In this document: positions 1 through 64,000 of the stretch, in pieces
Position numbering within the stretch: position 1 is the stretch's first letter
Layout: the number at the start of each line of letters is the position of its first letter
Program-made: the position numbers and the translations under genes
The notes under the pieces: generated by a model
What the model was told of the DNA's origin: nothing
Database searches by the model: none
The model's input: only the letters and a program-made list of their open reading frames with translations
Source of the DNA: Hymenobacter canadensis
GTDB taxonomy: Bacteria; Bacteroidota; Bacteroidia; Cytophagales; Hymenobacteraceae
Assembly (NCBI RefSeq): GCF_027359925.1
Contig: NZ_CP114768.1
Span: 124,001-188,000 of the forward strand
Direction of reading: 5' to 3'
DNA length: 64,000 bases

Positions 1-2
1 AT

Positions 3-158
3 AATCGGTGGCAGGCCACCAATTATCGTAGGGCTGGCGCCTACCACCACCTGCTGCGCAATAGCTGCCCCGGGCTGCAGTACCAGGGCGGGCTGGAAGT
101 GGTTCGCCCCGTCCGGCCAGCCCGGCGGCCCAAACTTCTGCCCGAACAATCCAGTTAG
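3..158 (+). CDS. C-terminal tail of an unidentified protein (partial)
   Basis: An open frame enters from the left edge and ends at TAG 156-158, giving about 51 residues rich in Arg and Pro. No family is recognised. The other two forward frames either stop early or read as low-complexity sequence, so this is the likeliest real frame, but the start lies outside the window. Confidence 0.4.
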   Translation, partial: NRWQATNYRRAGAYHHLLRNSCPGLQYQGGLEVVRPVRPARRPKLLPEQSS

Positions 159-210
159 GTGCTTTATCAACGGGCCCGCGCGGCCGCATTCTCTCTCCTT
201 CCCCCCCGCC

Positions 211-1350
211 ATGGCCATTAGTGCTGCTGACTCCTCTGCCACCCTGCCCGTCCTGATCATCGGGGCGGGACTTTCCGGGCTCACTGCCGCCCGACAGCTG
301 CACGCAGCCGGCCGGCCGGTGCTGGTGCTGGAAGCCCGCGACCGGGTGGGCGGCCGTACGCTGGCCGTGCCCGCCCTGCCGGGCCACCCCGAGGCCGAGT
401 GGCTGGATCTGGGGGCCACCTGGGGCTGGGCGCATCACCCCCACCTGCTGGCGCTGGCCGCCGAGCTGGGCCTGCCGTTTTTCGAACAGCCCAGCACCGG
501 CGCCACCACCTACGAAACGCCGACCGACGTGCACCGGCTGCCCCAGCGGGCCGGCTCGGCGGGCTATCTGCGCCTGCCCGGCGGGGCGGCGGCGCTCTGC
601 CGCGCGCTGGCCCGGGAGCTGCCCGCTGCCAGTCTGCACCTCAACACTAGCGTTACCGCCCTGCACTACCTGCCCGCGCCGGACCGCGTGGCGGTAACGG
701 CCGTGCACAACGGAGAGCCGCGCACCTACCTGGCGGCGGCGGTGCTGGTGGCCCTGCCGCCGCGGCTGGCCGCCCACAGCCTGCAGTTCAGTCCGCCGCT
801 GCCCGCGCTGCTGCAGCAAACCCTGCGGGCCGTACCCACCTGGATGGCGCACTCCATGAAAGTAGTGGCCGTGTACGCCGAGCCGTTCTGGCGCGGGGCG
901 GGCTGGTCGGGGTTTGCGGTCAGTCAGGCGGGGCCGCTGGCGGAAATCCATGATGCCTCGCCCGCCACCGGGGGAGTGGGTGCGCTGTTCGGCTTTTTCG
1001 CCACGCCTCACCCGCTGCGGGCGGCCCCGGCCCCGGAGCGGCAGGCGGCCGTGGTGCAGCAGCTGGGCCGCCTGTTTGGGGCGCCCGCCCGCACTCCCCT
1101 CGCCTACCACGAGCTGGACTGGGCCCGGCAGCCCTTTACCAGCGTGCCCGAAGATGCGGCCGCGCCCACGCAGGTGCCTTTGCAGGGGCCAGCTCTGTTG
1201 CGGCAGTCGTGCTGGAACGGCACGCTGCGCTGGGCCGGGGCCGAAACCTCCGCCAGCGAATGGGGCCGGCTGGACGGGGCCGTGGAAGCAGGCCTATGGG
1301 CGGCCCAGCAGCTGCTGCACCCCGAACCCACCCACGTCCGGCAGGAGTAA
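211..1350 (+). CDS. Flavin monoamine oxidase family protein
   Basis: Predicted FAD-dependent amine oxidase of 379 residues, probably cytoplasmic. The N-terminus carries the dinucleotide-binding motif IIGAGLSGLTAARQL (about residues 15-30) followed by LEARDRVGGRT, the usual ribose-contacting Glu and GG-R motif of this fold. Near the C-terminus LRWAGAETS and GRLDGAVEAG match the closing FAD-binding motif. It is shorter than typical monoamine oxidases (about 430-460 residues), mainly in the substrate domain. Start ATG 211 lies just ahead of the Rossmann strand. It is monocistronic; the downstream antiporter is convergent. The substrate cannot be read from sequence. Confidence 0.85.
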   Translation: MAISAADSSATLPVLIIGAGLSGLTAARQLHAAGRPVLVLEARDRVGGRTLAVPALPGHPEAEWLDLGATWGWAHHPHLLALAAELGLPFFEQPSTGATTYETPTDVHRLPQRAGSAGYLRLPGGAAALCRALARELPAASLHLNTSVTALHYLPAPDRVAVTAVHNGEPRTYLAAAVLVALPPRLAAHSLQFSPPLPALLQQTLRAVPTWMAHSMKVVAVYAEPFWRGAGWSGFAVSQAGPLAEIHDASPATGGVGALFGFFATPHPLRAAPAPERQAAVVQQLGRLFGAPARTPLAYHELDWARQPFTSVPEDAAAPTQVPLQGPALLRQSCWNGTLRWAGAETSASEWGRLDGAVEAGLWAAQQLLHPEPTHVRQE

Positions 1351-1463
1351 CCCACTCCCGGCCCAGGTGCCGTCAGCGGTTGGATTGCGGGCCGGCTTGT
1401 GCCCAATTTTCAGGGGGGGGGTTGCATCAGCAATGGCCCTCTACCAGAGGGCGCGGGGGGAGG

Positions 1464-2747
1464 CTAGTGGGAGGAGCTGCCGGTGCTGCCGTCGGTGGGC
1501 GGGGCCGTGCTCAGCCCCAGCCGTTTCACCAGCGGCCCGATGCTGAGCCCTTGCACGATGATGCTGAAAATCACCACCACATAAGTAACGCCCACCAGCA
1601 AATCGCGGGGCATGGACTCGGGCAACGACAGGGCCAGGGCCACCGAAATGCCGCCCCGCAGCCCGCCCCAGGTTAGCACGCGCAGCGTCTGGCGGTCGAA
1701 GGGGTAGAAGCGCTTGAGCAGCACCAGCGGCACCCCCACCGACACCCAGCGCGCTACCAGCACCAGCCCAATGGATACCACTCCTACCAGCAGCGTGGTG
1801 CGGCTGATATCGAGAATGAGCATTTCCAGGCCGATGAGCACGAACAGCACGGCGTTGAGAATCTCGTCCAGGATTTCCCAGAACTTGTCGAGATACTCGC
1901 GGGTGATGTCCGACATACCCTGCTGCCGGCCCTTGCTGCCCACAATCAGGCCCGCTACCACAATGGCCAGCGGCCCCGAGGTGTGCAGGGCAGTGGCCAA
2001 GGCCGTGCCGCCCATCACCAGGGCCAGCGTAATCATCACTTCCACCTGGTAGTTATCGATGGTGCGCAGGGCCCAGTAGGTTACGTAGCCCAGCAGCGCG
2101 CCCAGCACGATGCCGCCCACCGCCTCCACCAGAAACAGGCGCCCGATTACCTCGGGCGTAGCCCGCTCGGCCCCGAACTGCGCAATCTGAAACAGGCTGA
2201 TGAACACCACCACGGCAATGCCGTCGTTGAAGAGCGACTCACCCACAATGCGGATTTCCAGCGACTTATCGATGCGGGCCTCCTTGAGAATGCCCAGCAC
2301 GGCAATCGGGTCGGTGGGGGAAATAAGCACGCCAAACAGCAGGCAGTAGATGTAGTCGATGGGTTGCCCAAACAGGGGCAGCAGGTAGTAGAAGGCCGTA
2401 CCGATCAGGAAAGTCGACAGCAGAATGCCGACCGTGGCCATCGTGCCGATGGCCACGCCCTGCCGGCCCAGGGCGCCCACATCCACGTGCAGGGCGCCGG
2501 CAAAGAGCAGGAAGCTCAGCATCACGTCCATGAGCACGGTGTGAAAGTCGATGCCGCGCACCAGCTCACCGGCTTTCAGCACCCAATCCACGCCCAGCTT
2601 GCCCAGCCCGATGGCCAGCAGGGACGAGACAAGGGCCAGAATCATCAGGCCAATAACGCCCGGCAGCTTCAGAAAACGGTAGTTGATATAGCCGAAAACG
2701 GCGGCCACCACGATGAGCAGGGCCAGGGTGTTGTATAGTTCCATCAA
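1464..2747 (-). CDS. CPA1-family Na+/H+ antiporter (NhaP-like)
   Basis: Integral membrane cation/proton antiporter of 427 residues with about 12 hydrophobic segments. Family signatures seen: SPTDPIAVLG (about residue 140), ESLFNDGIAVVVF (about 168, the Asn-Asp pair expected at the ion site) and GGLRGGISVALALSLP near residue 365. It should exchange Na+ (or K+) for H+ and so help with pH and salt balance. The short hydrophilic C-terminus rules out a large regulatory tail. Start ATG 2747 begins directly with the first membrane segment. It is convergent with the amine oxidase and transcribed alone. Confidence 0.9.
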   Translation of the reverse strand: MMELYNTLALLIVVAAVFGYINYRFLKLPGVIGLMILALVSSLLAIGLGKLGVDWVLKAGELVRGIDFHTVLMDVMLSFLLFAGALHVDVGALGRQGVAIGTMATVGILLSTFLIGTAFYYLLPLFGQPIDYIYCLLFGVLISPTDPIAVLGILKEARIDKSLEIRIVGESLFNDGIAVVVFISLFQIAQFGAERATPEVIGRLFLVEAVGGIVLGALLGYVTYWALRTIDNYQVEVMITLALVMGGTALATALHTSGPLAIVVAGLIVGSKGRQQGMSDITREYLDKFWEILDEILNAVLFVLIGLEMLILDISRTTLLVGVVSIGLVLVARWVSVGVPLVLLKRFYPFDRQTLRVLTWGGLRGGISVALALSLPESMPRDLLVGVTYVVVIFSIIVQGLSIGPLVKRLGLSTAPPTDGSTGSSSH

Positions 2748-3103
2748 GGAAATGGGAGCAGGTGTAGTTGCCTAGACGCTGTTTGCGGTGGGATAGTTGG
2801 GGGCCCTGCCGGGAAATGGGTGGCCCCGGCTGCTTTCCCGCAACACAGCCAACGGATTATCCTGAGCGGGCCGTCACCTACCCGGCGGCGGCGGCGCCAA
2901 GGGCAAATCAGCCTTGCCGGAAGCTTTTTCTGCAGCCTGAGAGCCGCTTGTGCGCTGAGCCGGCGGTAAATGTGCCGCTACCCGAAGCCGCCACTCAGCG
3001 GGCCACCAGACCCAATGCCGGAAGTAGGCACCGGGGCGCTTGTTGAGGGTCATTCCTTCGCCATTGACTGCTGTTGGAACCAATGGCAAAGGAACACTTG
3101 TAT

Positions 3104-3128
3104 ACATGAACAAATGAACATACATTTG
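3104..3128 (+). promoter_or_regulatory. Promoter and likely operator of the arsR gene
   Basis: Two direct ATGAACA-type half-sites (3106-3119) run into TACATTTG (3121-3128), which fits the Bacteroidota -7 box TAnnTTTG and lies 9 nt before the arsR start. Related ATGAACA sequence recurs before tauE. Autorepression is inferred, not shown. Confidence 0.5.
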
Positions 3129-3137
3129 CATCAGCAT

Positions 3138-3455
3138 ATGACCCCAGCTACCGCCCCCACCGATCTGAACCTGACCACCGAGAAGATGGAAAAGGTGGCT
3201 TTTATCCTCAAGACCACGGCTCACCCTACCCGCATTGCCATTGTGCAGCTGCTGGCCAACCAGGAAAGCCTGTCGGTAACCGATATCTGCGAGCGGGTGG
3301 GTTCCGAGCAAAGCCTGACCTCGCATCACCTGACGGGCATGAAGCTCAAGGGCATCCTGAGCTCCCACCGCGACGGCAAAAACGTGCTCTACTCGCTGAA
3401 AATGCGCGAAGTAGTCGACGTGATTCAATGCCTGGCCGGCTGTACTTTCCTGTGA
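3138..3455 (+). CDS. ArsR-family transcriptional regulator of the sulfur operon
   Basis: Small winged-helix regulator of 105 residues. The frame opens further upstream, but ATG 3138 is preferred because it starts before the first helix and sits 9 nt after a -7-like box; ATG 3114 is an alternative. The helix-turn-helix is SVTDICERVGSEQSLTSHHL, followed by the wing (SSHRDGKNVLYSL). Cysteines occur in DICERVG and twice at the C-terminus (QCLAGC). Its neighbours are a sulfite-type exporter, persulfide dioxygenase and YeeE proteins, the set controlled by persulfide-sensing ArsR proteins of the BigR/SqrR type, so a sulfide or persulfide signal sensed through Cys is inferred. Confidence 0.8.
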   Translation: MTPATAPTDLNLTTEKMEKVAFILKTTAHPTRIAIVQLLANQESLSVTDICERVGSEQSLTSHHLTGMKLKGILSSHRDGKNVLYSLKMREVVDVIQCLAGCTFL

Positions 3456-3482
3456 TGGAAGGCCGCTTTTTTTGGCTCAACA

Positions 3483-3515
3483 CATGAACAATCATTCATA
3501 AATACATACGTTCAT
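3483..3515 (+). promoter_or_regulatory. Likely ArsR operator ahead of tauE
   Basis: ATGAACAATCATTCAT (3484-3499) is an imperfect palindrome (ATGAA...TTCAT) and is followed by TACATACGTTCAT. The half-site matches the ATGAACA pair upstream of arsR, suggesting one regulator binds both. Confidence 0.45.
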
Positions 3516-3525
3516 CCACCCAGGT

Positions 3526-4344
3526 ATGCTCCACTACTTTGGCTACTTCGCCGCCATTTTCATCGGCCTTTCCCTGGGCATCATGGGGGGCGGGGGCTCC
3601 ATTCTCACGGTGCCGGTGCTGGTGTACCTGATGGGGGTGAGCCCGGTGCTGAGCACGGCCTACTCCCTGTTTGTGGTGGGCAGCACTTCGGTGGTGGGGG
3701 CCTCAGGCTACTTCCGCAAGGGGCTGGTGTCGCTGAAAACGGCTATTGTGTTCCTGATTCCTTCGCTGGCGGCGGTGTTTCTGGTGCGCAAGGTGCTCAT
3801 GCCGGCCATCCCGCACGTGCTGTTCACGCTGGGCGGCATCGTCTTCACGAAAGACCTGCTGGTGCTGGTCGCCTTTGCGGTGCTGATGGTGGTTGCCGCC
3901 ACCTCCATGATTCGCAGCCGGCAGGCCGAAGAAGTGCTGGACGAGGAACTGCGCGCCCGGCACGCCTTCAACTACCCGCTCATTCTCGCCATTGGGCTGG
4001 TGGTGGGCCTGCTCACGGGCTTCGTGGGGGCCGGCGGCGGCTTCCTGATTATTCCGGCCCTGGTGCTGGGCGCCCGCCTGCCCATGAAGCTGGCCGTGGG
4101 CACCTCGCTGGCCATCATCGCCTTGAACTCGCTCATCGGCTTCAGCGGCGACCTGAGCGCGGGCACGCCCATTGCCTGGCCGTTCCTGCTTGGGTTCCTG
4201 GCTTTTGCCCTGGTGGGCATCGTGCTGGGCACCTATCTGGCCCGCTTCATTCCCGGCGCTAAGCTCAAGCCCGCTTTCGGCTGGTTCACCCTGGCCATGG
4301 GCACCTTCATTCTGCTGCGTGAGCTGGTGTTCAGCCACGCGTAG
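3526..4344 (+). CDS. tauE: TauE/SafE-family sulfite exporter
   Basis: Membrane protein of 272 residues with about eight hydrophobic segments. The two family half-repeats are visible: GIMGGGGSILTVPVLVYLMG near residue 20 and GFVGAGGGFLIIPALVLGA near residue 165. TauE/SafE proteins export sulfite or organosulfonate-derived anions. It lies 70 bp after arsR, behind a likely operator, and 54 bp before the persulfide dioxygenase, so it probably removes sulfite made by that enzyme. Substrate is inferred from context. Confidence 0.88.
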   Translation: MLHYFGYFAAIFIGLSLGIMGGGGSILTVPVLVYLMGVSPVLSTAYSLFVVGSTSVVGASGYFRKGLVSLKTAIVFLIPSLAAVFLVRKVLMPAIPHVLFTLGGIVFTKDLLVLVAFAVLMVVAATSMIRSRQAEEVLDEELRARHAFNYPLILAIGLVVGLLTGFVGAGGGFLIIPALVLGARLPMKLAVGTSLAIIALNSLIGFSGDLSAGTPIAWPFLLGFLAFALVGIVLGTYLARFIPGAKLKPAFGWFTLAMGTFILLRELVFSHA

Positions 4345-4398
4345 GCTTCTCATTCATCGTCTTTTCCTACCTCTCCTTTTTTCAACCCGCTTGCCGTC

Positions 4399-5754
4399 AT
4401 GAAAATTGAACAGTTTGAAGACAAAGGGCTGGCCCATTTCTCCTACGCCATCCTGAGCGAGTGCGCCCGCGAAATCGTGCTCATCGACCCCGCCCGCGAC
4501 CCGCAGCCCTACTACGACTTCGCCCGGGCCCACGACGCGCGCATCACCAGCATCATCGAAACCCACCCCCACGCCGACTTCGTGTCGTCGCACCTGGAAA
4601 TTGCCCGGGCCACCGGGGCCGTGATTCGGGTCAGCCAGCTGCTGGGGGCCGACTACGCCCACGAGAGCTTCGACGAGGGCGACGACTTTGCGGTGGGCCA
4701 GCTCACGTTCCGGGCATTGAACACGCCCGGCCACTCGCCCGACTCCATCAGCATCGTGCTCAGCCGCGCGGGCCAGGACGTGGCCGTGTTCACCGGCGAC
4801 ACCCTGTTTGTCGGGGACGTGGGACGGCCCGACCTGCGCGAAAAGGCCGGCAACCTGACCGCCAAACGTGAGGAGCTGGCCCGGCAGATGTACCACTCGC
4901 TGCGCGGGAAGCTAATGCCCCTGGCCGACGACGTGCTGGTGTACCCCGCCCACGGCGCGGGCAGCCTCTGCGGCAAAGCCCTGAGCGGGGCCAACAGCAG
5001 CACCATCGGGGCCGAGAAGAACGGCAACTACGCGCTACGCCCCCTGAGCGAGGAGGCCTTCGTGGCCGAGCTGCTGGCCGACCAGCCCTTCATTCCCAAA
5101 TACTTCGGCTACGATGTGGCCCTCAACAAAGCCGGCGCCCCCGCTTATGCGTCCAGCGTGCGTAACGTAGCCCGGCTGGCCGCCAACAGTGCCCTGGAAC
5201 CGGGCGTGCTGGTGGTGGATGCCCGCGACGAAGCCACCTTCAAGCAGGGTCACGTTGGAGGAGCGCTCAATATTCAGCAGGGCGGCAAGTTTGAAACCTG
5301 GCTGGGCTCGATTGTGAGCCCCGAGGAGCGATTCTACCTGGTAGCCGCCGACGAGGTTCAGCGCGAATCCCTGATTCAGAAAGCCGCTAGAATCGGCTAC
5401 GAGCCCCTGATTGCCGGCGCCCTGATCGGCACGCCGGCCGCCGACGCCACCCTGCCCCAGCTCGATGTGGAGCGCTTCCGGGAGCATCCGGAGCAGTACA
5501 CCATCGTGGATATCCGCAACGCCGCGGAGGCCAAAGCTGAGCCGCTGTTTGCCGGCGCGCTCAATATTCCGCTACCCGAGCTGCGCGAGCGGGCCGCGGA
5601 AATCCCGACCGGCAAGCCCGTGGTGGTGCATTGCGCCGGCGGCTACCGCTCGGCCGCGGGCAGCAGCATCGTGGCTCCCACCCTGCCTGGCACTACCGTG
5701 TACGACCTGGGCGAGGCCGTGAAATCGTTCCAAACGGCCGAAGCCCACCATTAA
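4399..5754 (+). CDS. Persulfide dioxygenase-rhodanese fusion (ETHE1/Blh type)
   Basis: Cytoplasmic enzyme of 451 residues. Residues 1-about 240 are a metallo-beta-lactamase fold of the ETHE1 type: THPHADFVSSH supplies metal ligands, TGDTLFVGDVGRPDL is the typical ETHE1 stretch, and VYPAHGAGSLCG ends the domain. Two rhodanese domains follow. The first (about 250-345, LVVDARDEATFKQGHV) has no active-site Cys and looks structural. The second (about 355-448) has the active loop VVVHCAGGYRSA with its Cys. The expected reaction is oxidation of glutathione persulfide to sulfite, with sulfur transfer by the second rhodanese. It fits between the exporter and the YeeE genes. Confidence 0.9.
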   Translation: MKIEQFEDKGLAHFSYAILSECAREIVLIDPARDPQPYYDFARAHDARITSIIETHPHADFVSSHLEIARATGAVIRVSQLLGADYAHESFDEGDDFAVGQLTFRALNTPGHSPDSISIVLSRAGQDVAVFTGDTLFVGDVGRPDLREKAGNLTAKREELARQMYHSLRGKLMPLADDVLVYPAHGAGSLCGKALSGANSSTIGAEKNGNYALRPLSEEAFVAELLADQPFIPKYFGYDVALNKAGAPAYASSVRNVARLAANSALEPGVLVVDARDEATFKQGHVGGALNIQQGGKFETWLGSIVSPEERFYLVAADEVQRESLIQKAARIGYEPLIAGALIGTPAADATLPQLDVERFREHPEQYTIVDIRNAAEAKAEPLFAGALNIPLPELRERAAEIPTGKPVVVHCAGGYRSAAGSSIVAPTLPGTTVYDLGEAVKSFQTAEAHH

Positions 5755-5819
5755 CGCACGCCACTTCTGGAAAGCAGCCTGAACAGGCGGCTTTCCGGAA
5801 ACCTTTTTTCCTTCGATTC

Positions 5820-6380
5820 ATGATTGACCTGTTGCAACAATCCTGGCCCTGGTACGTGGCCGGGCCCCTGATCGGGCTGACTGTGCCGGCCCTGCTGCTC
5901 ATCGGCAACAAAGCCCTGGGCATCAGCAGCTCCCTGCGCCACGTGTGCGCGGCCTGCGTGCCGGCCGGCATCCCCTTCCTCACCTACGACTGGCGCAAGG
6001 AAAGCTGGAACCTGTGGTTCGTGCTCGGCATTGCCCTGGGCGGCTTTCTGGGCTACCAGGTGCTGGGCCACCCCACCACCGTGGGCATCTCCGCCGCAAC
6101 CGTGCGCGACCTCCACACCCAGATGGGCCTCACAGACTTCTCCGGCCTGCTGCCCCGGGAGTTGTTTGCGCTGGAGAATCTGGCCAACTGGAAGGGCTGG
6201 GTATTTCTGGTACTCGGGGGCTTTCTGGTCGGTTTCGGCACGCGCTACGCCGGCGGCTGCACCTCGGGCCACGCCATTTCGGGCCTCTCGAACCTGCAGT
6301 GGGTGTCGCTGGTGGCCGTTATCGGCTTCTTCGCGGGTGGCCTGCTGATGACCTGGGTCATTTACCCGCTCATGTTTTAA
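5820..6380 (+). CDS. YeeE/YedE-family sulfur transporter, first half
   Basis: Membrane protein of 186 residues with about five hydrophobic segments. RYAGGCTSGHAISGLS (about residues 142-157) holds the conserved Cys of the YeeE/YedE thiosulfate-uptake family. The length is half that of full YeeE; the second half is encoded at 6614-7024, which suggests the two subunits work together. ATG 5820 is preferred over an earlier in-frame start because it begins the first membrane segment and lies 65 bp after the preceding stop. Confidence 0.85.
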   Translation: MIDLLQQSWPWYVAGPLIGLTVPALLLIGNKALGISSSLRHVCAACVPAGIPFLTYDWRKESWNLWFVLGIALGGFLGYQVLGHPTTVGISAATVRDLHTQMGLTDFSGLLPRELFALENLANWKGWVFLVLGGFLVGFGTRYAGGCTSGHAISGLSNLQWVSLVAVIGFFAGGLLMTWVIYPLMF

Positions 6381-6391
6381 CCCAAGCTGGC

Positions 6392-6592
6392 ATGAGCACT
6401 GCTTCCCTGCCTGACGCCGCCGAGTGCTGGAATACCCGTTACGCAAGCGCACAATACGCCTACGGCACGGCTTTCAATACCTACTTGCGCCGGCAGCTGC
6501 TGGAAAATCAGGAGCGGGGCGTGGTGCTCCGCGAAGGCACCTTTCATGCCGGCCCGGCCCGGGTGGTGCGCCTGCTGGCTGCCCGCCCCTAA
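6392..6592 (+). pseudogene. Class I SAM-methyltransferase remnant with internal deletion
   Basis: A 66-codon frame whose start (ECWNTRYASAQYAYGT, then NTYLRRQL) resembles the N-terminus of TehB-like methyltransferases that read WNERY...YGTEPN. Its end (EGTFHAGPARVVRLLAARP) resembles the last strand of the same family. The SAM-binding core, about 130 residues, is missing, so this is most likely an in-frame deletion product with no activity. It sits between the two YeeE halves, 11 bp after the first and 21 bp before the second. Intact methyltransferases in such operons are plausible but not shown here. Confidence 0.6.
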
Positions 6593-6613
6593 CTCATTCA
6601 ACTATTACCTGAC

Positions 6614-7024
6614 ATGAAAAATCTCAAATACCTGGTGCTGGGCGTGTTATTTGGCATCATTCTGACCAAAAGCGAAGTGGTGAGCTGGTGGCGCATTCAG
6701 GAGATGTTCCGCTTCCAGAGCTTCCACATGTATGGCGTTATCGGCTCGGCCATTGTCGTAGGGATGATTTCCATCCAGCTCATCAAGCGCAACCACCTGA
6801 AGACCCTCAACGGCGAGCCCATAACCATCGCCGACAAAAAGTACAGCCACGGCACCTGGATCGGGGGCACCATTTTCGGGCTGGGTTGGGCCCTCACGGG
6901 GGCCTGCCCCGGGCCCATGTTCGCCCAGCTGGGCAGCGGCGTGGGCGCGGCGGCGGTGCTGATCCTGGCCGCTTTGGCCGGCACCTGGACCTACAGCGCC
7001 CTGCGCGATAAGCTGCCCCTATAG
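6614..7024 (+). CDS. YeeE/YedE-family protein, second half (DUF6691 type)
   Basis: Membrane protein of 136 residues with four hydrophobic segments. GLGWALTGACPGPMFAQLG (about residues 92-110) carries the conserved Cys motif of the second YeeE half. It closes the sulfur operon and is followed by a strong terminator at 7094. Together with the product at 5820 it would form a two-subunit transporter for thiosulfate or a related sulfur species; the direction of transport cannot be read from sequence. Confidence 0.85.
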   Translation: MKNLKYLVLGVLFGIILTKSEVVSWWRIQEMFRFQSFHMYGVIGSAIVVGMISIQLIKRNHLKTLNGEPITIADKKYSHGTWIGGTIFGLGWALTGACPGPMFAQLGSGVGAAAVLILAALAGTWTYSALRDKLPL

Positions 7025-7093
7025 GCCCTTCTCTCAACGATGACCCGGTAGCATTGTTATTGCAATCCGTGGCGCAGCTACTCCGGCGGGCTT

Positions 7094-7140
7094 AAGAAGC
7101 GCCCGTCCTGCGGGTCTGACAGGCAGGGCGGGCGCTTCTT
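7094..7140 (+). terminator. Rho-independent terminator of the sulfur operon
   Basis: An 18-bp stem (AAGAAGCGCCCGTCCTGC at 7094-7111 against 7123-7140, one G-U pair) closes an 11-nt loop, 70 bp after the last operon gene. The stem ends in TTCTT and TAAA, giving a weak U tract. Confidence 0.75.
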
Positions 7141-7262
7141 TAAACCAGCCGGCGGGCATAGTTCGGGCCCGGAGCCAAAACTCGCTGAGAGTGCGGAAGC
7201 TGACCAGGAAAAGGTCGATACGCGGGCCTGAAATCCCCTCGTGCCCATCGGCAGCGGCGGGC

Positions 7263-8045
7263 TTACTTCGCCGCCGGGTACCAGTTGCGCAGACGCACGT
7301 CGATTTTCTTGTTCTTGGCCTGCACCTGCTTCTGAAAGGTGGCCACGTCGCTCAGGCCGTTCTGGCCGCGGTAGTGGTAGGGATACACGATGCCGGGCTT
7401 GAACGCCAAAACGCCCTGCGCGGCCTGATTAACGTCCATGGTGTAGGGCAGGTTCATGCACACGAAGGCCACGTCGATGTTTTTGAGGGCGCGCATTTCG
7501 GCAACGTCTTCGGTGTCGCCGGATAGGTACACGGTTTTGCCGCCCAGGCTTAGGAGGTAGCCGTTGCCGCGGCCCTTGGGGTGACGGGAGTCGGCCGTTT
7601 CGGGCAGGTTGTACATCGGAATGGCCGAAACCGTCATGCCCAACGTGTCGAGGCGCTGGCCATTACTGAGGATGCGGACCTGCGCCCGGTACTCGGCCGG
7701 CAGCTGTTCGGCTACGGCTTTGGGGGCCAGCAGCAGCGCCTTGCCGATGGGCAGGGCGGCCAGGGTTTTGGCATCCATGTGGTCGCCGTGGATGTCAGTG
7801 ATGAGGACTACATCGGGTGCTGCCAGGCCGGCGTAGGCTTCGGCCCCGCCGGAGGGGTCCACGTAGATGGTTTTGCCGTTCCAGGTCAGCACCAGGCTGG
7901 CGTGGGTGATGGGCTGCACTGTGAGCGGGCCTTTTTTGGTGGCAATCTGGTCGGGAGTCGCGCGGGGCGCGGCGGCCGGGGCAGTCTGGGCGGGGGCCTG
8001 GAGGGCTAAAACGGCCAAAGCGGCCGTGAGCAGGGATGATTTCAT
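7263..8045 (-). CDS. Secreted metallo-beta-lactamase-fold hydrolase (UlaG-like)
   Basis: A 260-residue protein with a signal peptide (MKSSLLTAALAVLALQAPAQ) and so probably periplasmic. The metal motif is TDIHGDHMD (about residue 83), followed by LSGDTED and VYPYHY further on, the order expected for the UlaG-like branch of the metallo-beta-lactamase superfamily. An Ala/Pro-rich linker follows the signal peptide. The gene is monocistronic. The substrate is unknown; antibiotic hydrolysis is not indicated. Confidence 0.8.
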   Translation of the reverse strand: MKSSLLTAALAVLALQAPAQTAPAAAPRATPDQIATKKGPLTVQPITHASLVLTWNGKTIYVDPSGGAEAYAGLAAPDVVLITDIHGDHMDAKTLAALPIGKALLLAPKAVAEQLPAEYRAQVRILSNGQRLDTLGMTVSAIPMYNLPETADSRHPKGRGNGYLLSLGGKTVYLSGDTEDVAEMRALKNIDVAFVCMNLPYTMDVNQAAQGVLAFKPGIVYPYHYRGQNGLSDVATFQKQVQAKNKKIDVRLRNWYPAAK

Positions 8046-8226
8046 CAGTTTCAGTCAGTTACTTAAGGGTTTGATATTTTGCGCGCAGCGCCGGCCTTTG
8101 CCACAAGGGTGGGCATGACGGCAACACGCATGGGCTTAGACGGGGCCTTGGCCCGGCTGGTTTGGGTTTTGCCTGAATCAGTTCATCAAGGCGAACGACA
8201 GACAGCCATGCTGCGCCCACAAACAA

Positions 8227-8263
8227 ATAGGGGAAAAACCCCGGCGTGGAGCTTTTCCCCTAT
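8227..8263 (-). terminator. Terminator downstream of katG
   Basis: Perfect 11-bp stem, ATAGGGGAAAA at 8227-8237 with TTTTCCCCTAT at 8253-8263, loop 15 nt. It lies 46 bp past the katG stop. On the minus strand it is followed by TTGTTTG. Confidence 0.65.
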
Positions 8264-8308
8264 GAATTCTCATATCAGCCTTGCGGCCGGCACAAGCGGT
8301 TAACGGTG

Positions 8309-10633
8309 CTATGCTTTCACGTCGTAGCGGTCAAGCATCATCACCTTGTCCCAGGCCTTCACAAACGCCTTCACGAAGCGTTTATGGCCGTCGTTGCCGG
8401 CGTACACTTCCGCCACGGCGCGCAGCTGGCTGTTCGAGCCGAACAGCAGGTCGGCGCGGGTGGCCGAGTAGCGGTTTTCGCCCGAGGTGCGGTCCTTCAG
8501 CCAGAAGGTCATGCCGCGCGAGTCCGACTTCTTCCAGTCGTAGTCCGTGCTGGTGAGCACGTTGAAGAAGTCGTTGGTGAGCACGCCTTCACGGTCGGTG
8601 AAAATGCCGTGCTTCGAGCCGTCGTAGTTGGCGTTCATGGCGCGCAGGCCGCCCGTAAGGGCCACCCACTCAGGCGAGGTCAGCGAGAGCAGCTGGGCCT
8701 TGTCGAGGAACATCTCCTCGGGGGCCACGTGCTTGGCAATCTGGTTGAAGTCACTATCGAGGAAGTTGCGGAAACCGTCGGCTACCGGCTTCAGCCAGGT
8801 GAACATCTCGATGTCGGTGAGCTCCTGGGTGGTGTCGCGGCGGCCCGGGGTGAAGGGTACTTCGGTGGGCACGCCCGCGTCGGCGGCGGCTTTTTCGAGG
8901 GCTGCGCAGCCGCCCAGCACGATGAGGTCGGCCAGCGAAACCTGCTTGCCGCCTTTGCTGTCCTTATCGGTGCCGTTGAAATCGGCCATTACCTTCTGCA
9001 GGGCCGCCACTACGGGCACCGTGCGGCGGTTGATTTCCCAGTCTTTCTGCGGGGCCAGGGCCAGACGGCCCCCGTTGGCGCCGCCGCGCTTGTCGCTGTG
9101 GCGGTGCGTCACGGCCGACGAGAAGGCCGTGAACACAAGGTCCGACACAGAAATGCCGGTAGCCAGGATGGACTTCTTCAGGTCTGCAACATCCGCCGCG
9201 TCGATGATGGTGTAGTCGGCCAGCGGGATGGGATCCTGCCAGAGCAGGTCGTTTTCGTTGACCTTCTCGGGGCCGAGGTACCGCTCCCGGGGGCCCATGT
9301 CGCGGTGGGTAAGCTTGTACCAGGCTTTCGAGAAAGCCTGAGTGAAGGCATCGAAGTCGTTGAGGAACTTCTCGCAGACGGCGCGGTACTCGGGGTCCAC
9401 CTTGAGGGCAATGTCCGTGGTCATCATCATCAGGTCGTTCATTTGGCCTTCGATGTGCGCGTCGGGCGTTTTGGGGGCGCTTTTGTCCACCGGGGTCCAC
9501 TGCAGCGCGCCAGCCGGGCTGCGGGTCTGCTCCCACTCAAACTTGAACAGGTTGATGAGGTAGTCGTTGTCCCACTGCGTGGGGTTGGGGGTCCAGCTGC
9601 CTTCGATGCCGTTGGTCATCGTGTCTTCGGCGTTGCCTTTGCCCTGGGGGTTGTGCCAGCCCAGGCCCATAGCCTCCATGGGCGCGATTTCGGGCGCCAC
9701 GCCAATTTTGTCAGACGGCACCATGCCGTGGCTCTTACCGAAGGCATGGCCGCCGGCAATCAGGGCCACGGTTTCCTCGTTGTTCATGGCCATGCGCGTG
9801 AAGGTTACGCGGATGTCGTTGGCGGAGGCGGCCGGGTCGCCCTTGCCGTAGGGGCCTTCGGGGTTCACGTAAATAAGGGCCTGGTGCGAGGCGGCCAGCG
9901 GGTTTTCCAGATCGTAGTCGGCGTCGCCGTTGCGGCCGCGCCAGCGCTTGTCGCGGCTCACCATCTCGTCGGGCGACTTTGCCTTGGACATATCGTGCAC
10001 TACTTCGGGGCCCCAGTAGGTAGCGTTGTCGGCCTCCCAGGCATCCTGGCGGCCGCCGGCGAAGCCGTAGGTCGGGAAGCCCATGATTTCGAGGGCGCAG
10101 TTACCGGTCAACACAATCAGGTCGGCCCAGGAGAGGGAGCTGCCGTACTTCTGCTTGATGGGCCAGATGAGGCGGCGCGACTTGTCGGTGTTGCCGTTGT
10201 CCCACCAGCTGTTAATGGGGGCGAAGCGCTGCAGGGCCTCGCCGGCGCCGCCGCGGCCGTCGGCAATGCGGTAGGTACCGGCCGAGTGCCAGGCCATGCG
10301 AATCATCTGCGGACCGTAGTTATTGTAGTCGGAGGGCCACCAGTCCACTGAAGTCGTCAGGAAGCCCTTGATTTCGTTTTTCAGCTCCTCCAGGTTGATG
10401 GAGTTGAAGGCTTCGGCGTAGTTGAAGTCGTCGCCCAGGGGGTTGGCCTGCGGGCCGTTCTGGTGCAGAAGCTCCACCTTCAGGCGGTTAGGATACCAGT
10501 CGGAGAGCGTGGGCGGTGTGCCTTCCACGCCGCCGATCCGGTCGCCACCGAAGGGACACTTACCGGGCATTTCGAAAGTTTTGGTGTTGGTCTTGTCGTT
10601 ACTCAAGTTGTGCATGTCTTTCATGTCGTTCAT
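8309..10633 (-). CDS. katG: Catalase-peroxidase KatG
   Basis: Haem enzyme of about 774 residues that breaks down hydrogen peroxide and also acts as a peroxidase. The distal site reads [13 protein letters not shown] (Arg, Trp, His) and the proximal His lies in [13 protein letters not shown]. The Trp with the Tyr of YVNPEGPYG are two members of the Met-Tyr-Trp crosslink typical of KatG. The second, haem-free half is complete, so length is normal. The frame opens at 10690, but ATG 10633 (MNDMKDMHN) is preferred because the extra 19 residues have no family counterpart. It has its own terminator at 8227 and is not in an operon. Confidence 0.95.
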
Positions 10634-10882
10634 GATGGTTTGCTCTAAGATCGTCGAATTTGGGTAAGCCGTCGGTAGCACGCCGCTCATTCAGTGTTAG
10701 TCGGCTTAAACGCAGAAACAGAGTCCGTGGCTGGATTTTAAGGAAACCTTAAGGCGCCTGGCACAGCAGTGTCGATGCCCCCCCGCTCCCGCGGCCCCGC
10801 GGCCTGGTTTCCAACGCACCGTTGCGAGGCATCTTTGCCCCCGCCCCCGGAATGCGTCGACTCCGAAACACGCCCGGGATGC

Positions 10883-13800
10883 CTAGAGGCCGGCCGCGCG
10901 GCGCGTTTGCTGCTCGGCCGTCATCTCCACCAGCACCTGGCGCAGAATCCGGTCGGCGGCCTCCACCAGCGGCTGCAGGTCGTCGTAGGAAAATGGCCCG
11001 GCCCAGTTCTCGAGCTGGTCCATCAGCTTGAGGGCCGTATGAATCTGGAGGTGGCGCAGGCTGGGGCGCAGCATGTGGGCCGCCGCCTGCAGGCCGGTCA
11101 GGTTGCCCACGGCCAGGGCCGCGTGCAAGCCCTGCAGCGTGCGTTGGGTGCTGTCTATAAATGTCTGGATCATCGACGACACGAACTTCTGGTCGCCCTG
11201 CGACATGTTTTGCAGTATCTCCAGGTTGTAGATCATCGACGGCGCTGCGAGCGCCGCGGGCAGGGCGGGCTGGGCAACCTCGTTCGGGGAACCGGGGACT
11301 GCCGCCGGCTGCAGCAGCCAGTCGCAGAGCAGCTGCAGCAGCTCGTTCTCGTAGAAGGGTTTGGTGAGGTAATCGTCCATGCCGGCGGCCAGGCAGCGCT
11401 CTTTCTCGCCGCTTACGGCCGAGGCCGTGAGGGCAATAATCGGAAGGGTCAGGCCCAGGTCGTGGCGCAGGCGCCGGGTGGCCTCGAAGCCATCCATCAC
11501 GGGCATCTGCATGTCCATCAGGATAAGGTCGAAAGAATTCCGCGCCACGCAGTCGAGAGCCACCTGCCCGTTTTCGGCTTCGGTCACCTTCATGTGAGCG
11601 TTCAGCAGGAAGGTTTTGGCCATCAGCCGGTTGTACTCGTTGTCTTCCACGAGCAGGATTTTCTTGCCGCGCAGCTCCTGCAGGTTGGTGCCGACCACCA
11701 GGCCCCGGTGCGGCAGGTCGTCGATGGTGCCCATGAGCAGGGTCAGCACGAAGAACGTATCGGTACCCTGGTTTTTCACGCTCTCAATAACGACTTCGCT
11801 GCTCATCAGCCGGGCCAGGCTGCGGCAGATGTTCAGGCCCAGGCCCGTGCCCCCAAACTGCCGGGTGATGGAGGGGTCTTCCTGGCTGAACTCCTGAAAG
11901 ATATGCTGCAGGTACTCGGGGGCAATGCCGATGCCCGTGTCGCGCACCGCAAAGCCCAGCTTCACGGTGCCTTCCTGGAAATCCACCACTTTGCACTCAA
12001 TGCTGACTTCACCCTTTTCGGTGAACTTTACGGCGTTGCTGGCCAGGTTCAGCAGAATCTGGGTGATGCGGTGCGGGTCGCCGAGCACCACGTCGGGCAC
12101 CAGCGAGCTTACCTTGACCTTCAGCGACAGACCCTTTTCCTCGGCTTTGTAGAGCAGCGTTTTCTTCACCTGCTCGCAGAGGCGGTTCACGTTGAAGCCG
12201 ACGTGCTCCAGGGTCATCTTGCCCGAGTCGAGCTTGGACAGGTCCAGAATATCGTTGATGATGACCAGCAGGTTTTCGGCTGAGGTGCTGATGGCGTGCA
12301 GGTAGTTGCTCTGGCGGGGGGCCAGGGAGGTTTTGGCCAGCAGCTGGCTCATGCCCAGAATGGCGTTCATGGGCGTGCGGATTTCATGGCTCATGTTGGC
12401 CAGAAACTGCTCTTTGACCCGGGCCGACTGCTCGGCCTGCTGCATGGCTTCGCGCAGACTCTGCTCCATCTGCTTATGAGCGGTGATGTCGAGGCCCACG
12501 GCAATGGTGCCGGCCACGCGGTGCTCCTGGTCGTAGAGCGGGGCGGCTCCGGCAAACACCCACTTGGTTTCCCCCGATTTGGTGACCAGCGGTATCTGGT
12601 AGGAGTTGCTGAGGCCCTGGCGGCGCATGCTGAGCTGCTGGTCCAGATAGGACACACTCTCGGGCGGTACTAGCTTCGGGGGCAGGGTCTGGCCAATCAG
12701 CTCCTCCTTGGAATAGCCGATAATAGCGCAGTAGGTGGAGTTAACGTAGAGCACGCGCTGGTCCAGGTCCATTTCCACCAGGCCCAGCTCCATGTTGTCG
12801 ATGATGGTACGGTACTTTTCTTCGCGCAGGCGCAGGTTGGTTTCGGCCAGGTAGCTATCGGTGATGTCCTCGAATTTCCACAGAAAACCGATATCGGTGC
12901 CGTTTTCCTCTACCGGCACAAAGTCGCGCTCCACCAGCCGGCCGTTGCGCAGGCGCAGCAGGTTGTGGCGTACCTCGTGGCGGTCGGCCACCAGCTCGGG
13001 CATGTCGGCCAGGGGCCCTTCCTCCAGCGGACCCTGCACCGCAGCCCTCACCTGTGCCTCAATCGGGCCGTAATCTGCGCCAATGAGCTCTTCGGGGGAC
13101 TGCCCCAACCCAAACATCCGGCAGAAGGCCTCATTGGTCAGCACCACCTTGCGGTTTTCATCCACCAGCAGCACGCCGCGCTTCAGCTTTCTGATGGTGG
13201 TGGTCAGGCGCAGGGCCGTCGTCGCGAGGGCAGCCTCACTCTTCCTGCGCGCCGAGATATCGGCAAATATGCCCGTGAAAATCAGCTTGTCCCCCTCGTT
13301 GTCCCGCTTGGTGATAATGCCCCGGTTCAGCACCCACTTGTAGTCGCCATCGGCGCAGCGGATGCGGTGCTCGCAGCTGAAGAACTCGCTGTCGCCGCGG
13401 TGGTAGGCCTTCCAGGCGGCATGCACGGCGGGAGCATCGTCGGAGTGCACAAGCTCGGCCAAGGTGCGGCATTCCTGGCCGGGGGCGTGGCCCGAATAGC
13501 CCAGCATCAGCCTGCCCTCGGGCGAAAAGCTGACGTAGTCGGTTTTATAGTGATATTCCCAAGTGCCAACGCCCAGGCCTTCTATTGCCATTTGGGCGCG
13601 CAGGGAGCTTTGGCGGGCCTCGCGCTCGGCGTCGCGGCGCAGGGTCACGTCTTCCAGGCTACCGCTACGCACGATACCCTGCTCGTCGCAGCCTGACATT
13701 AGCGAACTGGTCTGGCACCAGCGCATTGGCTGGCCCGGTACTAGTAGCCGGAATTCCACGCTCACCGGCGCATGGCTGGCTACGCCTGCATCGAGAGTGG

Positions 13801-14527
13801 TAAGAAAGCGTGATTTGTCATCGGGATGAATGTAGGTGCGCAGGTCTTCCAGGTTTTCAATACCGAACCGGTCGTGGAGCTGCGGGCTGCAATACAGCAC
13901 CTCACGTGGGCCCGCCGACGCGTGCGGATGGCGCACCCGGTAGAGCACGCACGGCGCATATTGGGCCAGGACATGAAACCGTTCTTCGCTTTCGACCAGG
14001 GCCAGCTGTGCCCGGCGCTTCAGCGAAATATCCTGCAGCAGGCCCACAAACAGCTCCACGGTCTGGGTTTCACTGATGATGGGCAGCATTTTGAGCCGTA
14101 GCCAGTTACGTTCATCCTGGGGCCGCGGGTCGGGTACCTCCACCTGAAATTCCTTGCCCCGGGCAATGCACCCGTTCACTGTTGCCTCAATGGCTGCATC
14201 CGGCTGCAGGTCGGGCGGCAGGTGCGCAACGGAGCGGCCCAGCACCTGGGGCAGCGTACAACGGAAGCGCTCCAGAAAGGCCTCGTTGGCCCAGACAATA
14301 CGGCCCTGGTGGTCGGTATGCAGCATCCCGTCGAAGATGTGCTGCGCCTGCTTCAAAAATGCGGCGTTGTCCCGGATGCCGGGCGGCAGCATGGCTTTTA
14401 TTGCGGCCAGCTCGGCCCGTAACGATTCAATCTCAGTATCGCGCTGGTGCAGGGCTTGTTTGAGCGCGGCGGGAGTAGCAGAAGCAAGCATAAGCAGGGG
14501 TAGCAATAAGGTCGGGAACAGGAGCAA
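10883..14527 (-). CDS. Hybrid sensor histidine kinase with multiple PAS domains, receiver and Hpt-like tail
   Basis: A 1214-residue signalling protein. An N-terminal hydrophobic stretch and coiled-coil segment is followed by at least five PAS modules, recognised by closing motifs such as [36 protein letters not shown] and DITAHKQME. The phosphoacceptor His is in [18 protein letters not shown] (about residue 710). The ATPase domain (about 810-910) shows [13 protein letters not shown] receiver domain (about 950-1065) has the Asp in [13 protein letters not shown]. The last 110 residues resemble an Hpt module with AAHMLRPS, so an intramolecular His-Asp-His relay is likely. No partner regulator or target gene is adjacent; the signal is unknown. 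Confidence 0.9.
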
Positions 14528-15136
14528 CTTCCGTTCTCACCGTTCGGAATCATTTAGCAAATAGTGGATTGGACCACCTGGGGTGAGTTATCAGGCTAAG
14601 TAGCGAAGGCCCGCCAGTACCCGCGCCACCGGGGGCGTGCCGTACTCGCGGCAAAGCTCGTCCGCGAAGTAGCTGGCCGCGGCCACTCATACCGGGCCCG
14701 GGGGCATCCTGTCGAGGCAGTCCGGGGCACTCCGGCAACGGGGTTCAGCGAATGGTCACCATTCAGCAACTGCCCACGCCAAGGAGCGTTTCCTGCAGTA
14801 AAAACGACGAAGGATGTCATCATGATCTGAGATAATGATCAGCTGTAAATTCAACTTCACACGTGCCAGGGAATAGACGGCGCCGGAAGCAACTCCGTAG
14901 GGGAGAGACCAGAATGGCTAAGCAGCTAAAGTTAACACCAGATACCAGCAATTCTACACAATAGTATATATGGGATAGTGTGGAAAAAAGACAGCCCCTT
15001 TCATTCTCCGGCCAGTTCAGGCACACCGATGCGAACAATTGCCCGGACTACCCTCTGCTCATGACTGCCTGATCCGGTTTCCTCCGCTTTATGCCCCTGC
15101 CGCTACGGCAGAGAAGCGCTACTGCCAGGCGGCGGT
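14528..15136. other. Intergenic region without an intact gene
   Basis: No credible gene is seen. On the minus strand a stretch ending at about 14597 reads YFADELCREYGTPPVARVLA before a stop; it looks like the broken tail of a small protein of unknown family. The rest is AT-richer than its surroundings. Confidence 0.5.
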
Positions 15137-15345
15137 TTACAAAGCCCCGGATAAGAAGATCTGCCGGTTCTGGAGGCTGCGGGCAGCCGTGGCCTCGAAC
15201 TTTTTGCCGCGATGGGTACGGTAGTCGCCGCTGGTAAGCTCCCGGGCAATCTGCTGAAGGGTGTTGCCCTGTTGGCGCAGGAGCATGGACCGGCGAGTAA
15301 TCTGGTGGTTTTCCTTGTTTTCGCGGGCTTTCTGCTGACCAACTC
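15137..15345 (-). pseudogene. Recombinase-like helix-turn-helix tail (relic)
   Basis: The minus-strand frame reads RSMLLRQQGNTLQQIARELT, then SGDYRTHRGKKFEAT. This resembles the DNA-binding tail of serine recombinases (long gap, HTH, then GYRTRRGKPF). The open frame runs on upstream, but that part is antisense to a PAS fragment and is not convincing. No catalytic domain is present. Confidence 0.35.
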
Positions 15346-15353
15346 CTTCCCTC

Positions 15354-15562
15354 ATGCCGGCCGCCGCCGCCGTTGAAGCCACCGAGCGTAGCCCCAATCT
15401 TATTCTGCGCCTGACCGCCGACGGGCAGCCCGCATACACCAACCCGGCGGCCAGCGCTTTCGAGCGCACCCTCGACGAGGCTACGGCCCAGGCCCTGCTG
15501 CCGGCGGTGAAGGCTACCGTGGCAGCCGAGCTGGCCATGTTGCGCCGCGTGCTGGCCGCCCC
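15354..15562 (+). pseudogene. PAS-domain fragment of a sensor protein
   Basis: About 70 codons reading RSPNLILRLTADGQPAYTNP, which matches the first strands of PAS domains found in Hymenobacter-type sensor kinases. It stops shortly after joining a flippase fragment in another frame near 15562. It is probably a deletion join of two unrelated genes and not a working protein. Confidence 0.45.
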
Positions 15563-15826
15563 CATCTCAACCGGCTGAAAGTGCTGCTGATGCTGGCCGT
15601 GAACGTGACCGGCGACGTGGTAGCCATCCACTTCACCCACGGCATCTACGGCGTGGCTCTGGCCTGCTTGCCCACTATTCTGGCTGGATTTGTGTTCGGA
15701 TTTAGCTTATTGCAGCGCGAGCTGCCCGCCCGCTGGGCCGAGGGTCGCCGCCTGCTACGGCTTTCATCGGACCCAGATGCTTCCGCATCGACGGCCCCGC
15801 AACTGGCGGCAAGTTCCCCCTATTGA
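15563..15826 (+). pseudogene. C-terminal fragment of a membrane flippase/exporter
   Basis: The frame reads HLNRLKVLLMLAVNVTGDVVA and continues through two membrane segments, like the last helices of an O-antigen flippase (MATE/Wzx type). It is truncated at the 5' end where the PAS fragment begins. It precedes a glycosyltransferase, which fits a former polysaccharide locus. Confidence 0.45.
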
Positions 15827-15845
15827 CTATGTTTAGTGACTGACT

Positions 15846-16754
15846 ATGCGTATTGCCCATCTCATTCTGGTTCATCAGGGCCCCGCGCAGCTGGCGCGGC
15901 TGCTGCAGCGGCTGGCTCATCCGCAGGCTACCTGCTTCGTGCACCTCGATGCCAAGGCCGATTTCGCCGACTTCGCCCACCTGGCCGGGCAGCCGGGCGT
16001 GATGTTCACCCGGGCGCGGCTCAGCGTACGCTGGGGCGGCTACTCGCTCACGGAGGCCGCCCTGGCAGGACTGGCCGAGATGCTGGCCCACCCCGGCCCG
16101 GCCTTCACCTACTTCAACGTGCTCAGCGGCCAGGACTACCCGCTGCGCCCGGCCGCCGACATCCACCGGTTTTTCGAGCAGCACCCGGGCATCTCGTTCA
16201 TGGAGTATGATGCGCCGGACTCGCCCTGGTGGCAGGCCAATCGCAGCCGCGCCGAGCAGTACCACCTCACCGAATATTCGTTTCCCGGCCGCTACGGTGT
16301 GCAGCGGCTACTGAACGCGGTGCTGCCGCGCCGCCGGTTTCCGCTGCCCGGCTACGAGCTCTACGGCGGCCGCATGGGCGGCTGGTACACGCTCAGCCAC
16401 GAGTGCGCCCGCTACGTGGTCGATTTTGTGGCCGCCCGCCCGGCCCTGCGCCGCTTCGCCCGCCTCACCTGGGGCTCCGACGAGTTTCTGCTACACACCA
16501 TTCTGCTCAACTCGCCGCTGCGGGCCCTCATCGTCAACAACAACCTGCGCTACATCGACTGGAGCGGAGGCGGGGCCAGTCCGCGCACCTTCACCCTGGC
16601 CGACCTGCCGGCGCTGCTGGCCACCGACCGCCTCTGGGCCCGCAAGTTCGACCCCCGCCACGATGCCGCCGTGCTCGACGCGCTGGATGAACGGGTTCTG
16701 GGCGTGACGCCAGCAGCCCCGGCTGCTTCAGCCCCTGGGAGTCTTTCGAGCTGA
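15846..16754 (+). CDS. Family-14-type glycosyltransferase (beta-1,6-GlcNAc-transferase-like)
   Basis: A 302-residue cytoplasmic or membrane-associated glycosyltransferase. It has no signal peptide and starts MRIAHLILVHQGPAQLARLL. The typical core-2/I-branching features follow: FVHLDAKAD (about residue 33), VRWGGYSLTEAALAGL (about 62) and NVLSGQDYPLRP (about 94), then WGSDEFLLHTILLNS near residue 208. The family transfers GlcNAc or related sugars in surface polysaccharide assembly. It lies 19 bp after a flippase fragment, suggesting a decayed polysaccharide cluster. Confidence 0.8.
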   Translation: MRIAHLILVHQGPAQLARLLQRLAHPQATCFVHLDAKADFADFAHLAGQPGVMFTRARLSVRWGGYSLTEAALAGLAEMLAHPGPAFTYFNVLSGQDYPLRPAADIHRFFEQHPGISFMEYDAPDSPWWQANRSRAEQYHLTEYSFPGRYGVQRLLNAVLPRRRFPLPGYELYGGRMGGWYTLSHECARYVVDFVAARPALRRFARLTWGSDEFLLHTILLNSPLRALIVNNNLRYIDWSGGGASPRTFTLADLPALLATDRLWARKFDPRHDAAVLDALDERVLGVTPAAPAASAPGSLSS

Positions 16755-16920
16755 AACCGCAGGACGATCTGCGATTCACATTCTGGTCTGTGCGTTTTAC
16801 CCTGGCCTACACAGCGGCCAAGCGGCCCCTGCGGCGCCGGGTCAGATGGCCGGCCACCATTCAAGGACCGGCCAACCCTCTGCCCCACAGGCGGCCGAGG
16901 CTGGGGCATCCGGTGGGGCA

Positions 16921-16972
16921 GGCCGGCCGTCGGCAATGACGCGCGTGGTGCAGCCATTGCCGACGGCCGGCC
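16921..16972. other. Perfect 18-bp inverted repeat (hairpin)
   Basis: GGCCGGCCGTCGGCAATG at 16921-16938 pairs without mismatch with 16955-16972 across a 16-nt loop. There is no T run after either arm, so a standard terminator is doubtful. It lies between the glycosyltransferase and a broken M50 gene. Confidence 0.8.
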
Positions 16973-17009
16973 GACTGTGCTACCCGCCACTCAAGCCACC
17001 GCTTAGCTG

Positions 17010-17405
17010 ATGAAAACGTTACGCATAATAGGGTCCTTGCTGATTGGCGGACTGGCTGGTGGGCTGGGAGCCCGCTATGGAATGCACGTGGCCCAGGGCG
17101 TGCCCTGGAGCGGTGGCCAGAAACTCGCTCTGCTGCTGTTGCCGGCGGTCTGGCTGCTGGCGGTGCTGGCGCACGAGCTGGGCCATGTGTTGCTGGGCCA
17201 GCTAAACGGCTTCCGCTTTCGTTGGCTGGCCGTGGGGCCTTTCATGTGAAAAAAGCAAGCTGGCCGGGTGCGTTTCCAGTGGAACAAAGACCTGAATACG
17301 GCCGGGGGCATGGCCCTCTGTGTGCCCCCGGAAACTCAAGATTTGCGACGGCGCTTCATAGCCTTCGCCGCTGGCGGTGGCCTTCTTGTAGCAACGGGTG
17401 GATAA
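17010..17405 (+). pseudogene. M50-family metallopeptidase interrupted by in-frame TGA and truncated
   Basis: The first 79 codons contain two membrane segments and AHELGHVLLGQLNGF, the zinc-binding HExxH of site-2-type M50 proteases. TGA at 17247-17249 interrupts the frame after GPFM. The same frame then continues as AGRVRFQWNKDL, GGMALCVPPETQDL and FIAFAAGGGLLVATGG before a stop at 17403. The remaining membrane core of an M50 protease is missing, so the gene is both nonsense-mutated and cut short. Confidence 0.7.
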
Positions 17406-17586
17406 AATGACGCTAAGCGTTCCAGCGGTGGTGAGCATGCGCTACAGGACGCGTAACACGTTTCACACTAGCGTGTGAGCCATCTTGTTTCCTCGTGCAG
17501 CAAACCATGACGCTACTTTAGGAAAGCACTTTGCCAAAGCCGGCTAGATTTGCTGATATAAGTGGACCGATATATCGTAAGTGCAC

Positions 17587-20133
17587 ATGAGAGAGTGTTA
17601 TACTTATCTATTGCTCCGGCTAGCGCTGGTGCTTGTAGTGACTGGAGCGGGGCCGTTGCCAACCTGGGGCCAGTCCCACCCACCGCGTGAGCTCGCGGCT
17701 TCCCTACCACTGGAACGCCTGGCCTCCGGCGAGCCGCGCAATTATACCTGCCTGCGGCAGGCCATCGGCGCGGCGCGGATCGTGATGCTAGGCGAACAGA
17801 CGCACGATGATGCGACGACATTCGAAGCGAAAATCGACCTAATTCGCTATCTGCACGACTCACTGGGTTTTACTACCCTTGCCTTTGAGGGGGACATGTA
17901 CGCCCTGGACAAAGCCCGCCGGGAAATAGCGGCGGGGAAGGCCGTGCTGCCCGCGCTGCAAAACTCGGTTTACGAAGGTATCTGGTCGGGCACGCAGGAA
18001 TTTCAGGCCCTGGCCAACTATCTGGGTACGCACCCCAAGCTACAAGTGGCCGGGTTTGACTGCCAGCTATCCGGGGAGTACACGCACGAGCTGTTGTTGC
18101 CGGAGTTGCGGGAGTTCGTCGCCCAGGACCGGCGCACGAAGTGGCGTGAGAGCGACTTTTATCCCGCGCAGGAGTTGCTGGCCGAGCTATCTGGTGGCGA
18201 CTTCAAACAGCAACTGCTGCACCCCGCCGACACCGTGGCGCTGGCCCGGTGGTTTGCCCGGGCGCAGCAATCCCTGGTTACCATCGCGGCCCACCTTCCC
18301 GACCAAGCCGGGCGGGCCGCCTTCTGGCAGCAATGGCTCCGAATGGCGGCCCGGTCGCACCAGGACGCGAAGGCGCAAGCCCGTCGGCAGGTGGCCCCAC
18401 CCAATCAGAACGACCGCGACGCGCAGATGGCCGACAACCTGTTGTTTCTGGCCCGGCAGCCCGAGCATCCAAAGATTATCGTGTGGGCAGCCTCTTACCA
18501 CATTGCCAACCGGATGGAGCGCATTGACCTGGACGATGCGACAACGGCCACCTACCTGAAGCAGCTGGCGGTGCAACAGCACCGGGAGCCCGACGACGAC
18601 GAGCCGGCCTCCCTGCGCCGGCTGCTGGGCGGGGTCGTGCCGATGGGACGGCTCGTGAAGCAGAAGCTGGGTGACCAGGTGTACGCGCTGGGCTTCGTGG
18701 CCTACGAGGGCACCTATGGCCGGGTCGGCGACTCCACCCGGCTCTACCCGGTGCCCACCCCGCCGCCCGGCAGTGTCGAGCAGGCATTTCGGCAGCAGGG
18801 CAGCGCGGTGGGGTTCGTTAACCTGCGCCACACGCCCGCGGGCAGCTACTACGCTTCCCCGCTGGGCTACCTGCCGATGCGGGCGCCGTGGGCGGACGTG
18901 TTCGATGGCCTCTTCTACACCCAGACTATGCGGCCGACCAATCGCTTGGCCGCTGGGGCCGTGGCGGCCGTACCGGTGACGGGCCACCAGGTGCGGGGCC
19001 AGGTACGGGATACGAAAACCGGCATGCCCATCGCCTTTGCCAGCATCGGCATCCAGGGCACTGGCATCGGCACGGTATCGAACCTTGACGGTGCGTTTGC
19101 CCTATTTGTGCCTACGGCCCACGCGCGCGACACCATGCAGATTTCCTGTATCGGTTACGCCACGGTGCGGCGGGTGCTGGCCGCGCAGCCCGTGGAGCCG
19201 CTACTGGCTGTTCGGCTGACTCCGCAGGAGCACATGCTGGGCAATGTGCTGGTGCGGGCGCCGCTTAGTGCCGCGGCCATTTTAACCAACGCCCGCGAGC
19301 ACATCGCAACCAACTATCCCCAGCAGGCGCACAGCATGCAGCTCTATTCGCGGGCCCAGTACCGGCGCGACGACTCCTTGCGGGTCCAACAGGAAGGCGC
19401 CCTGGACTTCTATGACCAGGAAGGCTACCGCCGGGGCAGCTGGGAGCACGTCCGCCGCCACCGCTTTATGCAGCTGCGGCAGGTGCGTAAGTCCGGCGAC
19501 CCGCACATGATGGAATACCAGGAGCAGCCCGTGTTCTGGCTGATGTGGAGCGACGACCCAGTCCTCACGACCCGCAACCCGCTGGAAGCCGGCGCGATGC
19601 CAAAATACACCCTCACCCTAAAAGGCCAGACGCAGTACAAAAGCCGCTGGGTCTACGAAGTCGCCTTCGAGTGTAAACGCCCCAACGCCTTCACCACGCC
19701 CTACGGCTACCCCGCGGCCGAGGCCTACGCGGGCACGGTGTACGTGGATGCCGAGAACTTCGCGGTCGTGAAATACGAAGCCTTTACCACGCGTAGTCCC
19801 AGTGAGATAGCCAAGCCCAAATACGTTAAGCGCTACGGCTTTACGCAGCCATTTACCTCGTACCAGAAGCACCACGACGTATATCAGTACGAGGAGGCAC
19901 ACGGTGCCTATTTCCTCAAATATGCCCGGCGGGAGTCAACCACTGACTTCGTGTTGCGCGATAGCCAGGAGAAGCATCACTGGCAGGATGTGCACGAGCT
20001 ACTCACCACCAGCCTGGAACTGACCAGGCCGCAGGTGCTGCAGACTTCGCTGTTAGAAGTAGACGCGAAGGTGCCTTACCGGGCTGATTTCTGGAATACC
20101 TATCAAGTGCTGCTTCCCACCGAAAAAAAATGA
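17587..20133 (+). CDS. Erythromycin esterase-like protein fused to a carboxypeptidase-regulatory-like domain
   Basis: Secreted protein of about 848 residues with a signal peptide (LLLRLALVLVVTGAGPLPTW). Residues about 50-460 match the erythromycin-esterase superfamily: VMLGEQTHDDATTFEAKIDL, LAFEGDMYALD, then later KIIVWAASYHIANRM. A carboxypeptidase-regulatory-like beta domain follows (about 480-560, QVRGQVRDTKTGMPIAFASI). The remaining about 290 residues resemble the C-terminal part that follows such domains in Bacteroidota surface proteins. The fusion suggests an envelope protein; antibiotic esterase activity is not implied, since the superfamily is broad. The start at ATG 17587 is used; GTG 17581 is in the same frame. 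Confidence 0.75.
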   Translation: MRECYTYLLLRLALVLVVTGAGPLPTWGQSHPPRELAASLPLERLASGEPRNYTCLRQAIGAARIVMLGEQTHDDATTFEAKIDLIRYLHDSLGFTTLAFEGDMYALDKARREIAAGKAVLPALQNSVYEGIWSGTQEFQALANYLGTHPKLQVAGFDCQLSGEYTHELLLPELREFVAQDRRTKWRESDFYPAQELLAELSGGDFKQQLLHPADTVALARWFARAQQSLVTIAAHLPDQAGRAAFWQQWLRMAARSHQDAKAQARRQVAPPNQNDRDAQMADNLLFLARQPEHPKIIVWAASYHIANRMERIDLDDATTATYLKQLAVQQHREPDDDEPASLRRLLGGVVPMGRLVKQKLGDQVYALGFVAYEGTYGRVGDSTRLYPVPTPPPGSVEQAFRQQGSAVGFVNLRHTPAGSYYASPLGYLPMRAPWADVFDGLFYTQTMRPTNRLAAGAVAAVPVTGHQVRGQVRDTKTGMPIAFASIGIQGTGIGTVSNLDGAFALFVPTAHARDTMQISCIGYATVRRVLAAQPVEPLLAVRLTPQEHMLGNVLVRAPLSAAAILTNAREHIATNYPQQAHSMQLYSRAQYRRDDSLRVQQEGALDFYDQEGYRRGSWEHVRRHRFMQLRQVRKSGDPHMMEYQEQPVFWLMWSDDPVLTTRNPLEAGAMPKYTLTLKGQTQYKSRWVYEVAFECKRPNAFTTPYGYPAAEAYAGTVYVDAENFAVVKYEAFTTRSPSEIAKPKYVKRYGFTQPFTSYQKHHDVYQYEEAHGAYFLKYARRESTTDFVLRDSQEKHHWQDVHELLTTSLELTRPQVLQTSLLEVDAKVPYRADFWNTYQVLLPTEKK

Positions 20134-20134
20134 T

Positions 20135-20330
20135 TTCAGAGGCCACCGAAGGACTTTTCTCGATTTCACCATTGCCTGCATCTGCTTGCGTAAGCATTTG
20201 ACGCTGGAGAGGCTCATACCAGTCAGTTCGATGGTTTCGACTACGGAGAGCCCTTTTTCTAACGCTTTTCGCACGTTGGCCAGGTTCTCGGCATCGAGTC
20301 TCTTGGGCCGGCCGATGTGGGCGCAAACAC
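20135..20330 (-). pseudogene. Serine recombinase (resolvase/invertase) C-terminal relic
   Basis: The minus-strand frame reads HIGRPKRLDAENLANVRKAL, then GLSVVETIELTGMSLSSVKC, which is the linker and helix-turn-helix end of Tn3-type resolvases or Hin-type invertases. The catalytic domain is gone, and downstream the frame runs into the end of the esterase-like gene. Confidence 0.6.
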
Positions 20331-20491
20331 TACGGATGGGGCGCGACGAGGACCTGGTTCTCCTCTCACCAGCTCGCTACGAGCACATCAACCGCTTGGG
20401 CAAGTACACCTTCCCCAACCGAGTTGAAATACAACCCAATGGTCTGCGCCGCCTGCGGAAGCCCTCGGGAACAGTGATTTTCAGCACGTAA
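20331..20491 (+). pseudogene. Tn3-type transposase C-terminal relic
   Basis: The plus frame reads DLVLLSPARYEHINRLGKYTF and ends at TAA 20489. The LSP...EHIN..G.Y pattern is like the end of Tn3-family transposases. Next to a resolvase tail in the opposite direction, it suggests the remains of one Tn3-family transposon. Confidence 0.45.
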
Positions 20492-20546
20492 GGCAAACCT
20501 ATTCTACCTTAGCTTATCGAATATTTTACACCCTGCTGTACTTACA

Positions 20547-21494
20547 ATGGTGAATTCTCTAAATCTGATAATGCTGATCACACAGGCTGTTGGGGTATCA
20601 GGTTCCGGAAGCACCAACCAGAACGACAGCCCAACGATTGCGGGCCGTGAGGTGGCCAGGCCTGCGAAATGCCAGGTGTATCAGTATCTGAGAGTGGATA
20701 GTACGGCCCGGCAACTGGTTCTTACCCGCACCTATCACCCAAATGGTCGGGTATTGGAGGAACAATACAGCAAGTACCGGCTATCGCATGAATACATGGC
20801 GAGCACGGGCACGGAGCAATCCCGTTATCGGGATACGATGCTAGTTGAGCGCCTTGAAACCAACGAACGAGGCGACCAAATCAAGACTCGCTATTTCCAC
20901 GACCATCTTAACCGACTAACGCGGGAGGAGCGTCTTACTTCTGAGCGGCGCCAGAAGAAAAACGTTGATAAAGGGAATGGAAGGCCCGGCGGCTGCATTC
21001 TGGTAGATTCTGATTTCCGAAAGCGTCGCACCTGGGAGAAGACCAGCGTCATTAACTACACCTATGATGCGCAGGGCCGGCTGGTAAGCTATGATGCCCC
21101 CAAGTTGCACTACTCTTCCCAAAACCGCTACACCTGGGCCTATGATAGCCTGGGGCGCATCAGTCAGCATTTCTCCTATGACCGGCAGCGCTTGATTTGG
21201 GTAGAGGAGTTTACCTACTTTCCAGGCGGTCACCGCTTCACTCGTACCTGGTACGATGCGGATGGCAGTCCAAACCATCTCAAGCCCGCGAGTAAAGGCT
21301 ACTGGCCCCAGTACTCCACTACGTACCACTATGACGATAACCGCCAAGTTAAATTGGAGGAAACGTCCTCAGAAAAAGGCATTCTGGTCAGCCGCACCCA
21401 GTGGTATTACAATGCCCAGCACCAGCTTACAAAGACCGTCTACCAGAATGGAAAAGGCGAGGTCAAACTAACGCACTTGTTCAGCTATCAATAG
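20547..21494 (+). CDS. YD-repeat-like hypothetical secreted protein
   Basis: A 315-residue protein with a weak N-terminal hydrophobic segment. From about residue 60 it shows irregular repeats built on Tyr-Asp/Tyr-His and GR-L motifs, for example NYTYDAQGRLVSYD, TWAYDSLGRISQHFSYD and TYHYDDNRQVKLEETS, as in RHS/YD-repeat proteins. It lacks the length and toxin tip of full RHS proteins. It is a stand-alone gene between transposon relics and the interrupted lipoprotein; its role is unknown. Confidence 0.55.
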   Translation: MVNSLNLIMLITQAVGVSGSGSTNQNDSPTIAGREVARPAKCQVYQYLRVDSTARQLVLTRTYHPNGRVLEEQYSKYRLSHEYMASTGTEQSRYRDTMLVERLETNERGDQIKTRYFHDHLNRLTREERLTSERRQKKNVDKGNGRPGGCILVDSDFRKRRTWEKTSVINYTYDAQGRLVSYDAPKLHYSSQNRYTWAYDSLGRISQHFSYDRQRLIWVEEFTYFPGGHRFTRTWYDADGSPNHLKPASKGYWPQYSTTYHYDDNRQVKLEETSSEKGILVSRTQWYYNAQHQLTKTVYQNGKGEVKLTHLFSYQ

Positions 21495-21770
21495 GGCCTT
21501 TTTCTGGCCTGCTAAGCAAAATTAGGAACAGGTCGGAAGCTTCACAATAGTAGCAAAGTACCACGCCGGCACTAGGTCGCGCCAGGATGTTAAAATCACA
21601 CTTATTCCAAGACCGCTCCGCTAACATCTATTATGTTAAGAGATAAAAATAAGAAATAGAATAAGCCATATACCACTACCTGTTCTTTCTTTTATCTTCT
21701 TTGTACATGTGCATAGAAGGCCTCTACCAACCTGCTAACCCTCGCAGAAATATATAAAGACCAGAAACCC
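21495..21770. other. Intergenic region, nothing recognised
   Basis: AT-rich stretch with no gene and no copy of the array repeat. TCTTTGTACATG near 21700 could be part of a promoter for the next gene. Confidence 0.5.
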
Positions 21771-22347
21771 ATGAAAACGAGCAAACGAGCGGATCAATTG
21801 GTCTTCCTCGGCTCCCTAGTCTGCGCCTCATGCACCAGCCCAACCGGGGAGAATAACCGCGCTAACCCAGTGGCTGCAGTTGCCAAACCTGCTTCTGCAC
21901 CTACGTACACTACTCAGGTCAAACAGAACACTCTGGCGGATTCTATCCAGCCCGCTCAGAGCGTGGCCGTGTTAACAGTTGGATTGTTCCATGCCGACGA
22001 AGTTTCAGCTGGATCGGCAAACAGGCCGTGGGTCGGCTTGTTTCTGGGCAAAGAAGGGCCATATCTGCAGCACACTACCATTCAGGTAGTGAAGGTGCGT
22101 GATGAGATGATGGACGGCGAGGAAGGGGAGGAAAGTGGCTGGGCAGTGACCACTACAAATCCCGACTCGACGCTGCTGTTAATGACCGGGCTATCCTACC
22201 TGCGAGACCGCCCCCTCGTGCCAGTAGCTTTACAGAAGCCTATCTTGTTGCCAGGAGAGAGAATGGACTTTGCCTACCATGGCGGGTTATATTGCTTGAG
22301 GTGGTCTAGCTAGGCCGGACAGCGAGAAGTCTTAACTTCCGCTGCCC

Positions 22348-22650
22348 ATGACTGAAAAATCGCACCCTGGCGGCTTGGCTGCCACCCGTAAGAAATACAC
22401 GCCGGCTTTCAAGGCTGAGTGCGTCCGCCAAGTGGCCGCCGGTTCCCGGCAGAGCGACGTGGCTCGTGCCCAGGGTATTTCGCCGGCCTTGCTGGGTCGC
22501 TGGCAACGCCAGGCTCTGGAAGCCGCCGTGCCCAGCAGCGCCGAGCGCGACGAAATCAAGCAGCTGCGGGCCACGCTCAAGCGCGTGGAAATGGAGCGCG
22601 ATATTTTAAAAAAAGTCGTGACCATCTTTGCGCAACCGCCTCAGTCATGA
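22348..22650 (+). CDS. IS3 transposase OrfA
   Basis: A 100-residue helix-turn-helix protein (YTPAFKAECVRQVAAGSRQS, then DVARAQGISPALLGRW) with a leucine-zipper-like tail. The stop overlaps the orfB start (ATGA). Seven A residues at 22608-22614 just before the overlap provide a likely slippage site for a -1 frameshift that makes the OrfAB fusion transposase. Confidence 0.9.
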   Translation: MTEKSHPGGLAATRKKYTPAFKAECVRQVAAGSRQSDVARAQGISPALLGRWQRQALEAAVPSSAERDEIKQLRATLKRVEMERDILKKVVTIFAQPPQS

Positions 22651-23516
22651 GCCGCTACGCCTTTATCGCCGCCTGCACCGAGCCGTGGCCCGTGCAGTTG
22701 CTCTGCCAGGTGCTGGCCGTGAGCCCAGCCGGGTATTATCAGTGGCGGAACCGGCCGGCCGGCACGCCGACGCCGTGGCAAGTGGCGGCGCAAGCGGCCT
22801 TTACGCGCCACGCCCGACGCTACGGCACTCGGCGGCTGCGGGCCGAATTGCACGCTGAAGGCCACACTGTGGGCCGCTATGCATTGCGCACCTGGCTGCG
22901 CCAACACGGGCTGCGGGCCTTGAGCACCCGCCCGCACCGGCCGCGCACGACGGTGGCCGACCCAGCGGCCGTGGTGGCCGAAAACCGCTTGCTGGGTCAG
23001 TCGGCCCCCACCGCCCCGAACCAGGTCTGGGTCGGCGACATCACGTACCTGCCCCTGACGGGCGGGCGCTGGTGCTACCTGGCCACCTGGCGTGATGCCT
23101 GCTCACGGCGCGTAGTGGGCTGGCACTTGGCCGCCCAGATGCCGACCGAGTTGGTGCTCCACGCCTTGGAACAGGCCCTGACGCTGCGCCAGCCCGCGCC
23201 GGGGCTCATCATCCACGCCGACCGCGGCAGCCAGTACACCAGCGCGGCCTATCGCGCCCGCATCGCGCAAGCTGGCGCTCTGGCTAGCTTCAGCCGGCCG
23301 GGCAACCCGTACGATAACGCCCAGGCCGAAGCCGGCTGGAGTACACTCAAAACCGAGTTATTGCCGCCAGGCTCCGTTTTCGCCTCCCTCGAAGAAGCCC
23401 GTTTGGAAGTGGCCCACTACCTCGACACCTACTTCAACCTCGACCGCCGCCACTCCGCCCTCGGCTACCGCTCGCCTCATCAATTTGAACAGGACCTGAA
23501 AATCAACCTACCTTAA
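22647..23516 (+). CDS. IS3 transposase OrfB (DDE integrase core)
   Basis: A 289-residue catalytic part of the IS3 transposase. The DDE residues lie in WVGDITYLPLTGG, IIHADRGSQYTS and NPYDNAQAEAGWSTLKTEL. The end FNLDRRHSALGYRSPHQFE is typical of the family. It is in the -1 frame relative to orfA. Confidence 0.93.
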   Translation: MSRYAFIAACTEPWPVQLLCQVLAVSPAGYYQWRNRPAGTPTPWQVAAQAAFTRHARRYGTRRLRAELHAEGHTVGRYALRTWLRQHGLRALSTRPHRPRTTVADPAAVVAENRLLGQSAPTAPNQVWVGDITYLPLTGGRWCYLATWRDACSRRVVGWHLAAQMPTELVLHALEQALTLRQPAPGLIIHADRGSQYTSAAYRARIAQAGALASFSRPGNPYDNAQAEAGWSTLKTELLPPGSVFASLEEARLEVAHYLDTYFNLDRRHSALGYRSPHQFEQDLKINLP

Positions 23517-24004
23517 CTCACTGTCCGTTTTTACTGGACCACCCCAGCTTGCGAGCGACAGGCCGGATGAAAAAAGGGGAAACGGAAGCTGAGGGAACAG
23601 CTGTCCAAGACTATAGCCTGTTCTTCTCAGCCAGGGTAGGGGGAACGGAAACACGCCAGCTTCTAGTCACTCACCCTGCCTTCGACGATGAAATGATCGA
23701 TATTCTCTTTGTGGGAGACCTCGATGGAGACAGCATACCTGATGTGATAATCAATAAATCAAACCATTATAACGTCACCAATCCCGCCCTTTTTTTATCT
23801 AAGCCAGCAGGTAAAGGCACCTTGTTGAAAGAGGTAGGAGAACACAGAAGCATCGGGTGTTAACCTACTGGAAAGACGAGTCTCAGGAGGTAGATTTTCG
23901 CAGTTATGAAATCCCGTGGGGCCCCTTTACCTCCCTCCTATAAACCAAACCTGAGCAATGAGTCTTTTTGTCCCATAAGTCCAGTTATGATAAAGGCAGC
24001 AAAC

Positions 24005-24044
24005 AATGCTCCTTCTCGGCCTCTGAACCACCGGTTTCTTAAAC
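24005..24044 (+). repeat. Cassette repeat 1 (first recognised copy)
   Basis: Intermediate form: AATGCTCCTTCTCG at the 5' side, GAACCACCGGTTTCTTAAAC at the 3' side. Marks the left end of the recognisable array. Confidence 0.6.
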
Positions 24045-24157
24045 TCTCGAAGAGGACACCGTTCTTTGACCAAAGGCTACTACTGCAACCTCACCCTTGA
24101 TTGGTATCGGGGCGGAGGCAATCATCGTGGTACTGGTTACCCCTATTCTCATCGCGT

Positions 24158-25093
24158 ATGTGGTACTTGAAACTGTGGGCCGTGTTCTGCACCCTACTGT
24201 TCCTTTCTTTAATTTCCGGCATCGCGAGAGCAGGTGCCGCCGGTGCCCCCCCGCTACCCGTTCGATATGTGCTGCTGCAGGATTCCTCGTTCCACGCCAC
24301 GTGGGTTCAAACAGAACGGCGGGTACGGGGCGCTCATCAGGCGTTGGACATCGTCAACATTCTGGTGCCCGAGTTCCGCATTCGCTATCTAACCCAACAC
24401 GACCGGGGCGACCTTCGGGTGCGACTGGCACGAGAAGACGAATTACTGATTACCATGGCCGTGTTACCCGAGCTACAATCCGGCCGCGTGCAGTGGGTCC
24501 GTATCCGTTTGGATACTCTGGACCCAACCTGCAAGTTGTCTATGCGGGCGCTGGTCGCTGAGGGCTATGAGAAACTAATCGCCTACCGCCGCGCCGGCAA
24601 CCCCTACATGAATTACGAAACCCGGCGCGACGACGTCAAACCCGTCGTATACCGAGATGGCCAGTATTGGACGACGCCCGATGATGTGCTGACGGAAGTG
24701 TACGTAGTGCATTCCCGGCGAACCTGGTACCCCACTGAGGCCGATAACGTGACCCTCAACCCGCAGGCCCGGGTGTTCACGCGCGCCGACATTCAGCGGG
24801 ACATGCAGGCGGCCCAGACGGCCGGGGGCGAAGAGGCTCCTGAGTTGGGCTTAGTGCTCTCCTCCAAGCTGTTACTCGGCAAACGGACAGCCGCCCGTTA
24901 TGAGTTTTGGTCGTTTGCGCCGCCCATTGTCGATGCGTCGCTCACTTACTACGGGGCTACTGAAGTCGCGTACGAGCCTGGAACCGGCATTGTAAGTGCC
25001 AAATACAACGAGTATTTTCATCTGTCAGCGATATCGCCGGACAACGTTTTTTTCACGGTCAAACAGCGCATTAAATTACCCAGCGTTCCATGA
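24158..25093 (+). CDS. Hypothetical secreted or membrane-anchored protein
   Basis: A 311-residue protein counted from ATG 24158, which opens a signal-type hydrophobic segment (MWYLKLWAVFCTLLFLSLIS). The frame is open from GTG 24101, but that extension is not signal-like. The rest is soluble, with no recognised family and no lipobox. It is the first cassette gene of the array and ends 20 bp before a repeat. Confidence 0.7.
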   Translation: MWYLKLWAVFCTLLFLSLISGIARAGAAGAPPLPVRYVLLQDSSFHATWVQTERRVRGAHQALDIVNILVPEFRIRYLTQHDRGDLRVRLAREDELLITMAVLPELQSGRVQWVRIRLDTLDPTCKLSMRALVAEGYEKLIAYRRAGNPYMNYETRRDDVKPVVYRDGQYWTTPDDVLTEVYVVHSRRTWYPTEADNVTLNPQARVFTRADIQRDMQAAQTAGGEEAPELGLVLSSKLLLGKRTAARYEFWSFAPPIVDASLTYYGATEVAYEPGTGIVSAKYNEYFHLSAISPDNVFFTVKQRIKLPSVP

Positions 25094-25112
25094 TCTGACG
25101 CACATAGCAGGC

Positions 25113-25149
25113 AAAAGCTCGTTTCGCTTTTCGAACCCTTTGGCTAAAC
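25113..25149 (+). repeat. Cassette repeat 2
   Basis: Short form: AAAAGCTCG ... CGAACCCTTTGGCTAAAC. Its last part, GCTAAACGACAAGG, is shared with the repeat at 44507, which precedes the second copy of the same cassette. Confidence 0.85.
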
Positions 25150-25167
25150 GACAAGGGGAAGAGCTTT

Positions 25168-25455
25168 CTACTGATTGTAGCTCCACGCGGTGACGCTGTC
25201 GTGGTCCAGAAACACGCGCAGGTCATCGGGAGCACCCAGCCCCATCTCGTAATGCAGTACTGGTGGATAAGGCGCCTCCGGCCAGGCATAGGTCGTGTCC
25301 GGCACACCAAGCAGTGCGGTTACTTCGACGCGTGACATGCCCGCCTTGACCTGGGGAAGTTTGGAGTATATGTGATTGGCTCGGTCGAAGACCAACGCAT
25401 ACAGCCCGTACCCGAGCGCAGCCAGCAGAAGGAAACCAATGAATAGTTTTTTCAT
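25168..25455 (-). CDS. BamE/SmpA-like small anchored protein, copy 1
   Basis: A 95-residue protein with one N-terminal membrane or uncleaved signal segment (KLFIGFLLLAALGYGLYAL). The body has GMSRVEVTALLGVPD, the motif of SmpA/BamE-like domains that sit in the envelope. It lies antisense to the direction of its flanking repeats. A copy with five residue changes is at 44578-44865. The homology covers the whole unit between repeats, which marks it as one mobile cassette. A role in outer-membrane assembly is not implied for such short variants. Confidence 0.7.
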   Translation of the reverse strand: MKKLFIGFLLLAALGYGLYALVFDRANHIYSKLPQVKAGMSRVEVTALLGVPDTTYAWPEAPYPPVLHYEMGLGAPDDLRVFLDHDSVTAWSYNQ

Positions 25456-25468
25456 CAGATGAGCAAAG

Positions 25469-25505
25469 TACCGCTCGATTCGCTAATCGAACCGTTTGCG
25501 CGAAC
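25469..25505 (+). repeat. Cassette repeat 3
   Basis: Short form: TACCGCTCGATTCGCTAATC, then GAACCGTTTGCGCGAAC. The centre CGATT-CGCT-AATCG is a perfect small hairpin. Almost the same 5' part occurs at 44879, but the sequences separate after ACCG. Confidence 0.88.
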
Positions 25506-25543
25506 GTCTCACTACCTTTTATTTTGATCGGCCTTGTCTTCTA

Positions 25544-26176
25544 ATGAGCTCCCTTATGACCTGTCGAAATCTACTGGTATTCGTGGGAGCCAGCCTGTGC
25601 ATGGCGGGGTGTACTGAGCACACCCCGCCCATTTCTTATCCCCCCGCCGTGGTGCAGGCGGGTGAAGCACAACGCTACCAAACGGCTCTGTGGAGCGTGT
25701 CCACCAGTTTCTTGGATAGCACCGTGTTTTGGCAGCCCCCTGGGGACTCGGTGTGGCGCACACTCGAAGGGCTGGTAAGCCTCGAGCAGCGTTTGGTCGC
25801 GTTCGAACGCGGGGCCGGTTCGACGCGCTTCGAGTTTGAACTCGTCGAGCGGCCAGGGGGCTCGCGATTGCGACTATGGGGAAATTGCATGCGCTACGGC
25901 CCGCCCGGAAGAGGCTTCCAACCCTTGGTGGCGGTGTGGGTCAACCAGCGTGACGGACTGATTGACTCCGTCTTAACCATCCACAACGTGCGCTTTACGG
26001 GCGTCGGACGGAAGGTTAATGAGAAGGGCGATTGGGTGCCCATGAACCGCCGTGAAGCCCGGCTGCTGCAGTTCCATACTGATTCCCCCTTCAAACGGGC
26101 GTTCCTGAGGGCTCACCATGCCAAACTGCCCCTCAGCCTACAGCGGCTCTGCTACGAAAAAGGCATTCTAAAATGA
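25544..26176 (+). CDS. Hypothetical lipoprotein
   Basis: About 210 residues from ATG 25544, with a lipoprotein signal ending in GASLCMAGC. ATG 25556 is an alternative; the open frame from 25496 starts inside the preceding repeat and is not used. The mature part has no recognised domain. Its stop overlaps the next repeat at 26175, the usual arrangement for a gene running with the repeats. Confidence 0.75.
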   Translation: MSSLMTCRNLLVFVGASLCMAGCTEHTPPISYPPAVVQAGEAQRYQTALWSVSTSFLDSTVFWQPPGDSVWRTLEGLVSLEQRLVAFERGAGSTRFEFELVERPGGSRLRLWGNCMRYGPPGRGFQPLVAVWVNQRDGLIDSVLTIHNVRFTGVGRKVNEKGDWVPMNRREARLLQFHTDSPFKRAFLRAHHAKLPLSLQRLCYEKGILK

Positions 26177-26210
26177 CGTTCCATTTGCTTGAATCACCGT
26201 TTACTTAAAC
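26175..26210 (+). repeat. Cassette repeat 4
   Basis: Short form, partly degenerate: GACGTTCCATTTGC ... AATCACCGTTTACTTAAAC. It overlaps the stop of the preceding lipoprotein gene. Confidence 0.75.
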
Positions 26211-26294
26211 CCATTAACTTCCTTTGTGCTTACGGCTCGCTTTGACGCGACTGCTACTCACGATCACGAGCTTTCCATCAAGGGGCACTTAGGC

Positions 26295-27371
26295 ATGAGA
26301 TTTTTCCAAACGCTGAGTGGCCTCTTATGCTGGTGTTGGTTGGCCGCCTGCTCTCCCACTTCTCAGACCGTCGATGACAACCGCCAGCATGTCCAGCTGC
26401 TATGGCGCAACAAGACCTATGACTGGATCAGCAACTCGCTGCTCATACGCGATAGTCTGCTCTATTTCGGCAGCTTCCACCACGCCTTTTACGCCGTGGA
26501 TCTGGCCACTGGCCACGTCAAATTCGCCTACCAAACCGGGGACACTCCCTACTACCCCCCCACCGTTGTCGAGGATAAAATTTACTTCTCCAGCTTTGAT
26601 CTCCAGGTCTATTGCTTAGGGTCAGCAGGCAATTTAGTATGGAAGCGAAACACGGGTAATCGCGTCAAGAACGGACTGCTGGCGCGCGATAGCTTGCTCT
26701 TTATCCCCGTACGAGGGGATGGATTGTGGGCCGTCAAAACGCATGATGGCGCAGCCTTTTGACACTTAGCAGCTGGGGCCGGCAGCCGCTCTACGAATCA
26801 GCCCCTGCTACGTGGGAATAAGCTCTACGTCGGCATGTGGGGCCTTTCTGACAGCCTAATCGCGGTGGATGCCACGAGTGGGAAAATAGACTGGGCGACG
26901 CGTTTTCCCGGCTACGCCAGTTCAGACCCGGTCGCCACACCCCACGGGCTTTTGGTATGCAACGACAAATACTATCAGGGGGGTAAAGTCAAGTTACTCC
27001 GGTATGCAGACGGCACCGAATTGTGGAGTACCGACTTGAAGTGCCAGGCGTTGTATCCACCGCTGGTGCAGGGCAACCAAGTGATCGTGGCCACCTATGA
27101 CGCTCGGGTTGTCTGTCTCAGCATCCTTACGGGCGAAGTGCTGTGGAGCACCCAATTAGGCCCCGAAGAGCAGGTCGCTAGTCAATTCTGCCGCCTTAAG
27201 CAGGGCATTTATTTTGGGACCACCGCTCGCAACCTGTATTGCGTGGATAGTAAGACGGGCAAAGCGGTGTTCAAGGAGTCGTTTAACTACGGCATCTCTG
27301 ATCTACTCGTAGCCAACGGCCAGCTCTATATTCCCACTGGGGGCAGCGAGCTTTGGACCCTAAAAGAGTAG
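26295..27371 (+). pseudogene. PQQ-repeat beta-propeller lipoprotein with an in-frame TGA
   Basis: A signal with lipobox (LLCWCWLAAC) starts at ATG 26295. Repeats such as FYAVDLATGHVKFAYQTGD, LIAVDATSGKIDWATRFPG and VVCLSILTGEVLWSTQLG are typical PQQ-like propeller blades. TGA at 26760-26762 stops the frame after DGAAF. The same frame resumes at HLAAGAGSRS and runs on as good propeller sequence to 27371. One transition would restore about 358 codons. As TGA ends other genes here, this is a nonsense mutation and not recoding. Confidence 0.75.
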
Positions 27372-27382
27372 GATTGTACCGT

Positions 27383-27428
27383 TAACGACTCTCGTTTAAA
27401 GGATGCCCGAGCCACCGTTTTCCTAAAC
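27383..27428 (+). repeat. Cassette repeat 5
   Basis: TAACGACTCTCGTTTAAAGG ... GAGCCACCGTTTTCCTAAAC. 12 bp after the stop of the propeller gene. Confidence 0.8.
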
Positions 27429-27437
27429 GTCTGTCAC

Positions 27438-27755
27438 CTATTGCCGGCGTATCCTGGTCGAGCTGGGATATTCCGGCGAAGGCAGGGTAACGAGGTGAGC
27501 GGGCGTGAGCAGCAAGCGGGTGGGCATTCCCTGAAGCGCGCCGTCCAGGTATGTGAGGCGGATGGTATCGCCCTGTATGGTGTAACGCCCGTCGTGGTAG
27601 CCCAGGCCCATTTCCACTTCACACTCCCCATTGGTGAAGAGGCGAACGGTATACGAGCCAACAACTAGGTCTTCGAAGGCTGAATACCGCAGCGTTCTGC
27701 TTTCGCAGCCATTGAGTAGCAGGGTCGCTGACAGGACTAGCATGGAAACTCTCAT
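27438..27755 (-). CDS. Small hypothetical lipoprotein
   Basis: 105 residues with a lipoprotein signal ending LLLNGC, so anchored in the envelope. The mature part is a short beta-rich domain (VVGSYTVRLFTNGECEVEMG, then RYTIQGDTIRLTY). No family recognised. It runs against the repeats, its stop lying 10 bp from repeat 5. CTACTTTTAGCAC directly before the start resembles the local -7 box. Confidence 0.7.
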   Translation of the reverse strand: MRVSMLVLSATLLLNGCESRTLRYSAFEDLVVGSYTVRLFTNGECEVEMGLGYHDGRYTIQGDTIRLTYLDGALQGMPTRLLLTPAHLVTLPSPEYPSSTRIRRQ

Positions 27756-27767
27756 GTGCTAAAAGTA

Positions 27768-27804
27768 GAACGCTCGTTCACCTTTGGATCGTTTTGCTGA
27801 ATTC
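27768..27804 (+). repeat. Cassette repeat 6
   Basis: Short form: GAACGCTCGTTCACC ... GGATCGTTTTGCTGAATTC. Confidence 0.85.
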
Positions 27805-27963
27805 AGTGTGGGTGAAAATTGGCTATGCCAACTAAGGATAGTTATAAATTAACCCTTTGCACTGAGGTTATATCAAATTTGCTGCTGTATCTTTATATTC
27901 GGCCCTTTCCCAATTGCTTTGTTCATTCGGCCCAATCAAGGGTCTAATCCCTCGCTGTCACTC

Positions 27964-28428
27964 ATGTTCCACGCCTACTTTTTCCGGTCCTTGCTATTTG
28001 CTGTGTTCACCTCCCTAACGGTGAGCTGCGGCGGGGAACAAAAAGAGCAGGACCCGGCGCCCGTAACCCACACCGTGCTCGTGGAGTATTTCGCTGATCA
28101 AGTGCCCAGCAGCCTCGGCGCTACGGTGAGCAGTCGTAGCACGCTGCCCGATGGCACTCAACCCGATAATATCCACGAAGTGACGGCCATCTCCGGCAAT
28201 CGGGTTGGCTCTTACACCGCCAACGTGGTCGAGGGGCGGGATTTTACCGTTACTGCATCCTACCGGACTCTGGGGACAGCTGGGTTGCCGTATCCTTATG
28301 ACGCCAATTTTCGGGTTCAAATCTGGGTTGACGGAAAGGTGCGGCGCAATATCGGCGTGACGGGCGTTGTCTCCCCGGGCAATACGTACCCGAGCATCAG
28401 CTATGTAGTCCGTTCCACCGAGTGGTGA
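27964..28428 (+). CDS. Hypothetical lipoprotein
   Basis: 154 residues from ATG 27964 with lipobox SLTVSC. The mature part is rich in Thr, Val and Gly and probably all-beta; no family recognised. ATG 27964 is chosen because the upstream extension is not signal-like. It ends 10 bp before a degenerate repeat. Confidence 0.7.
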   Translation: MFHAYFFRSLLFAVFTSLTVSCGGEQKEQDPAPVTHTVLVEYFADQVPSSLGATVSSRSTLPDGTQPDNIHEVTAISGNRVGSYTANVVEGRDFTVTASYRTLGTAGLPYPYDANFRVQIWVDGKVRRNIGVTGVVSPGNTYPSISYVVRSTEW

Positions 28429-28437
28429 GCACTTACC

Positions 28438-28476
28438 TGATGCTTCGTTGCCATTCCGACGGTTTTTAGACTGACC
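28438..28476 (+). repeat. Cassette repeat 7 (degenerate)
   Basis: TGATGCTTCGTTGCC ... ATTCCGACGGTTTTTAGAC. Layout of the short form with an altered core (ACGG for ACCG). Confidence 0.5.
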
Positions 28477-28523
28477 GAAACGTGACGACCATAGCTGTCG
28501 CAGAACTCCCAGCACTGGATCAA
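28477..28523. other. Gene-less unit with an IS-end-like sequence
   Basis: Only 47 bp separate repeats 7 and 8. GACCATAGCTGTCGCAGAACTC at 28487-28508, split as GACCATAGCTG and TCGCAGAACTC, resembles the left end of the IS1182-type element at 37286 (TGGCTGTTGCAGAACTC). It may be a leftover of an IS excision or deletion. Confidence 0.45.
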
Positions 28524-28576
28524 ATTGCTCCTTATTTCGAACAGAGCTCGTTCAGGCCAGTACCGTTCTGATAAAC
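28524..28576 (+). repeat. Cassette repeat 8 (long form)
   Basis: ATTGCTCCTTATTTCGAAC ... CAGTACCGTTCTGATAAAC. The centre AGCTCGTTCAGGCCAGTACC is identical to the reverse repeat at 59274. Confidence 0.85.
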
Positions 28577-28628
28577 TCTTTGAGTAATTTTGCCAGCAAA
28601 AGTCTGCTCCCCCTTATAGCTCTGCCTG

Positions 28629-28970
28629 GTGTTTCGAGACGTTTCTTCCCCTAAAGGCCGAATTGGGCGCTTAGAGTACGGCCTGAGCTACTTCGCTTAC
28701 CTAATCGTTTTGGTCGTCCTCCAACTCGTGTTTGGTCCCAACGAGAACGACAACCTTTTACTAGCCCTCTTCTACCTGGCGTCCTTTCTGCTGTGCTTGT
28801 GGTTCCTCGTGGCCCAGGGGGCCAAGCGGTGCCACGACCGCGGCAATAGCGGCTGGTACCAATTCATCCCTTTTTACGTGTTCTGGATGCTTTTTGCGGC
28901 GGGGGATAGCGGGGACAATGCTTATGGCCCCAACCCGAAAGCAGCTGCCCCAGCGGGAGAACGTAAGTAA
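28629..28970 (+). CDS. DUF805 family membrane protein
   Basis: 113 residues, three membrane segments. DUF805 signatures are clear: GRIGRLEYGLSYFAYL at the N-terminus, GAKRCHDRGNSGWYQFIPF in the middle and NAYGPNPK at the end. These are small inner-membrane proteins of unknown function found in many bacteria. The GTG start at 28629 is used because the next Met lies inside the domain. The stop is 7 bp before the next repeat. Confidence 0.88.
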   Translation: MFRDVSSPKGRIGRLEYGLSYFAYLIVLVVLQLVFGPNENDNLLLALFYLASFLLCLWFLVAQGAKRCHDRGNSGWYQFIPFYVFWMLFAAGDSGDNAYGPNPKAAAPAGERK

Positions 28971-28976
28971 GCCCGC

Positions 28977-29030
28977 TTAATTTCGAGCGCCCCTTCACGG
29001 CCGGATGTCCTTGGGACCGTTTAACTGTTC
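28977..29030 (+). repeat. Cassette repeat 9 (long form)
   Basis: TTAATTTCGAGCGCCCCTTC ... CTTGGGACCGTTTAACTG. Follows the DUF805 stop by 7 bp. Confidence 0.75.
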
Positions 29031-29116
29031 AGGCGCTTTCTGGTGGCACGGTTGACGCGTGATTGCCGCACTCACTCGGGACCGTCGTTTGTACGGGTGG
29101 AGGGCCTTCCCGGCGC

Positions 29117-29791
29117 TTACTCGATGCGGAGGTTGTAGACGACAAAGTGCGCAATCTTATATTTGGCGTACCAGTCTTTTACCGGCACGTTGCTCTGGGC
29201 CAGCGCGCAGTACAGCAGGTACCCGTCCGATTCGTAGGGCAGCGTGTACACCAAAAACGGCACCTTCTGGCCCACGGGAAACTTTCGGTCGGCCGTGACC
29301 TGCTGCCCCGGCGTGCGCACCAACGCGGGGCGTACCTTGTAAGGCCAGAGGTCGGTGCGCAGGCTGTAGCGGTCGCCCTGACCCGGCAGGGCAACAAACG
29401 ACTTGACGGTGGCGCCGGCGGCGAACAGGAACTGGTTTTCCAGCCGGGTGTCGGTGGCCTGCCGCGCGAAAACGTCCATCGCAAAGTGCCCCTGCGGGTC
29501 GCAGCGCAGCAGCCGCGCCGGGTTACCGACCAATTCCTTTTCGGCCTCTGCCACGCCGTTTCGGTACTCTTGGTAAGTGAGGTGAAAGAGCTTGCCTGCC
29601 AGCTGCGCTTGTACCGCTTCGACGTGCCACTTCTCCACGTGCAACGCCTGGCTCATCAGTTGGTGCAACTCAGGGTTATCGGAGCCGGCGTGCACCAACA
29701 CCACCACGCTGTCCACTCGGGCCGAAACGCTTTGGGCCGTAGCCGGCAAGCCCAGGCACACCGAGAACAGCAGAAACAGGCTTGTTTTCAT
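29117..29791 (-). CDS. Hypothetical secreted protein
   Basis: 224 residues with a cleavable signal peptide (MKTSLFLLFSVCLGLPATAQ). No family recognised; the mature part is mixed alpha/beta. It runs against the repeats. The cassette is about 0.9 kb and the space between its stop and repeat 9 is 86 bp. Confidence 0.75.
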   Translation of the reverse strand: MKTSLFLLFSVCLGLPATAQSVSARVDSVVVLVHAGSDNPELHQLMSQALHVEKWHVEAVQAQLAGKLFHLTYQEYRNGVAEAEKELVGNPARLLRCDPQGHFAMDVFARQATDTRLENQFLFAAGATVKSFVALPGQGDRYSLRTDLWPYKVRPALVRTPGQQVTADRKFPVGQKVPFLVYTLPYESDGYLLYCALAQSNVPVKDWYAKYKIAHFVVYNLRIE

Positions 29792-29920
29792 AAGACAGCA
29801 AAAGACAGCAAACGCGAGGGATAGGGCAAGGTAAGGCGCCGCGGGGCATCTGCCACGTTGCGGCGTCCGAAAAGGCCGCCCGACCCGCGCTTCGCACCGC
29901 GAGTTGCGAACGGCTCAAGC

Positions 29921-29974
29921 AATGCCCCTATTTTTAAACAGGCATCCGTTTAAGGCACGACCGTTTTCTTGAAC
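29921..29974 (+). repeat. Cassette repeat 10 (long form)
   Basis: AATGCCCCTATTTTTAAAC ... GCACGACCGTTTTCTTGAAC. Confidence 0.82.
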
Positions 29975-29988
29975 TGCGCAATGCTGTT

Positions 29989-30438
29989 TTAGGGTGTTGT
30001 TTCGTTTGGCTCGGCGTATGCGTCTCGGCATTCCCGCTCCAGCTTGTTCCATTCCTTCTGTGAGATTTTGTACGCGCTGAGCGGAGTGGCCAGTTCACAG
30101 CGGGAAGCACAAGCATAAAAGTTCGGATTGAACAGTTCCATATTGCATTGGCCCCCTTCGTAGTACACGTGCGTAAACAGCACGCTCTGTTCCACTCCCG
30201 CGGCCCGAAGGGCAGGGTAATGGGCGTCCAACACAGCAATGAACCACTGTAGGTGGTTGTCCGCGTTGGGATTCGTTGAGAAGGGTTGGGCGGGTAACAC
30301 CTCCAGGTAGGGCGTCGCATGCTCGTTGTTATCCGCGCCCCATTCAACCACGGCACCCATGGCTTTCAATCCTGCCACGAAAGGTTCGGGCGCAAACGCC
30401 TGCCCATAAAACGTCAACGTAAATCGGAAGAGAACCAT
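29989..30438 (-). CDS. Hypothetical cytoplasmic protein (immunity-like size)
   Basis: 149 residues from ATG 30438 (MVLFRFTLTFYGQAFAPEPF). The longer open frame runs through a repeat and is not used. No signal peptide. Features such as EWGADNNEHATPYLEVL and HLQWFIAVLDAH resemble small soluble immunity-type proteins, but no family is named. The stop is 15 bp from repeat 10. Confidence 0.65.
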   Translation of the reverse strand: MVLFRFTLTFYGQAFAPEPFVAGLKAMGAVVEWGADNNEHATPYLEVLPAQPFSTNPNADNHLQWFIAVLDAHYPALRAAGVEQSVLFTHVYYEGGQCNMELFNPNFYACASRCELATPLSAYKISQKEWNKLERECRDAYAEPNETTP

Positions 30439-30478
30439 CAAGGGGCGACCTAGAGCTGTATTCAGTGTCCACGTAAAG

Positions 30479-30531
30479 TAACCCTCCTTAAACTGAGCTG
30501 CCCTGTTTACCTGGCCACCGTTTTCGCAAAC
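30479..30531 (+). repeat. Cassette repeat 11 (long form)
   Basis: TAACCCTCCTTAAACTGAGC ... CTGGCCACCGTTTTCGCAAAC. Confidence 0.87.
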
Positions 30532-30590
30532 GCAGATTCGGCAACCGAAAAACAGGAGATTTGCCAATCGAACGGCGTGCGTCATCCCAG

Positions 30591-31052
30591 CTACTCCGCT
30601 CCGTAATCGCCGTTGAGGCATTTGACCATTTTCAACGGCACTTCCACCAACTCGTCCTTGGCGTTGTATGTCCAAGCCCGTTGGATGCCACTCAAGTGTT
30701 CCCCCGGCTGCTTAAGCGAAATGAGGACGAAATAGCTTCTGCGTTTGCCGCTGGGGTCGGTACACGTCGTAATCGAGAGGGCCTGCTTGGCGCTGTTCAC
30801 CTTCACGCGGACGGTGTCGACAATCCGATTGGCGGGCTGCCCCTTTTCCTTATTGGCTAGTTGTTCATAGGCCAACACGGCCGTGCCGTTTCGGCAGCTG
30901 CTTTGGGTAAGCGCATAGCAAGTAAGCCCCTTGTCGGTTCCGTCAATCACGGCTCCGGCACACAAGAAGTGGCCTTTCAAGGAGATTGGGGGAGGAGGGG
31001 CAGAGAAGCCTCCCGCCAGCAAGACCACCACGAGCAACAGTAGATTTTTCAT
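30591..31052 (-). CDS. Hypothetical secreted protein with Cys pairs
   Basis: 153 residues with a signal peptide (MKNLLLLVVVLLAGGFSAPP). The mature part has six Cys (for example HFLCAGAVIDG, LTCYALTQSSC, ITTCTDPSGK), suggesting disulfides in the periplasm or outside. No family recognised. Runs against the repeats. Confidence 0.72.
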   Translation of the reverse strand: MKNLLLLVVVLLAGGFSAPPPPISLKGHFLCAGAVIDGTDKGLTCYALTQSSCRNGTAVLAYEQLANKEKGQPANRIVDTVRVKVNSAKQALSITTCTDPSGKRRSYFVLISLKQPGEHLSGIQRAWTYNAKDELVEVPLKMVKCLNGDYGAE

Positions 31053-31125
31053 GCGGCGTGTACGAGTGAATAAGCTAGTAGAAATTAAATATACTGCACG
31101 GCTGTTTCAAAGCCTGCGCGCATTT

Positions 31126-31180
31126 TATTCCCTCCTTTCACCAAACGAAGCGGGTTTATCTTGCCACCGTTTCGCCAAAC
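31126..31180 (+). repeat. Cassette repeat 12 (long form)
   Basis: TTATTCCCTCCTTTCACC ... TTGCCACCGTTTCGCCAAAC. The centre AAG-CGGGTTTAT-CTT can form a small stem-loop. Confidence 0.85.
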
Positions 31181-31239
31181 GAAAAGAGGCGATACCTTTC
31201 GACCAAGAGCTTCCAGTAGTAGAAGGTTTGCCGCTGCCC

Positions 31240-31695
31240 ATGAGCCATAAAGAAGCCTATTTCCAAGACTTAGAGTCCATCGTGACCGAACCCGTTTACT
31301 TGACTGCATCGCGGCAGGAACTGGAGAAAGAGACCGCCGAAAACATGTGGTCCCTTGGCGTGAGCGAGGAACTAGCCGGGGCGATTGCGCCCGAAGAGGT
31401 GCAGGCCTTTTTGCAGCGCGTCAAGCGCAACCGCCGTGAGCAACTCGCCCAGTGCGGGTGGCACGGTGGGTTGCGCTACTACCTCTGGCACGACCCGCAA
31501 GCGGGGCAGCTGCGGTTCAACTTCATCAGCGCGCTACACAACGCCTTGCCATTTGCGGCCCCTGTCGATGAGTGTGCGGACGAGGCCTCTATTATCCGCG
31601 CTTGGCTGCAAAAGAGCGGCAGTATGACCTCACAACTGCTGGATTCAGCAGAATACCGGGTGCGGGTGTATGAGGAAGTACTCCTGAGGCAATAA
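31240..31695 (+). CDS. Hypothetical cytoplasmic protein (immunity-like)
   Basis: 151 residues from ATG 31240 (MSHKEAYFQDLESIVTEPVY). The open frame starts at 30931, but that part is antisense to the neighbouring gene and crosses a repeat. No signal peptide. HGGLRYYLWHDPQAGQLRFN and the acidic C-terminal half fit the small soluble proteins of immunity arrays, without a named family. Confidence 0.7.
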   Translation: MSHKEAYFQDLESIVTEPVYLTASRQELEKETAENMWSLGVSEELAGAIAPEEVQAFLQRVKRNRREQLAQCGWHGGLRYYLWHDPQAGQLRFNFISALHNALPFAAPVDECADEASIIRAWLQKSGSMTSQLLDSAEYRVRVYEEVLLRQ

Positions 31696-31711
31696 TTGTG
31701 TTCGTAGACCG

Positions 31712-31765
31712 TAACGCTCATTACTTTGAGCAGCGCGCGTGCAGCGTTCTACCGTTTGACTGTTC
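31712..31765 (+). repeat. Cassette repeat 13 (long form)
   Basis: TAACGCTCATTACTTTGAGC ... GTTCTACCGTTTGACTGTTC. The centre CGC-GCGTGCA-GCG can pair. Confidence 0.88.
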
Positions 31766-31794
31766 ACCTTTCTTTTTTCTGACAATCCTGAAGC

Positions 31795-32217
31795 ATGCGT
31801 AAGCAAGGATTCCTTACTCAGTTCCTCTACCTTATTCTCTACGCAGCAAGTGGGCTCTTCACCTTGTTCTGGGCCAGTGTCTTCTTTCTCGGGTCGGAGG
31901 ATACCGTTTTCCGGCAGATTGAAGAGCACGGATTGTTGGTGCTGTTTTTAAAGCGATTTCTAGGTTTTGCGATGCTGGGCGGGCTGGTCGCCTTAAGCAT
32001 CACGGTGCCTAGTATCCTGCTTCAGGTTTGGCGGAAGCAAAAGTATTGGTCGGAATCTGAAGAGGTATTTAAACGGGCCCTTTTCTCGCAAGTACTTTGT
32101 GCGTTGTTCGGTAGTGCGTTTTTCTCCCTTTCGGTAAGGGGCAGTATACCAGATGTAAAATCTGCCATTGACCACTCCCTGATTAGTGATGAAGCAAGCA
32201 TGCCACTTCGGTCTTAA
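31795..32217 (+). CDS. Small membrane protein, unknown function
   Basis: 140 residues with three hydrophobic segments (about 10-32, 48-78 and 95-115). The C-terminal tail is short and polar. No family recognised. It ends 12 bp before the next repeat and runs with the repeats. Confidence 0.7.
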   Translation: MRKQGFLTQFLYLILYAASGLFTLFWASVFFLGSEDTVFRQIEEHGLLVLFLKRFLGFAMLGGLVALSITVPSILLQVWRKQKYWSESEEVFKRALFSQVLCALFGSAFFSLSVRGSIPDVKSAIDHSLISDEASMPLRS

Positions 32218-32228
32218 ATCCAGTCTAC

Positions 32229-32266
32229 ACACTCTTCATTCCGCTATTCGGACCGTTTTTTTGGAC
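32229..32266 (+). repeat. Cassette repeat 14
   Basis: Short form: ACACTCTTCATTCCGC ... TTCGGACCGTTTTTTTGGAC. From GACCGTTT onward it matches the reverse repeat at 62667, which leads the identical second SUKH cassette; upstream of that the two repeats differ. Confidence 0.85.
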
Positions 32267-32359
32267 CACATCGTCCTAAGCATGGCATGCCGCCCGGTTA
32301 TGGATCGGGCCCGAGCAAAAACGAATAGCTTTGCCAGCGTACCCTTTACCGCTTCCCCG

Positions 32360-32860
32360 ATGGACCAGTCAGATGAGTTGTTGTGGGCGCAGCAGCAATG
32401 GCAACAAGGCGGCACCATTGCCTTACAAACGGCTTCCGAAGCCGAATTGACTCGTTTTGCCCAGAGGTACCACGTCCAGCTGCCCGCGGAGTTGGTCCGC
32501 TACTTCACCTTGGTCAACGGCACCGCACATGCGTACGATGAGCGCTTCTTTCGCTTTTACTCGCTGGCCGAAGTTCAGTCGGTGGCCGAGCGGTTTGACG
32601 ACTACCATGGGCTGCCCAAGTACAGCGACTTGATGCGCACGTGGCCCGAGCACAAGCAGTTCTATGTAGTTGCCGACTACATGATTCACCTCTTGGCCTA
32701 TGCCATTCGGCTAGACGCGCAGGCCTTTTCGGCTAATCCTGTGTTCGTACTCTGTGGTGACAAGTATCAGCAAGTAGCCACTAGTTTCACCGAATTCTTA
32801 ACGCTTTACAAAAGGGATGCTGCCGAGCTATATATGAGCGAGGAGGAAGTGGTCGAGTAG
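32360..32860 (+). CDS. SMI1/KNR4 (SUKH) family protein, copy 1
   Basis: 166 residues from ATG 32360 (MDQSDELLWAQQQWQQGG); ATGs at 32282 and near 32300 are also in frame. The SUKH pattern is clear: ASEAELTRFAQRYHVQLPAE, then LVRYFTLVNGT and FRFYSLAEVQSV. SUKH proteins often act as immunity proteins against polymorphic or contact-dependent toxins. An identical copy lies in the opposite direction at 62072-62572. No toxin gene is adjacent, as is usual for orphan immunity genes. The stop is 7 bp from the next repeat. Confidence 0.85.
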   Translation: MDQSDELLWAQQQWQQGGTIALQTASEAELTRFAQRYHVQLPAELVRYFTLVNGTAHAYDERFFRFYSLAEVQSVAERFDDYHGLPKYSDLMRTWPEHKQFYVVADYMIHLLAYAIRLDAQAFSANPVFVLCGDKYQQVATSFTEFLTLYKRDAAELYMSEEEVVE

Positions 32861-32866
32861 TTCTGT

Positions 32867-32918
32867 TAACTGCTTTCTCCCCACAGAACGCGTTTACCTT
32901 CGGACCCTTTTCTTGAAC
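32867..32918 (+). repeat. Cassette repeat 15 (long form)
   Basis: TAACTGCTTTCTCCCCAC ... TTCGGACCCTTTTCTTGAAC. Its 5' two thirds equal those of the reverse repeat at 62014, the other end of the duplicated SUKH cassette. Confidence 0.82.
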
Positions 32919-32924
32919 TAGCCT

Positions 32925-33377
32925 TTACCCATCAATTAGGATGTGGACCGCGTGCTCATCCTGGAAGGAAATAGTGATGTCATGATCTAGGTCATGGATG
33001 GTGCTGAAGGACAAATTCCATTCTACCGGAGCGGTATCAAGCTGTGGAATCGTGACGCACAACAGGGTGAACTCTTGCCCAAAATCCTGGATGGCAAAGT
33101 CCGGTCGTCAGTTGCGAAACTCGTCGATGATCAGGGGCTTGATCTGCGTAACATAAGTGTTGAACTCCATCTGAAGGTGGCGGTAGAATTCGCGTTGCGC
33201 CTCAGAGGGGCCATTCTCATCCGAGTCGATAAAATACTCAATGGTCTGGCCCGTGGGGGCAAACACTCCCGATCCCTCATAGTAGTAGTTGGCCGTGGTG
33301 CCTTTCATAAACCGCAGCGGGCCAAAGAAAGGGTCTTCCAAGAGCGGAGGGGATTTAAAGAAATCGAAAAAACTCAT
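32925..33377 (-). pseudogene. Hypothetical immunity-like gene with an in-frame TGA
   Basis: The N-terminal part (MSFFDFFKSPPLLEDPFFGP, then YYYEGSGVFAPTGQTIEYFI) stops at a TGA (33108-33110) after IDEFRN. The same frame continues RPDFAIQDFGQEFTLLCVT and VEWNLSFSTIHDLDHDITIS to TAA at 32925, only 7 bp from the repeat, where gene ends normally lie. One base change would restore 150 codons. No family is named with certainty. It runs against the repeats. Confidence 0.65.
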
Positions 33378-33413
33378 TATTGATGTCAAATGGCCAGCAA
33401 GATGGTCTACTTA

Positions 33414-33450
33414 CTAGCCTCTTGTTCACGGCAGCACCGTTTGAGTAGAC
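33414..33450 (+). repeat. Cassette repeat 16 (degenerate)
   Basis: CTAGCCTCTTGTTCACGG ... CAGCACCGTTTGAGTAGAC. Confidence 0.55.
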
Positions 33451-33465
33451 ATTAAAGCGCCCTTA

Positions 33466-33720
33466 TTACAGCTGCTGGCTGTTGCCACCTGTCGCCACAA
33501 ACTGTCTGCCGTTGTCGGTAATAAAGTAACGTAGTCGACCCTCTACTTCCTGGCTCCCCATCAATCCCGCAGTGTGTAACGCGTCGAGTTCTCGCCGCAA
33601 AGACCGACCGTTCAAGCCTTCCGTGGTGCTCACCGCGCGGTCCAATTGGTACCAGTACCACTCCCCATCGTGTTCCTGGATGTAGGTAAGCAAAAGCAAA
33701 CGAAAATGAAGGTCCTCCAT
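33466..33720 (-). CDS. Small winged-helix-like hypothetical protein
   Basis: 84 residues. LLLLTYIQEHDGEWYWYQLD, then SLRRELDALHTAGLMGSQEV and LRYFITDNGRQFVATGG resemble a winged helix with its recognition helix and beta wing. A DNA-binding or structural role is possible; no target is suggested. The stop is 16 bp from repeat 16. Confidence 0.6.
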   Translation of the reverse strand: MEDLHFRLLLLTYIQEHDGEWYWYQLDRAVSTTEGLNGRSLRRELDALHTAGLMGSQEVEGRLRYFITDNGRQFVATGGNSQQL

Positions 33721-33752
33721 CCTGATGCGAACGCGTTGAAAACGCGTTCAAG

Positions 33753-33790
33753 TAACGCTCGTTTTAGAGATTCCGACCGTTTCGCTGAAC
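33753..33790 (+). repeat. Cassette repeat 17
   Basis: Near-consensus short form: TAACGCTCGTTTTAGAG ... ATTCCGACCGTTTCGCTGAAC. AACG/CGTT and TCG/CGA can pair. Confidence 0.93.
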
Positions 33791-33815
33791 TTAGCGGCGT
33801 GAACTATAGGGGTGC

Positions 33816-34241
33816 TTAAGCTGCTATTTCCGTGACAGAGATTGCCCCTACATCAGCCACTAAGCAAGATGCCAAACGGCTATACCCGACCAAGGAAAGG
33901 AGATGCGTCCATTCGGCTGCCTTCTTACCATACGCCAGGTGATAGTTGGCCCGGGCCTGCTGCATGAGCTTGCCAAAGTCGGGAGCGGGCACATAAACCC
34001 CGTTTTCCACGGCAAGTACCTGCGATAAGTCTTCAAGGGCAAGAAAGCAGGTACGGTAGGCACGCTCACTACTGGCTAGGACGGAGCCGGCAAAGGCGAG
34101 GCAGTCCGTGAGCAGGGACACGGCGACTTTCTGGTCGTTTTCGCCCAGGACGAGCACCAGTTGCAGGCGGCCCTCGGCGTAGGTATAGGACTCCAGCACG
34201 GAATCACTGCTGTTGCTCACCACGTCAGCAAAGGTCATCAT
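33816..34241 (-). CDS. Hypothetical cytoplasmic protein (immunity-like)
   Basis: 141 residues from ATG 34241 (MMTFADVVSNSSDSVLESYT). Helix-rich, no signal peptide. The beginning YAEGRLQLVLVLGENDQKVA looks like a small beta sheet followed by helices. No family recognised. Runs against the repeats. Confidence 0.62.
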   Translation of the reverse strand: MMTFADVVSNSSDSVLESYTYAEGRLQLVLVLGENDQKVAVSLLTDCLAFAGSVLASSERAYRTCFLALEDLSQVLAVENGVYVPAPDFGKLMQQARANYHLAYGKKAAEWTHLLSLVGYSRLASCLVADVGAISVTEIAA

Positions 34242-34307
34242 CGTCAAAACAAAGGAACAACACCGGCAAGGCGTAGCTCATCGGAAGGAAATTAGTGAAA
34301 GAGCATA

Positions 34308-34362
34308 ATTACGTTCGTAATTCTTAACAAAGCGCGTTTAGCTTCGGACCGTTTTCGTGAAC
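34308..34362 (+). repeat. Cassette repeat 18 (long form)
   Basis: ATTACGTTCGTAATTC ... TTCGGACCGTTTTCGTGAAC. The centre AAGC-GCGTTTA-GCTT can form a small stem-loop. Confidence 0.82.
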
Positions 34363-34425
34363 GCTCGGCTGCATGTTGTTTGCTGAGCTTGCATCGGTTG
34401 CGCGGGGCCAACTAACAAGGGTAGT

Positions 34426-35265
34426 TTAGGCCATGACGGCTACCAACCGGAGCACGGCCGCGCTCAAGTCCGTATCGCCGCGCATCTGCGCGGCGGCATC
34501 GGCGGGGTTTATCCCTTTGGTGAACACCTTCCAAGCCATTTCGGGGGCCAACTCCACTTCCGCCGTGGGCCGGGTGCCGGGCACCGGCGTGGCACGCAAC
34601 TGCCACCCTTCGGCAGTTTTTTCTGTCTCCCAAACGCCGCCACTAGCCGAGGTAACGCATACTTGTACCACCGCCCCGGCCGGCGCTGGCACGTCCCGCA
34701 ACGCATGGGGTAAGCCACACAGCAACGTGTCCAGGAACGGCCGGTAGAGGGCAGGGGTCAGTAGCTCGGTGGTTTGGCCGACGGCCTCCCGTATTTGCTG
34801 CTGGTGGTGCCATTTCTCGGTGTAGTCGCGGGCAACATGAAACCAGTTCTTTGACTCGGCTTCGCCCGCCCACGCCACCGAAAACACCGCCGGCGCCCAC
34901 GGGTCCAGCGTGTGGAGGTAGGCCGTGTACTCGGCGCCCGACTGGACCAATAACTCGACGAGCACCGCTGGGCTCAGCCGGCGCGCCGCGCGCACCCAGT
35001 CCGCATTCAGCCGGTTGAGGTAGGCCACAATGCCGGCATAGCTCGGAACATCGGGCGCTTCACCGAAGTAGCCGTCGCGCAACATGGAGAGGGTTTGCAG
35101 GTTGCCAGCAAGCAGGTGCGCGGCCACATCTTTTACCGTCCATTGCCGGGCCAACGTGGGGTGCTGCCAGTCATCGGGCGAGAGCGAACGCAGTAAGTTC
35201 TGCAGCTTGTGGTCCAGCACGGAAAAGAGTGGAAGGACGTCTATGGGTAAGGTTAGCGGGGGCAT
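34426..35265 (-). CDS. Maleylpyruvate isomerase N-terminal-domain (DinB-like) protein
   Basis: 279 residues from ATG 35265. The N-terminal four-helix part with DDWQHPTLARQWTVKDVAAH and LLAGNLQTLSML fits the mycothiol maleylpyruvate isomerase N-terminal domain (DinB superfamily), often a thiol-dependent metal enzyme. The His of AAH and a later HHQQQIREAVGQ are possible metal ligands. It is one of the larger cassettes. TACTTTTG lies 6 nt before the start, so the gene brings its own promoter. Confidence 0.75.
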   Translation of the reverse strand: MPPLTLPIDVLPLFSVLDHKLQNLLRSLSPDDWQHPTLARQWTVKDVAAHLLAGNLQTLSMLRDGYFGEAPDVPSYAGIVAYLNRLNADWVRAARRLSPAVLVELLVQSGAEYTAYLHTLDPWAPAVFSVAWAGEAESKNWFHVARDYTEKWHHQQQIREAVGQTTELLTPALYRPFLDTLLCGLPHALRDVPAPAGAVVQVCVTSASGGVWETEKTAEGWQLRATPVPGTRPTAEVELAPEMAWKVFTKGINPADAAAQMRGDTDLSAAVLRLVAVMA

Positions 35266-35271
35266 CAGCAG

Positions 35272-35279
35272 CAAAAGTA
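35272..35279 (-). promoter_or_regulatory. -7 box before the DinB-like gene
   Basis: On the minus strand TACTTTTG fits TAnnTTTG and lies 6 nt before ATG 35265, so the transcript is probably leaderless or nearly so. Confidence 0.5.
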
Positions 35280-35306
35280 GGGGTTACACGGTAGCAAAAA
35301 CAGGTT

Positions 35307-35360
35307 TAACGCTCCTTACTTTGAACAGCGCGCGTTTGCGTCACTACCGTTTTGCTAAAC
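35307..35360 (+). repeat. Cassette repeat 19 (long form, near-consensus)
   Basis: TAACGCTCCTTACTTTGAAC ... CACTACCGTTTTGCTAAAC. The centre CGC-GCGTTT-GCG can form a small stem-loop. A good type example of the long form. Confidence 0.93.
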
Positions 35361-35433
35361 CTTCCGCGGCCTCTGCGCTCTCCACCCGACATACTTTGAC
35401 CCTATCTCTTTTTACTCCTGTTATCCTACTGCA

Positions 35434-35748
35434 ATGTATGTAACCTTGTTTCTTGGGGCGGGCCCTTTTGCGGTCATACCGGTAGTTTTAATAGGTGTAC
35501 CTGTCATCATAGCTTACGTATGCTGCCTAAATATTCTGTTTTCAAAACGCCCTGCGTCCCGCTTCAAGCCAGTTGGGGCAGTCTTAGCTTTCTTACTGGC
35601 TATAATTGGAATATACAATTGGCCAGAGTCAAATGAATATTATACACATAACCCAATATTTTACATATTTACCCCTATGCTTTGTGCCCCGTTGGTAATT
35701 GCAGGGTTCACGTATTTTTTCGCTTGGGGATCACAAAAGAAGAAGTAA
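35434..35748 (+). CDS. Small membrane protein, unknown function
   Basis: 104 residues with three hydrophobic segments (about 2-28, 44-62, 77-97) and a Lys tail. It is AT-richer than its neighbours, which hints at a different source. No family recognised. The stop is 7 bp from the next repeat. Confidence 0.68.
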   Translation: MYVTLFLGAGPFAVIPVVLIGVPVIIAYVCCLNILFSKRPASRFKPVGAVLAFLLAIIGIYNWPESNEYYTHNPIFYIFTPMLCAPLVIAGFTYFFAWGSQKKK

Positions 35749-35754
35749 TCCAAA

Positions 35755-35805
35755 CAGGCTTCTTTTGCTGAACGGCGCGTTTGCCTTCCGACCGTTTTAG
35801 CATAC
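35755..35805 (+). repeat. Cassette repeat 20 (long form)
   Basis: ACAGGCTTCTTTTGCTGAAC ... TTCCGACCGTTTTAGCATAC. The centre GGC-GCGTTT-GCC can pair. Confidence 0.82.
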
Positions 35806-35840
35806 CATTCCTTACGCTGTGGGTAATCGGTGTAATCTTC

Positions 35841-35884
35841 GTTCACCACTAGTTTATACCCGGTTCACCACTAGTTTATACCCG
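35841..35884 (+). repeat. Tandem duplication of 22 bp before a TonB-like gene
   Basis: GTTCACCACTAGTTTATACCCG, written as GTTCACCACTA plus GTTTATACCCG, occurs twice back to back and ends at the GTG start of the next gene. Slippage could change the leader length. Confidence 0.9.
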
Positions 35885-36699
35885 TGATTATTTTTGGTTT
35901 ACTCTTTTTTGTTCTGGGGCTGCCCTTAATTCTCCTGAGTAGGCGCTTCTACAAATTGAGCGACTTGGAAGGATTAACGGGGCGGGCACGGACGGCGCGG
36001 CTAGGCTGGTTAGTCCTGATGGCCAGTGGAATCGCCTTTGGCTTTTACTGTTTCGTTGTACTCTACTCCACTCCGATACCCACGTTCAAAACCTCTGGGC
36101 GGAGCGCGTGGCGATGGGGCTCCGAGCACTCCACGATGGTCATGCTGCTTGCTGGCGCCGTTGTCACGTTTCTTTTGGTGCGGAGGCCCGCCCAGCGCCT
36201 AGCGGGTATGTGCTTCGCGACAGGGGTCTTTCTGGTTATGTGCGGGCTAGGCGTGCAATGGTACCAGACGGAGTATCCGGCTTATCAAGTGCAGCAAATG
36301 CGCGTAGCGGCCGAAATGAATCGGAATACGGGCTGGCAACGCGCTGCGGCGGACTCGTTTCGAGTACAATCACAGGGCTACCCTATCGTGGACGATTACT
36401 CGGTCACCAGGCCACAGTTTCCCGGCGGAGAGGCCATGTTGGAGCACGAGATGAGGGCGGAACTCCTGCGCCGCTCGGCGCCCCGCCCCCCCGTGAAGAG
36501 CTACGTCAGAGTAAAATTCATTGTCGATACCACCGGCAAGATTCTCCTCCCCCATGTGGTGGAAGGTTTAGGGCCAGGGTATGACGAGGAGGCCGTACGG
36601 GTCATTCGGCGCTTGCCACCATTTTCTTCTCCCGCTCTAAACCGGGAGCGCAAGCCGGTAACCGCCGTATGGGACATAACCGTAGCTTTTCCCCAATAG
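35884..36699 (+). CDS. TonB C-terminal-domain membrane protein
   Basis: 271 residues. Four N-terminal membrane segments (about 1-20, 34-58, 85-102, 108-128), then a periplasmic TonB-like end: VKFIVDTTGKILLPHVVEGL, GYDEEAVRVIRRLPPFSSP and VTAVWDITVAFPQ. Such proteins resemble the transducers that energise outer-membrane receptors, or simply use the TonB fold. The GTG start is the only one before the first membrane segment. The stop is 6 bp from the next repeat. Confidence 0.75.
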   Translation: MIIFGLLFFVLGLPLILLSRRFYKLSDLEGLTGRARTARLGWLVLMASGIAFGFYCFVVLYSTPIPTFKTSGRSAWRWGSEHSTMVMLLAGAVVTFLLVRRPAQRLAGMCFATGVFLVMCGLGVQWYQTEYPAYQVQQMRVAAEMNRNTGWQRAAADSFRVQSQGYPIVDDYSVTRPQFPGGEAMLEHEMRAELLRRSAPRPPVKSYVRVKFIVDTTGKILLPHVVEGLGPGYDEEAVRVIRRLPPFSSPALNRERKPVTAVWDITVAFPQ

Positions 36700-36704
36700 T
36701 AACC

Positions 36705-36759
36705 TGACCCTCCTTACTTTGAACGGGCCTAAGTTTAGGGCAGGACCGTTTTACTGAAC
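36705..36759 (+). repeat. Cassette repeat 21 (long form)
   Basis: TGACCCTCCTTACTTTGAAC ... CAGGACCGTTTTACTGAAC. The centre CCTAA-GT-TTAGG can pair. Confidence 0.92.
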
Positions 36760-36797
36760 TAGTAGCCTCGAATAGAAGGCGTCTCCCTTGCTAACTG

Positions 36798-36805
36798 TAA
36801 TTTTG
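36798..36805 (+). promoter_or_regulatory. -7 box before the DUF3592 gene
   Basis: TAATTTTG fits TAnnTTTG and lies 20 nt before ATG 36826, within the cassette and after the repeat. Confidence 0.5.
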
Positions 36806-36825
36806 CAGCGATAACCTGTTGTCCA

Positions 36826-37251
36826 ATGGCTGCTACCCTTGCTTCGACTGCTGAAGCCATTATCACCGTGGTTTCTCTTGCTATGGCAGGCTTGGTTGTG
36901 GCCGCACTCGTGGCCCACTTCCGCAAGCGACAATGGCTGCAGCAACACGGCGTGCGCACCCCCGGCCGCATCTTGCGACTCGAAACGGACCCTAACGATT
37001 ACGAGTCTGCCGCCTTGTTTCCAGTGGTGCAATTCCAGCCCCTAGACCATCCCACCCTGGTGGTACGCTATGATATAGGGCAGTATCCGGCCGCTTTTTT
37101 GGTGGGGCAGGCTGTAGTGGTCTGTTACGACCCGGCCCAACCGACGCGGTTTGAGATGAATGTCGACGCCCCCGAAGGGCCGGCGTGGTTGGTGGCGTTG
37201 CTCGTCGTCGCAACCGTCGGGGCTGGGGTATACTACTATCTGCAACCCTAA
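36826..37251 (+). CDS. DUF3592-like membrane protein
   Basis: 141 residues with N- and C-terminal membrane segments (about 10-32 and 118-138). The middle part FPVVQFQPLDHPTLVVRYDI and VGQAVVVCYDPAQPTRFEM matches the DUF3592 pattern of a short beta domain between two helices. Function unknown. The stop is 9 bp before a repeat that was later split by an IS. Confidence 0.72.
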   Translation: MAATLASTAEAIITVVSLAMAGLVVAALVAHFRKRQWLQQHGVRTPGRILRLETDPNDYESAALFPVVQFQPLDHPTLVVRYDIGQYPAAFLVGQAVVVCYDPAQPTRFEMNVDAPEGPAWLVALLVVATVGAGVYYYLQP

Positions 37252-37259
37252 GACACACC

Positions 37260-37285
37260 AAAATCTTCGTTTCGATTTTCGACCG
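37260..37285 (+). repeat. Cassette repeat 22, left part (split by an IS)
   Basis: AAAATCTTCGTTTCGATTTT, then CGACCG. The right part, TTTCAGTAAAC, lies at 38907-38917 on the other side of the IS1182-type element. Joined, they give a standard short repeat. Confidence 0.88.
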
Positions 37286-38900
37286 TGGCTGTTGCAGAAC
37301 TCGTTTCGTTACCCTCTTTTTCCTGCCAGCTGCTGTCCGAGGTCTCATCTGTGCGTCAAGGTCGGCCAGTTGGGCCCTGCGAGCGCCTAATAAGGGCTAA
37401 TATCGGCTGTGGCAGGGCCATGGCCAGGCTCACTTGCCGGTTGACACGGTGCTTGAGCAGCTTTTTCAGGTTGTAGGCCACGGCTGTGAGCAGCATGGTT
37501 TTGTGGGCCCCGGCCTGGCCACGCACGTTCATCCGGCGCAGGCCGTAGTGCTGGATCAGATTGCCGAAGACGGGCTCGACGGTGCCTTGGCGCACCCGGC
37601 GCATGCGCTGTCCCTGTCGGCTTTGCTGGCGCTGCCAAGCCCGGCGGTAGGGTGCGTCGTAGAGCGTGCGGGTGAGCTGCTTGCGCTTGGCCCCGGGTAT
37701 GCAGGTAGACTTGAGCGGGCACTGCTGGCAGTCCGAGCAGGTGGCCCAGTAGATTTTTAGCCCGGTGCCGTCGGCCGTCATATCGCACTTGCGAAACGGC
37801 AGCGCCTTGCCCGCCCGGCAGTGGTAAACGTCCTGCTCAGCATCGTAGGTAAAGCCTTCGATAGTGGCCTTGTATTGGCCAAAGACCGGAATCCAGGCCG
37901 TGACCTGCTGGGCTTCGAGCAGGGCGTAATTCAAGCCGTTGGCGTAGCCCGCGTCGGCCAGCAGCTCATGCATGCGCAGCTGCTGCGCTCGTAACCGCTG
38001 CTGCAGCCCAGTGAGCAGGCGGGGTAAGTGCAGGCTATCGCGGCTATCGGCGAAATCAGCCTGCACGTGGCTGATCACGCCGTGGGCCGTGTCCACGGCT
38101 AGGCTGCAGAGGTAATTGAGCGCCCGGGCTTTGCCGGGCTTAATGGAAATGCGCGCATCCGGGTCGGTGGGGCTATAATGGGTCTTGTTGCTCAGCAATC
38201 GGGCTTTGTCATGCTGTGCGCCCAAGGCGCCCGATTGCGTGCCCTGTCGCCGAGCCTGGGCCGTGGCCAGATTCCGCAGCTGGTGCGCCGGGGCCGTTAC
38301 CAGGTGAGCCGCAGGCGCCGTGGCCACCAGCTCACCTGTGACCAGCAACGGGCCGCGGGCGCTCACCTGCCCCTTTTCCAGCACCGCTTCCAGCGAGGCA
38401 TTGGCCTTGACCGGGGCGGAGTCGACGGCTTGCGTGTCGCCGGCCACTAGCCCCTGGGCTACGCACTGGGCAAAGACGTGGTCAAACAGGCGCTCAAATA
38501 CGGCGGCTGGAAATAGCTGGCGGGTGCGGCTCACGGTCGAGTGCCAAGGCAACTCCTCATCCACTTCGTAGCCCAGGAAAAAGAGGATATCGAGCCGCAG
38601 GGCACAGTGCTCGACCAAGCGCCGGTCACTGATCAGGTTTTCCAGCCGGCCCACGAGCACGAGCTTGAAAAACACCACCGGGTCGAGCGAGGGCTGGCCC
38701 GTGTGACTGTAGAGCGCTTTGGTCTCTTCGTAAAGAAAACGCCAGTCGACCAGCTCGGCCAGCCGCCGGTACAGGTTATGAGTCGGAACCCGTTCGGAGA
38801 GCCGAAAACGAGTCACGACCTTGTCGGTGAAATCTTTCCTGCCTTGCATCCTCTTGCTACGAATTCAGCAACTTGCCGGCTAGCACTTCTGCAACAGCCA
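37286..38900 (-). mobile_element. IS1182-type insertion sequence, 1615 bp, inside a cassette repeat
   Basis: The ends TGGCTGTTGCAGAA and TTCTGCAACAGCCA are perfect inverted repeats. CGACCG flanks both sides (37280-37285 and 38901-38906); a 4-bp GACC duplication with one extra base in each inverted repeat fits equally well. The insertion separates the ACCG core of the repeat from its TTT side. Confidence 0.9.
37356..38849 (-). CDS. IS1182-family transposase
   Basis: A 497-residue DDE transposase. FRLSERVPTHNLYRRLAELV and LVLVGRLENLISDRRLVEHC at the N-terminus are typical of IS1182. Catalytic-region features are GDTQAVDSAPVKANASLEAV, then LADAGYANGLNYALLE and GTVEPVFGNLIQHYGLRRMN. A Cys-rich stretch (CSDCQQCPLKSTCIPG) lies between. 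The frame is intact and the copy may be active. Confidence 0.9.
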   Translation of the reverse strand: MQGRKDFTDKVVTRFRLSERVPTHNLYRRLAELVDWRFLYEETKALYSHTGQPSLDPVVFFKLVLVGRLENLISDRRLVEHCALRLDILFFLGYEVDEELPWHSTVSRTRQLFPAAVFERLFDHVFAQCVAQGLVAGDTQAVDSAPVKANASLEAVLEKGQVSARGPLLVTGELVATAPAAHLVTAPAHQLRNLATAQARRQGTQSGALGAQHDKARLLSNKTHYSPTDPDARISIKPGKARALNYLCSLAVDTAHGVISHVQADFADSRDSLHLPRLLTGLQQRLRAQQLRMHELLADAGYANGLNYALLEAQQVTAWIPVFGQYKATIEGFTYDAEQDVYHCRAGKALPFRKCDMTADGTGLKIYWATCSDCQQCPLKSTCIPGAKRKQLTRTLYDAPYRRAWQRQQSRQGQRMRRVRQGTVEPVFGNLIQHYGLRRMNVRGQAGAHKTMLLTAVAYNLKKLLKHRVNRQVSLAMALPQPILALIRRSQGPTGRP

Positions 38901-38906
38901 CGACCG

Positions 38907-38917
38907 TTTCAGTAAAC
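38907..38917 (+). repeat. Cassette repeat 22, right part
   Basis: TTTCAGTAAAC, the 3' end of the repeat split by the IS at 37286-38900. The next cassette gene starts 2 bp later. Confidence 0.8.
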
Positions 38918-38918
38918 T

Positions 38919-39521
38919 ATGCTCAAAACAGACGTTCAGCTTCGCTTTGACCAACTCGTGACGAAGGTGCTGTGGCCCGTTTTCAAGGCCCGGGGCTACA
39001 AAAAGACGGGCAACAACTTCCGCTACTACGACCCGCTGGGCTGGGGCAAGATTGTCAATATTCAGAAGAGTGCGTTTGGGGACCGGCACGACATCCGTTT
39101 TACGGTGAACACGGGGCTATATTTAGCGGAAGCCGACCGCCAGTGGACTGGTCGCATCGCCGCCGACCGGTTCCTGGAACCCGATTGTTTGATTCGCGCC
39201 CGGGTCGGCCAACTAAGCGGTTCCGGCCAAGACGTGTGGTACGAGTTCACGGAACAGACCGTGCCCGAAGTACTCTACCAGCAGGTAGAACGGGACGTGG
39301 TGACGTATGTGCTGCCCTACTTGGACCGGATGGTTTCGGCCGATGCCATCATTCAACACCTGTTGGCGAAACGTCAACCGGCTTCCGCGCAAGCAATTTC
39401 CACGGTGTTTGCGTGTGGCTACAAGGAGCAAGCCCGGCAGTGGCTAGCCGATGAACTGGCCACTGCCGCGTCGCGAACGCACCGACAGCAAATGGAATCC
39501 ATCAAAGCAATTCTAGCTTAG
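38919..39521 (+). CDS. DUF4304-type protein (putative immunity protein)
   Basis: 200 residues, no signal peptide. FDQLVTKVLWPVFKARGYKK, NNFRYYDPLGWGKIVNIQKS and IRFTVNTGLYL match the DUF4304 fold, which occurs as an immunity-type domain in polymorphic toxin loci. The C-terminal half is helical. The start is 2 bp after the repeat, so its leader is very short or it uses a promoter within the repeat. The toxin it would neutralise is unknown. Confidence 0.78.
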   Translation: MLKTDVQLRFDQLVTKVLWPVFKARGYKKTGNNFRYYDPLGWGKIVNIQKSAFGDRHDIRFTVNTGLYLAEADRQWTGRIAADRFLEPDCLIRARVGQLSGSGQDVWYEFTEQTVPEVLYQQVERDVVTYVLPYLDRMVSADAIIQHLLAKRQPASAQAISTVFACGYKEQARQWLADELATAASRTHRQQMESIKAILA

Positions 39522-39538
39522 TACCCTTCTCTTAAACT
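39519..39538 (+). repeat. Cassette repeat 23 (weak, 3' half only)
   Basis: TAGTACCCTTCTCTTAAAC resembles the end of repeat 15 (ACCCTTTTCTTGAAC). The 5' half is not recognised. Confidence 0.3.
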
Positions 39539-39589
39539 TGACAAACTTGTGCCTCGAAGGCCTCAGCTTTCGAAAACCCAACGCGTTCC

Positions 39590-40273
39590 ATGCGGCTTCA
39601 ACGCTCTCCCATATTCTTAGCAATAGGCCTCGTGCTGGTAGTCGTTGGCGTCTTTTTGTATCTGACGTTTTACTTTTTCATGTACGGGTTTGCGTCCTTA
39701 TTGCTCGGCTCAGTCCTAGTCTTAGCGACAAATCGACGCTGGCCGTTTAAAATAGTGGTCGTGGGCATTCTGCTCGCGTTTGTGGGCTATTCTTGGACCC
39801 GTTCGTTTACTACCCCCGAAACGTACTTGATTCCGTCCGGCTACCGCGGACGGGTGCTCGTGATTTTCAATCAGCTGGACGGCCAAAAGCCCGAATTGGA
39901 ACGGGGCCGCAGGATTTACCACATCCCCTCGTCGGGCGTACTCTTCACCCAGTTCGCCGATGAACAAGGGTTTATAGACCAGCAATACTACTATCGCACC
40001 CCCACGGGGCAGCGTCAGCGGTTGGGGGTGTTGAACACGAGAAGTTTTAACGAGGAGTGGACCACGGTCAAGAACGCCAACGAGCCGCCCCGGGACAGCC
40101 TGGCGGTCTTTAATCCGGGGACCATGGGGACATTTGGCGATGCACAGGATTCCCGCCGCAGAGTGTTCCTGGAGCTATCCGTGGGCACATACAACGAGTT
40201 GGAGCACTTCAAAGAGGTTTCGACCGACCGCCTCGACAGCCTCCAACAGGCATTCCGGAAAAGTCGTCGGTAA
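39590..40273 (+). CDS. Hypothetical membrane-anchored protein (DUF6843-like)
   Basis: 227 residues with two or three N-terminal membrane segments (about 8-60) and then an outside domain: TYLIPSGYRGRVLVIFNQ, GRRIYHIPSSGVLFTQF and QYYYRTPTGQRQRLGVLN. The pattern is that of a family seen in Bacteroidota and other bacteria, possibly DUF6843; the name is from memory and uncertain. Function unknown. Confidence 0.6.
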   Translation: MRLQRSPIFLAIGLVLVVVGVFLYLTFYFFMYGFASLLLGSVLVLATNRRWPFKIVVVGILLAFVGYSWTRSFTTPETYLIPSGYRGRVLVIFNQLDGQKPELERGRRIYHIPSSGVLFTQFADEQGFIDQQYYYRTPTGQRQRLGVLNTRSFNEEWTTVKNANEPPRDSLAVFNPGTMGTFGDAQDSRRRVFLELSVGTYNELEHFKEVSTDRLDSLQQAFRKSRR

Positions 40274-40317
40274 GTGCGAAAAGCAGCAGCGCTCCAGCCA
40301 AGGCTGCCCCAAGGAAA

Positions 40318-40368
40318 GACTCCTTTTGCTAAATGGAGCATGATTACCGTCGGACCGTTTTCGTGAAT
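40318..40368 (+). repeat. Cassette repeat 24 (long form)
   Basis: GACTCCTTTTGCTAAATGG ... GTCGGACCGTTTTCGTGAAT. Confidence 0.75.
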
Positions 40369-40450
40369 GGGAAGTAGTGCCGGGAAAATCTATTTTCCAA
40401 CAAGAACCCCATAAAGGAGAGTTTAGGGCGCCGCCCGATACCTTTATGCG

Positions 40451-41101
40451 ATGCGCTCTACCACCATCCATCAGCCTGTCACCTGCGCCGAAAGCTGGGA
40501 TGCCATGGCCCCCACCAACGTGGGCCGGCATTGCGCCAGCTGCCAAACGCAGGTCGTCGACTTTACCCAGATGAGTGATGGGGAAGTAGTCGCCTTCTTG
40601 AGTCAGTATCACCCTGAACGCAGATGCGGCCTGTTTCGGGAAGATCAAGTGGACCGGTCCCTCCTAGCGGCGGCGCAGCCCCTGATCGGGTGGCGGCGGT
40701 GGGCGGTGACGATCGTGTTGCTCCTGTGGTCGGTGTGTGGGCTGAAGGCGCGGGCCCAAGGGGCGAAGTCAAGGGCGACGGCGACCAAGCCCACACACGC
40801 GACCATTCCCGACAGCTTGTTTCTTGTTCAGGGGGTGGTAACGAACTGGTTAGGTATCCCCAGAGCCGGCGCGTGGGTGAACATGAGGGGCAGTGGCGAT
40901 AGTACGGATGCCCGGGGCCATTTTCAGTTGTTGCTGCCCAAACGGGAGGTTGGCTTGGCCCATAACATTTGGGCTAGGTATTGGAAGGAGAGTTATGGAA
41001 GAAACTATTTAGGGGCAAGGGTACGATTCGATTCTACTCGTACCAAGCTCTACCACGTTAAGTTGAAGAAAGTAATCACCCGAAACCCTGGATTCTTCTA
41101 G
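40451..41101 (+). CDS. Zinc-ribbon-like membrane protein with a carboxypeptidase-regulatory-like domain
   Basis: 216 residues. The cytoplasmic N-terminus has VTCAESWDAM, HCASCQTQVVDFTQMSDGEV and RRCGLF, a Cys pattern common in a Bacteroidota family. A membrane segment follows (about 80-98). The outside part contains VVTNWLGIPRAGAWVNMRGS and DSTDARGHFQLLLPK, a short carboxypeptidase-regulatory-like beta domain. The role is unknown; the layout suggests linking an inside sensor to an envelope domain (inference). Confidence 0.68.
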   Translation: MRSTTIHQPVTCAESWDAMAPTNVGRHCASCQTQVVDFTQMSDGEVVAFLSQYHPERRCGLFREDQVDRSLLAAAQPLIGWRRWAVTIVLLLWSVCGLKARAQGAKSRATATKPTHATIPDSLFLVQGVVTNWLGIPRAGAWVNMRGSGDSTDARGHFQLLLPKREVGLAHNIWARYWKESYGRNYLGARVRFDSTRTKLYHVKLKKVITRNPGFF

Positions 41102-41155
41102 GCCCAGCAGCTGAGGTTTTTCTGAGTTTCGACGCAGGTCACCAGGGTCTGCAGC

Positions 41156-41191
41156 TACCCTCGTCTTGCCTTTCCGACCCTTTGCTTAAAC
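41156..41191 (+). repeat. Cassette repeat 25
   Basis: Short form: TACCCTCGTCTTGCCTTTC ... CGACCCTTTGCTTAAAC. Confidence 0.8.
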
Positions 41192-41253
41192 TAGCACTGC
41201 GCATGCGCGGCCCGTAGTTCCTTTGTTGACTTTCCCTGCTCCCTGCTTGTGCC

Positions 41254-41553
41254 ATGAACGACCCCGACACGAAAGAGTTGGTGTTTGCGTACACCTCGCT
41301 CTTGCCAGAAGTTACACTTCGCCCCGGGCTCCGCATGTCGGTGTGGGCCGAGGAGGACGTCCCCGCCTACTGTATGCCGTGCGAGTTTCAACAAGTCACG
41401 GACGGGCCAGCCCGGGTCGAGGTGCGCGTGCTGGCCCTCGACCCGGCGGGTCGGGTGTCGAAAGACCTGGTGGGCCGCGCTTTTTCCTTTGGGCACCCCG
41501 GGCGCATCGTCGGGCACGGGCTGCTACTTGCCGTGCTGCTTGAGGCAGAATAA
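41254..41553 (+). CDS. Hypothetical small cytoplasmic protein
   Basis: 99 residues, no signal peptide, beta-rich (LPEVTLRPGLRMSVWAEED, then ARVEVRVLALDPAGRVSKDL). No family recognised. Its stop lies inside the next repeat (TAACGCTC). Confidence 0.65.
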   Translation: MNDPDTKELVFAYTSLLPEVTLRPGLRMSVWAEEDVPAYCMPCEFQQVTDGPARVEVRVLALDPAGRVSKDLVGRAFSFGHPGRIVGHGLLLAVLLEAE

Positions 41554-41588
41554 CGCTCTTTTAAGCGATTCGGACCCTTTTTTTAAAC
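41551..41588 (+). repeat. Cassette repeat 26
   Basis: Short form: TAACGCTCTTTTAAGCG ... ATTCGGACCCTTTTTTTAAAC. It provides the stop codon of the gene on its left and directly touches the stop of the gene on its right. Confidence 0.85.
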
Positions 41589-42164
41589 TCAAGCCAGTTC
41601 CTCCGAAACGATTTCGGTGGTACGGCCCCGTTGGTTGGTAATAGCAATCTGGAAGCAGTCAAACCCGTTCTGCTGCGCCTCTGCAAACGGCATCTGCCGC
41701 CCATTGGGCAGGGTAATGCCCCCCTGCTCGTCTACTTCGTCCAAGTAGCCTTCTTCCTCGTCCTCGTAATCAATCTGGTAATAGGCCGACAAGCCTACGC
41801 CGAAGGTATCTTCCCCGTCCTGGTCTTGGTAGTAGTCCCACGCCCCAAGAGCCGGCCGCTGGGCACTGGTGCCGGCGTCCCCAAACAAGGCGTCGTACCC
41901 GTGCTGGCTGCCGTCGAACAAGACAATTTCTTCCTGTGTTTCGGCATCCACCGCCACCACAATAGCCGGGCTGCCGTTGACGCCCACGATAAGCGCGCCG
42001 TGCTCCTGGTGTCGCTGGCCGGCATACCGGATGCGAAACCAGCGGTTGCCCGTCACCCCTTGGAGCTTCCTGCGCCATTCGAACGGCTCTACGCCCTGAG
42101 GCGCTTCAAGGGGAACCGTACGCTCTTGTAGGTGGGTAGGGCCAAGTAAGACGCCAGGTGCCAT
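41589..42164 (-). CDS. Hypothetical cytoplasmic protein (immunity-like)
   Basis: 191 residues from ATG 42164. No signal peptide, strongly acidic (LSAYYQIDYEDEEEGYLDEV). GALIVGVNGSPAIVVAVDAE and EEIVLFDGSQHGYDALF suggest an alpha/beta domain. An acidic small protein beside other immunity-type genes fits a toxin-binding role, but no family is named. The upstream in-frame ATG at 42224 crosses toward the repeat and is less likely. Confidence 0.65.
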   Translation of the reverse strand: MAPGVLLGPTHLQERTVPLEAPQGVEPFEWRRKLQGVTGNRWFRIRYAGQRHQEHGALIVGVNGSPAIVVAVDAETQEEIVLFDGSQHGYDALFGDAGTSAQRPALGAWDYYQDQDGEDTFGVGLSAYYQIDYEDEEEGYLDEVDEQGGITLPNGRQMPFAEAQQNGFDCFQIAITNQRGRTTEIVSEELA

Positions 42165-42196
42165 AGCTGGTGGAGGAAGTAGTGAAGAAGCAAAGA

Positions 42197-42249
42197 AATG
42201 CTCTTTACTTTGAACTGAGCGCATTTAAACTACCACCGTTTTCTTGAAC
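42197..42249 (+). repeat. Cassette repeat 27 (long form)
   Basis: AAATGCTCTTTACTTTGAAC ... CTACCACCGTTTTCTTGAAC. Confidence 0.9.
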
Positions 42250-42273
42250 GCAATGCTTGCAACTAATCCACCC

Positions 42274-42281
42274 TACTTTTG
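42274..42281 (+). promoter_or_regulatory. -7 box before a lipoprotein gene
   Basis: TACTTTTG fits TAnnTTTG and ends 3 nt before ATG 42285, so the transcript should be leaderless. Confidence 0.5.
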
Positions 42282-42284
42282 GGC

Positions 42285-42788
42285 ATGACCCGTCTCGTGT
42301 ATTTGGCCTTGCTGGGGGCAAGCGGGTGCGTTCGCCCGTCGGCCTATCCGCAGGCTCCTTTATCGGCCGCAGCAGAGGCAAGCTACGCGCGCTTCGGCGG
42401 TGTGCGGCCTGACGCCCAGCGGTCCGACAGCACCGTCGTGGTCTTCCCTTTTCACCCCGACGACACGCTCGCCTTCGCGCCGCGCTTGCTCAGCCCGGTC
42501 GGTCCAGCCACGCTCTCGCCGAACGAGCGGCGGCTCACCGACAGCTTGGTGCAGGCGGTGGAACGGGCCCAGCAGCTCCCGGCCTACTACCGATACCGCT
42601 ACCAGTACCTGCCGGCAGTGGACGGCCGCGGGGTCACGCATGTGTGGGTACAGGGGATGTGCGCGCCGTCTGCGTCGTGGACTACACGTACCGTCGCTGC
42701 CAAGGGGGGCGGGGACTGTTTCTACCGGGTCCAACTCAATTTGTCCACTCGACGCTACACGGCTTTTGGCACCAACGCGCCCAAATAA
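42285..42788 (+). CDS. Hypothetical lipoprotein
   Basis: 167 residues from ATG 42285, with a lipoprotein signal ending GASGC. TTG 42279 is also in frame but lies inside the -7 box. The mature part is polar with two late Cys (QGMCAPSAS, GGGDCFYR). No family recognised. Confidence 0.7.
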   Translation: MTRLVYLALLGASGCVRPSAYPQAPLSAAAEASYARFGGVRPDAQRSDSTVVVFPFHPDDTLAFAPRLLSPVGPATLSPNERRLTDSLVQAVERAQQLPAYYRYRYQYLPAVDGRGVTHVWVQGMCAPSASWTTRTVAAKGGGDCFYRVQLNLSTRRYTAFGTNAPK

Positions 42789-42792
42789 TACC

Positions 42793-42838
42793 CATACGCT
42801 CTTTCAACTACACGAAGGGCCTATTATTGGGTTATGCC
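42793..42838 (+). repeat. Cassette repeat 28 (very degenerate)
   Basis: CATACGCTCTTTCAACTACACG lies where a repeat is expected between two genes, written here as CATACGCTCTT plus TCAACTACACG. The GACCGTTT core is not recognisable. Confidence 0.25.
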
Positions 42839-42852
42839 ATTACCTTTAAGGC

Positions 42853-43515
42853 ATGGGGTTTCTGCAATGGGTTACGGCGTTTATTACCGGCCACGCGTCG
42901 GTGTCTGCGCCGGCAACTCCCTTTGCCGCGGCTGCGGACGGACTGCAGCTCGCGGCGCACTACGGCGACTTCGCGGCCTTCCTCTACCGCCCGGACTTCG
43001 ACCGGTTTTTGCGCACGCAGGTGCTGCCCTTCCGCGAGCCCGATAGTGTCCACCTCGGCTTTCTGGACGAGGATCATTGGCCGGAAATTCACCCCTTCAA
43101 TTTCCCGGGGCCTTTTTACACGGGCTCTTCCGACACGTGCGGCACGGGGGTGGGCGAGGCCCCGGCCAACGTGATGAACGACGCGGACTGCTGCGAATTT
43201 GTGTTCCGGCAGCCCGTCACCTTCCACGAGCTCGACGCCGTGCTCAACGCCGCGGCCGTGGAGGTGTTCGATAGTTATTCTTCCAATGGGCACGAGCGCT
43301 GGACCTATGCGGCGTGCCGCGCGTGGTGGGCCAACCGCGACACGTTGCTGCGCCACCTGGCCGACGAGGGCGTGGCGGCGATGAACGACGGGCAAGTGCA
43401 GCGGTACGGGGATTACCTGCGGGGAGATGCCGAGGCGGACCTGCGCCGCTACTGCTACTTTCTGCTGAACGGGAGCTACCCAACTGATCCGCAGATCCCG
43501 CTTCCAGAGTTGTAG
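42853..43515 (+). CDS. Hypothetical cytoplasmic protein (immunity-like)
   Basis: 220 residues, no clear signal peptide. DFAAFLYRPDFDRFLRTQVL, HWPEIHPFNFPGPFYTG and DADCCEFVFRQPVTFHELDA are distinctive; Trp/Tyr-rich and helical towards the end. No family recognised. Size, solubility and single-gene cassette resemble immunity-type genes. The stop overlaps the next repeat. Confidence 0.68.
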   Translation: MGFLQWVTAFITGHASVSAPATPFAAAADGLQLAAHYGDFAAFLYRPDFDRFLRTQVLPFREPDSVHLGFLDEDHWPEIHPFNFPGPFYTGSSDTCGTGVGEAPANVMNDADCCEFVFRQPVTFHELDAVLNAAAVEVFDSYSSNGHERWTYAACRAWWANRDTLLRHLADEGVAAMNDGQVQRYGDYLRGDAEADLRRYCYFLLNGSYPTDPQIPLPEL

Positions 43516-43548
43516 CGCCCTTCTACTGTCCCGACCATTTCTATAGAC
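43513..43548 (+). repeat. Cassette repeat 29
   Basis: Short form: TAGCGCCCTTCTACTGTC ... CCCGACCATTTCTATAGAC. It contains the stop codon of the preceding gene. Confidence 0.7.
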
Positions 43549-43968
43549 AAAGACGGACCAGCCGAAACTCAATGGGAAACTAGAAAACTGACGGGATAAC
43601 TTTCTAAGAAAACTGCACCATTTATCAATGGTTCAGGATCTTTGATTTCACGTCATTTCGTAGACTTTTCTGATGATCCGAGGGTACGCCCGGGTTTCCA
43701 CCCAAGATCAATAACTGCATCTTCAACTCGACGCTATTAAAGGCTATGGCTGTGAGTCGGGACCGTATTCAAGGCGATGGGGTGCCAGCGAATCAACAAC
43801 AATAAACTGTCCGTTTCAGCTAGACCACCTCACTTCTAACCTCGCAGAATCCTAGCAGCAACTTAGAGTGATGGGTATAGCGCTGAAGCGACTGGTAAAA
43901 GTGGTAAAGTTGACTTTTGCTTAGCTTGCTCCCCTTTCCCTTATCGGTAGTTCCTTTCTATAAGCCTT
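43549..43968. other. Non-coding stretch with a solo IS3 end
   Basis: No gene is seen in about 420 bp. At 43807-43832 the complement of TGAGGTGGTCTAGCTG, followed by AAACGGACAG, closely matches the left end of the IS3 element at 22297. This suggests a former IS3 copy lost by deletion. AT content is higher than in neighbouring cassettes. Confidence 0.55.
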
Positions 43969-44400
43969 ATGTGTATACGGAAACTAATTGCCAGCGCTTG
44001 TTGGGCAGTACTCCTGTCTTGTCAACAGCAAGGCAACCACTCTTTGACGGTACTAGAGATCTATGACAAGCATCTAGTATCCAAAGACATTGTAAACAAA
44101 ATAGCCGATCCCTACTATGCACTTCACTTCCGGCAGGGTTTCAAAGAAGATGCTATTGCGGTATTTGCCAACGAGAAGAAAAAACACGTTTTTCTGGCTA
44201 CCACGGATGAGGCCGTGAGTTTGGCTACTACCGTGACCTTAGCAAAAAAAGGAATAACCGCAATAGAAGTAAAAATTGACGGGTATGGGCTGCTTCATAT
44301 TATCCCTGACGCCAGATACAATTATCTGCTGATTGATCTTGACAAAGAGCAAAAGCAACTAAAAATTAGGCATACGAATATCACACCGAAGTATTTGTAA
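43969..44400 (+). CDS. Hypothetical lipoprotein, AT-rich
   Basis: 143 residues with a lipoprotein signal (LIASACWAVLLSC). Lys-rich mature part (FANEKKKHVFLATTDEAVSL, TAIEVKIDGYGLLHIIPDAR). The codon choice is AT-richer than neighbouring cassettes, suggesting a different donor. No family recognised. About 100 bp separate its stop from the next repeat. Confidence 0.68.
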   Translation: MCIRKLIASACWAVLLSCQQQGNHSLTVLEIYDKHLVSKDIVNKIADPYYALHFRQGFKEDAIAVFANEKKKHVFLATTDEAVSLATTVTLAKKGITAIEVKIDGYGLLHIIPDARYNYLLIDLDKEQKQLKIRHTNITPKYL

Positions 44401-44506
44401 TTAATTACCGTACTTTATTTTTCCCGGCTTGCAGGCGCCGCAGGAGCGGGCTGGCATGGAGGTCACCCGCCGAACCTCAGCAAGAAAGTTCAAAGCGGAG
44501 GCGGCT

Positions 44507-44560
44507 AAGACGCTCCTTAAACTGAATTGCCGCGTTCAAGCCAGGACCGTTTCGCTAAAC
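44507..44560 (+). repeat. Cassette repeat 30 (long form)
   Basis: AAGACGCTCCTTAAACTG ... CCAGGACCGTTTCGCTAAAC. The last ten bases plus the following GACAAGG match repeat 2. The centre TTG-CCGCGTT-CAA can pair. Confidence 0.9.
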
Positions 44561-44577
44561 GACAAGGTGAAGGCTTT

Positions 44578-44865
44578 CTACTGATTGTAGCTCCACGCGG
44601 TGACGGTGTCGTGGTCCAGAAACACGCGCAGAGCATCGGGAGCACCCAGCCCCATCTCGTAATGCAGTACTGGTGGATAAGGCGCCTCCGGCCAAGCATA
44701 GGTCGTGTCCGGCACCCCAAGCAGTGCGGTTACTTCGACGCGTGACATGCCCACCTTGATCTGGGGAAGTTTGGAGTATATGTGGTTGGCTCGATCGAAG
44801 ACCAACGTATACAGCCCGTACCCGAGCGCAGCCAGCAGAAGGAAACCAATGAATAGTTTTTTCAT
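44578..44865 (-). CDS. BamE/SmpA-like small anchored protein, copy 2
   Basis: 95 residues, differing from the copy at 25168 by five residues (Ala/Thr, Val/Ile, Ala/Val, Asp/Ala, Ser/Thr). It has the same N-terminal membrane segment and the motif GMSRVEVTALLGVPD. The nucleotide match extends over both non-coding sides up to the repeat cores, so the whole cassette was duplicated or captured twice. It keeps the same direction relative to its repeats as copy 1. Confidence 0.72.
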   Translation of the reverse strand: MKKLFIGFLLLAALGYGLYTLVFDRANHIYSKLPQIKVGMSRVEVTALLGVPDTTYAWPEAPYPPVLHYEMGLGAPDALRVFLDHDTVTAWSYNQ

Positions 44866-44878
44866 CAGATGAGCAAAG

Positions 44879-44915
44879 TACCGTTCCTTTCGCTAATCGA
44901 ACCGGTTTTTTGAAC
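44879..44915 (+). repeat. Cassette repeat 31
   Basis: Short form: TACCGTTCCTTTCGCTAATC, then GAACCGGTTTTTTGAAC. It matches repeat 3 up to ACCG and then differs. Confidence 0.87.
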
Positions 44916-44923
44916 TGTAAACC

Positions 44924-45340
44924 ATGCGAGTCGAAGACCTTCGGTATCATTCCAAAGACCACCAGTGGTTCGGTCTAGTGAACGACCTTTATCCAGGTCG
45001 CGGGGTAGAATTAACCGTGGAGGGAGACCAAGCCCCAGAAGGGCTTGCCACCAAACTGACGCTGGTGCGCGAACTAGCTGCCGACCTCGATGACGTCCTG
45101 GAGCAACTCCATCAGTTGGCCTACCACAAGTACCAGGGCACGCAGTGGGCAAAACCGCTGGCTGACATCAGGGCGATGTACTTCTTGTCATCCGTTACGC
45201 TCAAAAGCGACAACACTTCGTGGTGGTTAGTGCTGGAGCCAGAGTTCGACGTGGAGACCGTCTACAATCATTTTCTGCGATTCACCATGGTCAAGCGGGA
45301 AATTGTATGGACTAATTTTGCTCGCGATGTAACCGCTTAA
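44924..45340 (+). CDS. Hypothetical cytoplasmic protein (immunity-like)
   Basis: 138 residues, no signal peptide. DHQWFGLVNDLYPGRGVELT, QLHQLAYHKYQGTQ and SWWLVLEPEFDVETVYNHFL suggest an alpha/beta fold. No family recognised. It starts 9 bp after the repeat. Confidence 0.66.
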   Translation: MRVEDLRYHSKDHQWFGLVNDLYPGRGVELTVEGDQAPEGLATKLTLVRELAADLDDVLEQLHQLAYHKYQGTQWAKPLADIRAMYFLSSVTLKSDNTSWWLVLEPEFDVETVYNHFLRFTMVKREIVWTNFARDVTA

Positions 45341-45360
45341 TCGGATAAGGCGAGGGCATT

Positions 45361-45396
45361 TAACGCTCGTTTACTTCTTGACCGTTTCGGCGGAAC
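45361..45396 (+). repeat. Cassette repeat 32
   Basis: Short form: TAACGCTCGTTTACTTCTTG, then ACCGTTTCGGCGGAAC. Confidence 0.9.
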
Positions 45397-45412
45397 GTTT
45401 TACTCCAAAACG

Positions 45413-45703
45413 ATGAAGAAAATTAATGAAAACGGGTCTGTCGAATGGGTTATCCGGGAGGACTGTGACTTTGCCGCCTTTTACCGAATAGCCGAGCAGC
45501 TCCACAACGAGTTTAAAGTTTTCTTTTTGGAACGGGTAGGTGATCTTGATACCCTGTACTGGCCGTTTTTCTACAAAGGCGGGGAATATGTGCTCCATTA
45601 CAACGTGTACATGGGGGCGAGTATCTACCCACAAAACACCATCAGGGCCACAGAAAGGGAGAAAGCGTTCCTCTCGGATTTTGATATTAACTGGTGCAAC
45701 TAA
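45413..45703 (+). CDS. Hypothetical small cytoplasmic protein (immunity-like)
   Basis: 96 residues. VEWVIREDCDFAAFYRIAEQ, VFFLERVGDLDTLYWPFFYK and YVLHYNVYMGASIYPQ are consistent with a compact alpha/beta immunity-type protein. No family named with confidence. Starts 17 bp after the repeat. Confidence 0.66.
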   Translation: MKKINENGSVEWVIREDCDFAAFYRIAEQLHNEFKVFFLERVGDLDTLYWPFFYKGGEYVLHYNVYMGASIYPQNTIRATEREKAFLSDFDINWCN

Positions 45704-45739
45704 ACCCCGTGGGGATGCTGAACCAGACGCGCCTCATCA

Positions 45740-45776
45740 AAATGCTTCTTGTGCGATTCGGACCGTTTCAGTAAAC
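45740..45776 (+). repeat. Cassette repeat 33
   Basis: Short form: AAATGCTTCTTGTGCG ... ATTCGGACCGTTTCAGTAAAC. Confidence 0.88.
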
Positions 45777-45812
45777 GTCCGCTGGACTGGTTTGCCCTGT
45801 ATTTTTGAGCCG

Positions 45813-46124
45813 ATGGACCACCGTACGTTTTTTGCCTACTACCTACCGGCTTTAGCGGAAGCGCTGCGGCACGACCACGAGTGGGAGGTCTTTTCGGTGA
45901 AAGGACCAGAATTTTTTTACGTCGGTGATGAACAGCTGTACCAAGCCCTGGAGACCTTCATCGAAGCCCACTGCGACGAAATCCCACTCTTTGACCGGGT
46001 TGGGCTGTACTTCGATTGCTTGTCCCATGGCTTTGATGCCATCGACGGCGTTAAGACCAAGGACTACAAAGCGATGCTACAGCAGGAAGCGGCGTCCTTG
46101 AAGCAAAAGTTTGAAGTGGAATAG
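45813..46124 (+). CDS. Hypothetical small cytoplasmic protein
   Basis: 103 residues from ATG 45813 (MDHRTFFAYYLPALAEALRH). The open frame from 45540 crosses the repeat and is rejected. Acidic and helical, with DEIPLFDRVGLYFDCLSHGF. No family recognised. The stop is 6 bp before the next repeat. Confidence 0.65.
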   Translation: MDHRTFFAYYLPALAEALRHDHEWEVFSVKGPEFFYVGDEQLYQALETFIEAHCDEIPLFDRVGLYFDCLSHGFDAIDGVKTKDYKAMLQQEAASLKQKFEVE

Positions 46125-46129
46125 AAGGG

Positions 46130-46167
46130 GAACCCTCGTTTAAGCGATTTCGACCCTTTCGCTGAAC
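46130..46167 (+). repeat. Cassette repeat 34
   Basis: Short form: GAACCCTCGTTTAAGCG ... ATTTCGACCCTTTCGCTGAAC. Confidence 0.88.
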
Positions 46168-46184
46168 GCCAGTGCAGTTGTAGA

Positions 46185-46685
46185 CTACGCTGTAAAGAAC
46201 TGCTTGACGTTGAAATTGGCAATGGTTTCGGCCAGTTTGCCCGGGCTTACGCCGCTGTCGTTGGCCTGGTCTGGGTTCGCTCCGTGCGCGAGTAGGAGCT
46301 GCAGCATGGCGCCCCGCCCGCGCGATTCAAACGCGGCACGCCACAACGGGGTGTTCCCGTAGGCATCCGGCGCGTCCACCGTGGCCCCGGCCGCGAGCAG
46401 CAACGCCGCCATTTCCACGGCATGGGCTTGGGCAGCAAAGTGCAGCGCCGTCCAGCCGTTACGGTCTGGCTGGTCCAGAGCAGGCCCTTTGGATAGCACC
46501 CACTGCAGCATCGTCGCGTCACCATAGTTCACCACTAACGAAAGCACGGTCCGGCCGCTGCTGTCCGGCAAGTTGACCGTGGCCGCCGTCACGTGCTGCT
46601 TCAGCGCCGGGTAACCCTGCCGATGAATGGCGGGAAGGACTTCCGGGGATAAGCGGGGCGAAGCAGGAGGGTAGGATTTGCTCAT
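46185..46685 (-). CDS. Ankyrin-repeat protein
   Basis: 166 residues with about three ankyrin repeats: NGWTALHFAAQAHAVEMAAL, DAYGNTPLWRAAFESRGRGA and LLLAHGANPDQANDSGVSP. No signal peptide. Ankyrin proteins of this size are common as immunity partners in polymorphic toxin loci; that role is inferred from the array. A second gene lies upstream in the same cassette and direction. TAAGTTTG is 5 nt before the start, pointing to its own promoter. Confidence 0.82.
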   Translation of the reverse strand: MSKSYPPASPRLSPEVLPAIHRQGYPALKQHVTAATVNLPDSSGRTVLSLVVNYGDATMLQWVLSKGPALDQPDRNGWTALHFAAQAHAVEMAALLLAAGATVDAPDAYGNTPLWRAAFESRGRGAMLQLLLAHGANPDQANDSGVSPGKLAETIANFNVKQFFTA

Positions 46686-46690
46686 TGTAC

Positions 46691-46698
46691 CAAACTTA
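46691..46698 (-). promoter_or_regulatory. -7 box before the ankyrin gene
   Basis: On the minus strand TAAGTTTG fits TAnnTTTG and lies 5 nt before ATG 46685. It overlaps the 19-bp gap to the upstream gene, so the ankyrin gene can be transcribed separately. Confidence 0.5.
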
Positions 46699-46704
46699 TC
46701 CTCG

Positions 46705-47106
46705 CTATGGGGTTGTATTCACTGTTCCAAAGCAAGTTGACTTGAGGGAACAGCCGAAAGGGTCCTTGGGGACGGTCACCTCAAATTCTGGAGCCTTGAC
46801 GGGCTGAACCGTTACGGTGACTCCTATCGGGAAAGGCTTTCCGAAGTAACACAGGTTTAGCACTCGGATAGTGTCTTGTGTGCTAGTCTTCACCAACGTC
46901 GCAGAAGCATTAGCGACAAGTCCGCATAGGTCATCGGTTTGCGCATGGAATATTACCTGCCCCCTGACGGGGGTGCTGAAGGCACGATAAACCCATTCTC
47001 GCCGACAGTCATCTTGTATTGAGTACGCTGAGGCTAGTGGTGCTGTCCGACACTCTAATCCCCTCGCGATAAGCAGAAGTATAAGACCCGGGGTGAGTAT
47101 ATTCAT
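46705..47106 (-). CDS. Hypothetical secreted protein
   Basis: 133 residues with a signal-like start (MNILTPGLILLLIARGLECR). Several Cys in the mature part (QDDCRREWVYR, DDLCGLVANAS, VLNLCYFGKP, FGCSLKSTCFG) point to disulfides outside the cytoplasm. No family recognised. It shares one cassette with the ankyrin gene, 19 bp downstream. Confidence 0.68.
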   Translation of the reverse strand: MNILTPGLILLLIARGLECRTAPLASAYSIQDDCRREWVYRAFSTPVRGQVIFHAQTDDLCGLVANASATLVKTSTQDTIRVLNLCYFGKPFPIGVTVTVQPVKAPEFEVTVPKDPFGCSLKSTCFGTVNTTP

Positions 47107-47138
47107 CTGTAAGTAGAAGGCATAATGCTACACGAATG

Positions 47139-47174
47139 TAACCCTCGTTTCGCCGAATCACCGTTAAAGTGAAC
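47139..47174 (+). repeat. Cassette repeat 35
   Basis: Short form: TAACCCTCGTTTCGCCG ... AATCACCGTTAAAGTGAAC. Its 5' part equals that of repeat 38. Confidence 0.88.
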
Positions 47175-47214
47175 GAGTAGACGCTACTTATCCATTAGCA
47201 AAGCTTAATCAAGC

Positions 47215-47616
47215 TTATGTTTTTATGGAAAATATGAAGGACATATTAGCCGTGGCTGGTGCTAGCAAGTCTGCATTGGCAAACCAATCCAGATGAAAAT
47301 GCCCACCAGGGGGCACATTGCCTAGGCTTTCCACGAAATCAGTCAACTTTCGGAACGCTTGTGAGTCTCCAACGAGCTTGAACTCGGCACCCTGTATCAG
47401 GGCCGTGATTACTCCACTCGAGTGGCTTACCGTCTCCATTGACAAATGCCTCATTGGCAATGGGAAATGAATATTGGGCTTGAGCTTGAGGGCGAATATG
47501 CCTATTGAACGTTCAGCCAACTGCTTCGCAGCACTGGCAAAATCAGCTTCGTTGCCCGAAATATCGATTTCGGAGTACTCTTGCTGCGTGCTAATGTTAA
47601 TGGCTACTTCGCACAT
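47215..47616 (-). CDS. Imm32-like putative immunity protein
   Basis: 133 residues, no signal peptide. YSEIDISGNEADFASAAKQL, FRKLTDFVESLGNVPPGGHF and HLDWFANADLLAPATANMSF resemble the Imm32 pattern (a small sheet, a helix, then GxHxHLD and a final strand). The match is by eye and moderate. Runs against the repeats. Confidence 0.5.
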   Translation of the reverse strand: MCEVAINISTQQEYSEIDISGNEADFASAAKQLAERSIGIFALKLKPNIHFPLPMRHLSMETVSHSSGVITALIQGAEFKLVGDSQAFRKLTDFVESLGNVPPGGHFHLDWFANADLLAPATANMSFIFSIKT

Positions 47617-47631
47617 AATATGTGTTGAATT

Positions 47632-47670
47632 TGAACGCTCGTTTTGGCGAATCCGACCGTTTGCGTAAAC
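47632..47670 (+). repeat. Cassette repeat 36
   Basis: Near-consensus short form: TGAACGCTCGTTTTGGCG ... AATCCGACCGTTTGCGTAAAC. Confidence 0.93.
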
Positions 47671-47770
47671 ACAGAAGCTAGCAGAAAGTCTTTCTTTGAT
47701 ACCCTGTCTAGTGCTCCGCTGTAGGTTTCTGCAGCAACCGGTGGAAGACCATCCAGTAGGCTAGCGTACC

Positions 47771-48385
47771 CTACTTGCTTCCCAACATGTAGCCAGCATA
47801 CAGTTGAAACGCATTGTTCCACATGTTTTCCGTGGCCCTTATTTGGCCACCGGAAATAATTGGTTGATTGAGGCGAGTAAGGCCGCCATTGAAGCGAAAG
47901 CCGAGGAGTGGGCCACTGGCCAACTGATAGCCCAGGCCGGCGGCGTACCCCACATCAACTTTTTCGTAGCTGTCACGCACCTTATAGGAGTTATCCATAA
48001 AGGTGGAGGTAGCCCGGAACAAATAGCCAAACTGAGGACCGCCTTCGAGGAAAACCCCGGTTTCGCCCAGCCGCGCTTTGACCATAATAGGCAAATCCAG
48101 GTAGGAGAATACAGTATATATCTCGTTCACCAACTTATTCTTGGCCCCTTTCTGCGAATACAACAATTCCGGCTGCACGGAGAACTTATCGGTCACTTTC
48201 ACCTCGGCCAGCACGCCGGCATGAAAACCCAAGCGGTAAGCATTGCTCGCGGAGCTAAGCTGTGCGGGGTCCACTCCCCTGAATTTGGTGTAGGAAGGAC
48301 CCGCTTTAACGCCAAAACGTACCGTTTGGGCTGCGGCTACGGAAGCAGTCGTTGTGAGGAGGATGGAGAGGAAAATACGGTGCAT
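47771..48385 (-). CDS. Outer-membrane beta-barrel protein (porin-like)
   Basis: 204 residues with a signal peptide (MHRIFLSILLTTTASVAAAQ). Alternating strands such as VRFGVKAGPSYTKF, LGFHAGVLAEVKVTDKFSVQ, ELLYSQKGAK and DVGYAAGLGYQLASGPLLG match the small Bacteroidota barrel family (outer membrane protein beta-barrel domain). It is probably an eight-stranded outer-membrane barrel. An envelope protein as cassette cargo is notable. Runs against the repeats; 100 bp lie between its stop and repeat 36. Confidence 0.82.
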   Translation of the reverse strand: MHRIFLSILLTTTASVAAAQTVRFGVKAGPSYTKFRGVDPAQLSSASNAYRLGFHAGVLAEVKVTDKFSVQPELLYSQKGAKNKLVNEIYTVFSYLDLPIMVKARLGETGVFLEGGPQFGYLFRATSTFMDNSYKVRDSYEKVDVGYAAGLGYQLASGPLLGFRFNGGLTRLNQPIISGGQIRATENMWNNAFQLYAGYMLGSK

Positions 48386-48476
48386 AAAAAACTGATTGGT
48401 GTAGGTTTGCGCGGCCTGAACGTCCGCTTCTGCGCTTCTATTGCCTGCTGTACGAATACCAGCATCGCGTATCCGA

Positions 48477-48514
48477 TAAGCCTCGTTTAAGCGATTCCGA
48501 CCGTTTGGCTAAAC
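48477..48514 (+). repeat. Cassette repeat 37
   Basis: Short form: TAAGCCTCGTTTAAGCG ... ATTCCGACCGTTTGGCTAAAC. Confidence 0.9.
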
Positions 48515-48565
48515 CGCTCTCGCTACTGAGTCTAATCTGCGCTCCTTGCTGCCCTATTTCACGTC

Positions 48566-48985
48566 ATGAACAAGTTCTTCTTGGTTTCCGTGCTGCTGAT
48601 TGGCGTGGCTGCGCTGGCGTTGTTCGGCTACGCCCTCTTCCGCTACCCAGTGCCCGAAGCGCCTGCCAGCCCCGTACTCTTATTTGCTTCGTATGAGTCC
48701 GGCGTCAACGGCACGCTGCTGAAGTTCCGGCTTGATAGCACCTTTCAGTACGAGAACTTGGGTTTTGGCGGGTCAGACGTAGTCACCGGTCGCTATACGC
48801 GAATCGACAGTCTCATCCGATTAGATCGGCTGCCGAAAACCGGAATGTTGAAACGCAACACGCTGCTGGTTCGCCTTTCCCCCTTCACCGAAACAGGACA
48901 AGGGATTTGGCAGGTCGGGCCAATGGGCCGCGTAGATTCTACGTTGGCGGTATTCACTGTCTTCCCTCTTACTCCTGCCAAGTAA
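48566..48985 (+). CDS. Hypothetical membrane-anchored protein
   Basis: 139 residues with one N-terminal membrane segment (MNKFFLVSVLLIGVAALALF) and an outside beta-rich part (LLKFRLDSTFQYENLGFGGS, VVTGRYTRIDSLIRLDRLP). No family recognised. The stop is 2 bp from the next repeat. Confidence 0.68.
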   Translation: MNKFFLVSVLLIGVAALALFGYALFRYPVPEAPASPVLLFASYESGVNGTLLKFRLDSTFQYENLGFGGSDVVTGRYTRIDSLIRLDRLPKTGMLKRNTLLVRLSPFTETGQGIWQVGPMGRVDSTLAVFTVFPLTPAK

Positions 48986-48986
48986 T

Positions 48987-49022
48987 TACCCTCGTTTCGC
49001 CGAATCACCGTTTTTTTTATAC
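48987..49022 (+). repeat. Cassette repeat 38
   Basis: Short form: TTACCCTCGTTTCGCCG ... AATCACCGTTTTTTTTATAC. The next gene starts 6 bp later. Confidence 0.85.
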
Positions 49023-49270
49023 TATTCTATGGGCTATAGTCTGCGCGCCTTCATTGGTTCAACCGATGCCTTACTCCCGTTGGCCGCTGCTTACCCAGAA
49101 GCGGTGCGCGTGCCGCTCACCCAGGGTCTTTGCCTGATTCCGCTTACGGGCGAGCTCTACGATGGCATCGTGAACGGGGTGAGTTCGGCACACATCGCGC
49201 CCTTCTCCTTCATGCCTACACAGCTGGAGCAGCAGGTGCGCTCGCACATCGGTCTCGCGGCCGTCGGCTA

Positions 49271-50118
49271 GAGCCTGTTATGCACTGGTAGCGTAATTTG
49301 GGGTATGGCACAGCAAAGCGGATACCCCAGCGACGTATCGGATACAGAATGGATGTTTGTAGCACCCTATTTGGCCCTGGTGCGGGAAGAGGCGCCGCAA
49401 CGCGAGCATGCGCTGCGCGATGTGTTCAACGCCCTGCGTTACCTGGTCAAAACTGGCTGCGGCTGGCGTTACCTGCCCCACGACTTGCCGCCCTGGGCCG
49501 CCGTGTATCAACAATGGGCCCGATGGCGGGATAACCGCTGTTTTGAGCACATGATGGCCGATTTGCGCGAACTGGCACGGGTGCTGGCCGGCCGCGAGGC
49601 CGAGCCCACGGCCGTGATTCTGGACTCGCGCACGGTGCAGAGCACACCCGAAAGCGGGGCCCGCGCCGGTTACGACGGGGCCAAGCGGCGCAAGGGCAGC
49701 AAGGTGCACGTGGCCGTCGACACGCTGGGCCACCTGCTGGCCGCCGTCGTCACGCCGGCCAACGAATCCGACCGCGGGCAGGTGGAGGCGCTCTGCCAGC
49801 GAGTGCAGCAGGTCACGGGCCAAAAGGTACAGGTGGCGTATGTGGATCAGGGCTACACGGGCGAGGCAGCCGAATACGCCGCTGCCGTGCACGATATTGA
49901 CTTACGGGTTATTGCCAAGCCAGCCGGACAAACCGGCTTTGTGCTGTTGCCCCGCCGCTGGGTCGTCGAGCGCAGCTTCGGCTGGGCCGCTCGCTTCCGA
50001 CGCTTGGCCCGCGACTACGAACGCCTGGCCCTGACCATGCAACAGTTTCATTTCCTGGCCTTCGCGACACTCTTGCTGGCAAAAGGCGTTTTTCGCGCCA
50101 CTAGTCCATAACAGGCTC
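49271..50118 (+). mobile_element. IS5-family insertion sequence, 848 bp
   Basis: Perfect 12-bp inverted repeats GAGCCTGTTATG/CATAACAGGCTC flanked by TA on both sides (49269-49270, 50119-50120), a TA target duplication as in several IS5 groups. One intact transposase gene. Probably a recent insertion. Confidence 0.9.
49305..50111 (+). CDS. IS5-family transposase
   Basis: A 268-residue DDE transposase. SDTEWMFVAPYLALVREEAP and LRYLVKTGCGWRYLPHDLPP at the N-terminus are typical of IS5/IS1031-like enzymes. Catalytic-region motifs: VILDSRTVQSTPESG, VAYVDQGYTGEAAEY and RRWVVERSFGWAARFRRLAR. Encoded in one frame; intact. Confidence 0.92.
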   Translation: MAQQSGYPSDVSDTEWMFVAPYLALVREEAPQREHALRDVFNALRYLVKTGCGWRYLPHDLPPWAAVYQQWARWRDNRCFEHMMADLRELARVLAGREAEPTAVILDSRTVQSTPESGARAGYDGAKRRKGSKVHVAVDTLGHLLAAVVTPANESDRGQVEALCQRVQQVTGQKVQVAYVDQGYTGEAAEYAAAVHDIDLRVIAKPAGQTGFVLLPRRWVVERSFGWAARFRRLARDYERLALTMQQFHFLAFATLLLAKGVFRATSP

Positions 50119-50325
50119 TATGTCGAAGCCGACTATTTCGGTGGCCACGGCCAGCAAGCGGCGCTGTGCTGGCAGAATGGGCAGCGGCAGGTATGGGGGC
50201 CAAGCCAGGGCGCCATTAATGCCCTACTCGCACAACTAGGCGCCGTAACCACACGGGGGCACCAGGACGCCTTTGAGGCGGTAGGTCTACGCCAACACCG
50301 CCACACCGAAGACTGGTTACCTGAA

Positions 50326-50360
50326 TAACCCTTTGATTGAACTTGGTTGGCCTCTCGCTA
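50326..50360 (+). repeat. Cassette repeat 39 (weak)
   Basis: TAACCCTTTGATTGAACTTGG resembles only the 5' side of the long form, read here as TAACCCTTTGAT then TGAACTTGG. It lies at the expected position between two genes and overlaps the stop of the split gene. Confidence 0.3.
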
Positions 50361-50446
50361 CAGGTTTGAGGTTACCCCGGAGTTAGCTCTCCGTTGCGTA
50401 GGATTCTAGTAGGTTTGTGGCCGCTCCCACCTGCTGTACGCTGCTT

Positions 50447-52030
50447 ATGCCCCGAATCTTTCATCTGGTTTTCACGCGCTTCCTGGCCTTCTGCTTGCTG
50501 GTTAGCTTGCCGGGGTACGCCCAGATGCCCAGTGGCCGCTGGGCGCAACAGCTCGGCGGCAGCGGCAGCGATTTGGGTGCCGACGTGGCGGTCGATGACG
50601 CGGGCAATGTCTACGTGACGGGCAGCTTGCAGTACACGGCGCAAATTGGCTCGGTTACGCTGTCCAGTCCGGGCGGCCCGTACGACAATGCCTACGTGGC
50701 CAAGTTTGATGCCCAGGGCGCGTTGGTCTGGGCGCGGCAAGCCCTCGGCAACGGGTTGAGTTCGAGTGGTGGCGGCAGCGTTGCGGTCGACGGGGCCGGC
50801 AATGTTTACGTGACGGGCCGCTTTACCGGGCCCCTGGCGTTCGGCTTGTTGAGTACCCGCCAGTCGGCGAACGGCAGCGATGCCTTCCTGGTCAAGTTCG
50901 ACAACCAGGGCACGGCCCAATGGCTGCAGCAGGCGGACCGCCCAGGGGGCATCGGTGAGGGGGTGGCGGTCAGCCCCACCGGGGACGTGTGCGTGGCGGG
51001 CGTCTTTGCCGCTTCCCCGGCCGGGGCCGCGGTCTTTGTGCACCAATACGATGCACAGGGCGGGCTGGTGTGGCGTCAAACCGCCGCGGGCAATTCCGAA
51101 GTCCGCGCGACCACCGCCGTGGCCCTGGACGCCACGGGCAACGTCTTCGTCGCGGGGAACCGGGCCACGGACGTGTTCCTGCACAAGTACTCCCCGCTCG
51201 GGGCCCTGGTGTGGGCGCGGTCCGGGGGCGGCCCGGGCCGCGACGGGGCCGGCAGCCTCGCCGTGGACGCGAGCGGCAACGCCTATCTGGCCGGTTATTT
51301 CCTCGCCCAAGCCACGTTTGGCGGGGTGGGCCTCGCCAGCCAGGGCGGCGGGAACGACCAGGACACCTTCCTGGTGAAATACGACCCGCTCGGGGCGGTG
51401 CTGTGGGCGCGCAGCGTGGGGAGTGAATACCACGACGTGAGCGGCGCCGTGGCGCTCGACGCGGGGGGCAACCCCTACGTCAGCGGCGATTTTAGGGGCA
51501 CGTTGGTCTTCGGCGGCACGGCCCTCCCCACGGCGGGCTCTTCGGATGTGTTTGTGGCCAAGTTCACCCCGCAAGGCACCCCGCAGTGGGCCCTGCGCGA
51601 CGGCGGACCGGAAGCGGAGTATTGCCGCTCGCTGGCCGTACGCGGGACCGGCGAGCCGTTCGTGGCGGGGGATTTTTATTTTCAGCGCAGTTCGCTGGCG
51701 GGCCAAGCGTTTGTCGGGCGGGGGGACGGCGATGCCTTCGTGGCCCGGCTGGGCAGTGTCTTGGCCACGCGCACAGCAGACGGCCTGGCGCGCACGGCGG
51801 TGCTCGGCGTGTACCCCAATCCGGCCCGAGGCGAGGATGCCCCGCAGCTGCTGGCCCCCCCGCGGCGCACGCCCCAGGAGGTCGAAGTGCTAAACGGCCT
51901 GGGGCAGGTGGTGCGCCGGCAGACGCTCCCGGCCGGGAGTCAGGCGCTGGTTCTGCACACGGCCGGGTTGCTCCCCGGGGCGTACGTGGTGCGCGTGGCG
52001 GGCGTCACGGGGCGCTTGCTCATCGATTGA
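50447..52030 (+). CDS. SBBP-type beta-propeller protein with a type IX secretion sorting domain
   Basis: 527 residues from ATG 50447, with a signal peptide (LAFCLLVSLPGYAQ). About eight repeats contain a GNVYVTG-like or GNAYLAG-like strand and an AKFDAQGALVWARQ-like strand, as in SBBP beta-propeller proteins. The last about 85 residues (VLGVYPNPARGED, EVEVLNGLGQVVRRQTLP, LLPGAYVVRVAG) are a type A T9SS sorting domain. The protein should be secreted to the cell surface. It is the largest cargo gene in the array and is very GC-rich. It ends with TGA inside normal sorting-domain sequence, showing TGA is a real stop here. Confidence 0.88.
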   Translation: MPRIFHLVFTRFLAFCLLVSLPGYAQMPSGRWAQQLGGSGSDLGADVAVDDAGNVYVTGSLQYTAQIGSVTLSSPGGPYDNAYVAKFDAQGALVWARQALGNGLSSSGGGSVAVDGAGNVYVTGRFTGPLAFGLLSTRQSANGSDAFLVKFDNQGTAQWLQQADRPGGIGEGVAVSPTGDVCVAGVFAASPAGAAVFVHQYDAQGGLVWRQTAAGNSEVRATTAVALDATGNVFVAGNRATDVFLHKYSPLGALVWARSGGGPGRDGAGSLAVDASGNAYLAGYFLAQATFGGVGLASQGGGNDQDTFLVKYDPLGAVLWARSVGSEYHDVSGAVALDAGGNPYVSGDFRGTLVFGGTALPTAGSSDVFVAKFTPQGTPQWALRDGGPEAEYCRSLAVRGTGEPFVAGDFYFQRSSLAGQAFVGRGDGDAFVARLGSVLATRTADGLARTAVLGVYPNPARGEDAPQLLAPPRRTPQEVEVLNGLGQVVRRQTLPAGSQALVLHTAGLLPGAYVVRVAGVTGRLLID

Positions 52031-52031
52031 G

Positions 52032-52073
52032 AATGGGTTTTCCTGCGTTCACTCGCCGACCGTTTCGCTGGAC
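52032..52073 (+). repeat. Cassette repeat 40
   Basis: AATGGGTTTTCCTGCG ... CTCGCCGACCGTTTCGCTGGAC. Only 2 bp after the stop of the propeller gene. Confidence 0.78.
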
Positions 52074-52089
52074 ACCCTAAGCAGTAAAT

Positions 52090-52500
52090 ATGAAAGGCAT
52101 TTTCAGCTTCTTACTGGCCACTATGTTCTTGCCACACGTCGAGCGGCAAGACGAAAAGCGCGTATACCTGATAACCGAAGTAGAGCGACTGCCCCAGGTT
52201 ATCTATGAAAAGAAAGTGTTGAGCATCAATGCCTACCTCCGCACGGCTTTTCACTGGAAACGAGGCATGGACGAAGGGGAAAAAATAGTGTTCTCTTATG
52301 TAGTTGGCGCCAAGGGGCAGGTAACGAACCTGCGCGTCCTTGAGCATCCACAGGTTTGTTCGTTATGTAAACAGGAACTCCTACGCCTTATGAAGGCCAT
52401 TCCGCGCGTTGTGCCTGCTCAAAGGGCCGGTAAATCGGTTGCGGTTAAAATGACTACCATTTATCATTTTGAAGTTGCGGGCTCCGGAAAGTGGGAATGA
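52090..52500 (+). CDS. TonB C-terminal-like protein
   Basis: 136 residues with a short N-terminal hydrophobic part (MKGIFSFLLATMFLPHV). IVFSYVVGAKGQVTNLRVLE, LLRLMKAIPRVVPAQRAGKS and VAVKMTTIYHFEV match the TonB C-terminal pattern. It has two Cys in VCSLCKQEL. Its likely location is the periplasm. Its role is unknown; it may only share the TonB fold. Confidence 0.68.
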   Translation: MKGIFSFLLATMFLPHVERQDEKRVYLITEVERLPQVIYEKKVLSINAYLRTAFHWKRGMDEGEKIVFSYVVGAKGQVTNLRVLEHPQVCSLCKQELLRLMKAIPRVVPAQRAGKSVAVKMTTIYHFEVAGSGKWE

Positions 52501-52521
52501 TAAGCGTCAATACCGTAGCAC

Positions 52522-52561
52522 TAATCGGCTCGTTTTGGCGAATCAGACCCTTTTCGTAAAC
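52522..52561 (+). repeat. Cassette repeat 41
   Basis: Short form: TAATCGGCTCGTTTTGGCG ... AATCAGACCCTTTTCGTAAAC. Confidence 0.92.
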
Positions 52562-52582
52562 TCACTTTGTTAATGGATTGGC

Positions 52583-53182
52583 TTAACCAGCGAGTGCGTC
52601 ACGTTGCTCTTGTGCGGCGCGCAAGGCCAGCATAAGGTCTAAAAAAGAGCCATATAGCAACTCCGTAGGTGCCGGGTCTTGATACACATCTAATACGCGA
52701 ACCACGGCGCAATCCTGCCCGTCCGGGGTGCAGTGGTTAAAATCAAAGCAAATCGGCTTCAATTTGAGGTCGTACGCGAATTGAATATAGCCCTGCTGCC
52801 GGAGGGTGCCTGGTTCCTGTAAAAAGAAGTAATGGTCCAGTAAGCCGGCCTTCCACTCTTTGGGGTCGTGCAGGATAAACGAGACGCCCGCGACGTCATC
52901 CAAGTCTAAGAAGTGGCGGTAGCGTAGAAATTTGACATACAGCGCCGGGAAAGAGTGGCCGATGGCAGCTTCCAACTCGTGGATATCTGCCTCGGTGACA
53001 GTACTGGCAATGGGCTTCCAGGACGCCCAGTCGCCTCCCCAGCCCGCTTTTAACGGTCGCGATGGGTCTAGCATGGCGGCATCCACGAAAATAGCAGGCT
53101 CCCACATCAAATCGTGAGCGGCCCGAAATGCCAAGGCAGCGTCTAAATAATCTCGAACGAGTATTTGACCATCATTGCTCAT
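52583..53182 (-). CDS. SMI1/KNR4 (SUKH) family protein
   Basis: 199 residues, no signal peptide. ADIHELEAAIGHSFPALYVK, then FLRYRHFLDLDDVAGVSFIL is the SUKH core. The C-terminal helix-rich part is acidic. It is a different SUKH branch from the pair at 32360/62072. A role as immunity protein is inferred. Runs against the repeats; the stop is 22 bp from repeat 41. Confidence 0.8.
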   Translation of the reverse strand: MSNDGQILVRDYLDAALAFRAAHDLMWEPAIFVDAAMLDPSRPLKAGWGGDWASWKPIASTVTEADIHELEAAIGHSFPALYVKFLRYRHFLDLDDVAGVSFILHDPKEWKAGLLDHYFFLQEPGTLRQQGYIQFAYDLKLKPICFDFNHCTPDGQDCAVVRVLDVYQDPAPTELLYGSFLDLMLALRAAQEQRDALAG

Positions 53183-53192
53183 GGTTTTAAAG

Positions 53193-53230
53193 TAACGCTC
53201 GTTTTGGCGATTCCGACCGTTTCGCTGAAC
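53193..53230 (+). repeat. Cassette repeat 42 (type example, short form)
   Basis: TAACGCTCGTTTTGGCG ... ATTCCGACCGTTTCGCTGAAC. Pairing AACG/CGTT and TCG/CGA with a C-C mismatch between them is possible. Confidence 0.95.
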
Positions 53231-53244
53231 GATACTCCGCCCGT

Positions 53245-54084
53245 CTATTGCGGCGTATTCTTTTGGCCCGGCCGCTGCTCCACCAAAGCCCAGTGGGGGT
53301 CCACTAGGTACAGGGCGTGGGCAGTAGGGTCATAGTACTTGAAGCGAAAGGGCGGGGTCGGAGGCGGGCCGGCGTGGGCCGTCAAGGGCTGCCAGGTGTA
53401 AGCCGCCGTGTGCACGTCGTGGAACTCGTCTTCGACCGTGACCTGCGCGCCGGCTGGGCCCGGGACCAGCGCCACGTACACGTCCGCTTCGGGGCTGCCG
53501 GTGGCCACGGTGTAGCCGGTCACGAGCTGGGGCCGCGGCCCCGCGTTCTGCGTTGGCCGGAACATGGGCGCGTACTCGCGGTCGTTGTAGTTGAAGTGCA
53601 GCAGCTTGCGCTGCACCCCGCCCGTGACGAGCCCCACGATCTTGCCCAGCGGGTACTCCACCCGGTAATCGGCGAAGTCTACCACCAGCGGGGTCTGCGC
53701 GGGCACGACGACGTAATGGCCTGGCGACATCAGGGCCCCGTCCGCGTCGAACACCCGCAGGTGGTGCACGTTCGAGGCCCCATCCACGGGTCCGTCGTAG
53801 TCCACCCACCCGTAGAGCATAAAATGGTCCTGGTTGCTTTCCCACAGGTGCGCGTGCGCCGGCAGGTGCGGCGGCTTGTGGGCCAAGAGGTCGGCTTTCG
53901 ACCGCTGCGCCGGAACGACGGTTCGGGTCACGACGTAGTGCCGCTCGTCGACTCGGGCAACAGCTACCCCCGGGGGTTGAGCCGCCTGGCAACCGGTCAG
54001 GAAGGCCAGGAGCACGGCACAGCGAGTCACAACAGGTGGGAACACGGTCGGAAGGGGACAGGGGTAAAAGAAAAGAGCCGTCAT
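53245..54084 (-). CDS. Hypothetical lipoprotein
   Basis: 279 residues with a lipobox (LLAFLTGC) about 32 residues in; a later start would give a normal-length signal, so the first about 18 residues may not be translated. The mature part is beta-rich (HFMLYGWVDYDGPVDGASNV, LLHFNYNDREYAPMFRPTQN). No family recognised. Runs against the repeats, 15 bp from repeat 42. Confidence 0.7.
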   Translation of the reverse strand: MTALFFYPCPLPTVFPPVVTRCAVLLAFLTGCQAAQPPGVAVARVDERHYVVTRTVVPAQRSKADLLAHKPPHLPAHAHLWESNQDHFMLYGWVDYDGPVDGASNVHHLRVFDADGALMSPGHYVVVPAQTPLVVDFADYRVEYPLGKIVGLVTGGVQRKLLHFNYNDREYAPMFRPTQNAGPRPQLVTGYTVATGSPEADVYVALVPGPAGAQVTVEDEFHDVHTAAYTWQPLTAHAGPPPTPPFRFKYYDPTAHALYLVDPHWALVEQRPGQKNTPQ

Positions 54085-54131
54085 GGCAGCGGACTCGACT
54101 GCCTGCGTGGTCCGCGTAAAAGTAGCTTTAG

Positions 54132-54169
54132 CAAACCCTCGTTGTGCTACTCAGACCCTTTCACTGAAC
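54132..54169 (+). repeat. Cassette repeat 43
   Basis: Short form: CAAACCCTCGTTGTGC ... CTCAGACCCTTTCACTGAAC. Confidence 0.85.
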
Positions 54170-54244
54170 GTTTGTTAGGGTGTACGGTCAGGTCTATTAA
54201 GGGCCATTCTCACTTCCGCATCAACAGAGGAGCGAGTAAAAAGG

Positions 54245-54799
54245 CTATGGATTTATCGTAATGGAATTGAAGAAGCGTCGGCGCTGGGCGTGGTCAACTA
54301 AGCCTAAACTGTCGGAGAGGTTAGCAGGCCGGAAAATAAGATTATAGCCGATCGAATCTAAAATCAGACTGCGCATGTAACGCACTCTACGATGGCCTGT
54401 GCGCGCATCTAATGCTGTATACTTAATCTCGATGCCAATGCCACCAGCTATTTGGAAGGAAGTGCGCTTGAGTAGGTGAGTCTGGTTTTCATCTGCCAAT
54501 GTCCCCTTGACTACACTATCATAAAAAAGCCGATGCTGCGTTGTGTCCCCTTGTCTAATTACTTCGGCATTCACGAAAGGAATTCGCATTACTACGCATA
54601 GTCCTTCCGACGCCCGCGCCACCCATGTCTGGGTGCGTGTGGGAACTTGGCCAGCGGGCAGCACCTGGGCCAAATTTAGCGCTGTGGCCTGAGCGGGTAG
54701 CTCTACGGTGAGTCGTTTATCTACTGCGAAGGACTGCCAGGTGTCGGTGGCTGTACAGGCAAGCAGCGGCAACATTAACAAGTAGCGAGTAAGCTTCAT
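54245..54799 (-). CDS. Hypothetical lipoprotein
   Basis: 184 residues from ATG 54799, lipobox LPLLAC close to the start (MKLTRYLLMLPLLACTATD). Mature part ordinary alpha/beta (GIGIEIKYTALDARTGHRRV). No family recognised. The AT content is slightly above that of neighbours. Confidence 0.7.
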   Translation of the reverse strand: MKLTRYLLMLPLLACTATDTWQSFAVDKRLTVELPAQATALNLAQVLPAGQVPTRTQTWVARASEGLCVVMRIPFVNAEVIRQGDTTQHRLFYDSVVKGTLADENQTHLLKRTSFQIAGGIGIEIKYTALDARTGHRRVRYMRSLILDSIGYNLIFRPANLSDSLGLVDHAQRRRFFNSITINP

Positions 54800-54815
54800 G
54801 CCCGCGAAGGTCAGC

Positions 54816-54866
54816 AATTCGCTCCTTTAATTGAACGCGCCCTGTGCCTGATCAGGCCCGTTAAGC
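54816..54866 (+). repeat. Cassette repeat 44 (long form)
   Basis: AATTCGCTCCTTTAATTGAAC ... read as AATTCGCTCC, TTTAATTGAAC, then ATCAGGCCCGTTAAGC. Its end overlaps the stop of the antitoxin gene. Confidence 0.75.
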
Positions 54867-55208
54867 GGCCTCTAAAATGAAGTCGGCGGGAATGCCCAGG
54901 CGCTGGTAGAGGCGCTTGGCCAGGTCCAGGTTGATGCGGCGGCCCTGCAGCACGTCGCTCAGGCGCGAGGCCGGGATGCCCAGCAGCGCGGCCAGGTTTT
55001 TCTTGTTGAGCTTGCGCCGGTACATCTCCAGCTCCAGCCGGCCCACCAGCGTCCGGGGCTCGGGCAATTCGTAGCCCTGCTCCTTTTCGTAGGCACTGAT
55101 GGCGTCGCGCAGCGCCCGCATGGGAGCCAGGTCTGCGGGTTCGTGGTCCATCCAGGCTGTGAACTGGTCCAGGGCCTGTTGGTAGTCGGCTTCGGTGCGA
55201 ATGTCCAT
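54861..55208 (-). CDS. higA: HigA-type antitoxin (helix-turn-helix)
   Basis: 115 residues. The C-terminal half is an XRE-type helix-turn-helix: YRRKLNKKNLAALLGIPASR, LSDVLQGRRINLDLAKRLYQ. The N-terminal helices (ADYQQALDQFTAWMDHEP) are typical of the longer HigA antitoxins. It follows the toxin gene on the same strand with a 53-bp gap, the toxin-first order usual for higBA, and should both neutralise the toxin and repress the pair. The pair occupies one cassette, as toxin-antitoxin modules often do in large integrons. Confidence 0.88.
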   Translation of the reverse strand: MDIRTEADYQQALDQFTAWMDHEPADLAPMRALRDAISAYEKEQGYELPEPRTLVGRLELEMYRRKLNKKNLAALLGIPASRLSDVLQGRRINLDLAKRLYQRLGIPADFILEAA

Positions 55209-55261
55209 GAGTTAGATGCGTATAAAATGGAAGAGAAACAACGGGTGCTCAACGCGGGTGC

Positions 55262-55555
55262 TCAAACGGTGTCGGCGTCGATGTTGTCGTACTGCTGGTG
55301 CGTGCCCACAAAGCGGACGAACACGGTGCGGGTGGCGAAGTGTAGCCGGGCCACCAGGCGGTAGCGGTTACCCCGGATGTTGAACACGTAGCGCCCGTCG
55401 CGGGTGTACTCGGCCGTGTTGTAGTCCCGGATCACGTCCGCGTGCCGGGCCCAGTCGCTTTCCTGCACGAAGGCGTACCAAGCACTCAGCGCTTCCTTCG
55501 CATCGGGGTGCTTTTCCCAAAACTCCCGTAGCGGCTTCTGGGAAATGATGACCAT
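55262..55555 (-). CDS. higB: HigB-type toxin
   Basis: 97 residues from ATG 55555 (MVIISQKPLREFWEKHPDAK). VFNIRGNRYRLVARLHFATR, TVFVRFVGTHQQYDNID is the HigB_toxin/RelE-fold end; these proteins cleave ribosome-bound mRNA. Arg and His in the last strands are candidate catalytic residues. Located upstream of the antitoxin gene. Stabilising the array by post-segregational killing is an inference. Confidence 0.88.
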   Translation of the reverse strand: MVIISQKPLREFWEKHPDAKEALSAWYAFVQESDWARHADVIRDYNTAEYTRDGRYVFNIRGNRYRLVARLHFATRTVFVRFVGTHQQYDNIDADTV

Positions 55556-55640
55556 ACCCAAAGGTACGAAGTAGAATTCCGGAATTGATAATTTTATCCT
55601 GAAATATGTAATTACGGTTTCTAGAAATTAGTTCATCACA

Positions 55641-55702
55641 TAGAACGTCTCCTCTTGCTCCAGCAGGATAATCAAGTGGAAATAATCACCGTTTTTGTAG
55701 AC
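55641..55702 (+). repeat. Cassette repeat 45 (long, divergent)
   Basis: TAGAACGTCTCCTCTTGC ... AATAATCACCGTTTTTGTAGAC. 85 bp beyond the toxin start; 8 bp from the next gene end. Confidence 0.6.
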
Positions 55703-55709
55703 GATTAGG

Positions 55710-56297
55710 CTATAGTAGAGTCAAGTCTATTAACGGCTCGTTCCCACCTTGGGCACGCAGCTGCTCGACCGCGGCGGCCGTTAGCGGGCGCTCTGTCGCC
55801 AAGGCCTGGGCTAGGGCGAGCTGCCGCGCGACTTCGCGTTGCATTTCTGGCGTGGCGCCAACAAAGGCATTCAATGCTTCCAAGGGTAGTTCCACGCCCG
55901 TTACGTCCTGCACGTACATATCCACTGTGTCCCGGGCCGCTGTGGCGCACTGCAAGGCGTGTTCTGCCTCTCCATCCTGCACCAGCGCCAAGGCTTCGCC
56001 CAAGGCCACGCAGGCGTCAAAGGCATAGGAGGCAAACGGGTTGGTGCTCTCGTCCAAATCCGGCCAAAACACCTCCAACTGCGCCTGCAAGTACGCCCAT
56101 TGGTCCGGCGCAATGGCTTGCTGCACCCCAAACGCGCACAGGGCCGCGATGACCGTGCGAAAGATGGGCGCTCCTTTCTCCGTTTCCGCTTGGTCAAACC
56201 GCTCTACCGACGGGAGCAAGCGCGCACAGGTCAAGGCAGCGAACACCGCCTGGTGCGTGAGGGGTAACGGCAAGAGTAAGGGGCGCAGGTCGTCCAT
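55710..56297 (-). CDS. DUF416 family protein (YjaG-like)
   Basis: 195 residues, all helical, no signal peptide. The DUF416 pattern is visible: QAVFAALTCARLLPSVERFD, then YAFDACVALGEALALVQDGE and MQREVARQLALAQAL. Function unknown; members occur as stand-alone genes and in toxin-immunity neighbourhoods. Runs against the repeats, 8 bp from repeat 45. Confidence 0.8.
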   Translation of the reverse strand: MDDLRPLLLPLPLTHQAVFAALTCARLLPSVERFDQAETEKGAPIFRTVIAALCAFGVQQAIAPDQWAYLQAQLEVFWPDLDESTNPFASYAFDACVALGEALALVQDGEAEHALQCATAARDTVDMYVQDVTGVELPLEALNAFVGATPEMQREVARQLALAQALATERPLTAAAVEQLRAQGGNEPLIDLTLL

Positions 56298-56320
56298 TCA
56301 AATCATGTAAGGGGCCACAA

Positions 56321-56359
56321 AATAGGCTCGTTTTGGCGAATCCGACCGTTTCCGTGAAC
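56321..56359 (+). repeat. Cassette repeat 46
   Basis: Near-consensus short form: AATAGGCTCGTTTTGGCG ... AATCCGACCGTTTCCGTGAAC. Confidence 0.93.
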
Positions 56360-56450
56360 ACATCACTAGTGCTTGGATTGGTCTATTTCGTAGCTTGCTC
56401 GCACAAATAAGCGGAATACCCCGCTTTGCTTACCCCATACTCCGGCAAGG

Positions 56451-56762
56451 ATGGAAACGCTGACTTGGCTGCAAGACTGGTACCGGGCCCGGTGCGATGG
56501 GGAATGGGAATTCCGTGAAGGCATCAAGCTGCTTTCCACGAGCAACCCGGGCTGGAGCGTGGAAATCAACGTGTCGGATACCCCTTTAGAGGACGCATAC
56601 CTTCCCTTGACTAAGTTCGACCGGTCGGAGAGTGATTGGTACGGCTACTTCCTGGAAGACGCCTTGTTTGTCGGCTCCGGCGACCCGGCAAAGCTGGAAG
56701 TCATTTTGCGTGTGTTTCGCAACCTGATAGAAAACGGCATCCCTTCGCCATCCAACGCCTAA
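56451..56762 (+). CDS. Immunity protein 53 (Imm53) family
   Basis: 103 residues. TWLQDWYRARCDGEWEFREG, then NPGWSVEINVSDTPLEDA and SDWYGYFLEDALFVGSGDP match the Imm53 pattern closely (WY..QCDG.WE, NPGW, DW....V.D..F.G.GDP). These proteins neutralise nuclease or deaminase-type tips of polymorphic toxins; the partner is not in the window. It is the clearest named immunity gene in the array. Its stop (TAA 56760) lies inside the repeat. Confidence 0.88.
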   Translation: METLTWLQDWYRARCDGEWEFREGIKLLSTSNPGWSVEINVSDTPLEDAYLPLTKFDRSESDWYGYFLEDALFVGSGDPAKLEVILRVFRNLIENGIPSPSNA

Positions 56763-56793
56763 ACGCTCGTTTACCTCTCGACCGTTCAAGTAA
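56760..56793 (+). repeat. Cassette repeat 47 (last forward copy)
   Basis: Short form: TAAACGCTCGTTTACCTC, then TCGACCGTTCAAGTAATGC. It contains the Imm53 stop. Confidence 0.87.
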
Positions 56794-56884
56794 TGCTACG
56801 GAGTTCTGTTACCTCTTCTATAGGAATACTATAAGCGGGTGAATGGCTGCTTTACAAGCTGGAATTCAACAGTACTCAACCCTA

Positions 56885-57631
56885 TTAGGGAACGAGTACT
56901 TGATATGACGAGGCGCCTAAATAGTCCATTTTGTACTGCATGCTCACCTTGGCTAAGCTCAAGTTCGTGTGGTGCCCATCGATGGTGTGGTAGTTCAACT
57001 CAACAAAGCCATAAGTAGGATGATACAAGAAATCTACGTTAGAGCTACCGGCCGCCGAATGCGCTTGAGCCCGCACAAGCCAGCAGCGTAGCTGGCCCAT
57101 TGGGGTATGAACGGTTTGCTGCCCTACCACGTGGTAGTAGCTTTGCACGACGATGTCACCTGGCCATGTGCCCCAGTTCGGATGGCCCCACTGACTGCCC
57201 ACCGTTAGATTCCACGTCCACCTCTGCCCTTCTGTCACCGGCAATTTGATGTAAGGATAGGGGCTGAGTTGCAAGATCGCGTACGAACCCTCGCGGGGCG
57301 GGTGAGCCCAGAGCATGGTGTCATTCTCAATGACGCCGGCAAAGTTGCCTGGGACCGAATGCCCATCGTAGCTAAACCCAATCTTGATTTGCGTAGTAAC
57401 GGGGTCATATTCCCCCGGTTTGAAATCGCCAAAGCTCGTCAGCATAAGACTATCCAAGCCGCCCGTCTGATGGACGTCATGCGCGACTGTATAGGTTAGT
57501 TGGCGGCCTTTGCGGAAGATTTTCTCCGGCGGGGAGGTGGGCAGAGCAGGCGATTGGCAAGCGGCGAGCCCAAGGGCTGCCCCGCAAAAAGCCCCGCGAA
57601 TCTTTTGGGTAGAGAGAAAAGTCACGCGCAT
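56885..57631 (-). CDS. Hypothetical lipoprotein
   Basis: 248 residues with a lipobox (GAALGLAAC) after a slightly long signal. Beta-rich mature part (GRQLTYTVAHDVHQTGGLDS, WTWNLTVGSQWGHPNWGTWP). No family recognised. It is the last gene of the forward-repeat block and runs against the repeats. Confidence 0.7.
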   Translation of the reverse strand: MRVTFLSTQKIRGAFCGAALGLAACQSPALPTSPPEKIFRKGRQLTYTVAHDVHQTGGLDSLMLTSFGDFKPGEYDPVTTQIKIGFSYDGHSVPGNFAGVIENDTMLWAHPPREGSYAILQLSPYPYIKLPVTEGQRWTWNLTVGSQWGHPNWGTWPGDIVVQSYYHVVGQQTVHTPMGQLRCWLVRAQAHSAAGSSNVDFLYHPTYGFVELNYHTIDGHHTNLSLAKVSMQYKMDYLGASSYQVLVP

Positions 57632-58016
57632 CGATAGATTGAATAAAGGCCACTACGTGTCCACAAGTGCGGAAAAGTACCGCGCTGGGCGACGCAGCGC
57701 AACCAGCCGGAAACTACCACTATTCTGAGGTAGTGTGTATAAATAGACTTATGTAAAGGAACAAAAGCCAGGTAAAGAGCGGACTTTCTAGAGCTGCCTA
57801 GCTGCAGGAAAGCTCTGTTTGCTTAGGCCCGGGAAAGGCGTCTGTTTCGAGTTTACGAAACTCATCTCTTCAGGGCATTTCGTAAACTTTGAATCGTAGA
57901 CGAGTTTCTTAAACTCACCAGGCACTGCAGCGGCATGCTGGCACCTGGTGCTGGCCTGCTGCTAGGTGTTCAGGGAAAGGAGCGTTCTGGGTGTACGACA
58001 GCGTTGTTTAACTACC
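57632..58016. other. Junction where repeat direction changes; palindrome cluster
   Basis: No gene. GAGTTTACGAAACTC (57849-57863), ATTTCGTAAACTTTG (57878-57892) and GAGTTTCTTAAACTC (57902-57916) are related near-palindromes within 68 bp. No normal cassette repeat is recognised here, although one would be expected between the flanking genes. Confidence 0.6.
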
Positions 58017-58718
58017 TCAGCGGTTAATAGCGAATTGTATCAGCTCCCACGTCTGGTTGTTGGTATACACAATCTTGGTGAGGCCGATTCGGCGGCTACG
58101 GTAGACGTGGCGTACCCAGTTGAATTGGGTGGAATCGACGCGGGGGCCATAATCGGGCACCAGGTGGACTGACTGCCGGAAGGTGCCGGCCGGCGTTGTA
58201 ACGGCAACCGTATCCACAACCTGAAGGACATTCAGCAACTTTTGCCCCACCCGAATAGGATAGCCAAATCCGACCTCTAGTGGGTAAATCGTGCGGATAT
58301 CGTCTGTTTGACTAAGTACCCAGTCCTCCCGATAAAATGCAGGATGGGAAGACAAGAACTCATTGCCAAACGGATTTGTGCCTGGCTGACCCGTTCCTGG
58401 AAAGTAGATCCGGTTGGAATGCGTTAAGGTGGCGGAATACCCCTGTACGCACGCTGCGCGGGGATCTCCTGCTTGACTTTGGGTTACGTGGCCTTCTTCA
58501 GCTAACGTGACCCGCACCGTATCATAGACGAGAGGCGAAGACCCGCGTAATCGGTACACCCACTGGCTGCCCTGTGGAAAATACCAATAGTCGAGAAAGG
58601 CAGGGGGAGCTTGAGTGAGTTGGGGGCACTCGGTCACAGCCGTGTTTTTTTTACAACTAGTGGCCCCCATCAGAATGCTTAGAAAGAGTAACCATCGAAA
58701 TCCTGCTGTATGAATCAT
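58017..58718 (-). CDS. Hypothetical lipoprotein
   Basis: 233 residues with a lipobox (ILMGATSC). The mature part opens with AFLDYWYFPQGSQWVYRLRG, a start often seen in Bacteroidota lipoproteins of unknown role, and ends with ordinary beta sequence. It lies between the palindrome cluster and the first reverse repeat. Confidence 0.72.
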   Translation of the reverse strand: MIHTAGFRWLLFLSILMGATSCKKNTAVTECPQLTQAPPAFLDYWYFPQGSQWVYRLRGSSPLVYDTVRVTLAEEGHVTQSQAGDPRAACVQGYSATLTHSNRIYFPGTGQPGTNPFGNEFLSSHPAFYREDWVLSQTDDIRTIYPLEVGFGYPIRVGQKLLNVLQVVDTVAVTTPAGTFRQSVHLVPDYGPRVDSTQFNWVRHVYRSRRIGLTKIVYTNNQTWELIQFAINR

Positions 58719-58760
58719 TAGGCGTGTATTGATAAGATAAGTTGGTCTTGTTACTTAATA

Positions 58761-58795
58761 TACAGAAACGGTCCTAATGGCAAATAGAGCGTTAA
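58761..58795 (-). repeat. Cassette repeat 48 (first reverse copy)
   Basis: On the minus strand: TTAACGCTCTATTTGCC ... ATTAGGACCGTTTCTGTA. The direction is opposite to all copies at 24-56.8 kb. Confidence 0.85.
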
Positions 58796-58839
58796 AATAG
58801 TTGAATTGGTCAGCCAGGTTCCGGGACTGGGGGGGGCTG

Positions 58840-59235
58840 TCAATAAGGGGGAGTAGCTAGCCCTAAGGGAGGATTGTTTTTGCACCAGTTAAGCGTTTCA
58901 ATACCTGCTGGGCTTAGGTATTTGGTTGCCTCCCGGTAATAGTACTTGCCGTTGTGGGCCAAGGACTCGATGATGCAATCGTACGTTACCTGCTCGAGGT
59001 ATTCGTCAGGAGACTCAATGAGCCAGTTGACAAATGAAAAGTACCGGGTCAGTTCGTCTTGGTTGCCCTCGTCCATCAGTTTCCGTATCCGATAGGCAAA
59101 CTCGTTAAACACGCCATACAAGGAATGGTCGACGGGGTCGGCTAAGTAGTCGCGGAACTCTGCGCTGTACGCGGTGAACTCGGGCAGGATTGTGTGCAAT
59201 TCACTCCCCAACGTCTGTATGTTGAGTTGGCTCAT
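58840..59235 (-). CDS. Hypothetical cytoplasmic protein (immunity-like)
   Basis: 131 residues, helical and acidic. ELTRYFSFVNWLIESPDEYL, EQVTYDCIIESLAHNGKYYY resembles small immunity-type helical proteins (possibly DUF7674-like; uncertain). No signal peptide. Runs with the reverse repeats. Confidence 0.62.
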   Translation of the reverse strand: MSQLNIQTLGSELHTILPEFTAYSAEFRDYLADPVDHSLYGVFNEFAYRIRKLMDEGNQDELTRYFSFVNWLIESPDEYLEQVTYDCIIESLAHNGKYYYREATKYLSPAGIETLNWCKNNPPLGLATPPY

Positions 59236-59273
59236 CGTGGGCTGGGAAAAATAGAGACGGTGCTACATGTCCC

Positions 59274-59326
59274 GTTCAGCAAAACGGTACTGGCCTGAAC
59301 GAGCTTTGTTTGAAGTAAGGAGGGAT
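59274..59326 (-). repeat. Cassette repeat 49 (reverse, long form)
   Basis: On the minus strand: ATCCCTCCTTACTTCAAAC ... CAGTACCGTTTTGCTGAAC. The centre equals that of repeat 8 on the forward side. Confidence 0.92.
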
Positions 59327-59388
59327 CTACTATCCACTACATGGCTTATATTTTCGTTAATGGGATACGTCTAATGATGGCAGCAGCA

Positions 59389-60216
59389 ATGAAGAGATGG
59401 GAGCGCTTGGTATTCATGATAGTTGTGTTTCCAGGAATCGTTTCCTGCAACTCCTCGCCGACATTCCGGACGTACGTGCCTGGGGAATCATCAGGGGCTT
59501 ATATTGATTTAGAACTACGGAACGTCGGGTGGACGAGGCCGACGCAGCAAATCGATGTCACCTATTGTTCTCCCCAGGGGCTATTTTCCGGAGATAACTG
59601 TCAACTGATTGGGCGCTATACCATAAGGGCTACTGAGCCGTTTTTTCACGACCTCCACTTAGCCGCGGAGTGGCAGGGCACGCAACGGGTACTTATCCGC
59701 AACACCTGCGAAGACCGCCGCCCCTTTGAAGCCCCACCTCTGGTCATTAATGTCGGGACGTTACAATTGGAGGGAGACATTAATCACCACAATATGTTGG
59801 ATGTAAGCGCTTTGAACCAGCCTTCCACTCCGCAGGCAACGTCTCCCGAGGCCCCGCCAGTAGAAGACGAGACCTACGCTTACGTGGAAGACAAGTCCTA
59901 CACCTACGTGGAAGAAATGCCGGTTCTCCCGGGCGAGCGTGGGGGCGAAAGCAGGCAAGCAGGCCCTGCAACGCTCGGCCCCGCCATTGGGCGTCGGCTG
60001 GTGCTGCCCCGCGAGGCCAAAAAAGGGGTCGTGCAGCTGCATTTGGTGGTGGGCAAAGCGGGGGACGTACGCCACCTGCGCATCAAAAAGAGCTTGGACG
60101 CCGCAACCGATTCGGCCGTGCTCGCGGCGGCGCGGCAACTCCCCCGCCTCGTTCCCGGCAAGCAGAGTGGGCAGCCTGTGAGCGTCGAGTTTACCGTGCC
60201 CGTTTATATTGATTGA
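59389..60216 (+). CDS. TonB C-terminal-domain lipoprotein
   Basis: 275 residues from ATG 59389 (MKRWERLVFMIVVFPGIVSC), so a lipoprotein; the open frame from 59341 adds 16 residues. A variable middle has two repeats of YVEDKSYTYVEE-like sequence. The end is TonB-like: VVQLHLVVGKAGDVRHLRIK, DSAVLAAARQLPRLVPGKQS and PVSVEFTVPVYID. It is the only gene in the reverse block that runs against its repeats. Confidence 0.75.
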   Translation: MKRWERLVFMIVVFPGIVSCNSSPTFRTYVPGESSGAYIDLELRNVGWTRPTQQIDVTYCSPQGLFSGDNCQLIGRYTIRATEPFFHDLHLAAEWQGTQRVLIRNTCEDRRPFEAPPLVINVGTLQLEGDINHHNMLDVSALNQPSTPQATSPEAPPVEDETYAYVEDKSYTYVEEMPVLPGERGGESRQAGPATLGPAIGRRLVLPREAKKGVVQLHLVVGKAGDVRHLRIKKSLDAATDSAVLAAARQLPRLVPGKQSGQPVSVEFTVPVYID

Positions 60217-60356
60217 GCCAGCAAAATCAACAGCGCAACAGGCACAGGAGCTAAGCAATAGGGCGTAAAGCTGAAATGGTGTAGGGCTTTTTTCGTCAGA
60301 TGCCCCGCCCGGTCATGCCTGCGGCACCGTAACGTTGAACTACTTGGAGTTCAGGA

Positions 60357-60394
60357 GTTCACTCAAACGGTCCAAAAAGCGAAACCAAGGGTTA
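60357..60394 (-). repeat. Cassette repeat 50 (reverse)
   Basis: On the minus strand: TAACCCTTGGTTTCGC ... TTTGGACCGTTTGAGTGAAC. Its 5' end overlaps the stop of the next gene. Confidence 0.87.
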
Positions 60395-60577
60395 AATGCT
60401 TCTCTTTCGCTTCAAATGCCAGTAGATCAGAATAACAACAGCAAAAGCTGCCACGGAAGTAAAAAAAACTACTGCTGCCCGATGGATGGACTGCTCGTGG
60501 TTGTGACCTAAAAATATATATGTGAGCCCAGTAAGCAGCAGCGTTAGCGTGAACCAGGTGAATGAAATGTATCTCAT
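60392..60577 (-). CDS. Very small membrane protein
   Basis: 61 residues, two hydrophobic segments (about 5-23 and 34-54) and a basic tail (WHLKRKRSI). It fills its own cassette and its stop lies within the repeat. No family recognised. Confidence 0.6.
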   Translation of the reverse strand: MRYISFTWFTLTLLLTGLTYIFLGHNHEQSIHRAAVVFFTSVAAFAVVILIYWHLKRKRSI

Positions 60578-60604
60578 AAGAACCCTGAACGAGCTTGATT
60601 AGCT

Positions 60605-60657
60605 ATTCAGCCAAAGGGGGCCAAGGTAGACGCGCTACGTTCAAAGTAAGGAGGTCA
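60605..60657 (-). repeat. Cassette repeat 51 (reverse, long form)
   Basis: On the minus strand: TGACCTCCTTACTTTGAAC ... GGCCCCCTTTGGCTGAAT. The centre GTAG-CGCGT-CTAC can pair. Confidence 0.85.
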
Positions 60658-60660
60658 CTC

Positions 60661-60999
60661 TTAAACGTTTGGTTTCTTTCGTCTAGCCCACATGAGGAGC
60701 GCGGCGGAAACCGTAGTTAAGAAGGGTGCTAGCCCGATGACCCAATTTACCAAGACCATGTTCATGCGATAAGGCAACCCATTCGCCCAGTAAGTGGCCA
60801 CCGCCAAGGTAACCAGGTAAACGGCCACCAAGACCGCCTTTTCGGCATACGGCACCGGCACAGCCAGCACCCCCACCAAGAAGAGTAACAGCGACCCTGC
60901 CAGGAGAAAGACGGTTGTCAGCACTTCTTCCCCGTGCGCAAAGGCCCATGTGGGCAGGAGCAAGAAAAGCAACAGCAGGCCCGTGGTTCGCTGGTTCAT
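60661..60999 (-). CDS. Small membrane protein, unknown function
   Basis: 112 residues with four hydrophobic segments and a basic end (MWARRKKPNV). The first may act as a signal. No family recognised. TAGCTTTG lies 4 nt before the start. Confidence 0.68.
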   Translation of the reverse strand: MNQRTTGLLLLFLLLPTWAFAHGEEVLTTVFLLAGSLLLFLVGVLAVPVPYAEKAVLVAVYLVTLAVATYWANGLPYRMNMVLVNWVIGLAPFLTTVSAALLMWARRKKPNV

Positions 61000-61003
61000 G
61001 AAT

Positions 61004-61011
61004 CAAAGCTA
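61004..61011 (-). promoter_or_regulatory. -7 box before a small membrane-protein gene
   Basis: On the minus strand TAGCTTTG fits TAnnTTTG and lies 4 nt before ATG 60999; near-leaderless start. Confidence 0.5.
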
Positions 61012-61037
61012 GGACAGCGTGTTTACGCGAAGGTCAA

Positions 61038-61072
61038 GTACAAGAAAACGGTGGTTCAGGGAAAGGAGCCTA
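61038..61072 (-). repeat. Cassette repeat 52 (reverse)
   Basis: On the minus strand: TAGGCTCCTTTCCCTGAAC, then CACCGTTTTCTTGTAC. Similar to repeat 1. Confidence 0.8.
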
Positions 61073-61363
61073 CTTTCTGAACATTTCTCTCACATTGGCC
61101 GCCAGCAGTAGCAATGCGAAAACGAACGAGCAAACACCCACGGAGTGGTCGTACGCTTCATGTGACTCGAACAGCATGAAGGAAAGCAGAACGGTAGCCG
61201 CCGTGGGGAGCAGGAACAGGAATAAAAATACGGGCTTCCTTTTGTTGAAATAGAGCAGGGTAAACAACAGTTCAAGGGCCGCTAGGACAAGGCAGGGGGC
61301 GATAACAATAAATTGAAAGAAGCCAGAGTAGTCGGGATCGAGCAGTAAAGTGCTGAGGGGCAT
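61070..61363 (-). CDS. Small membrane protein, unknown function
   Basis: 97 residues with three hydrophobic segments (about 14-38, 44-66, 75-92). FLLPTAATVLLSFMLFESHE joins two of them. No family recognised. Stop inside the repeat. Confidence 0.68.
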   Translation of the reverse strand: MPLSTLLLDPDYSGFFQFIVIAPCLVLAALELLFTLLYFNKRKPVFLFLFLLPTAATVLLSFMLFESHEAYDHSVGVCSFVFALLLLAANVREMFRK

Positions 61364-61486
61364 GCTAACTTGACTGAAGTAGGTTGTGGATGAGCGATAA
61401 AGCTACAGTAGGCAATGAGCGAATACACCCAATGTAGCCAGGCTCACGGCTTATTCTGGTAGAGGGCGATTAAAGTAACTATCGTC

Positions 61487-61535
61487 TTCAGATAAGGTGG
61501 CAAGCTAAACGCAGCCCGTTCAAAATTAGGAGGGA
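61487..61535 (-). repeat. Cassette repeat 53 (reverse, long form)
   Basis: On the minus strand: ATCCCTCCTAATTTTGAAC ... CTTGCCACCTTATCTGAAGA. The centre GCT-GCGTTT-AGC can pair. Confidence 0.78.
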
Positions 61536-61985
61536 TTATTGCAGCAGCGGATACAGGCGTTCCTCGGCGTCGGCGGGGGCCAATTCAAAGCCGTAGACGC
61601 CCATTTCGGTATGGTACTCCGCGCAGAGGCGGTCCATCACGGCTTCGGCTAGGGCTTGATTGGATTTGCCAGCCGCTGTTTCGTCCTCAACGGACAAGCC
61701 GAGCAAAAGGCGTCCTTGGTGGCCGAAATACACCATCACGTGGGTGTAGAGGGGTTGCTGGCTGGTAAAGTACAGCGCAAAGTTTCGATTCGGGTCCGCC
61801 AGCCCATAGACCAGCGTGGCGGACAAGCTCCCGGTGGCCACCGTGTCGCCCACGTCCGTGACAAACACTTCGTAGTCCTGCCGCAGTCGGTCGGTGGAAA
61901 GGTCGGCGTAGTGCGCCAGGAACCGCTCAAGGCACGCGGTGCTGCGGTCGGCGGTGGCGACGTAAATGTCCAGGCAAGGCGGCAT
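61536..61985 (-). CDS. Hypothetical cytoplasmic protein (immunity-like)
   Basis: 149 residues, no signal peptide. SATLVYGLADPNRNFALYFT and THVMVYFGHQGRLLLGLSVE give a beta sheet, followed by a helix and an acidic end. No family recognised. The stop adjoins the repeat. Confidence 0.66.
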   Translation of the reverse strand: MPPCLDIYVATADRSTACLERFLAHYADLSTDRLRQDYEVFVTDVGDTVATGSLSATLVYGLADPNRNFALYFTSQQPLYTHVMVYFGHQGRLLLGLSVEDETAAGKSNQALAEAVMDRLCAEYHTEMGVYGFELAPADAEERLYPLLQ

Positions 61986-62013
61986 GGCAACAAGAACAGC
62001 AGGAAATCGGAGT

Positions 62014-62066
62014 GTTCAGTGAAAGGGTACTGCCGTAAACGCGTTCTGTGGGGAGAAAGCAGTTAA
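62014..62066 (-). repeat. Cassette repeat 54 (reverse, long form)
   Basis: On the minus strand: TAACTGCTTTCTCCCCAC ... CAGTACCCTTTCACTGAAC. The 5' part is the same as repeat 15. Confidence 0.87.
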
Positions 62067-62071
62067 CAGAA

Positions 62072-62572
62072 CTACTCGACCACTTCCTCCTCGCTCATAT
62101 ATAGCTCGGCAGCATCCCTTTTGTAAAGCGTTAAGAATTCGGTGAAACTAGTGGCTACTTGCTGATACTTGTCACCACAGAGTACGAACACAGGATTAGC
62201 CGAAAAGGCCTGCGCGTCTAGCCGAATGGCATAGGCCAAGAGGTGAATCATGTAGTCGGCAACTACATAGAACTGCTTGTGCTCGGGCCACGTGCGCATC
62301 AAGTCGCTGTACTTGGGCAGCCCATGGTAGTCGTCAAACCGCTCGGCCACCGACTGAACTTCGGCCAGCGAGTAAAAGCGAAAGAAGCGCTCATCGTACG
62401 CATGTGCGGTGCCGTTGACCAAGGTGAAGTAGCGGACCAACTCCGCGGGCAGCTGGACGTGGTACCTCTGGGCAAAACGAGTCAATTCGGCTTCGGAAGC
62501 CGTTTGTAAGGCAATGGTGCCGCCTTGTTGCCATTGCTGCTGCGCCCACAACAACTCATCTGACTGGTCCAT
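62072..62572 (-). CDS. SMI1/KNR4 (SUKH) family protein, copy 2
   Basis: 166 residues, identical to the protein at 32360-32860. The identity includes the leader and tail of the cassette and even the antisense frame, so the DNA is the same or nearly so. The cassette faces the other way on the chromosome, but its direction relative to its own repeats is the same. This suggests recent re-insertion of one cassette or an inversion of part of the array. Confidence 0.87.
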   Translation of the reverse strand: MDQSDELLWAQQQWQQGGTIALQTASEAELTRFAQRYHVQLPAELVRYFTLVNGTAHAYDERFFRFYSLAEVQSVAERFDDYHGLPKYSDLMRTWPEHKQFYVVADYMIHLLAYAIRLDAQAFSANPVFVLCGDKYQQVATSFTEFLTLYKRDAAELYMSEEEVVE

Positions 62573-62666
62573 CGGGGAAGCGGTAAAGGGTACGCTGGCA
62601 AAGCTATTCGTTTTTGCTCGGGCCCGATCCATAACCGGGCGGCATGCCATGCTTAGGACGATGTGG

Positions 62667-62702
62667 TCCAAGAAAACGGTCTGATTCGCCAAAACGAGCA
62701 TT
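62667..62702 (-). repeat. Cassette repeat 55 (reverse)
   Basis: On the minus strand: AATGCTCGTTTTGGCG ... AATCAGACCGTTTTCTTGGAC. From GACCGTTT on it matches repeat 14. Confidence 0.93.
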
Positions 62703-62736
62703 TGCTTGTTAGTACCCAGTCGTTGCTTGATTCATA

Positions 62737-63045
62737 CTAATTATTGCGGTTTTGAAGTAAATAGTATCCCTTTACGAGTAACAGGAACAGAAAAAAGGCA
62801 GCGACACAGGGGATTATCCACATTAAAGAAGCAATGGCAATTGCGACCAGAATCGGACTATAATAACTCAGTATGCTTTCCGTATTGGAGTGAGGTGATC
62901 CGTCCGTTAAGAATATGCTCCCCGCAAGCAGTACAAGCAATATGGCCAGCAAGAGGGCAGTTCTGCGTAAGGTTCGGTTAATGCGCTGTTCTTGCAACAT
63001 ACTGGCAAGGGTGTATAGGGTGTTGTCAAGTTTTAAGCCTCCCAA
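62737..63045 (-). CDS. Small membrane protein, unknown function
   Basis: 102 residues with two membrane segments (about 29-46 and 65-93) after a charged N-terminus (SMLQEQRINRTLRR). No family recognised. The AT content is above that of neighbours. About 35 bp separate its stop from repeat 55. Confidence 0.66.
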   Translation of the reverse strand: MGGLKLDNTLYTLASMLQEQRINRTLRRTALLLAILLVLLAGSIFLTDGSPHSNTESILSYYSPILVAIAIASLMWIIPCVAAFFLFLLLVKGYYLLQNRNN

Positions 63046-63058
63046 CTATAGCCAAGAC

Positions 63059-63097
63059 GTTCACCCAAACGGTCGGATTCGCCAAAACGAGCCGTTA
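63059..63097 (-). repeat. Cassette repeat 56 (last copy in the window)
   Basis: On the minus strand: TAACGGCTCGTTTTGGCG ... AATCCGACCGTTTGGGTGAAC. It overlaps the stop of the T9SS-domain fragment. Confidence 0.93.
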
Positions 63098-63306
63098 CTC
63101 CACCAGCAGCTTACGGTAGGCCGTTGCCCCGTCATGCAATAGACGTACCGTATGAAGGCCCGCGAGCAAGCCCACCGTAGGCACAGCTAGCGTGTGCAGC
63201 CCCGCGCCCTGCACCTGCGCTGCGGCCAGCGCCCGCAATGGTCGGCCCAACGCGTCGATGACATCTGCACTGACAACAGGCGTGCTGGGTTGGATGTGCA
63301 GGCTCA
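63095..63306 (-). pseudogene. Isolated type IX secretion sorting domain (gene remnant)
   Basis: 70 codons from an ATG at 63306 reading VVSADVIDALGRPLRALAAA, then TVGLLAGLHTVRLLHDGATA, a type A T9SS C-terminal domain without cargo. There is no signal peptide, so it cannot be exported as such. It is probably the tail of a larger secreted protein cut off at the right edge of the array. Its stop lies in the last repeat. Confidence 0.6.
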
Positions 63307-63485
63307 TGAGCAAAGGCGGTTCAGGTGCCTCCGAAAATAGCCTTTTTATCCCAAAATCAATTCGCCAACAGTATCCAATAGGGCGAAAAATGACGCGAAG
63401 CTCTCGCCTACTGGAGCCCTTCCCGGAATCGGTTCGCCTAACCCGCCTGTTTAGAAAGCGCGTCGAAAAGGCCAGCGGCAACGAC
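63307..63485. other. Intergenic region outside the array
   Basis: No gene and no repeat recognised. It separates the last array unit from the acetyltransferase gene. Confidence 0.4.
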
Positions 63486-63995
63486 TCATTGCAACTCGTT
63501 GCGTTTTTGGCTAATAGGCGCGGGCGTGTCGGCGAGGGCCAGCAGGGCCGGCCCACTCAGACTATAATCCACCCAAACGGGGTTCGCCTGCGCGCCCAGG
63601 CGCTCGTAGAAGCGGCGGCCGGCTGTGTTCCAATCGGCCACTGCCCAGCGCACCGCGCCGCAACCGTGGGCCACCGCGGCCTGCGCCGCGGCGCGCATCA
63701 ACGCCTCGCCCAGGTGATGCCCCCGGTAGGCTTCGGTTACGAACAGTTCTTTGATGAAGAGCGTTGGCGTAGCGCTGGCAGTGAACGGGAGGAAGTAATA
63801 CACCAGCAGGCCCCCCAGGTGTCCCTCGGCGTGCCGGGCCACCAGGCAATAGAAATCGGGCGGCTGCTGGGCAAAACCCTGCCGGTAAAGCACGTCGGCG
63901 GTGACGGCGAACGTGTCGCGGTAGTGCTCAAAGTCGGCCAATCCCTCCATCAGGGGCAACAGGGTGGGAATGTCGGCGGCGGTGGCTAAATCCAC
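63486..63995 (-). CDS. GNAT-family N-acetyltransferase (5' end outside the window)
   Basis: At least 169 residues. The acetyl-CoA site is LFVTEAYRGHHLGEALMRAA (about residues 87-106, the R-G-x-x-L motif), followed by GAVRWAVADWNTAGRRFYER, typical of GNAT enzymes. The GTG at 63995 is in frame, but most relatives carry a few more residues before ATAADIP, so the true start is probably to the right. It lies outside the array. Substrate unknown. Confidence 0.85.
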   Translation of the reverse strand: MDLATAADIPTLLPLMEGLADFEHYRDTFAVTADVLYRQGFAQQPPDFYCLVARHAEGHLGGLLVYYFLPFTASATPTLFIKELFVTEAYRGHHLGEALMRAAAQAAVAHGCGAVRWAVADWNTAGRRFYERLGAQANPVWVDYSLSGPALLALADTPAPISQKRNELQ

Positions 63996-64000
63996 GCGAA

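Follow-up and report, generated by a model that had tools for sequence, protein, structure and literature searches.

A candidate resolvase-type gene-cassette array on an extra replicon of Hymenobacter canadensis

Layout of the array

The window, a stretch of 64,000 nucleotides from Hymenobacter canadensis (contig NZ_CP114768.1, positions 124,001 to 188,000), carries an array of short repeats with small genes between them. Two convergent arms, a forward one (24,030-56,781) and a reverse one (63,073-58,772), face each other across a centre that holds two ORFs and a terminal element, T (Table 1). A position matrix built from 43 of the window's repeats, that is, trained on its own array, found 50 sites in 23,900-63,200 and none in 1-23,900 of the window; shuffled sequence yielded 0.1 sites per 22 kb at the same matrix threshold. 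The count was 48 at threshold 12 and 51 by eye (44 forward and 7 reverse), so that the repeats at gene boundaries described in the initial annotation are real, at numbers close to the approximately 55 given there. Both the matrix and model R1 also recover arrays elsewhere, on further replicons and in further genomes. The initial annotation had recognized the array but missed the convergent arms, T, and the serine recombinase gene behind T in array 2. It had also assigned the array to a chromosome, whereas the window is carried by an extra replicon of 377,776 bp and the chromosome is a separate molecule of 4.53 Mb. Similar arrays are present on the other two extra replicons of the same genome and in other Hymenobacter. 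The name Hymenobacter was borne by all 46 stretches recovered with the site pattern, as the proposed link of the repeats to this genus implied, and the search gave no match outside the genus.

Among 96 units from five loci of this genome, the median unit measures 604 bp and the median ORF 155 aa. When the longest ORF was chosen mechanically, 93 units held one of at least 60 aa, in line with the earlier view of one small gene per unit. ORF strand is mixed (57/93 share the direction of the site; of those in the window, 24 do and 18 run against it), despite which site direction is constant within each arm. The stop codon lies 10-136 nt ahead of the conserved ACC, with a median of 40, in 53 of the 57 along-site ORFs. 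Immunity-like genes are few, with 4 SUKH and 1 Imm53 among 100 ORFs scanned. Neither of the ORFs at the array centre has a match in Pfam; the smaller one is the T-proximal cassette and is 94% identical in the T locus of contig C4.

Table 1. Features of the cassette array and their positions in the window
Feature	Position	Strand	Description
Forward arm	24030..56795	+	40 sites at threshold 12; units mostly one small gene
Forward-arm site			Right half C(G/C)TTTNNNT(G/A)AAC, dinucleotide AC directly before
Duplicated cassette	25135..25497	+	Second copy at 44,546-44,908, 95%, other neighbours
Duplicated cassette	32251..32897	+	Reverse-arm copy at 62,681-62,035, 99.8%; neighbours and joint sequence differ
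IS element	37284..38902	-	Encodes a 497-aa DDE transposase; sits next to a site's central dinucleotide, with AC on either side
Repeated insert in cassette	49268..50120	+	853 bp; 100% copy in locus L012 of contig C3
Array centre	56885..58718	-	Two reverse-strand ORFs, 248 and 233 aa, flanking T
T accessory block	57849..57916	-	Half-sites GTTTAAGAAAC, GTTTACGAAA, inverted TTTCGTAAAC
T core	57968..57986	-	AACG-CT-CCTTTCCCTGAAC; site-I-like, central dinucleotide CT
Reverse arm	58758..63100	-	8 sites at threshold 12; faces forward arm

Cassette sites and mobility

Near-identical cassettes turn up in unrelated contexts, and their similarity breaks inside the site. As judged by these sequence comparisons, the repeats bound mobile gene cassettes, which is what the initial annotation had proposed. 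The two observations on which it had suggested that this reading be judged favour it as well: single cassettes sit in different contexts, and where a site stands apart from an array, a linked gene and T accompany it. Other changes affect single units. The repeated 853-bp insert is missing from the array-2 copy of the same cassette, and IS elements frequently insert beside the AC of a site.

Crossovers were mapped in a sample of 402 cassettes, which gave 31 pairs with at least 90% identity. The pooled likelihood places the 5' break at positions 0-8 of ACC(G/C)TTTN and the 3' break at positions 0-7 in the 17 of 27 informative 3' ends that keep the adjoining joint, J; the other 10 break at some other point of the site, outside the ACC block. 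At the cassette 5' end, the upstream joint was retained in none of the 16 informative pairs listed. The likelihood peaks at position 6, exceeding its value at the proposed dinucleotide by 3-4 log units, the resolution of the mapping being the block and not the two individual bases. AC and CT are the sole dinucleotides at the sites, and the crossover block contains them.

The right half of the cassette site is the core of T. Across array loci totalling 252,093 bases, the right half matched 175 times, always with AC (163) or CT (12) as central dinucleotide; the control gave one match in 85,001 bases. The right half is strong and the left half variable and often poor. The 28-bp dyad of a site I with a 2-bp centre is complete in a paralog on C4, GTACAGCGAAACG-AA-CGTATTTCTGTAC, and this dyad sets the register of the site. 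Read in reverse, the core right half GTTCANNNAAA resembles the accessory half-sites GTTTANGAAA.

The terminal element and SerT

T spans 57,849-57,986 in the window, and its architecture is like that of a serine-resolvase res site. Its accessory block is the same as the block upstream of the gene for SerT, a small serine recombinase, at other loci. Of the 21 inner arm ends that are visible, 10 carry T and 11 show none; among the convergent centres, 6 of 8 carry it. The core pattern fits 63 of 73 copies, all 63 with CT. Core and block are 77 bp apart in 12 of the 15 copies with SerT and 66-67 bp apart in 51 of the 58 without, a difference of one helical turn. The window's own T has no adjacent recombinase gene, nor do most T copies and arrays. 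Gene families found beside arrays in at least three genomes were transposases, kinases and hypotheticals, with no shared recombinase. The empty site of the genome's own chromosomal T unit, searched as joined flanks with six candidates scored per genome, was found in 0 of 91 genomes; the remaining matches were short repeats.

SerT comprises 204 aa and matches PF00239 with an E value of 1.5e-43; among structures in the PDB, a DNA invertase (4m6f, E 3e-46) and gamma-delta resolvase are its closest relatives. The SerT gene of array 2, which lies on the same replicon as the window's array, begins 6 bp behind T. All 15 SerT relatives examined (at least 85% identity) have the T block 5-7 bp ahead of their gene, with core-like sequence upstream. 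Genomes with a close SerT also have array-site matches more often (13/13 versus 33/78 of the others; Fisher 5e-5), and the association persists when the gene fragment of G066 is counted as a close SerT (13/14 versus 33/77; Fisher 4.5e-4). Of the 14 array-rich genomes, defined by at least 10 site matches, 7 are without a close SerT. Four of them (G016, G021, G045 and G084) have a relative of 73-80% identity, and the other three (G005, G007 and G069) have none at E<=1e-40. In SerT paralogs the motifs are partly mixed, core and accessory motifs showing no strict co-variation. Arrays with a TGTAC-type right half matching the paralogs were also sought; the 0-12 matches per genome, versus 0-5 in the reversed control, are not array-like numbers.

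Exchange mechanism, alternatives and known systems

The array is probably a res/resolvase-type cassette system in which SerT performs the exchange. Conservative recombination would exchange the cassettes, acting at short sites that resemble site I of a serine-resolvase res. Their fullest form would be GTTCANNNAAACG-NN-CGTTTNNNTGAAC, where NN, the central dinucleotide, would be AC where a cassette starts and CT where it ends, as well as in T. The right half C(G/C)TTTNNNTGAAC would open a cassette and (A)AACG would close it, and a joint J, roughly 15-35 bp long and open to exchange, would lie between AACG-CT and AC-CGTTT. T would be a res-like platform, the core followed by accessory half-sites, towards which the arms point. 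The main route might be exchange of AC with AC, in which the cassette travels with J at its 3' end, as it would have to because its two ends bear different dinucleotides; exchange of CT with CT would swap J. The recombinase is most likely SerT, kin of DNA invertases and gamma-delta resolvase, and the SerT of array 2 would act on array 1 in trans. We infer that SerT binds the sites and catalyses the reaction, that the dinucleotides are used in it, that circular intermediates occur and that T serves as the entry point. Against SerT, classical resolvases act within one molecule and integrate poorly (PMC12217951). The array-rich genomes with no close SerT, the inner arm ends where T is absent, the lower likelihood at the presumed dinucleotide, the unequal dinucleotides of a cassette's two ends, the weak left half-sites, the loosely coupled core and accessory motifs of the paralogs and the tyrosine recombinases of the seven genomes compared count against it as well. 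On balance, we lean towards a genus-wide counterpart of integrons, built from a small serine recombinase, the res-like platform T, site-I half-site boundaries and AC/CT classes that would govern the permitted junctions.

The cassettes might instead be moved in trans by a tyrosine recombinase (XerC/XerD, an ICE-type integrase or an L006-like plasmid enzyme) whose conserved 7-bp overlap would be ACC(G/C)TTT; T would then be no more than SerT's res or operator, present at array ends by chance. XerC and XerD, and likewise diverse ICE-type integrases, occur in 7/7 genomes compared, the conserved block of 7 bp is covered by the mapped crossover, and integrons employ a tyrosine recombinase (PMC9024848). 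However, no such enzyme lies consistently near arrays or T, contrary to the earlier suggestion of one at the array end; the L006 type, although found in 86 of 101 genomes of the genus, is absent at E<=1e-30 from the array-rich G003 and G069, and the right half of the site matches half-sites ahead of a serine recombinase gene. This explanation appears unlikely. Shuffling with no dedicated enzyme, through illegitimate or homologous recombination at short repeats, would suit the numerous repeats and the 3' ends that break outside the ACC block; it is very improbable, given that exchange between 40-bp repeats should scatter breaks on both sides, whereas the upstream joint was never kept at the 5' end in the 16 pairs listed, the pooled likelihood agrees, and the dinucleotide is limited to 2 of 16.

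An aberrant integron or CALIN with unusual attC sites and an IntI encoded elsewhere is scarcely credible, even if the array's units, its single site direction per arm, its small genes of unknown function and the lack of a nearby recombinase gene are CALIN-like. None of 149 genomes has an integron integrase above the curated TIGR02249 cut-off, and the matches below it, present in all 149, are XerC/XerD-type. Single-strand folds are weak (39 sites). The one attC-like pairing put to the test, a mini-attC hairpin (AACG.TCC/GGA.CGTT) that appears in a few folds, is without covariation, being complementary in 27 cases versus 27.7 expected (n=76 of 243 sites). The array is not a standard integron, and its repeats differ from the standard boxes, as the initial annotation had remarked.

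The suggestion that the system is undescribed agrees with the literature in open-licence PMC papers, which gave no account of such Hymenobacter arrays or of serine-recombinase cassette arrays. If the SerT reading is true, there is a second cassette system with the same outcome and a different recombinase family and site type, cassette shuffling arose more than once, and a large part of the unknown small genes on Hymenobacter replicons is accounted for. With one enzyme, one short site and two dinucleotides, the hypothesis is open to direct testing.

Integrons are the textbook gene-cassette system, in which a tyrosine integrase acts on folded single strands. Like integrons and CALINs, the present loci have arrays of small cassettes whose sites all point one way within an arm; a separate platform site marks the end of the array, individual cassettes recur in varied contexts, and many arrays are without a nearby recombinase gene; they differ in the lack of an IntI above cut-off and of a supported attC-like hairpin, in the two convergent arms and in the res-shaped platform. 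Serine DNA invertase systems and Xer/dif modules exchange segments site-specifically between short sites. Unlike the invertase systems, the arrays show no sign of simple segment inversion, and their sites are presumably unlike dif, of which no copy was located in the present case. The rAID clusters of Bacteroidales share small-gene arrays in Bacteroidota, conserved intergenic motifs and a few immunity-like genes; according to PMC12247911, their defining traits are a tyrosine recombinase and orphan immunity genes that share one orientation. The present array has neither (PF00589 has no match within the window, the nearest lying about 160 kb off on the same replicon), and the earlier comparison with rAID clusters is not supported by gene orientation or immunity-gene content. 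The serine resolvase/res module is resembled in the small recombinase, SerT falling within the usual range of about 180-210 aa, in the composite site with site I and accessory sites before the gene, in the site-I-like core and in the proposed 2-bp centre. Gene modules of Tn3-family transposons are swapped at res site I (PMC7157771). Unlike such a module, most T copies and arrays stand without a recombinase gene alongside, and dozens of tandem site-I-like sites bound single genes.

Site arrays and cassette ends

The genome of Hymenobacter canadensis comprises four contigs, C1 (4,532,152 bp), C2 (377,776 bp, with the window at 124,001-188,000), C3 (143,069 bp) and C4 (38,680 bp). A site matrix trained on 43 window repeats returned 50 sites at 23,900-63,200 and none in 1-23,900, with a background of 0.1 per 22 kb in shuffled sequence. 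The sites form two arms that face one another. Model R1, derived from those 43 sites, located two arrays on C2 and one on C3, plus a short array on C4; among 99 own-genome matches at E<=10, just two are chromosomal, both weak, one of these being where a single-cassette unit of the element T described below starts. Just ahead of the array start in the window lie a 315-aa RHS-repeat protein and an IS3-family transposase (20,547-23,516). C4 carries a long protein with internal repeats and strong direct repeats (L013:18,550-20,000 and L014:26-5,653; 1,875 aa within locus L014 alone).

Features of the window's array and its terminal element
Feature	Window position	Strand	Basis
Forward arm	24,030-56,781	+	matrix sites
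Reverse arm	63,073-58,772	-	matrix sites
T core	57,986-57,968	-	comparison of array centres
T block	57,916-57,849	-	comparison of array centres

In a panel of 149 genomes (own genome counted) from 46 genera, R1 matched 46 at E<=0.01, all of one genus. A stringent site pattern gave 46 stretches in species genomes, 46/46 of them named Hymenobacter.

The cassettes move. One occurs twice in the window, on opposite strands and with different neighbours, at 99.8% identity over 647 bp, and another is duplicated at 95%. The own arrays have further stretches in common at 93-100%, some being IS copies, and plasmids of H. yonginensis and H. swuensis each have one cassette in common with the own genome at about 95%. 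A scan of 100 ORFs from the own arrays, a set with some overlaps and some genes of IS elements, matched 36 Pfam families, most just once. The 25 families listed include SUKH in four ORFs, the TonB C-terminus in two, and Imm53, HigB-like, YhcG nuclease, ADP-ribosylglycohydrolase and several DUFs in one each.

Breakpoints were read from 402 distinct cassettes, which yielded 31 pairs at >=90% identity in 25 families; 27 pairs were informative for the 5' break and 27 for the 3' break. The pooled likelihood maps the 5' crossover to positions 0-8 of ACC(G/C)TTTNN; the crossover likelihood peaks at position 6, with the central dinucleotide 3-4 log units below. In all 16 informative pairs viewed, the cassette begins in the ACC block and the upstream joint is retained in none. 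At the 3' end, identity runs up to the ACC block in 17/27 pairs; in the other ten the stretch between AACGCTC and ACC, the joint J, is exchanged. The break of six of these lies at or a few bases from AACG-CT, two more read alike, one breaks at GTTTAC and one is ambiguous. J has a short form resembling CTCGTTTTGGCGAATCCG and a long form resembling CTCCTTACTTTGAACAGCGCGCGTTTACCTTCGG, and one and the same cassette occurs with either. Since the cassette ends differ (AC at one, CT at the other), J would have to travel with the cassette.

IS elements whose ends read TTCTGCAACAGCCACG are often found right against the site centre. Next to 85 distinct ends, the following bases are AC or GT in 48 and CT or AG in 13; five of the eight copies with both ends have identical two bases on each side, and the window copy at 37,284-38,902 has AC on both sides. 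Further copies occur at L010:2051-3669, L012:6630-8248 and many other loci. These elements insert beside the central dinucleotide of array sites and of other AC-centred palindromes, and look like seekers of res-like sites, a kind of transposon already described (PMC12217951; PMC7765201). The same IS ends also interrupt a second type of AC-centred palindrome (L159, L161, L162), about TTTTACATACTGCAAACG-AC-CGTTTNCAATACGTAAAA, which may be site I for a different serine recombinase.

The terminal element T and the recombinase SerT

Comparison of array centres brought to light a conserved element, T, at inner arm ends. Read along the arm, its core is AACG-CT-CCTTTNNNTGAAC, followed by a spacer and a block of half-sites GTTTA(A/C)GAAAC, GTTTACGAAA and inverted TTTCGTAAAC. 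T lies no more than 2.2 kb from the innermost site in 10 of the 21 arms with an inner end in the sequence examined. At least one T is found at six of eight convergent centres (window, array 2 on C2, L050, L055/L056, L064 and L126, the last being H. swuensis pHsw1) and none at those of C3 and L057. Both arms of L050 (G003) carry it, and in G042 and G083 T occurs as inverted pairs spaced by 336 bp that lack recognised sites on both sides. Nine T units with nearest sites <=3.5 kb away span 444-1,038 bp. T occurs in 64/149 genomes (own counted), all of the same genus as the own genome; five candidates per genome were scored, which makes the copy numbers lower bounds. Among 73 distinct copies, the core pattern fits 63, every one of them with CT; another has CA, and nine do not match.

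One of these nine units shares a 3,986-bp contig (L168, G025:C3) with a Mob_Pre relaxase, and the product of its cassette is a small multidrug resistance (SMR) efflux protein. The contig is a tiny mobilisable replicon with this single T-unit cassette; no recombinase was seen among its ORFs. In several genomes T is followed by a repeat of some 100 bp (L157:8802-8900 and other right flanks); this repeat is also found without T, once outside the genus (G113). Directly before T in L064 (15,560-15,640) stand gene-less tandem units, GTTCCGCTGAACCCTC and GTTATCTAATTCCGACC, like very small cassettes.

In array 2, the gene of a 204-aa serine recombinase, SerT (C2:269,347-269,958), begins 6 bp behind T. 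Relatives were compared at 30 loci, one per genome, with at least five further matches at >=85% left out. In all 15 examined relatives at >=85% identity, the T block ends 5-7 bp ahead of the gene and is accompanied by a core-like sequence farther upstream; one at 81% has the block and lacks a clear core, and the other 14 (73-80%) show a comparable layout in which the motifs differ and are partly mixed (TGTAC and GTACAG, for example). Core dinucleotide and block are separated by 77 bp in 12/15 copies that have SerT behind them and by 66-67 bp in 51/58 that do not, a difference of one helical turn. Reversed, the right half of the core, GTTCANNNAAA, resembles the accessory half-sites, with spacing one base longer. 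A SerT paralog on C4 has a complete dyad, GTACAGCGAAACG-AA-CGTATTTCTGTAC (L014:8,940-9,101 = C4:28,940-29,101), whose register makes AC the centre of cassette sites and CT that of T cores. The paralog also has accessory sites, yet with a TGTAC-type half-site, and arrays of that type were not seen. The right-half motif has 175 matches in 252,093 bases of array loci, preceded by AC in 163, CT in 12 and nothing else, and one match in 85,001 control bases.

Array-site matches are present in 13/13 genomes with a close SerT and in 33/78 others (P 5e-5), or in 13/14 and 33/77 when a gene fragment in G066 is counted as close SerT (P 4.5e-4). Seven of the 14 array-rich genomes (>=10 R1 matches) have a close SerT; G016, G021, G045 and G084 have a relative at 73-80%, and in G005, G007 and G069 no match reached E<=1e-40. 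Some T copies also have serine recombinases of other subfamilies within a few kb.

Proposed mechanism and comparison with known systems

These sequence features point to an array system built on a serine resolvase/res module. SerT would bind the sites and catalyse exchange, cassette circles may serve as intermediates, and T would be the entry point. We consider it probable that this is a resolvase-type cassette system with SerT as the likely exchanger, catalysis being the step we infer. Confidence in this reading, and in the integron counterpart proposed below, is slightly reduced because half of the array-rich genomes are without a close SerT and because the association weakens with the G066 fragment counted. 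Movement of the cassettes by a tyrosine recombinase in trans is less probable than exchange by SerT, but keeps some weight: each of the seven genomes compared (the own and six T-bearing genomes without the plasmid-type tyrosine recombinase L006) has XerC/XerD as well as members of a single-linkage cluster of diverse ICE/phage-type integrases.

The array is not a standard integron, and both integron features tested fail. An integron integrase above the curated cut-off was found in 0/149 genomes, and the one attC-like pairing tested (76/243 sites fitting the search) had 27 complementary changes against 27.7 expected, no excess. The IntegronFinder 2.0 report (PMC9024848) describes attC sites as conserved in secondary structure, and clusters of attC sites without an integrase as CALINs. 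The kind of array is rated as new, with a catalytic step that is as yet proposed, and no description of such arrays was found in the literature searched. Tn3-type resolvases are described as proteins of about 180-210 aa with res upstream of the gene, a site I of 28 bp in the case studied, cleavage at the central 2 bp, and helical phasing between sites I and II (PMC12217951). Cassettes, sites and a platform are held in common with integrons, and we lean towards regarding the arrays as an independent serine-recombinase counterpart of the integron, with T as a res-like platform and two dinucleotide classes.
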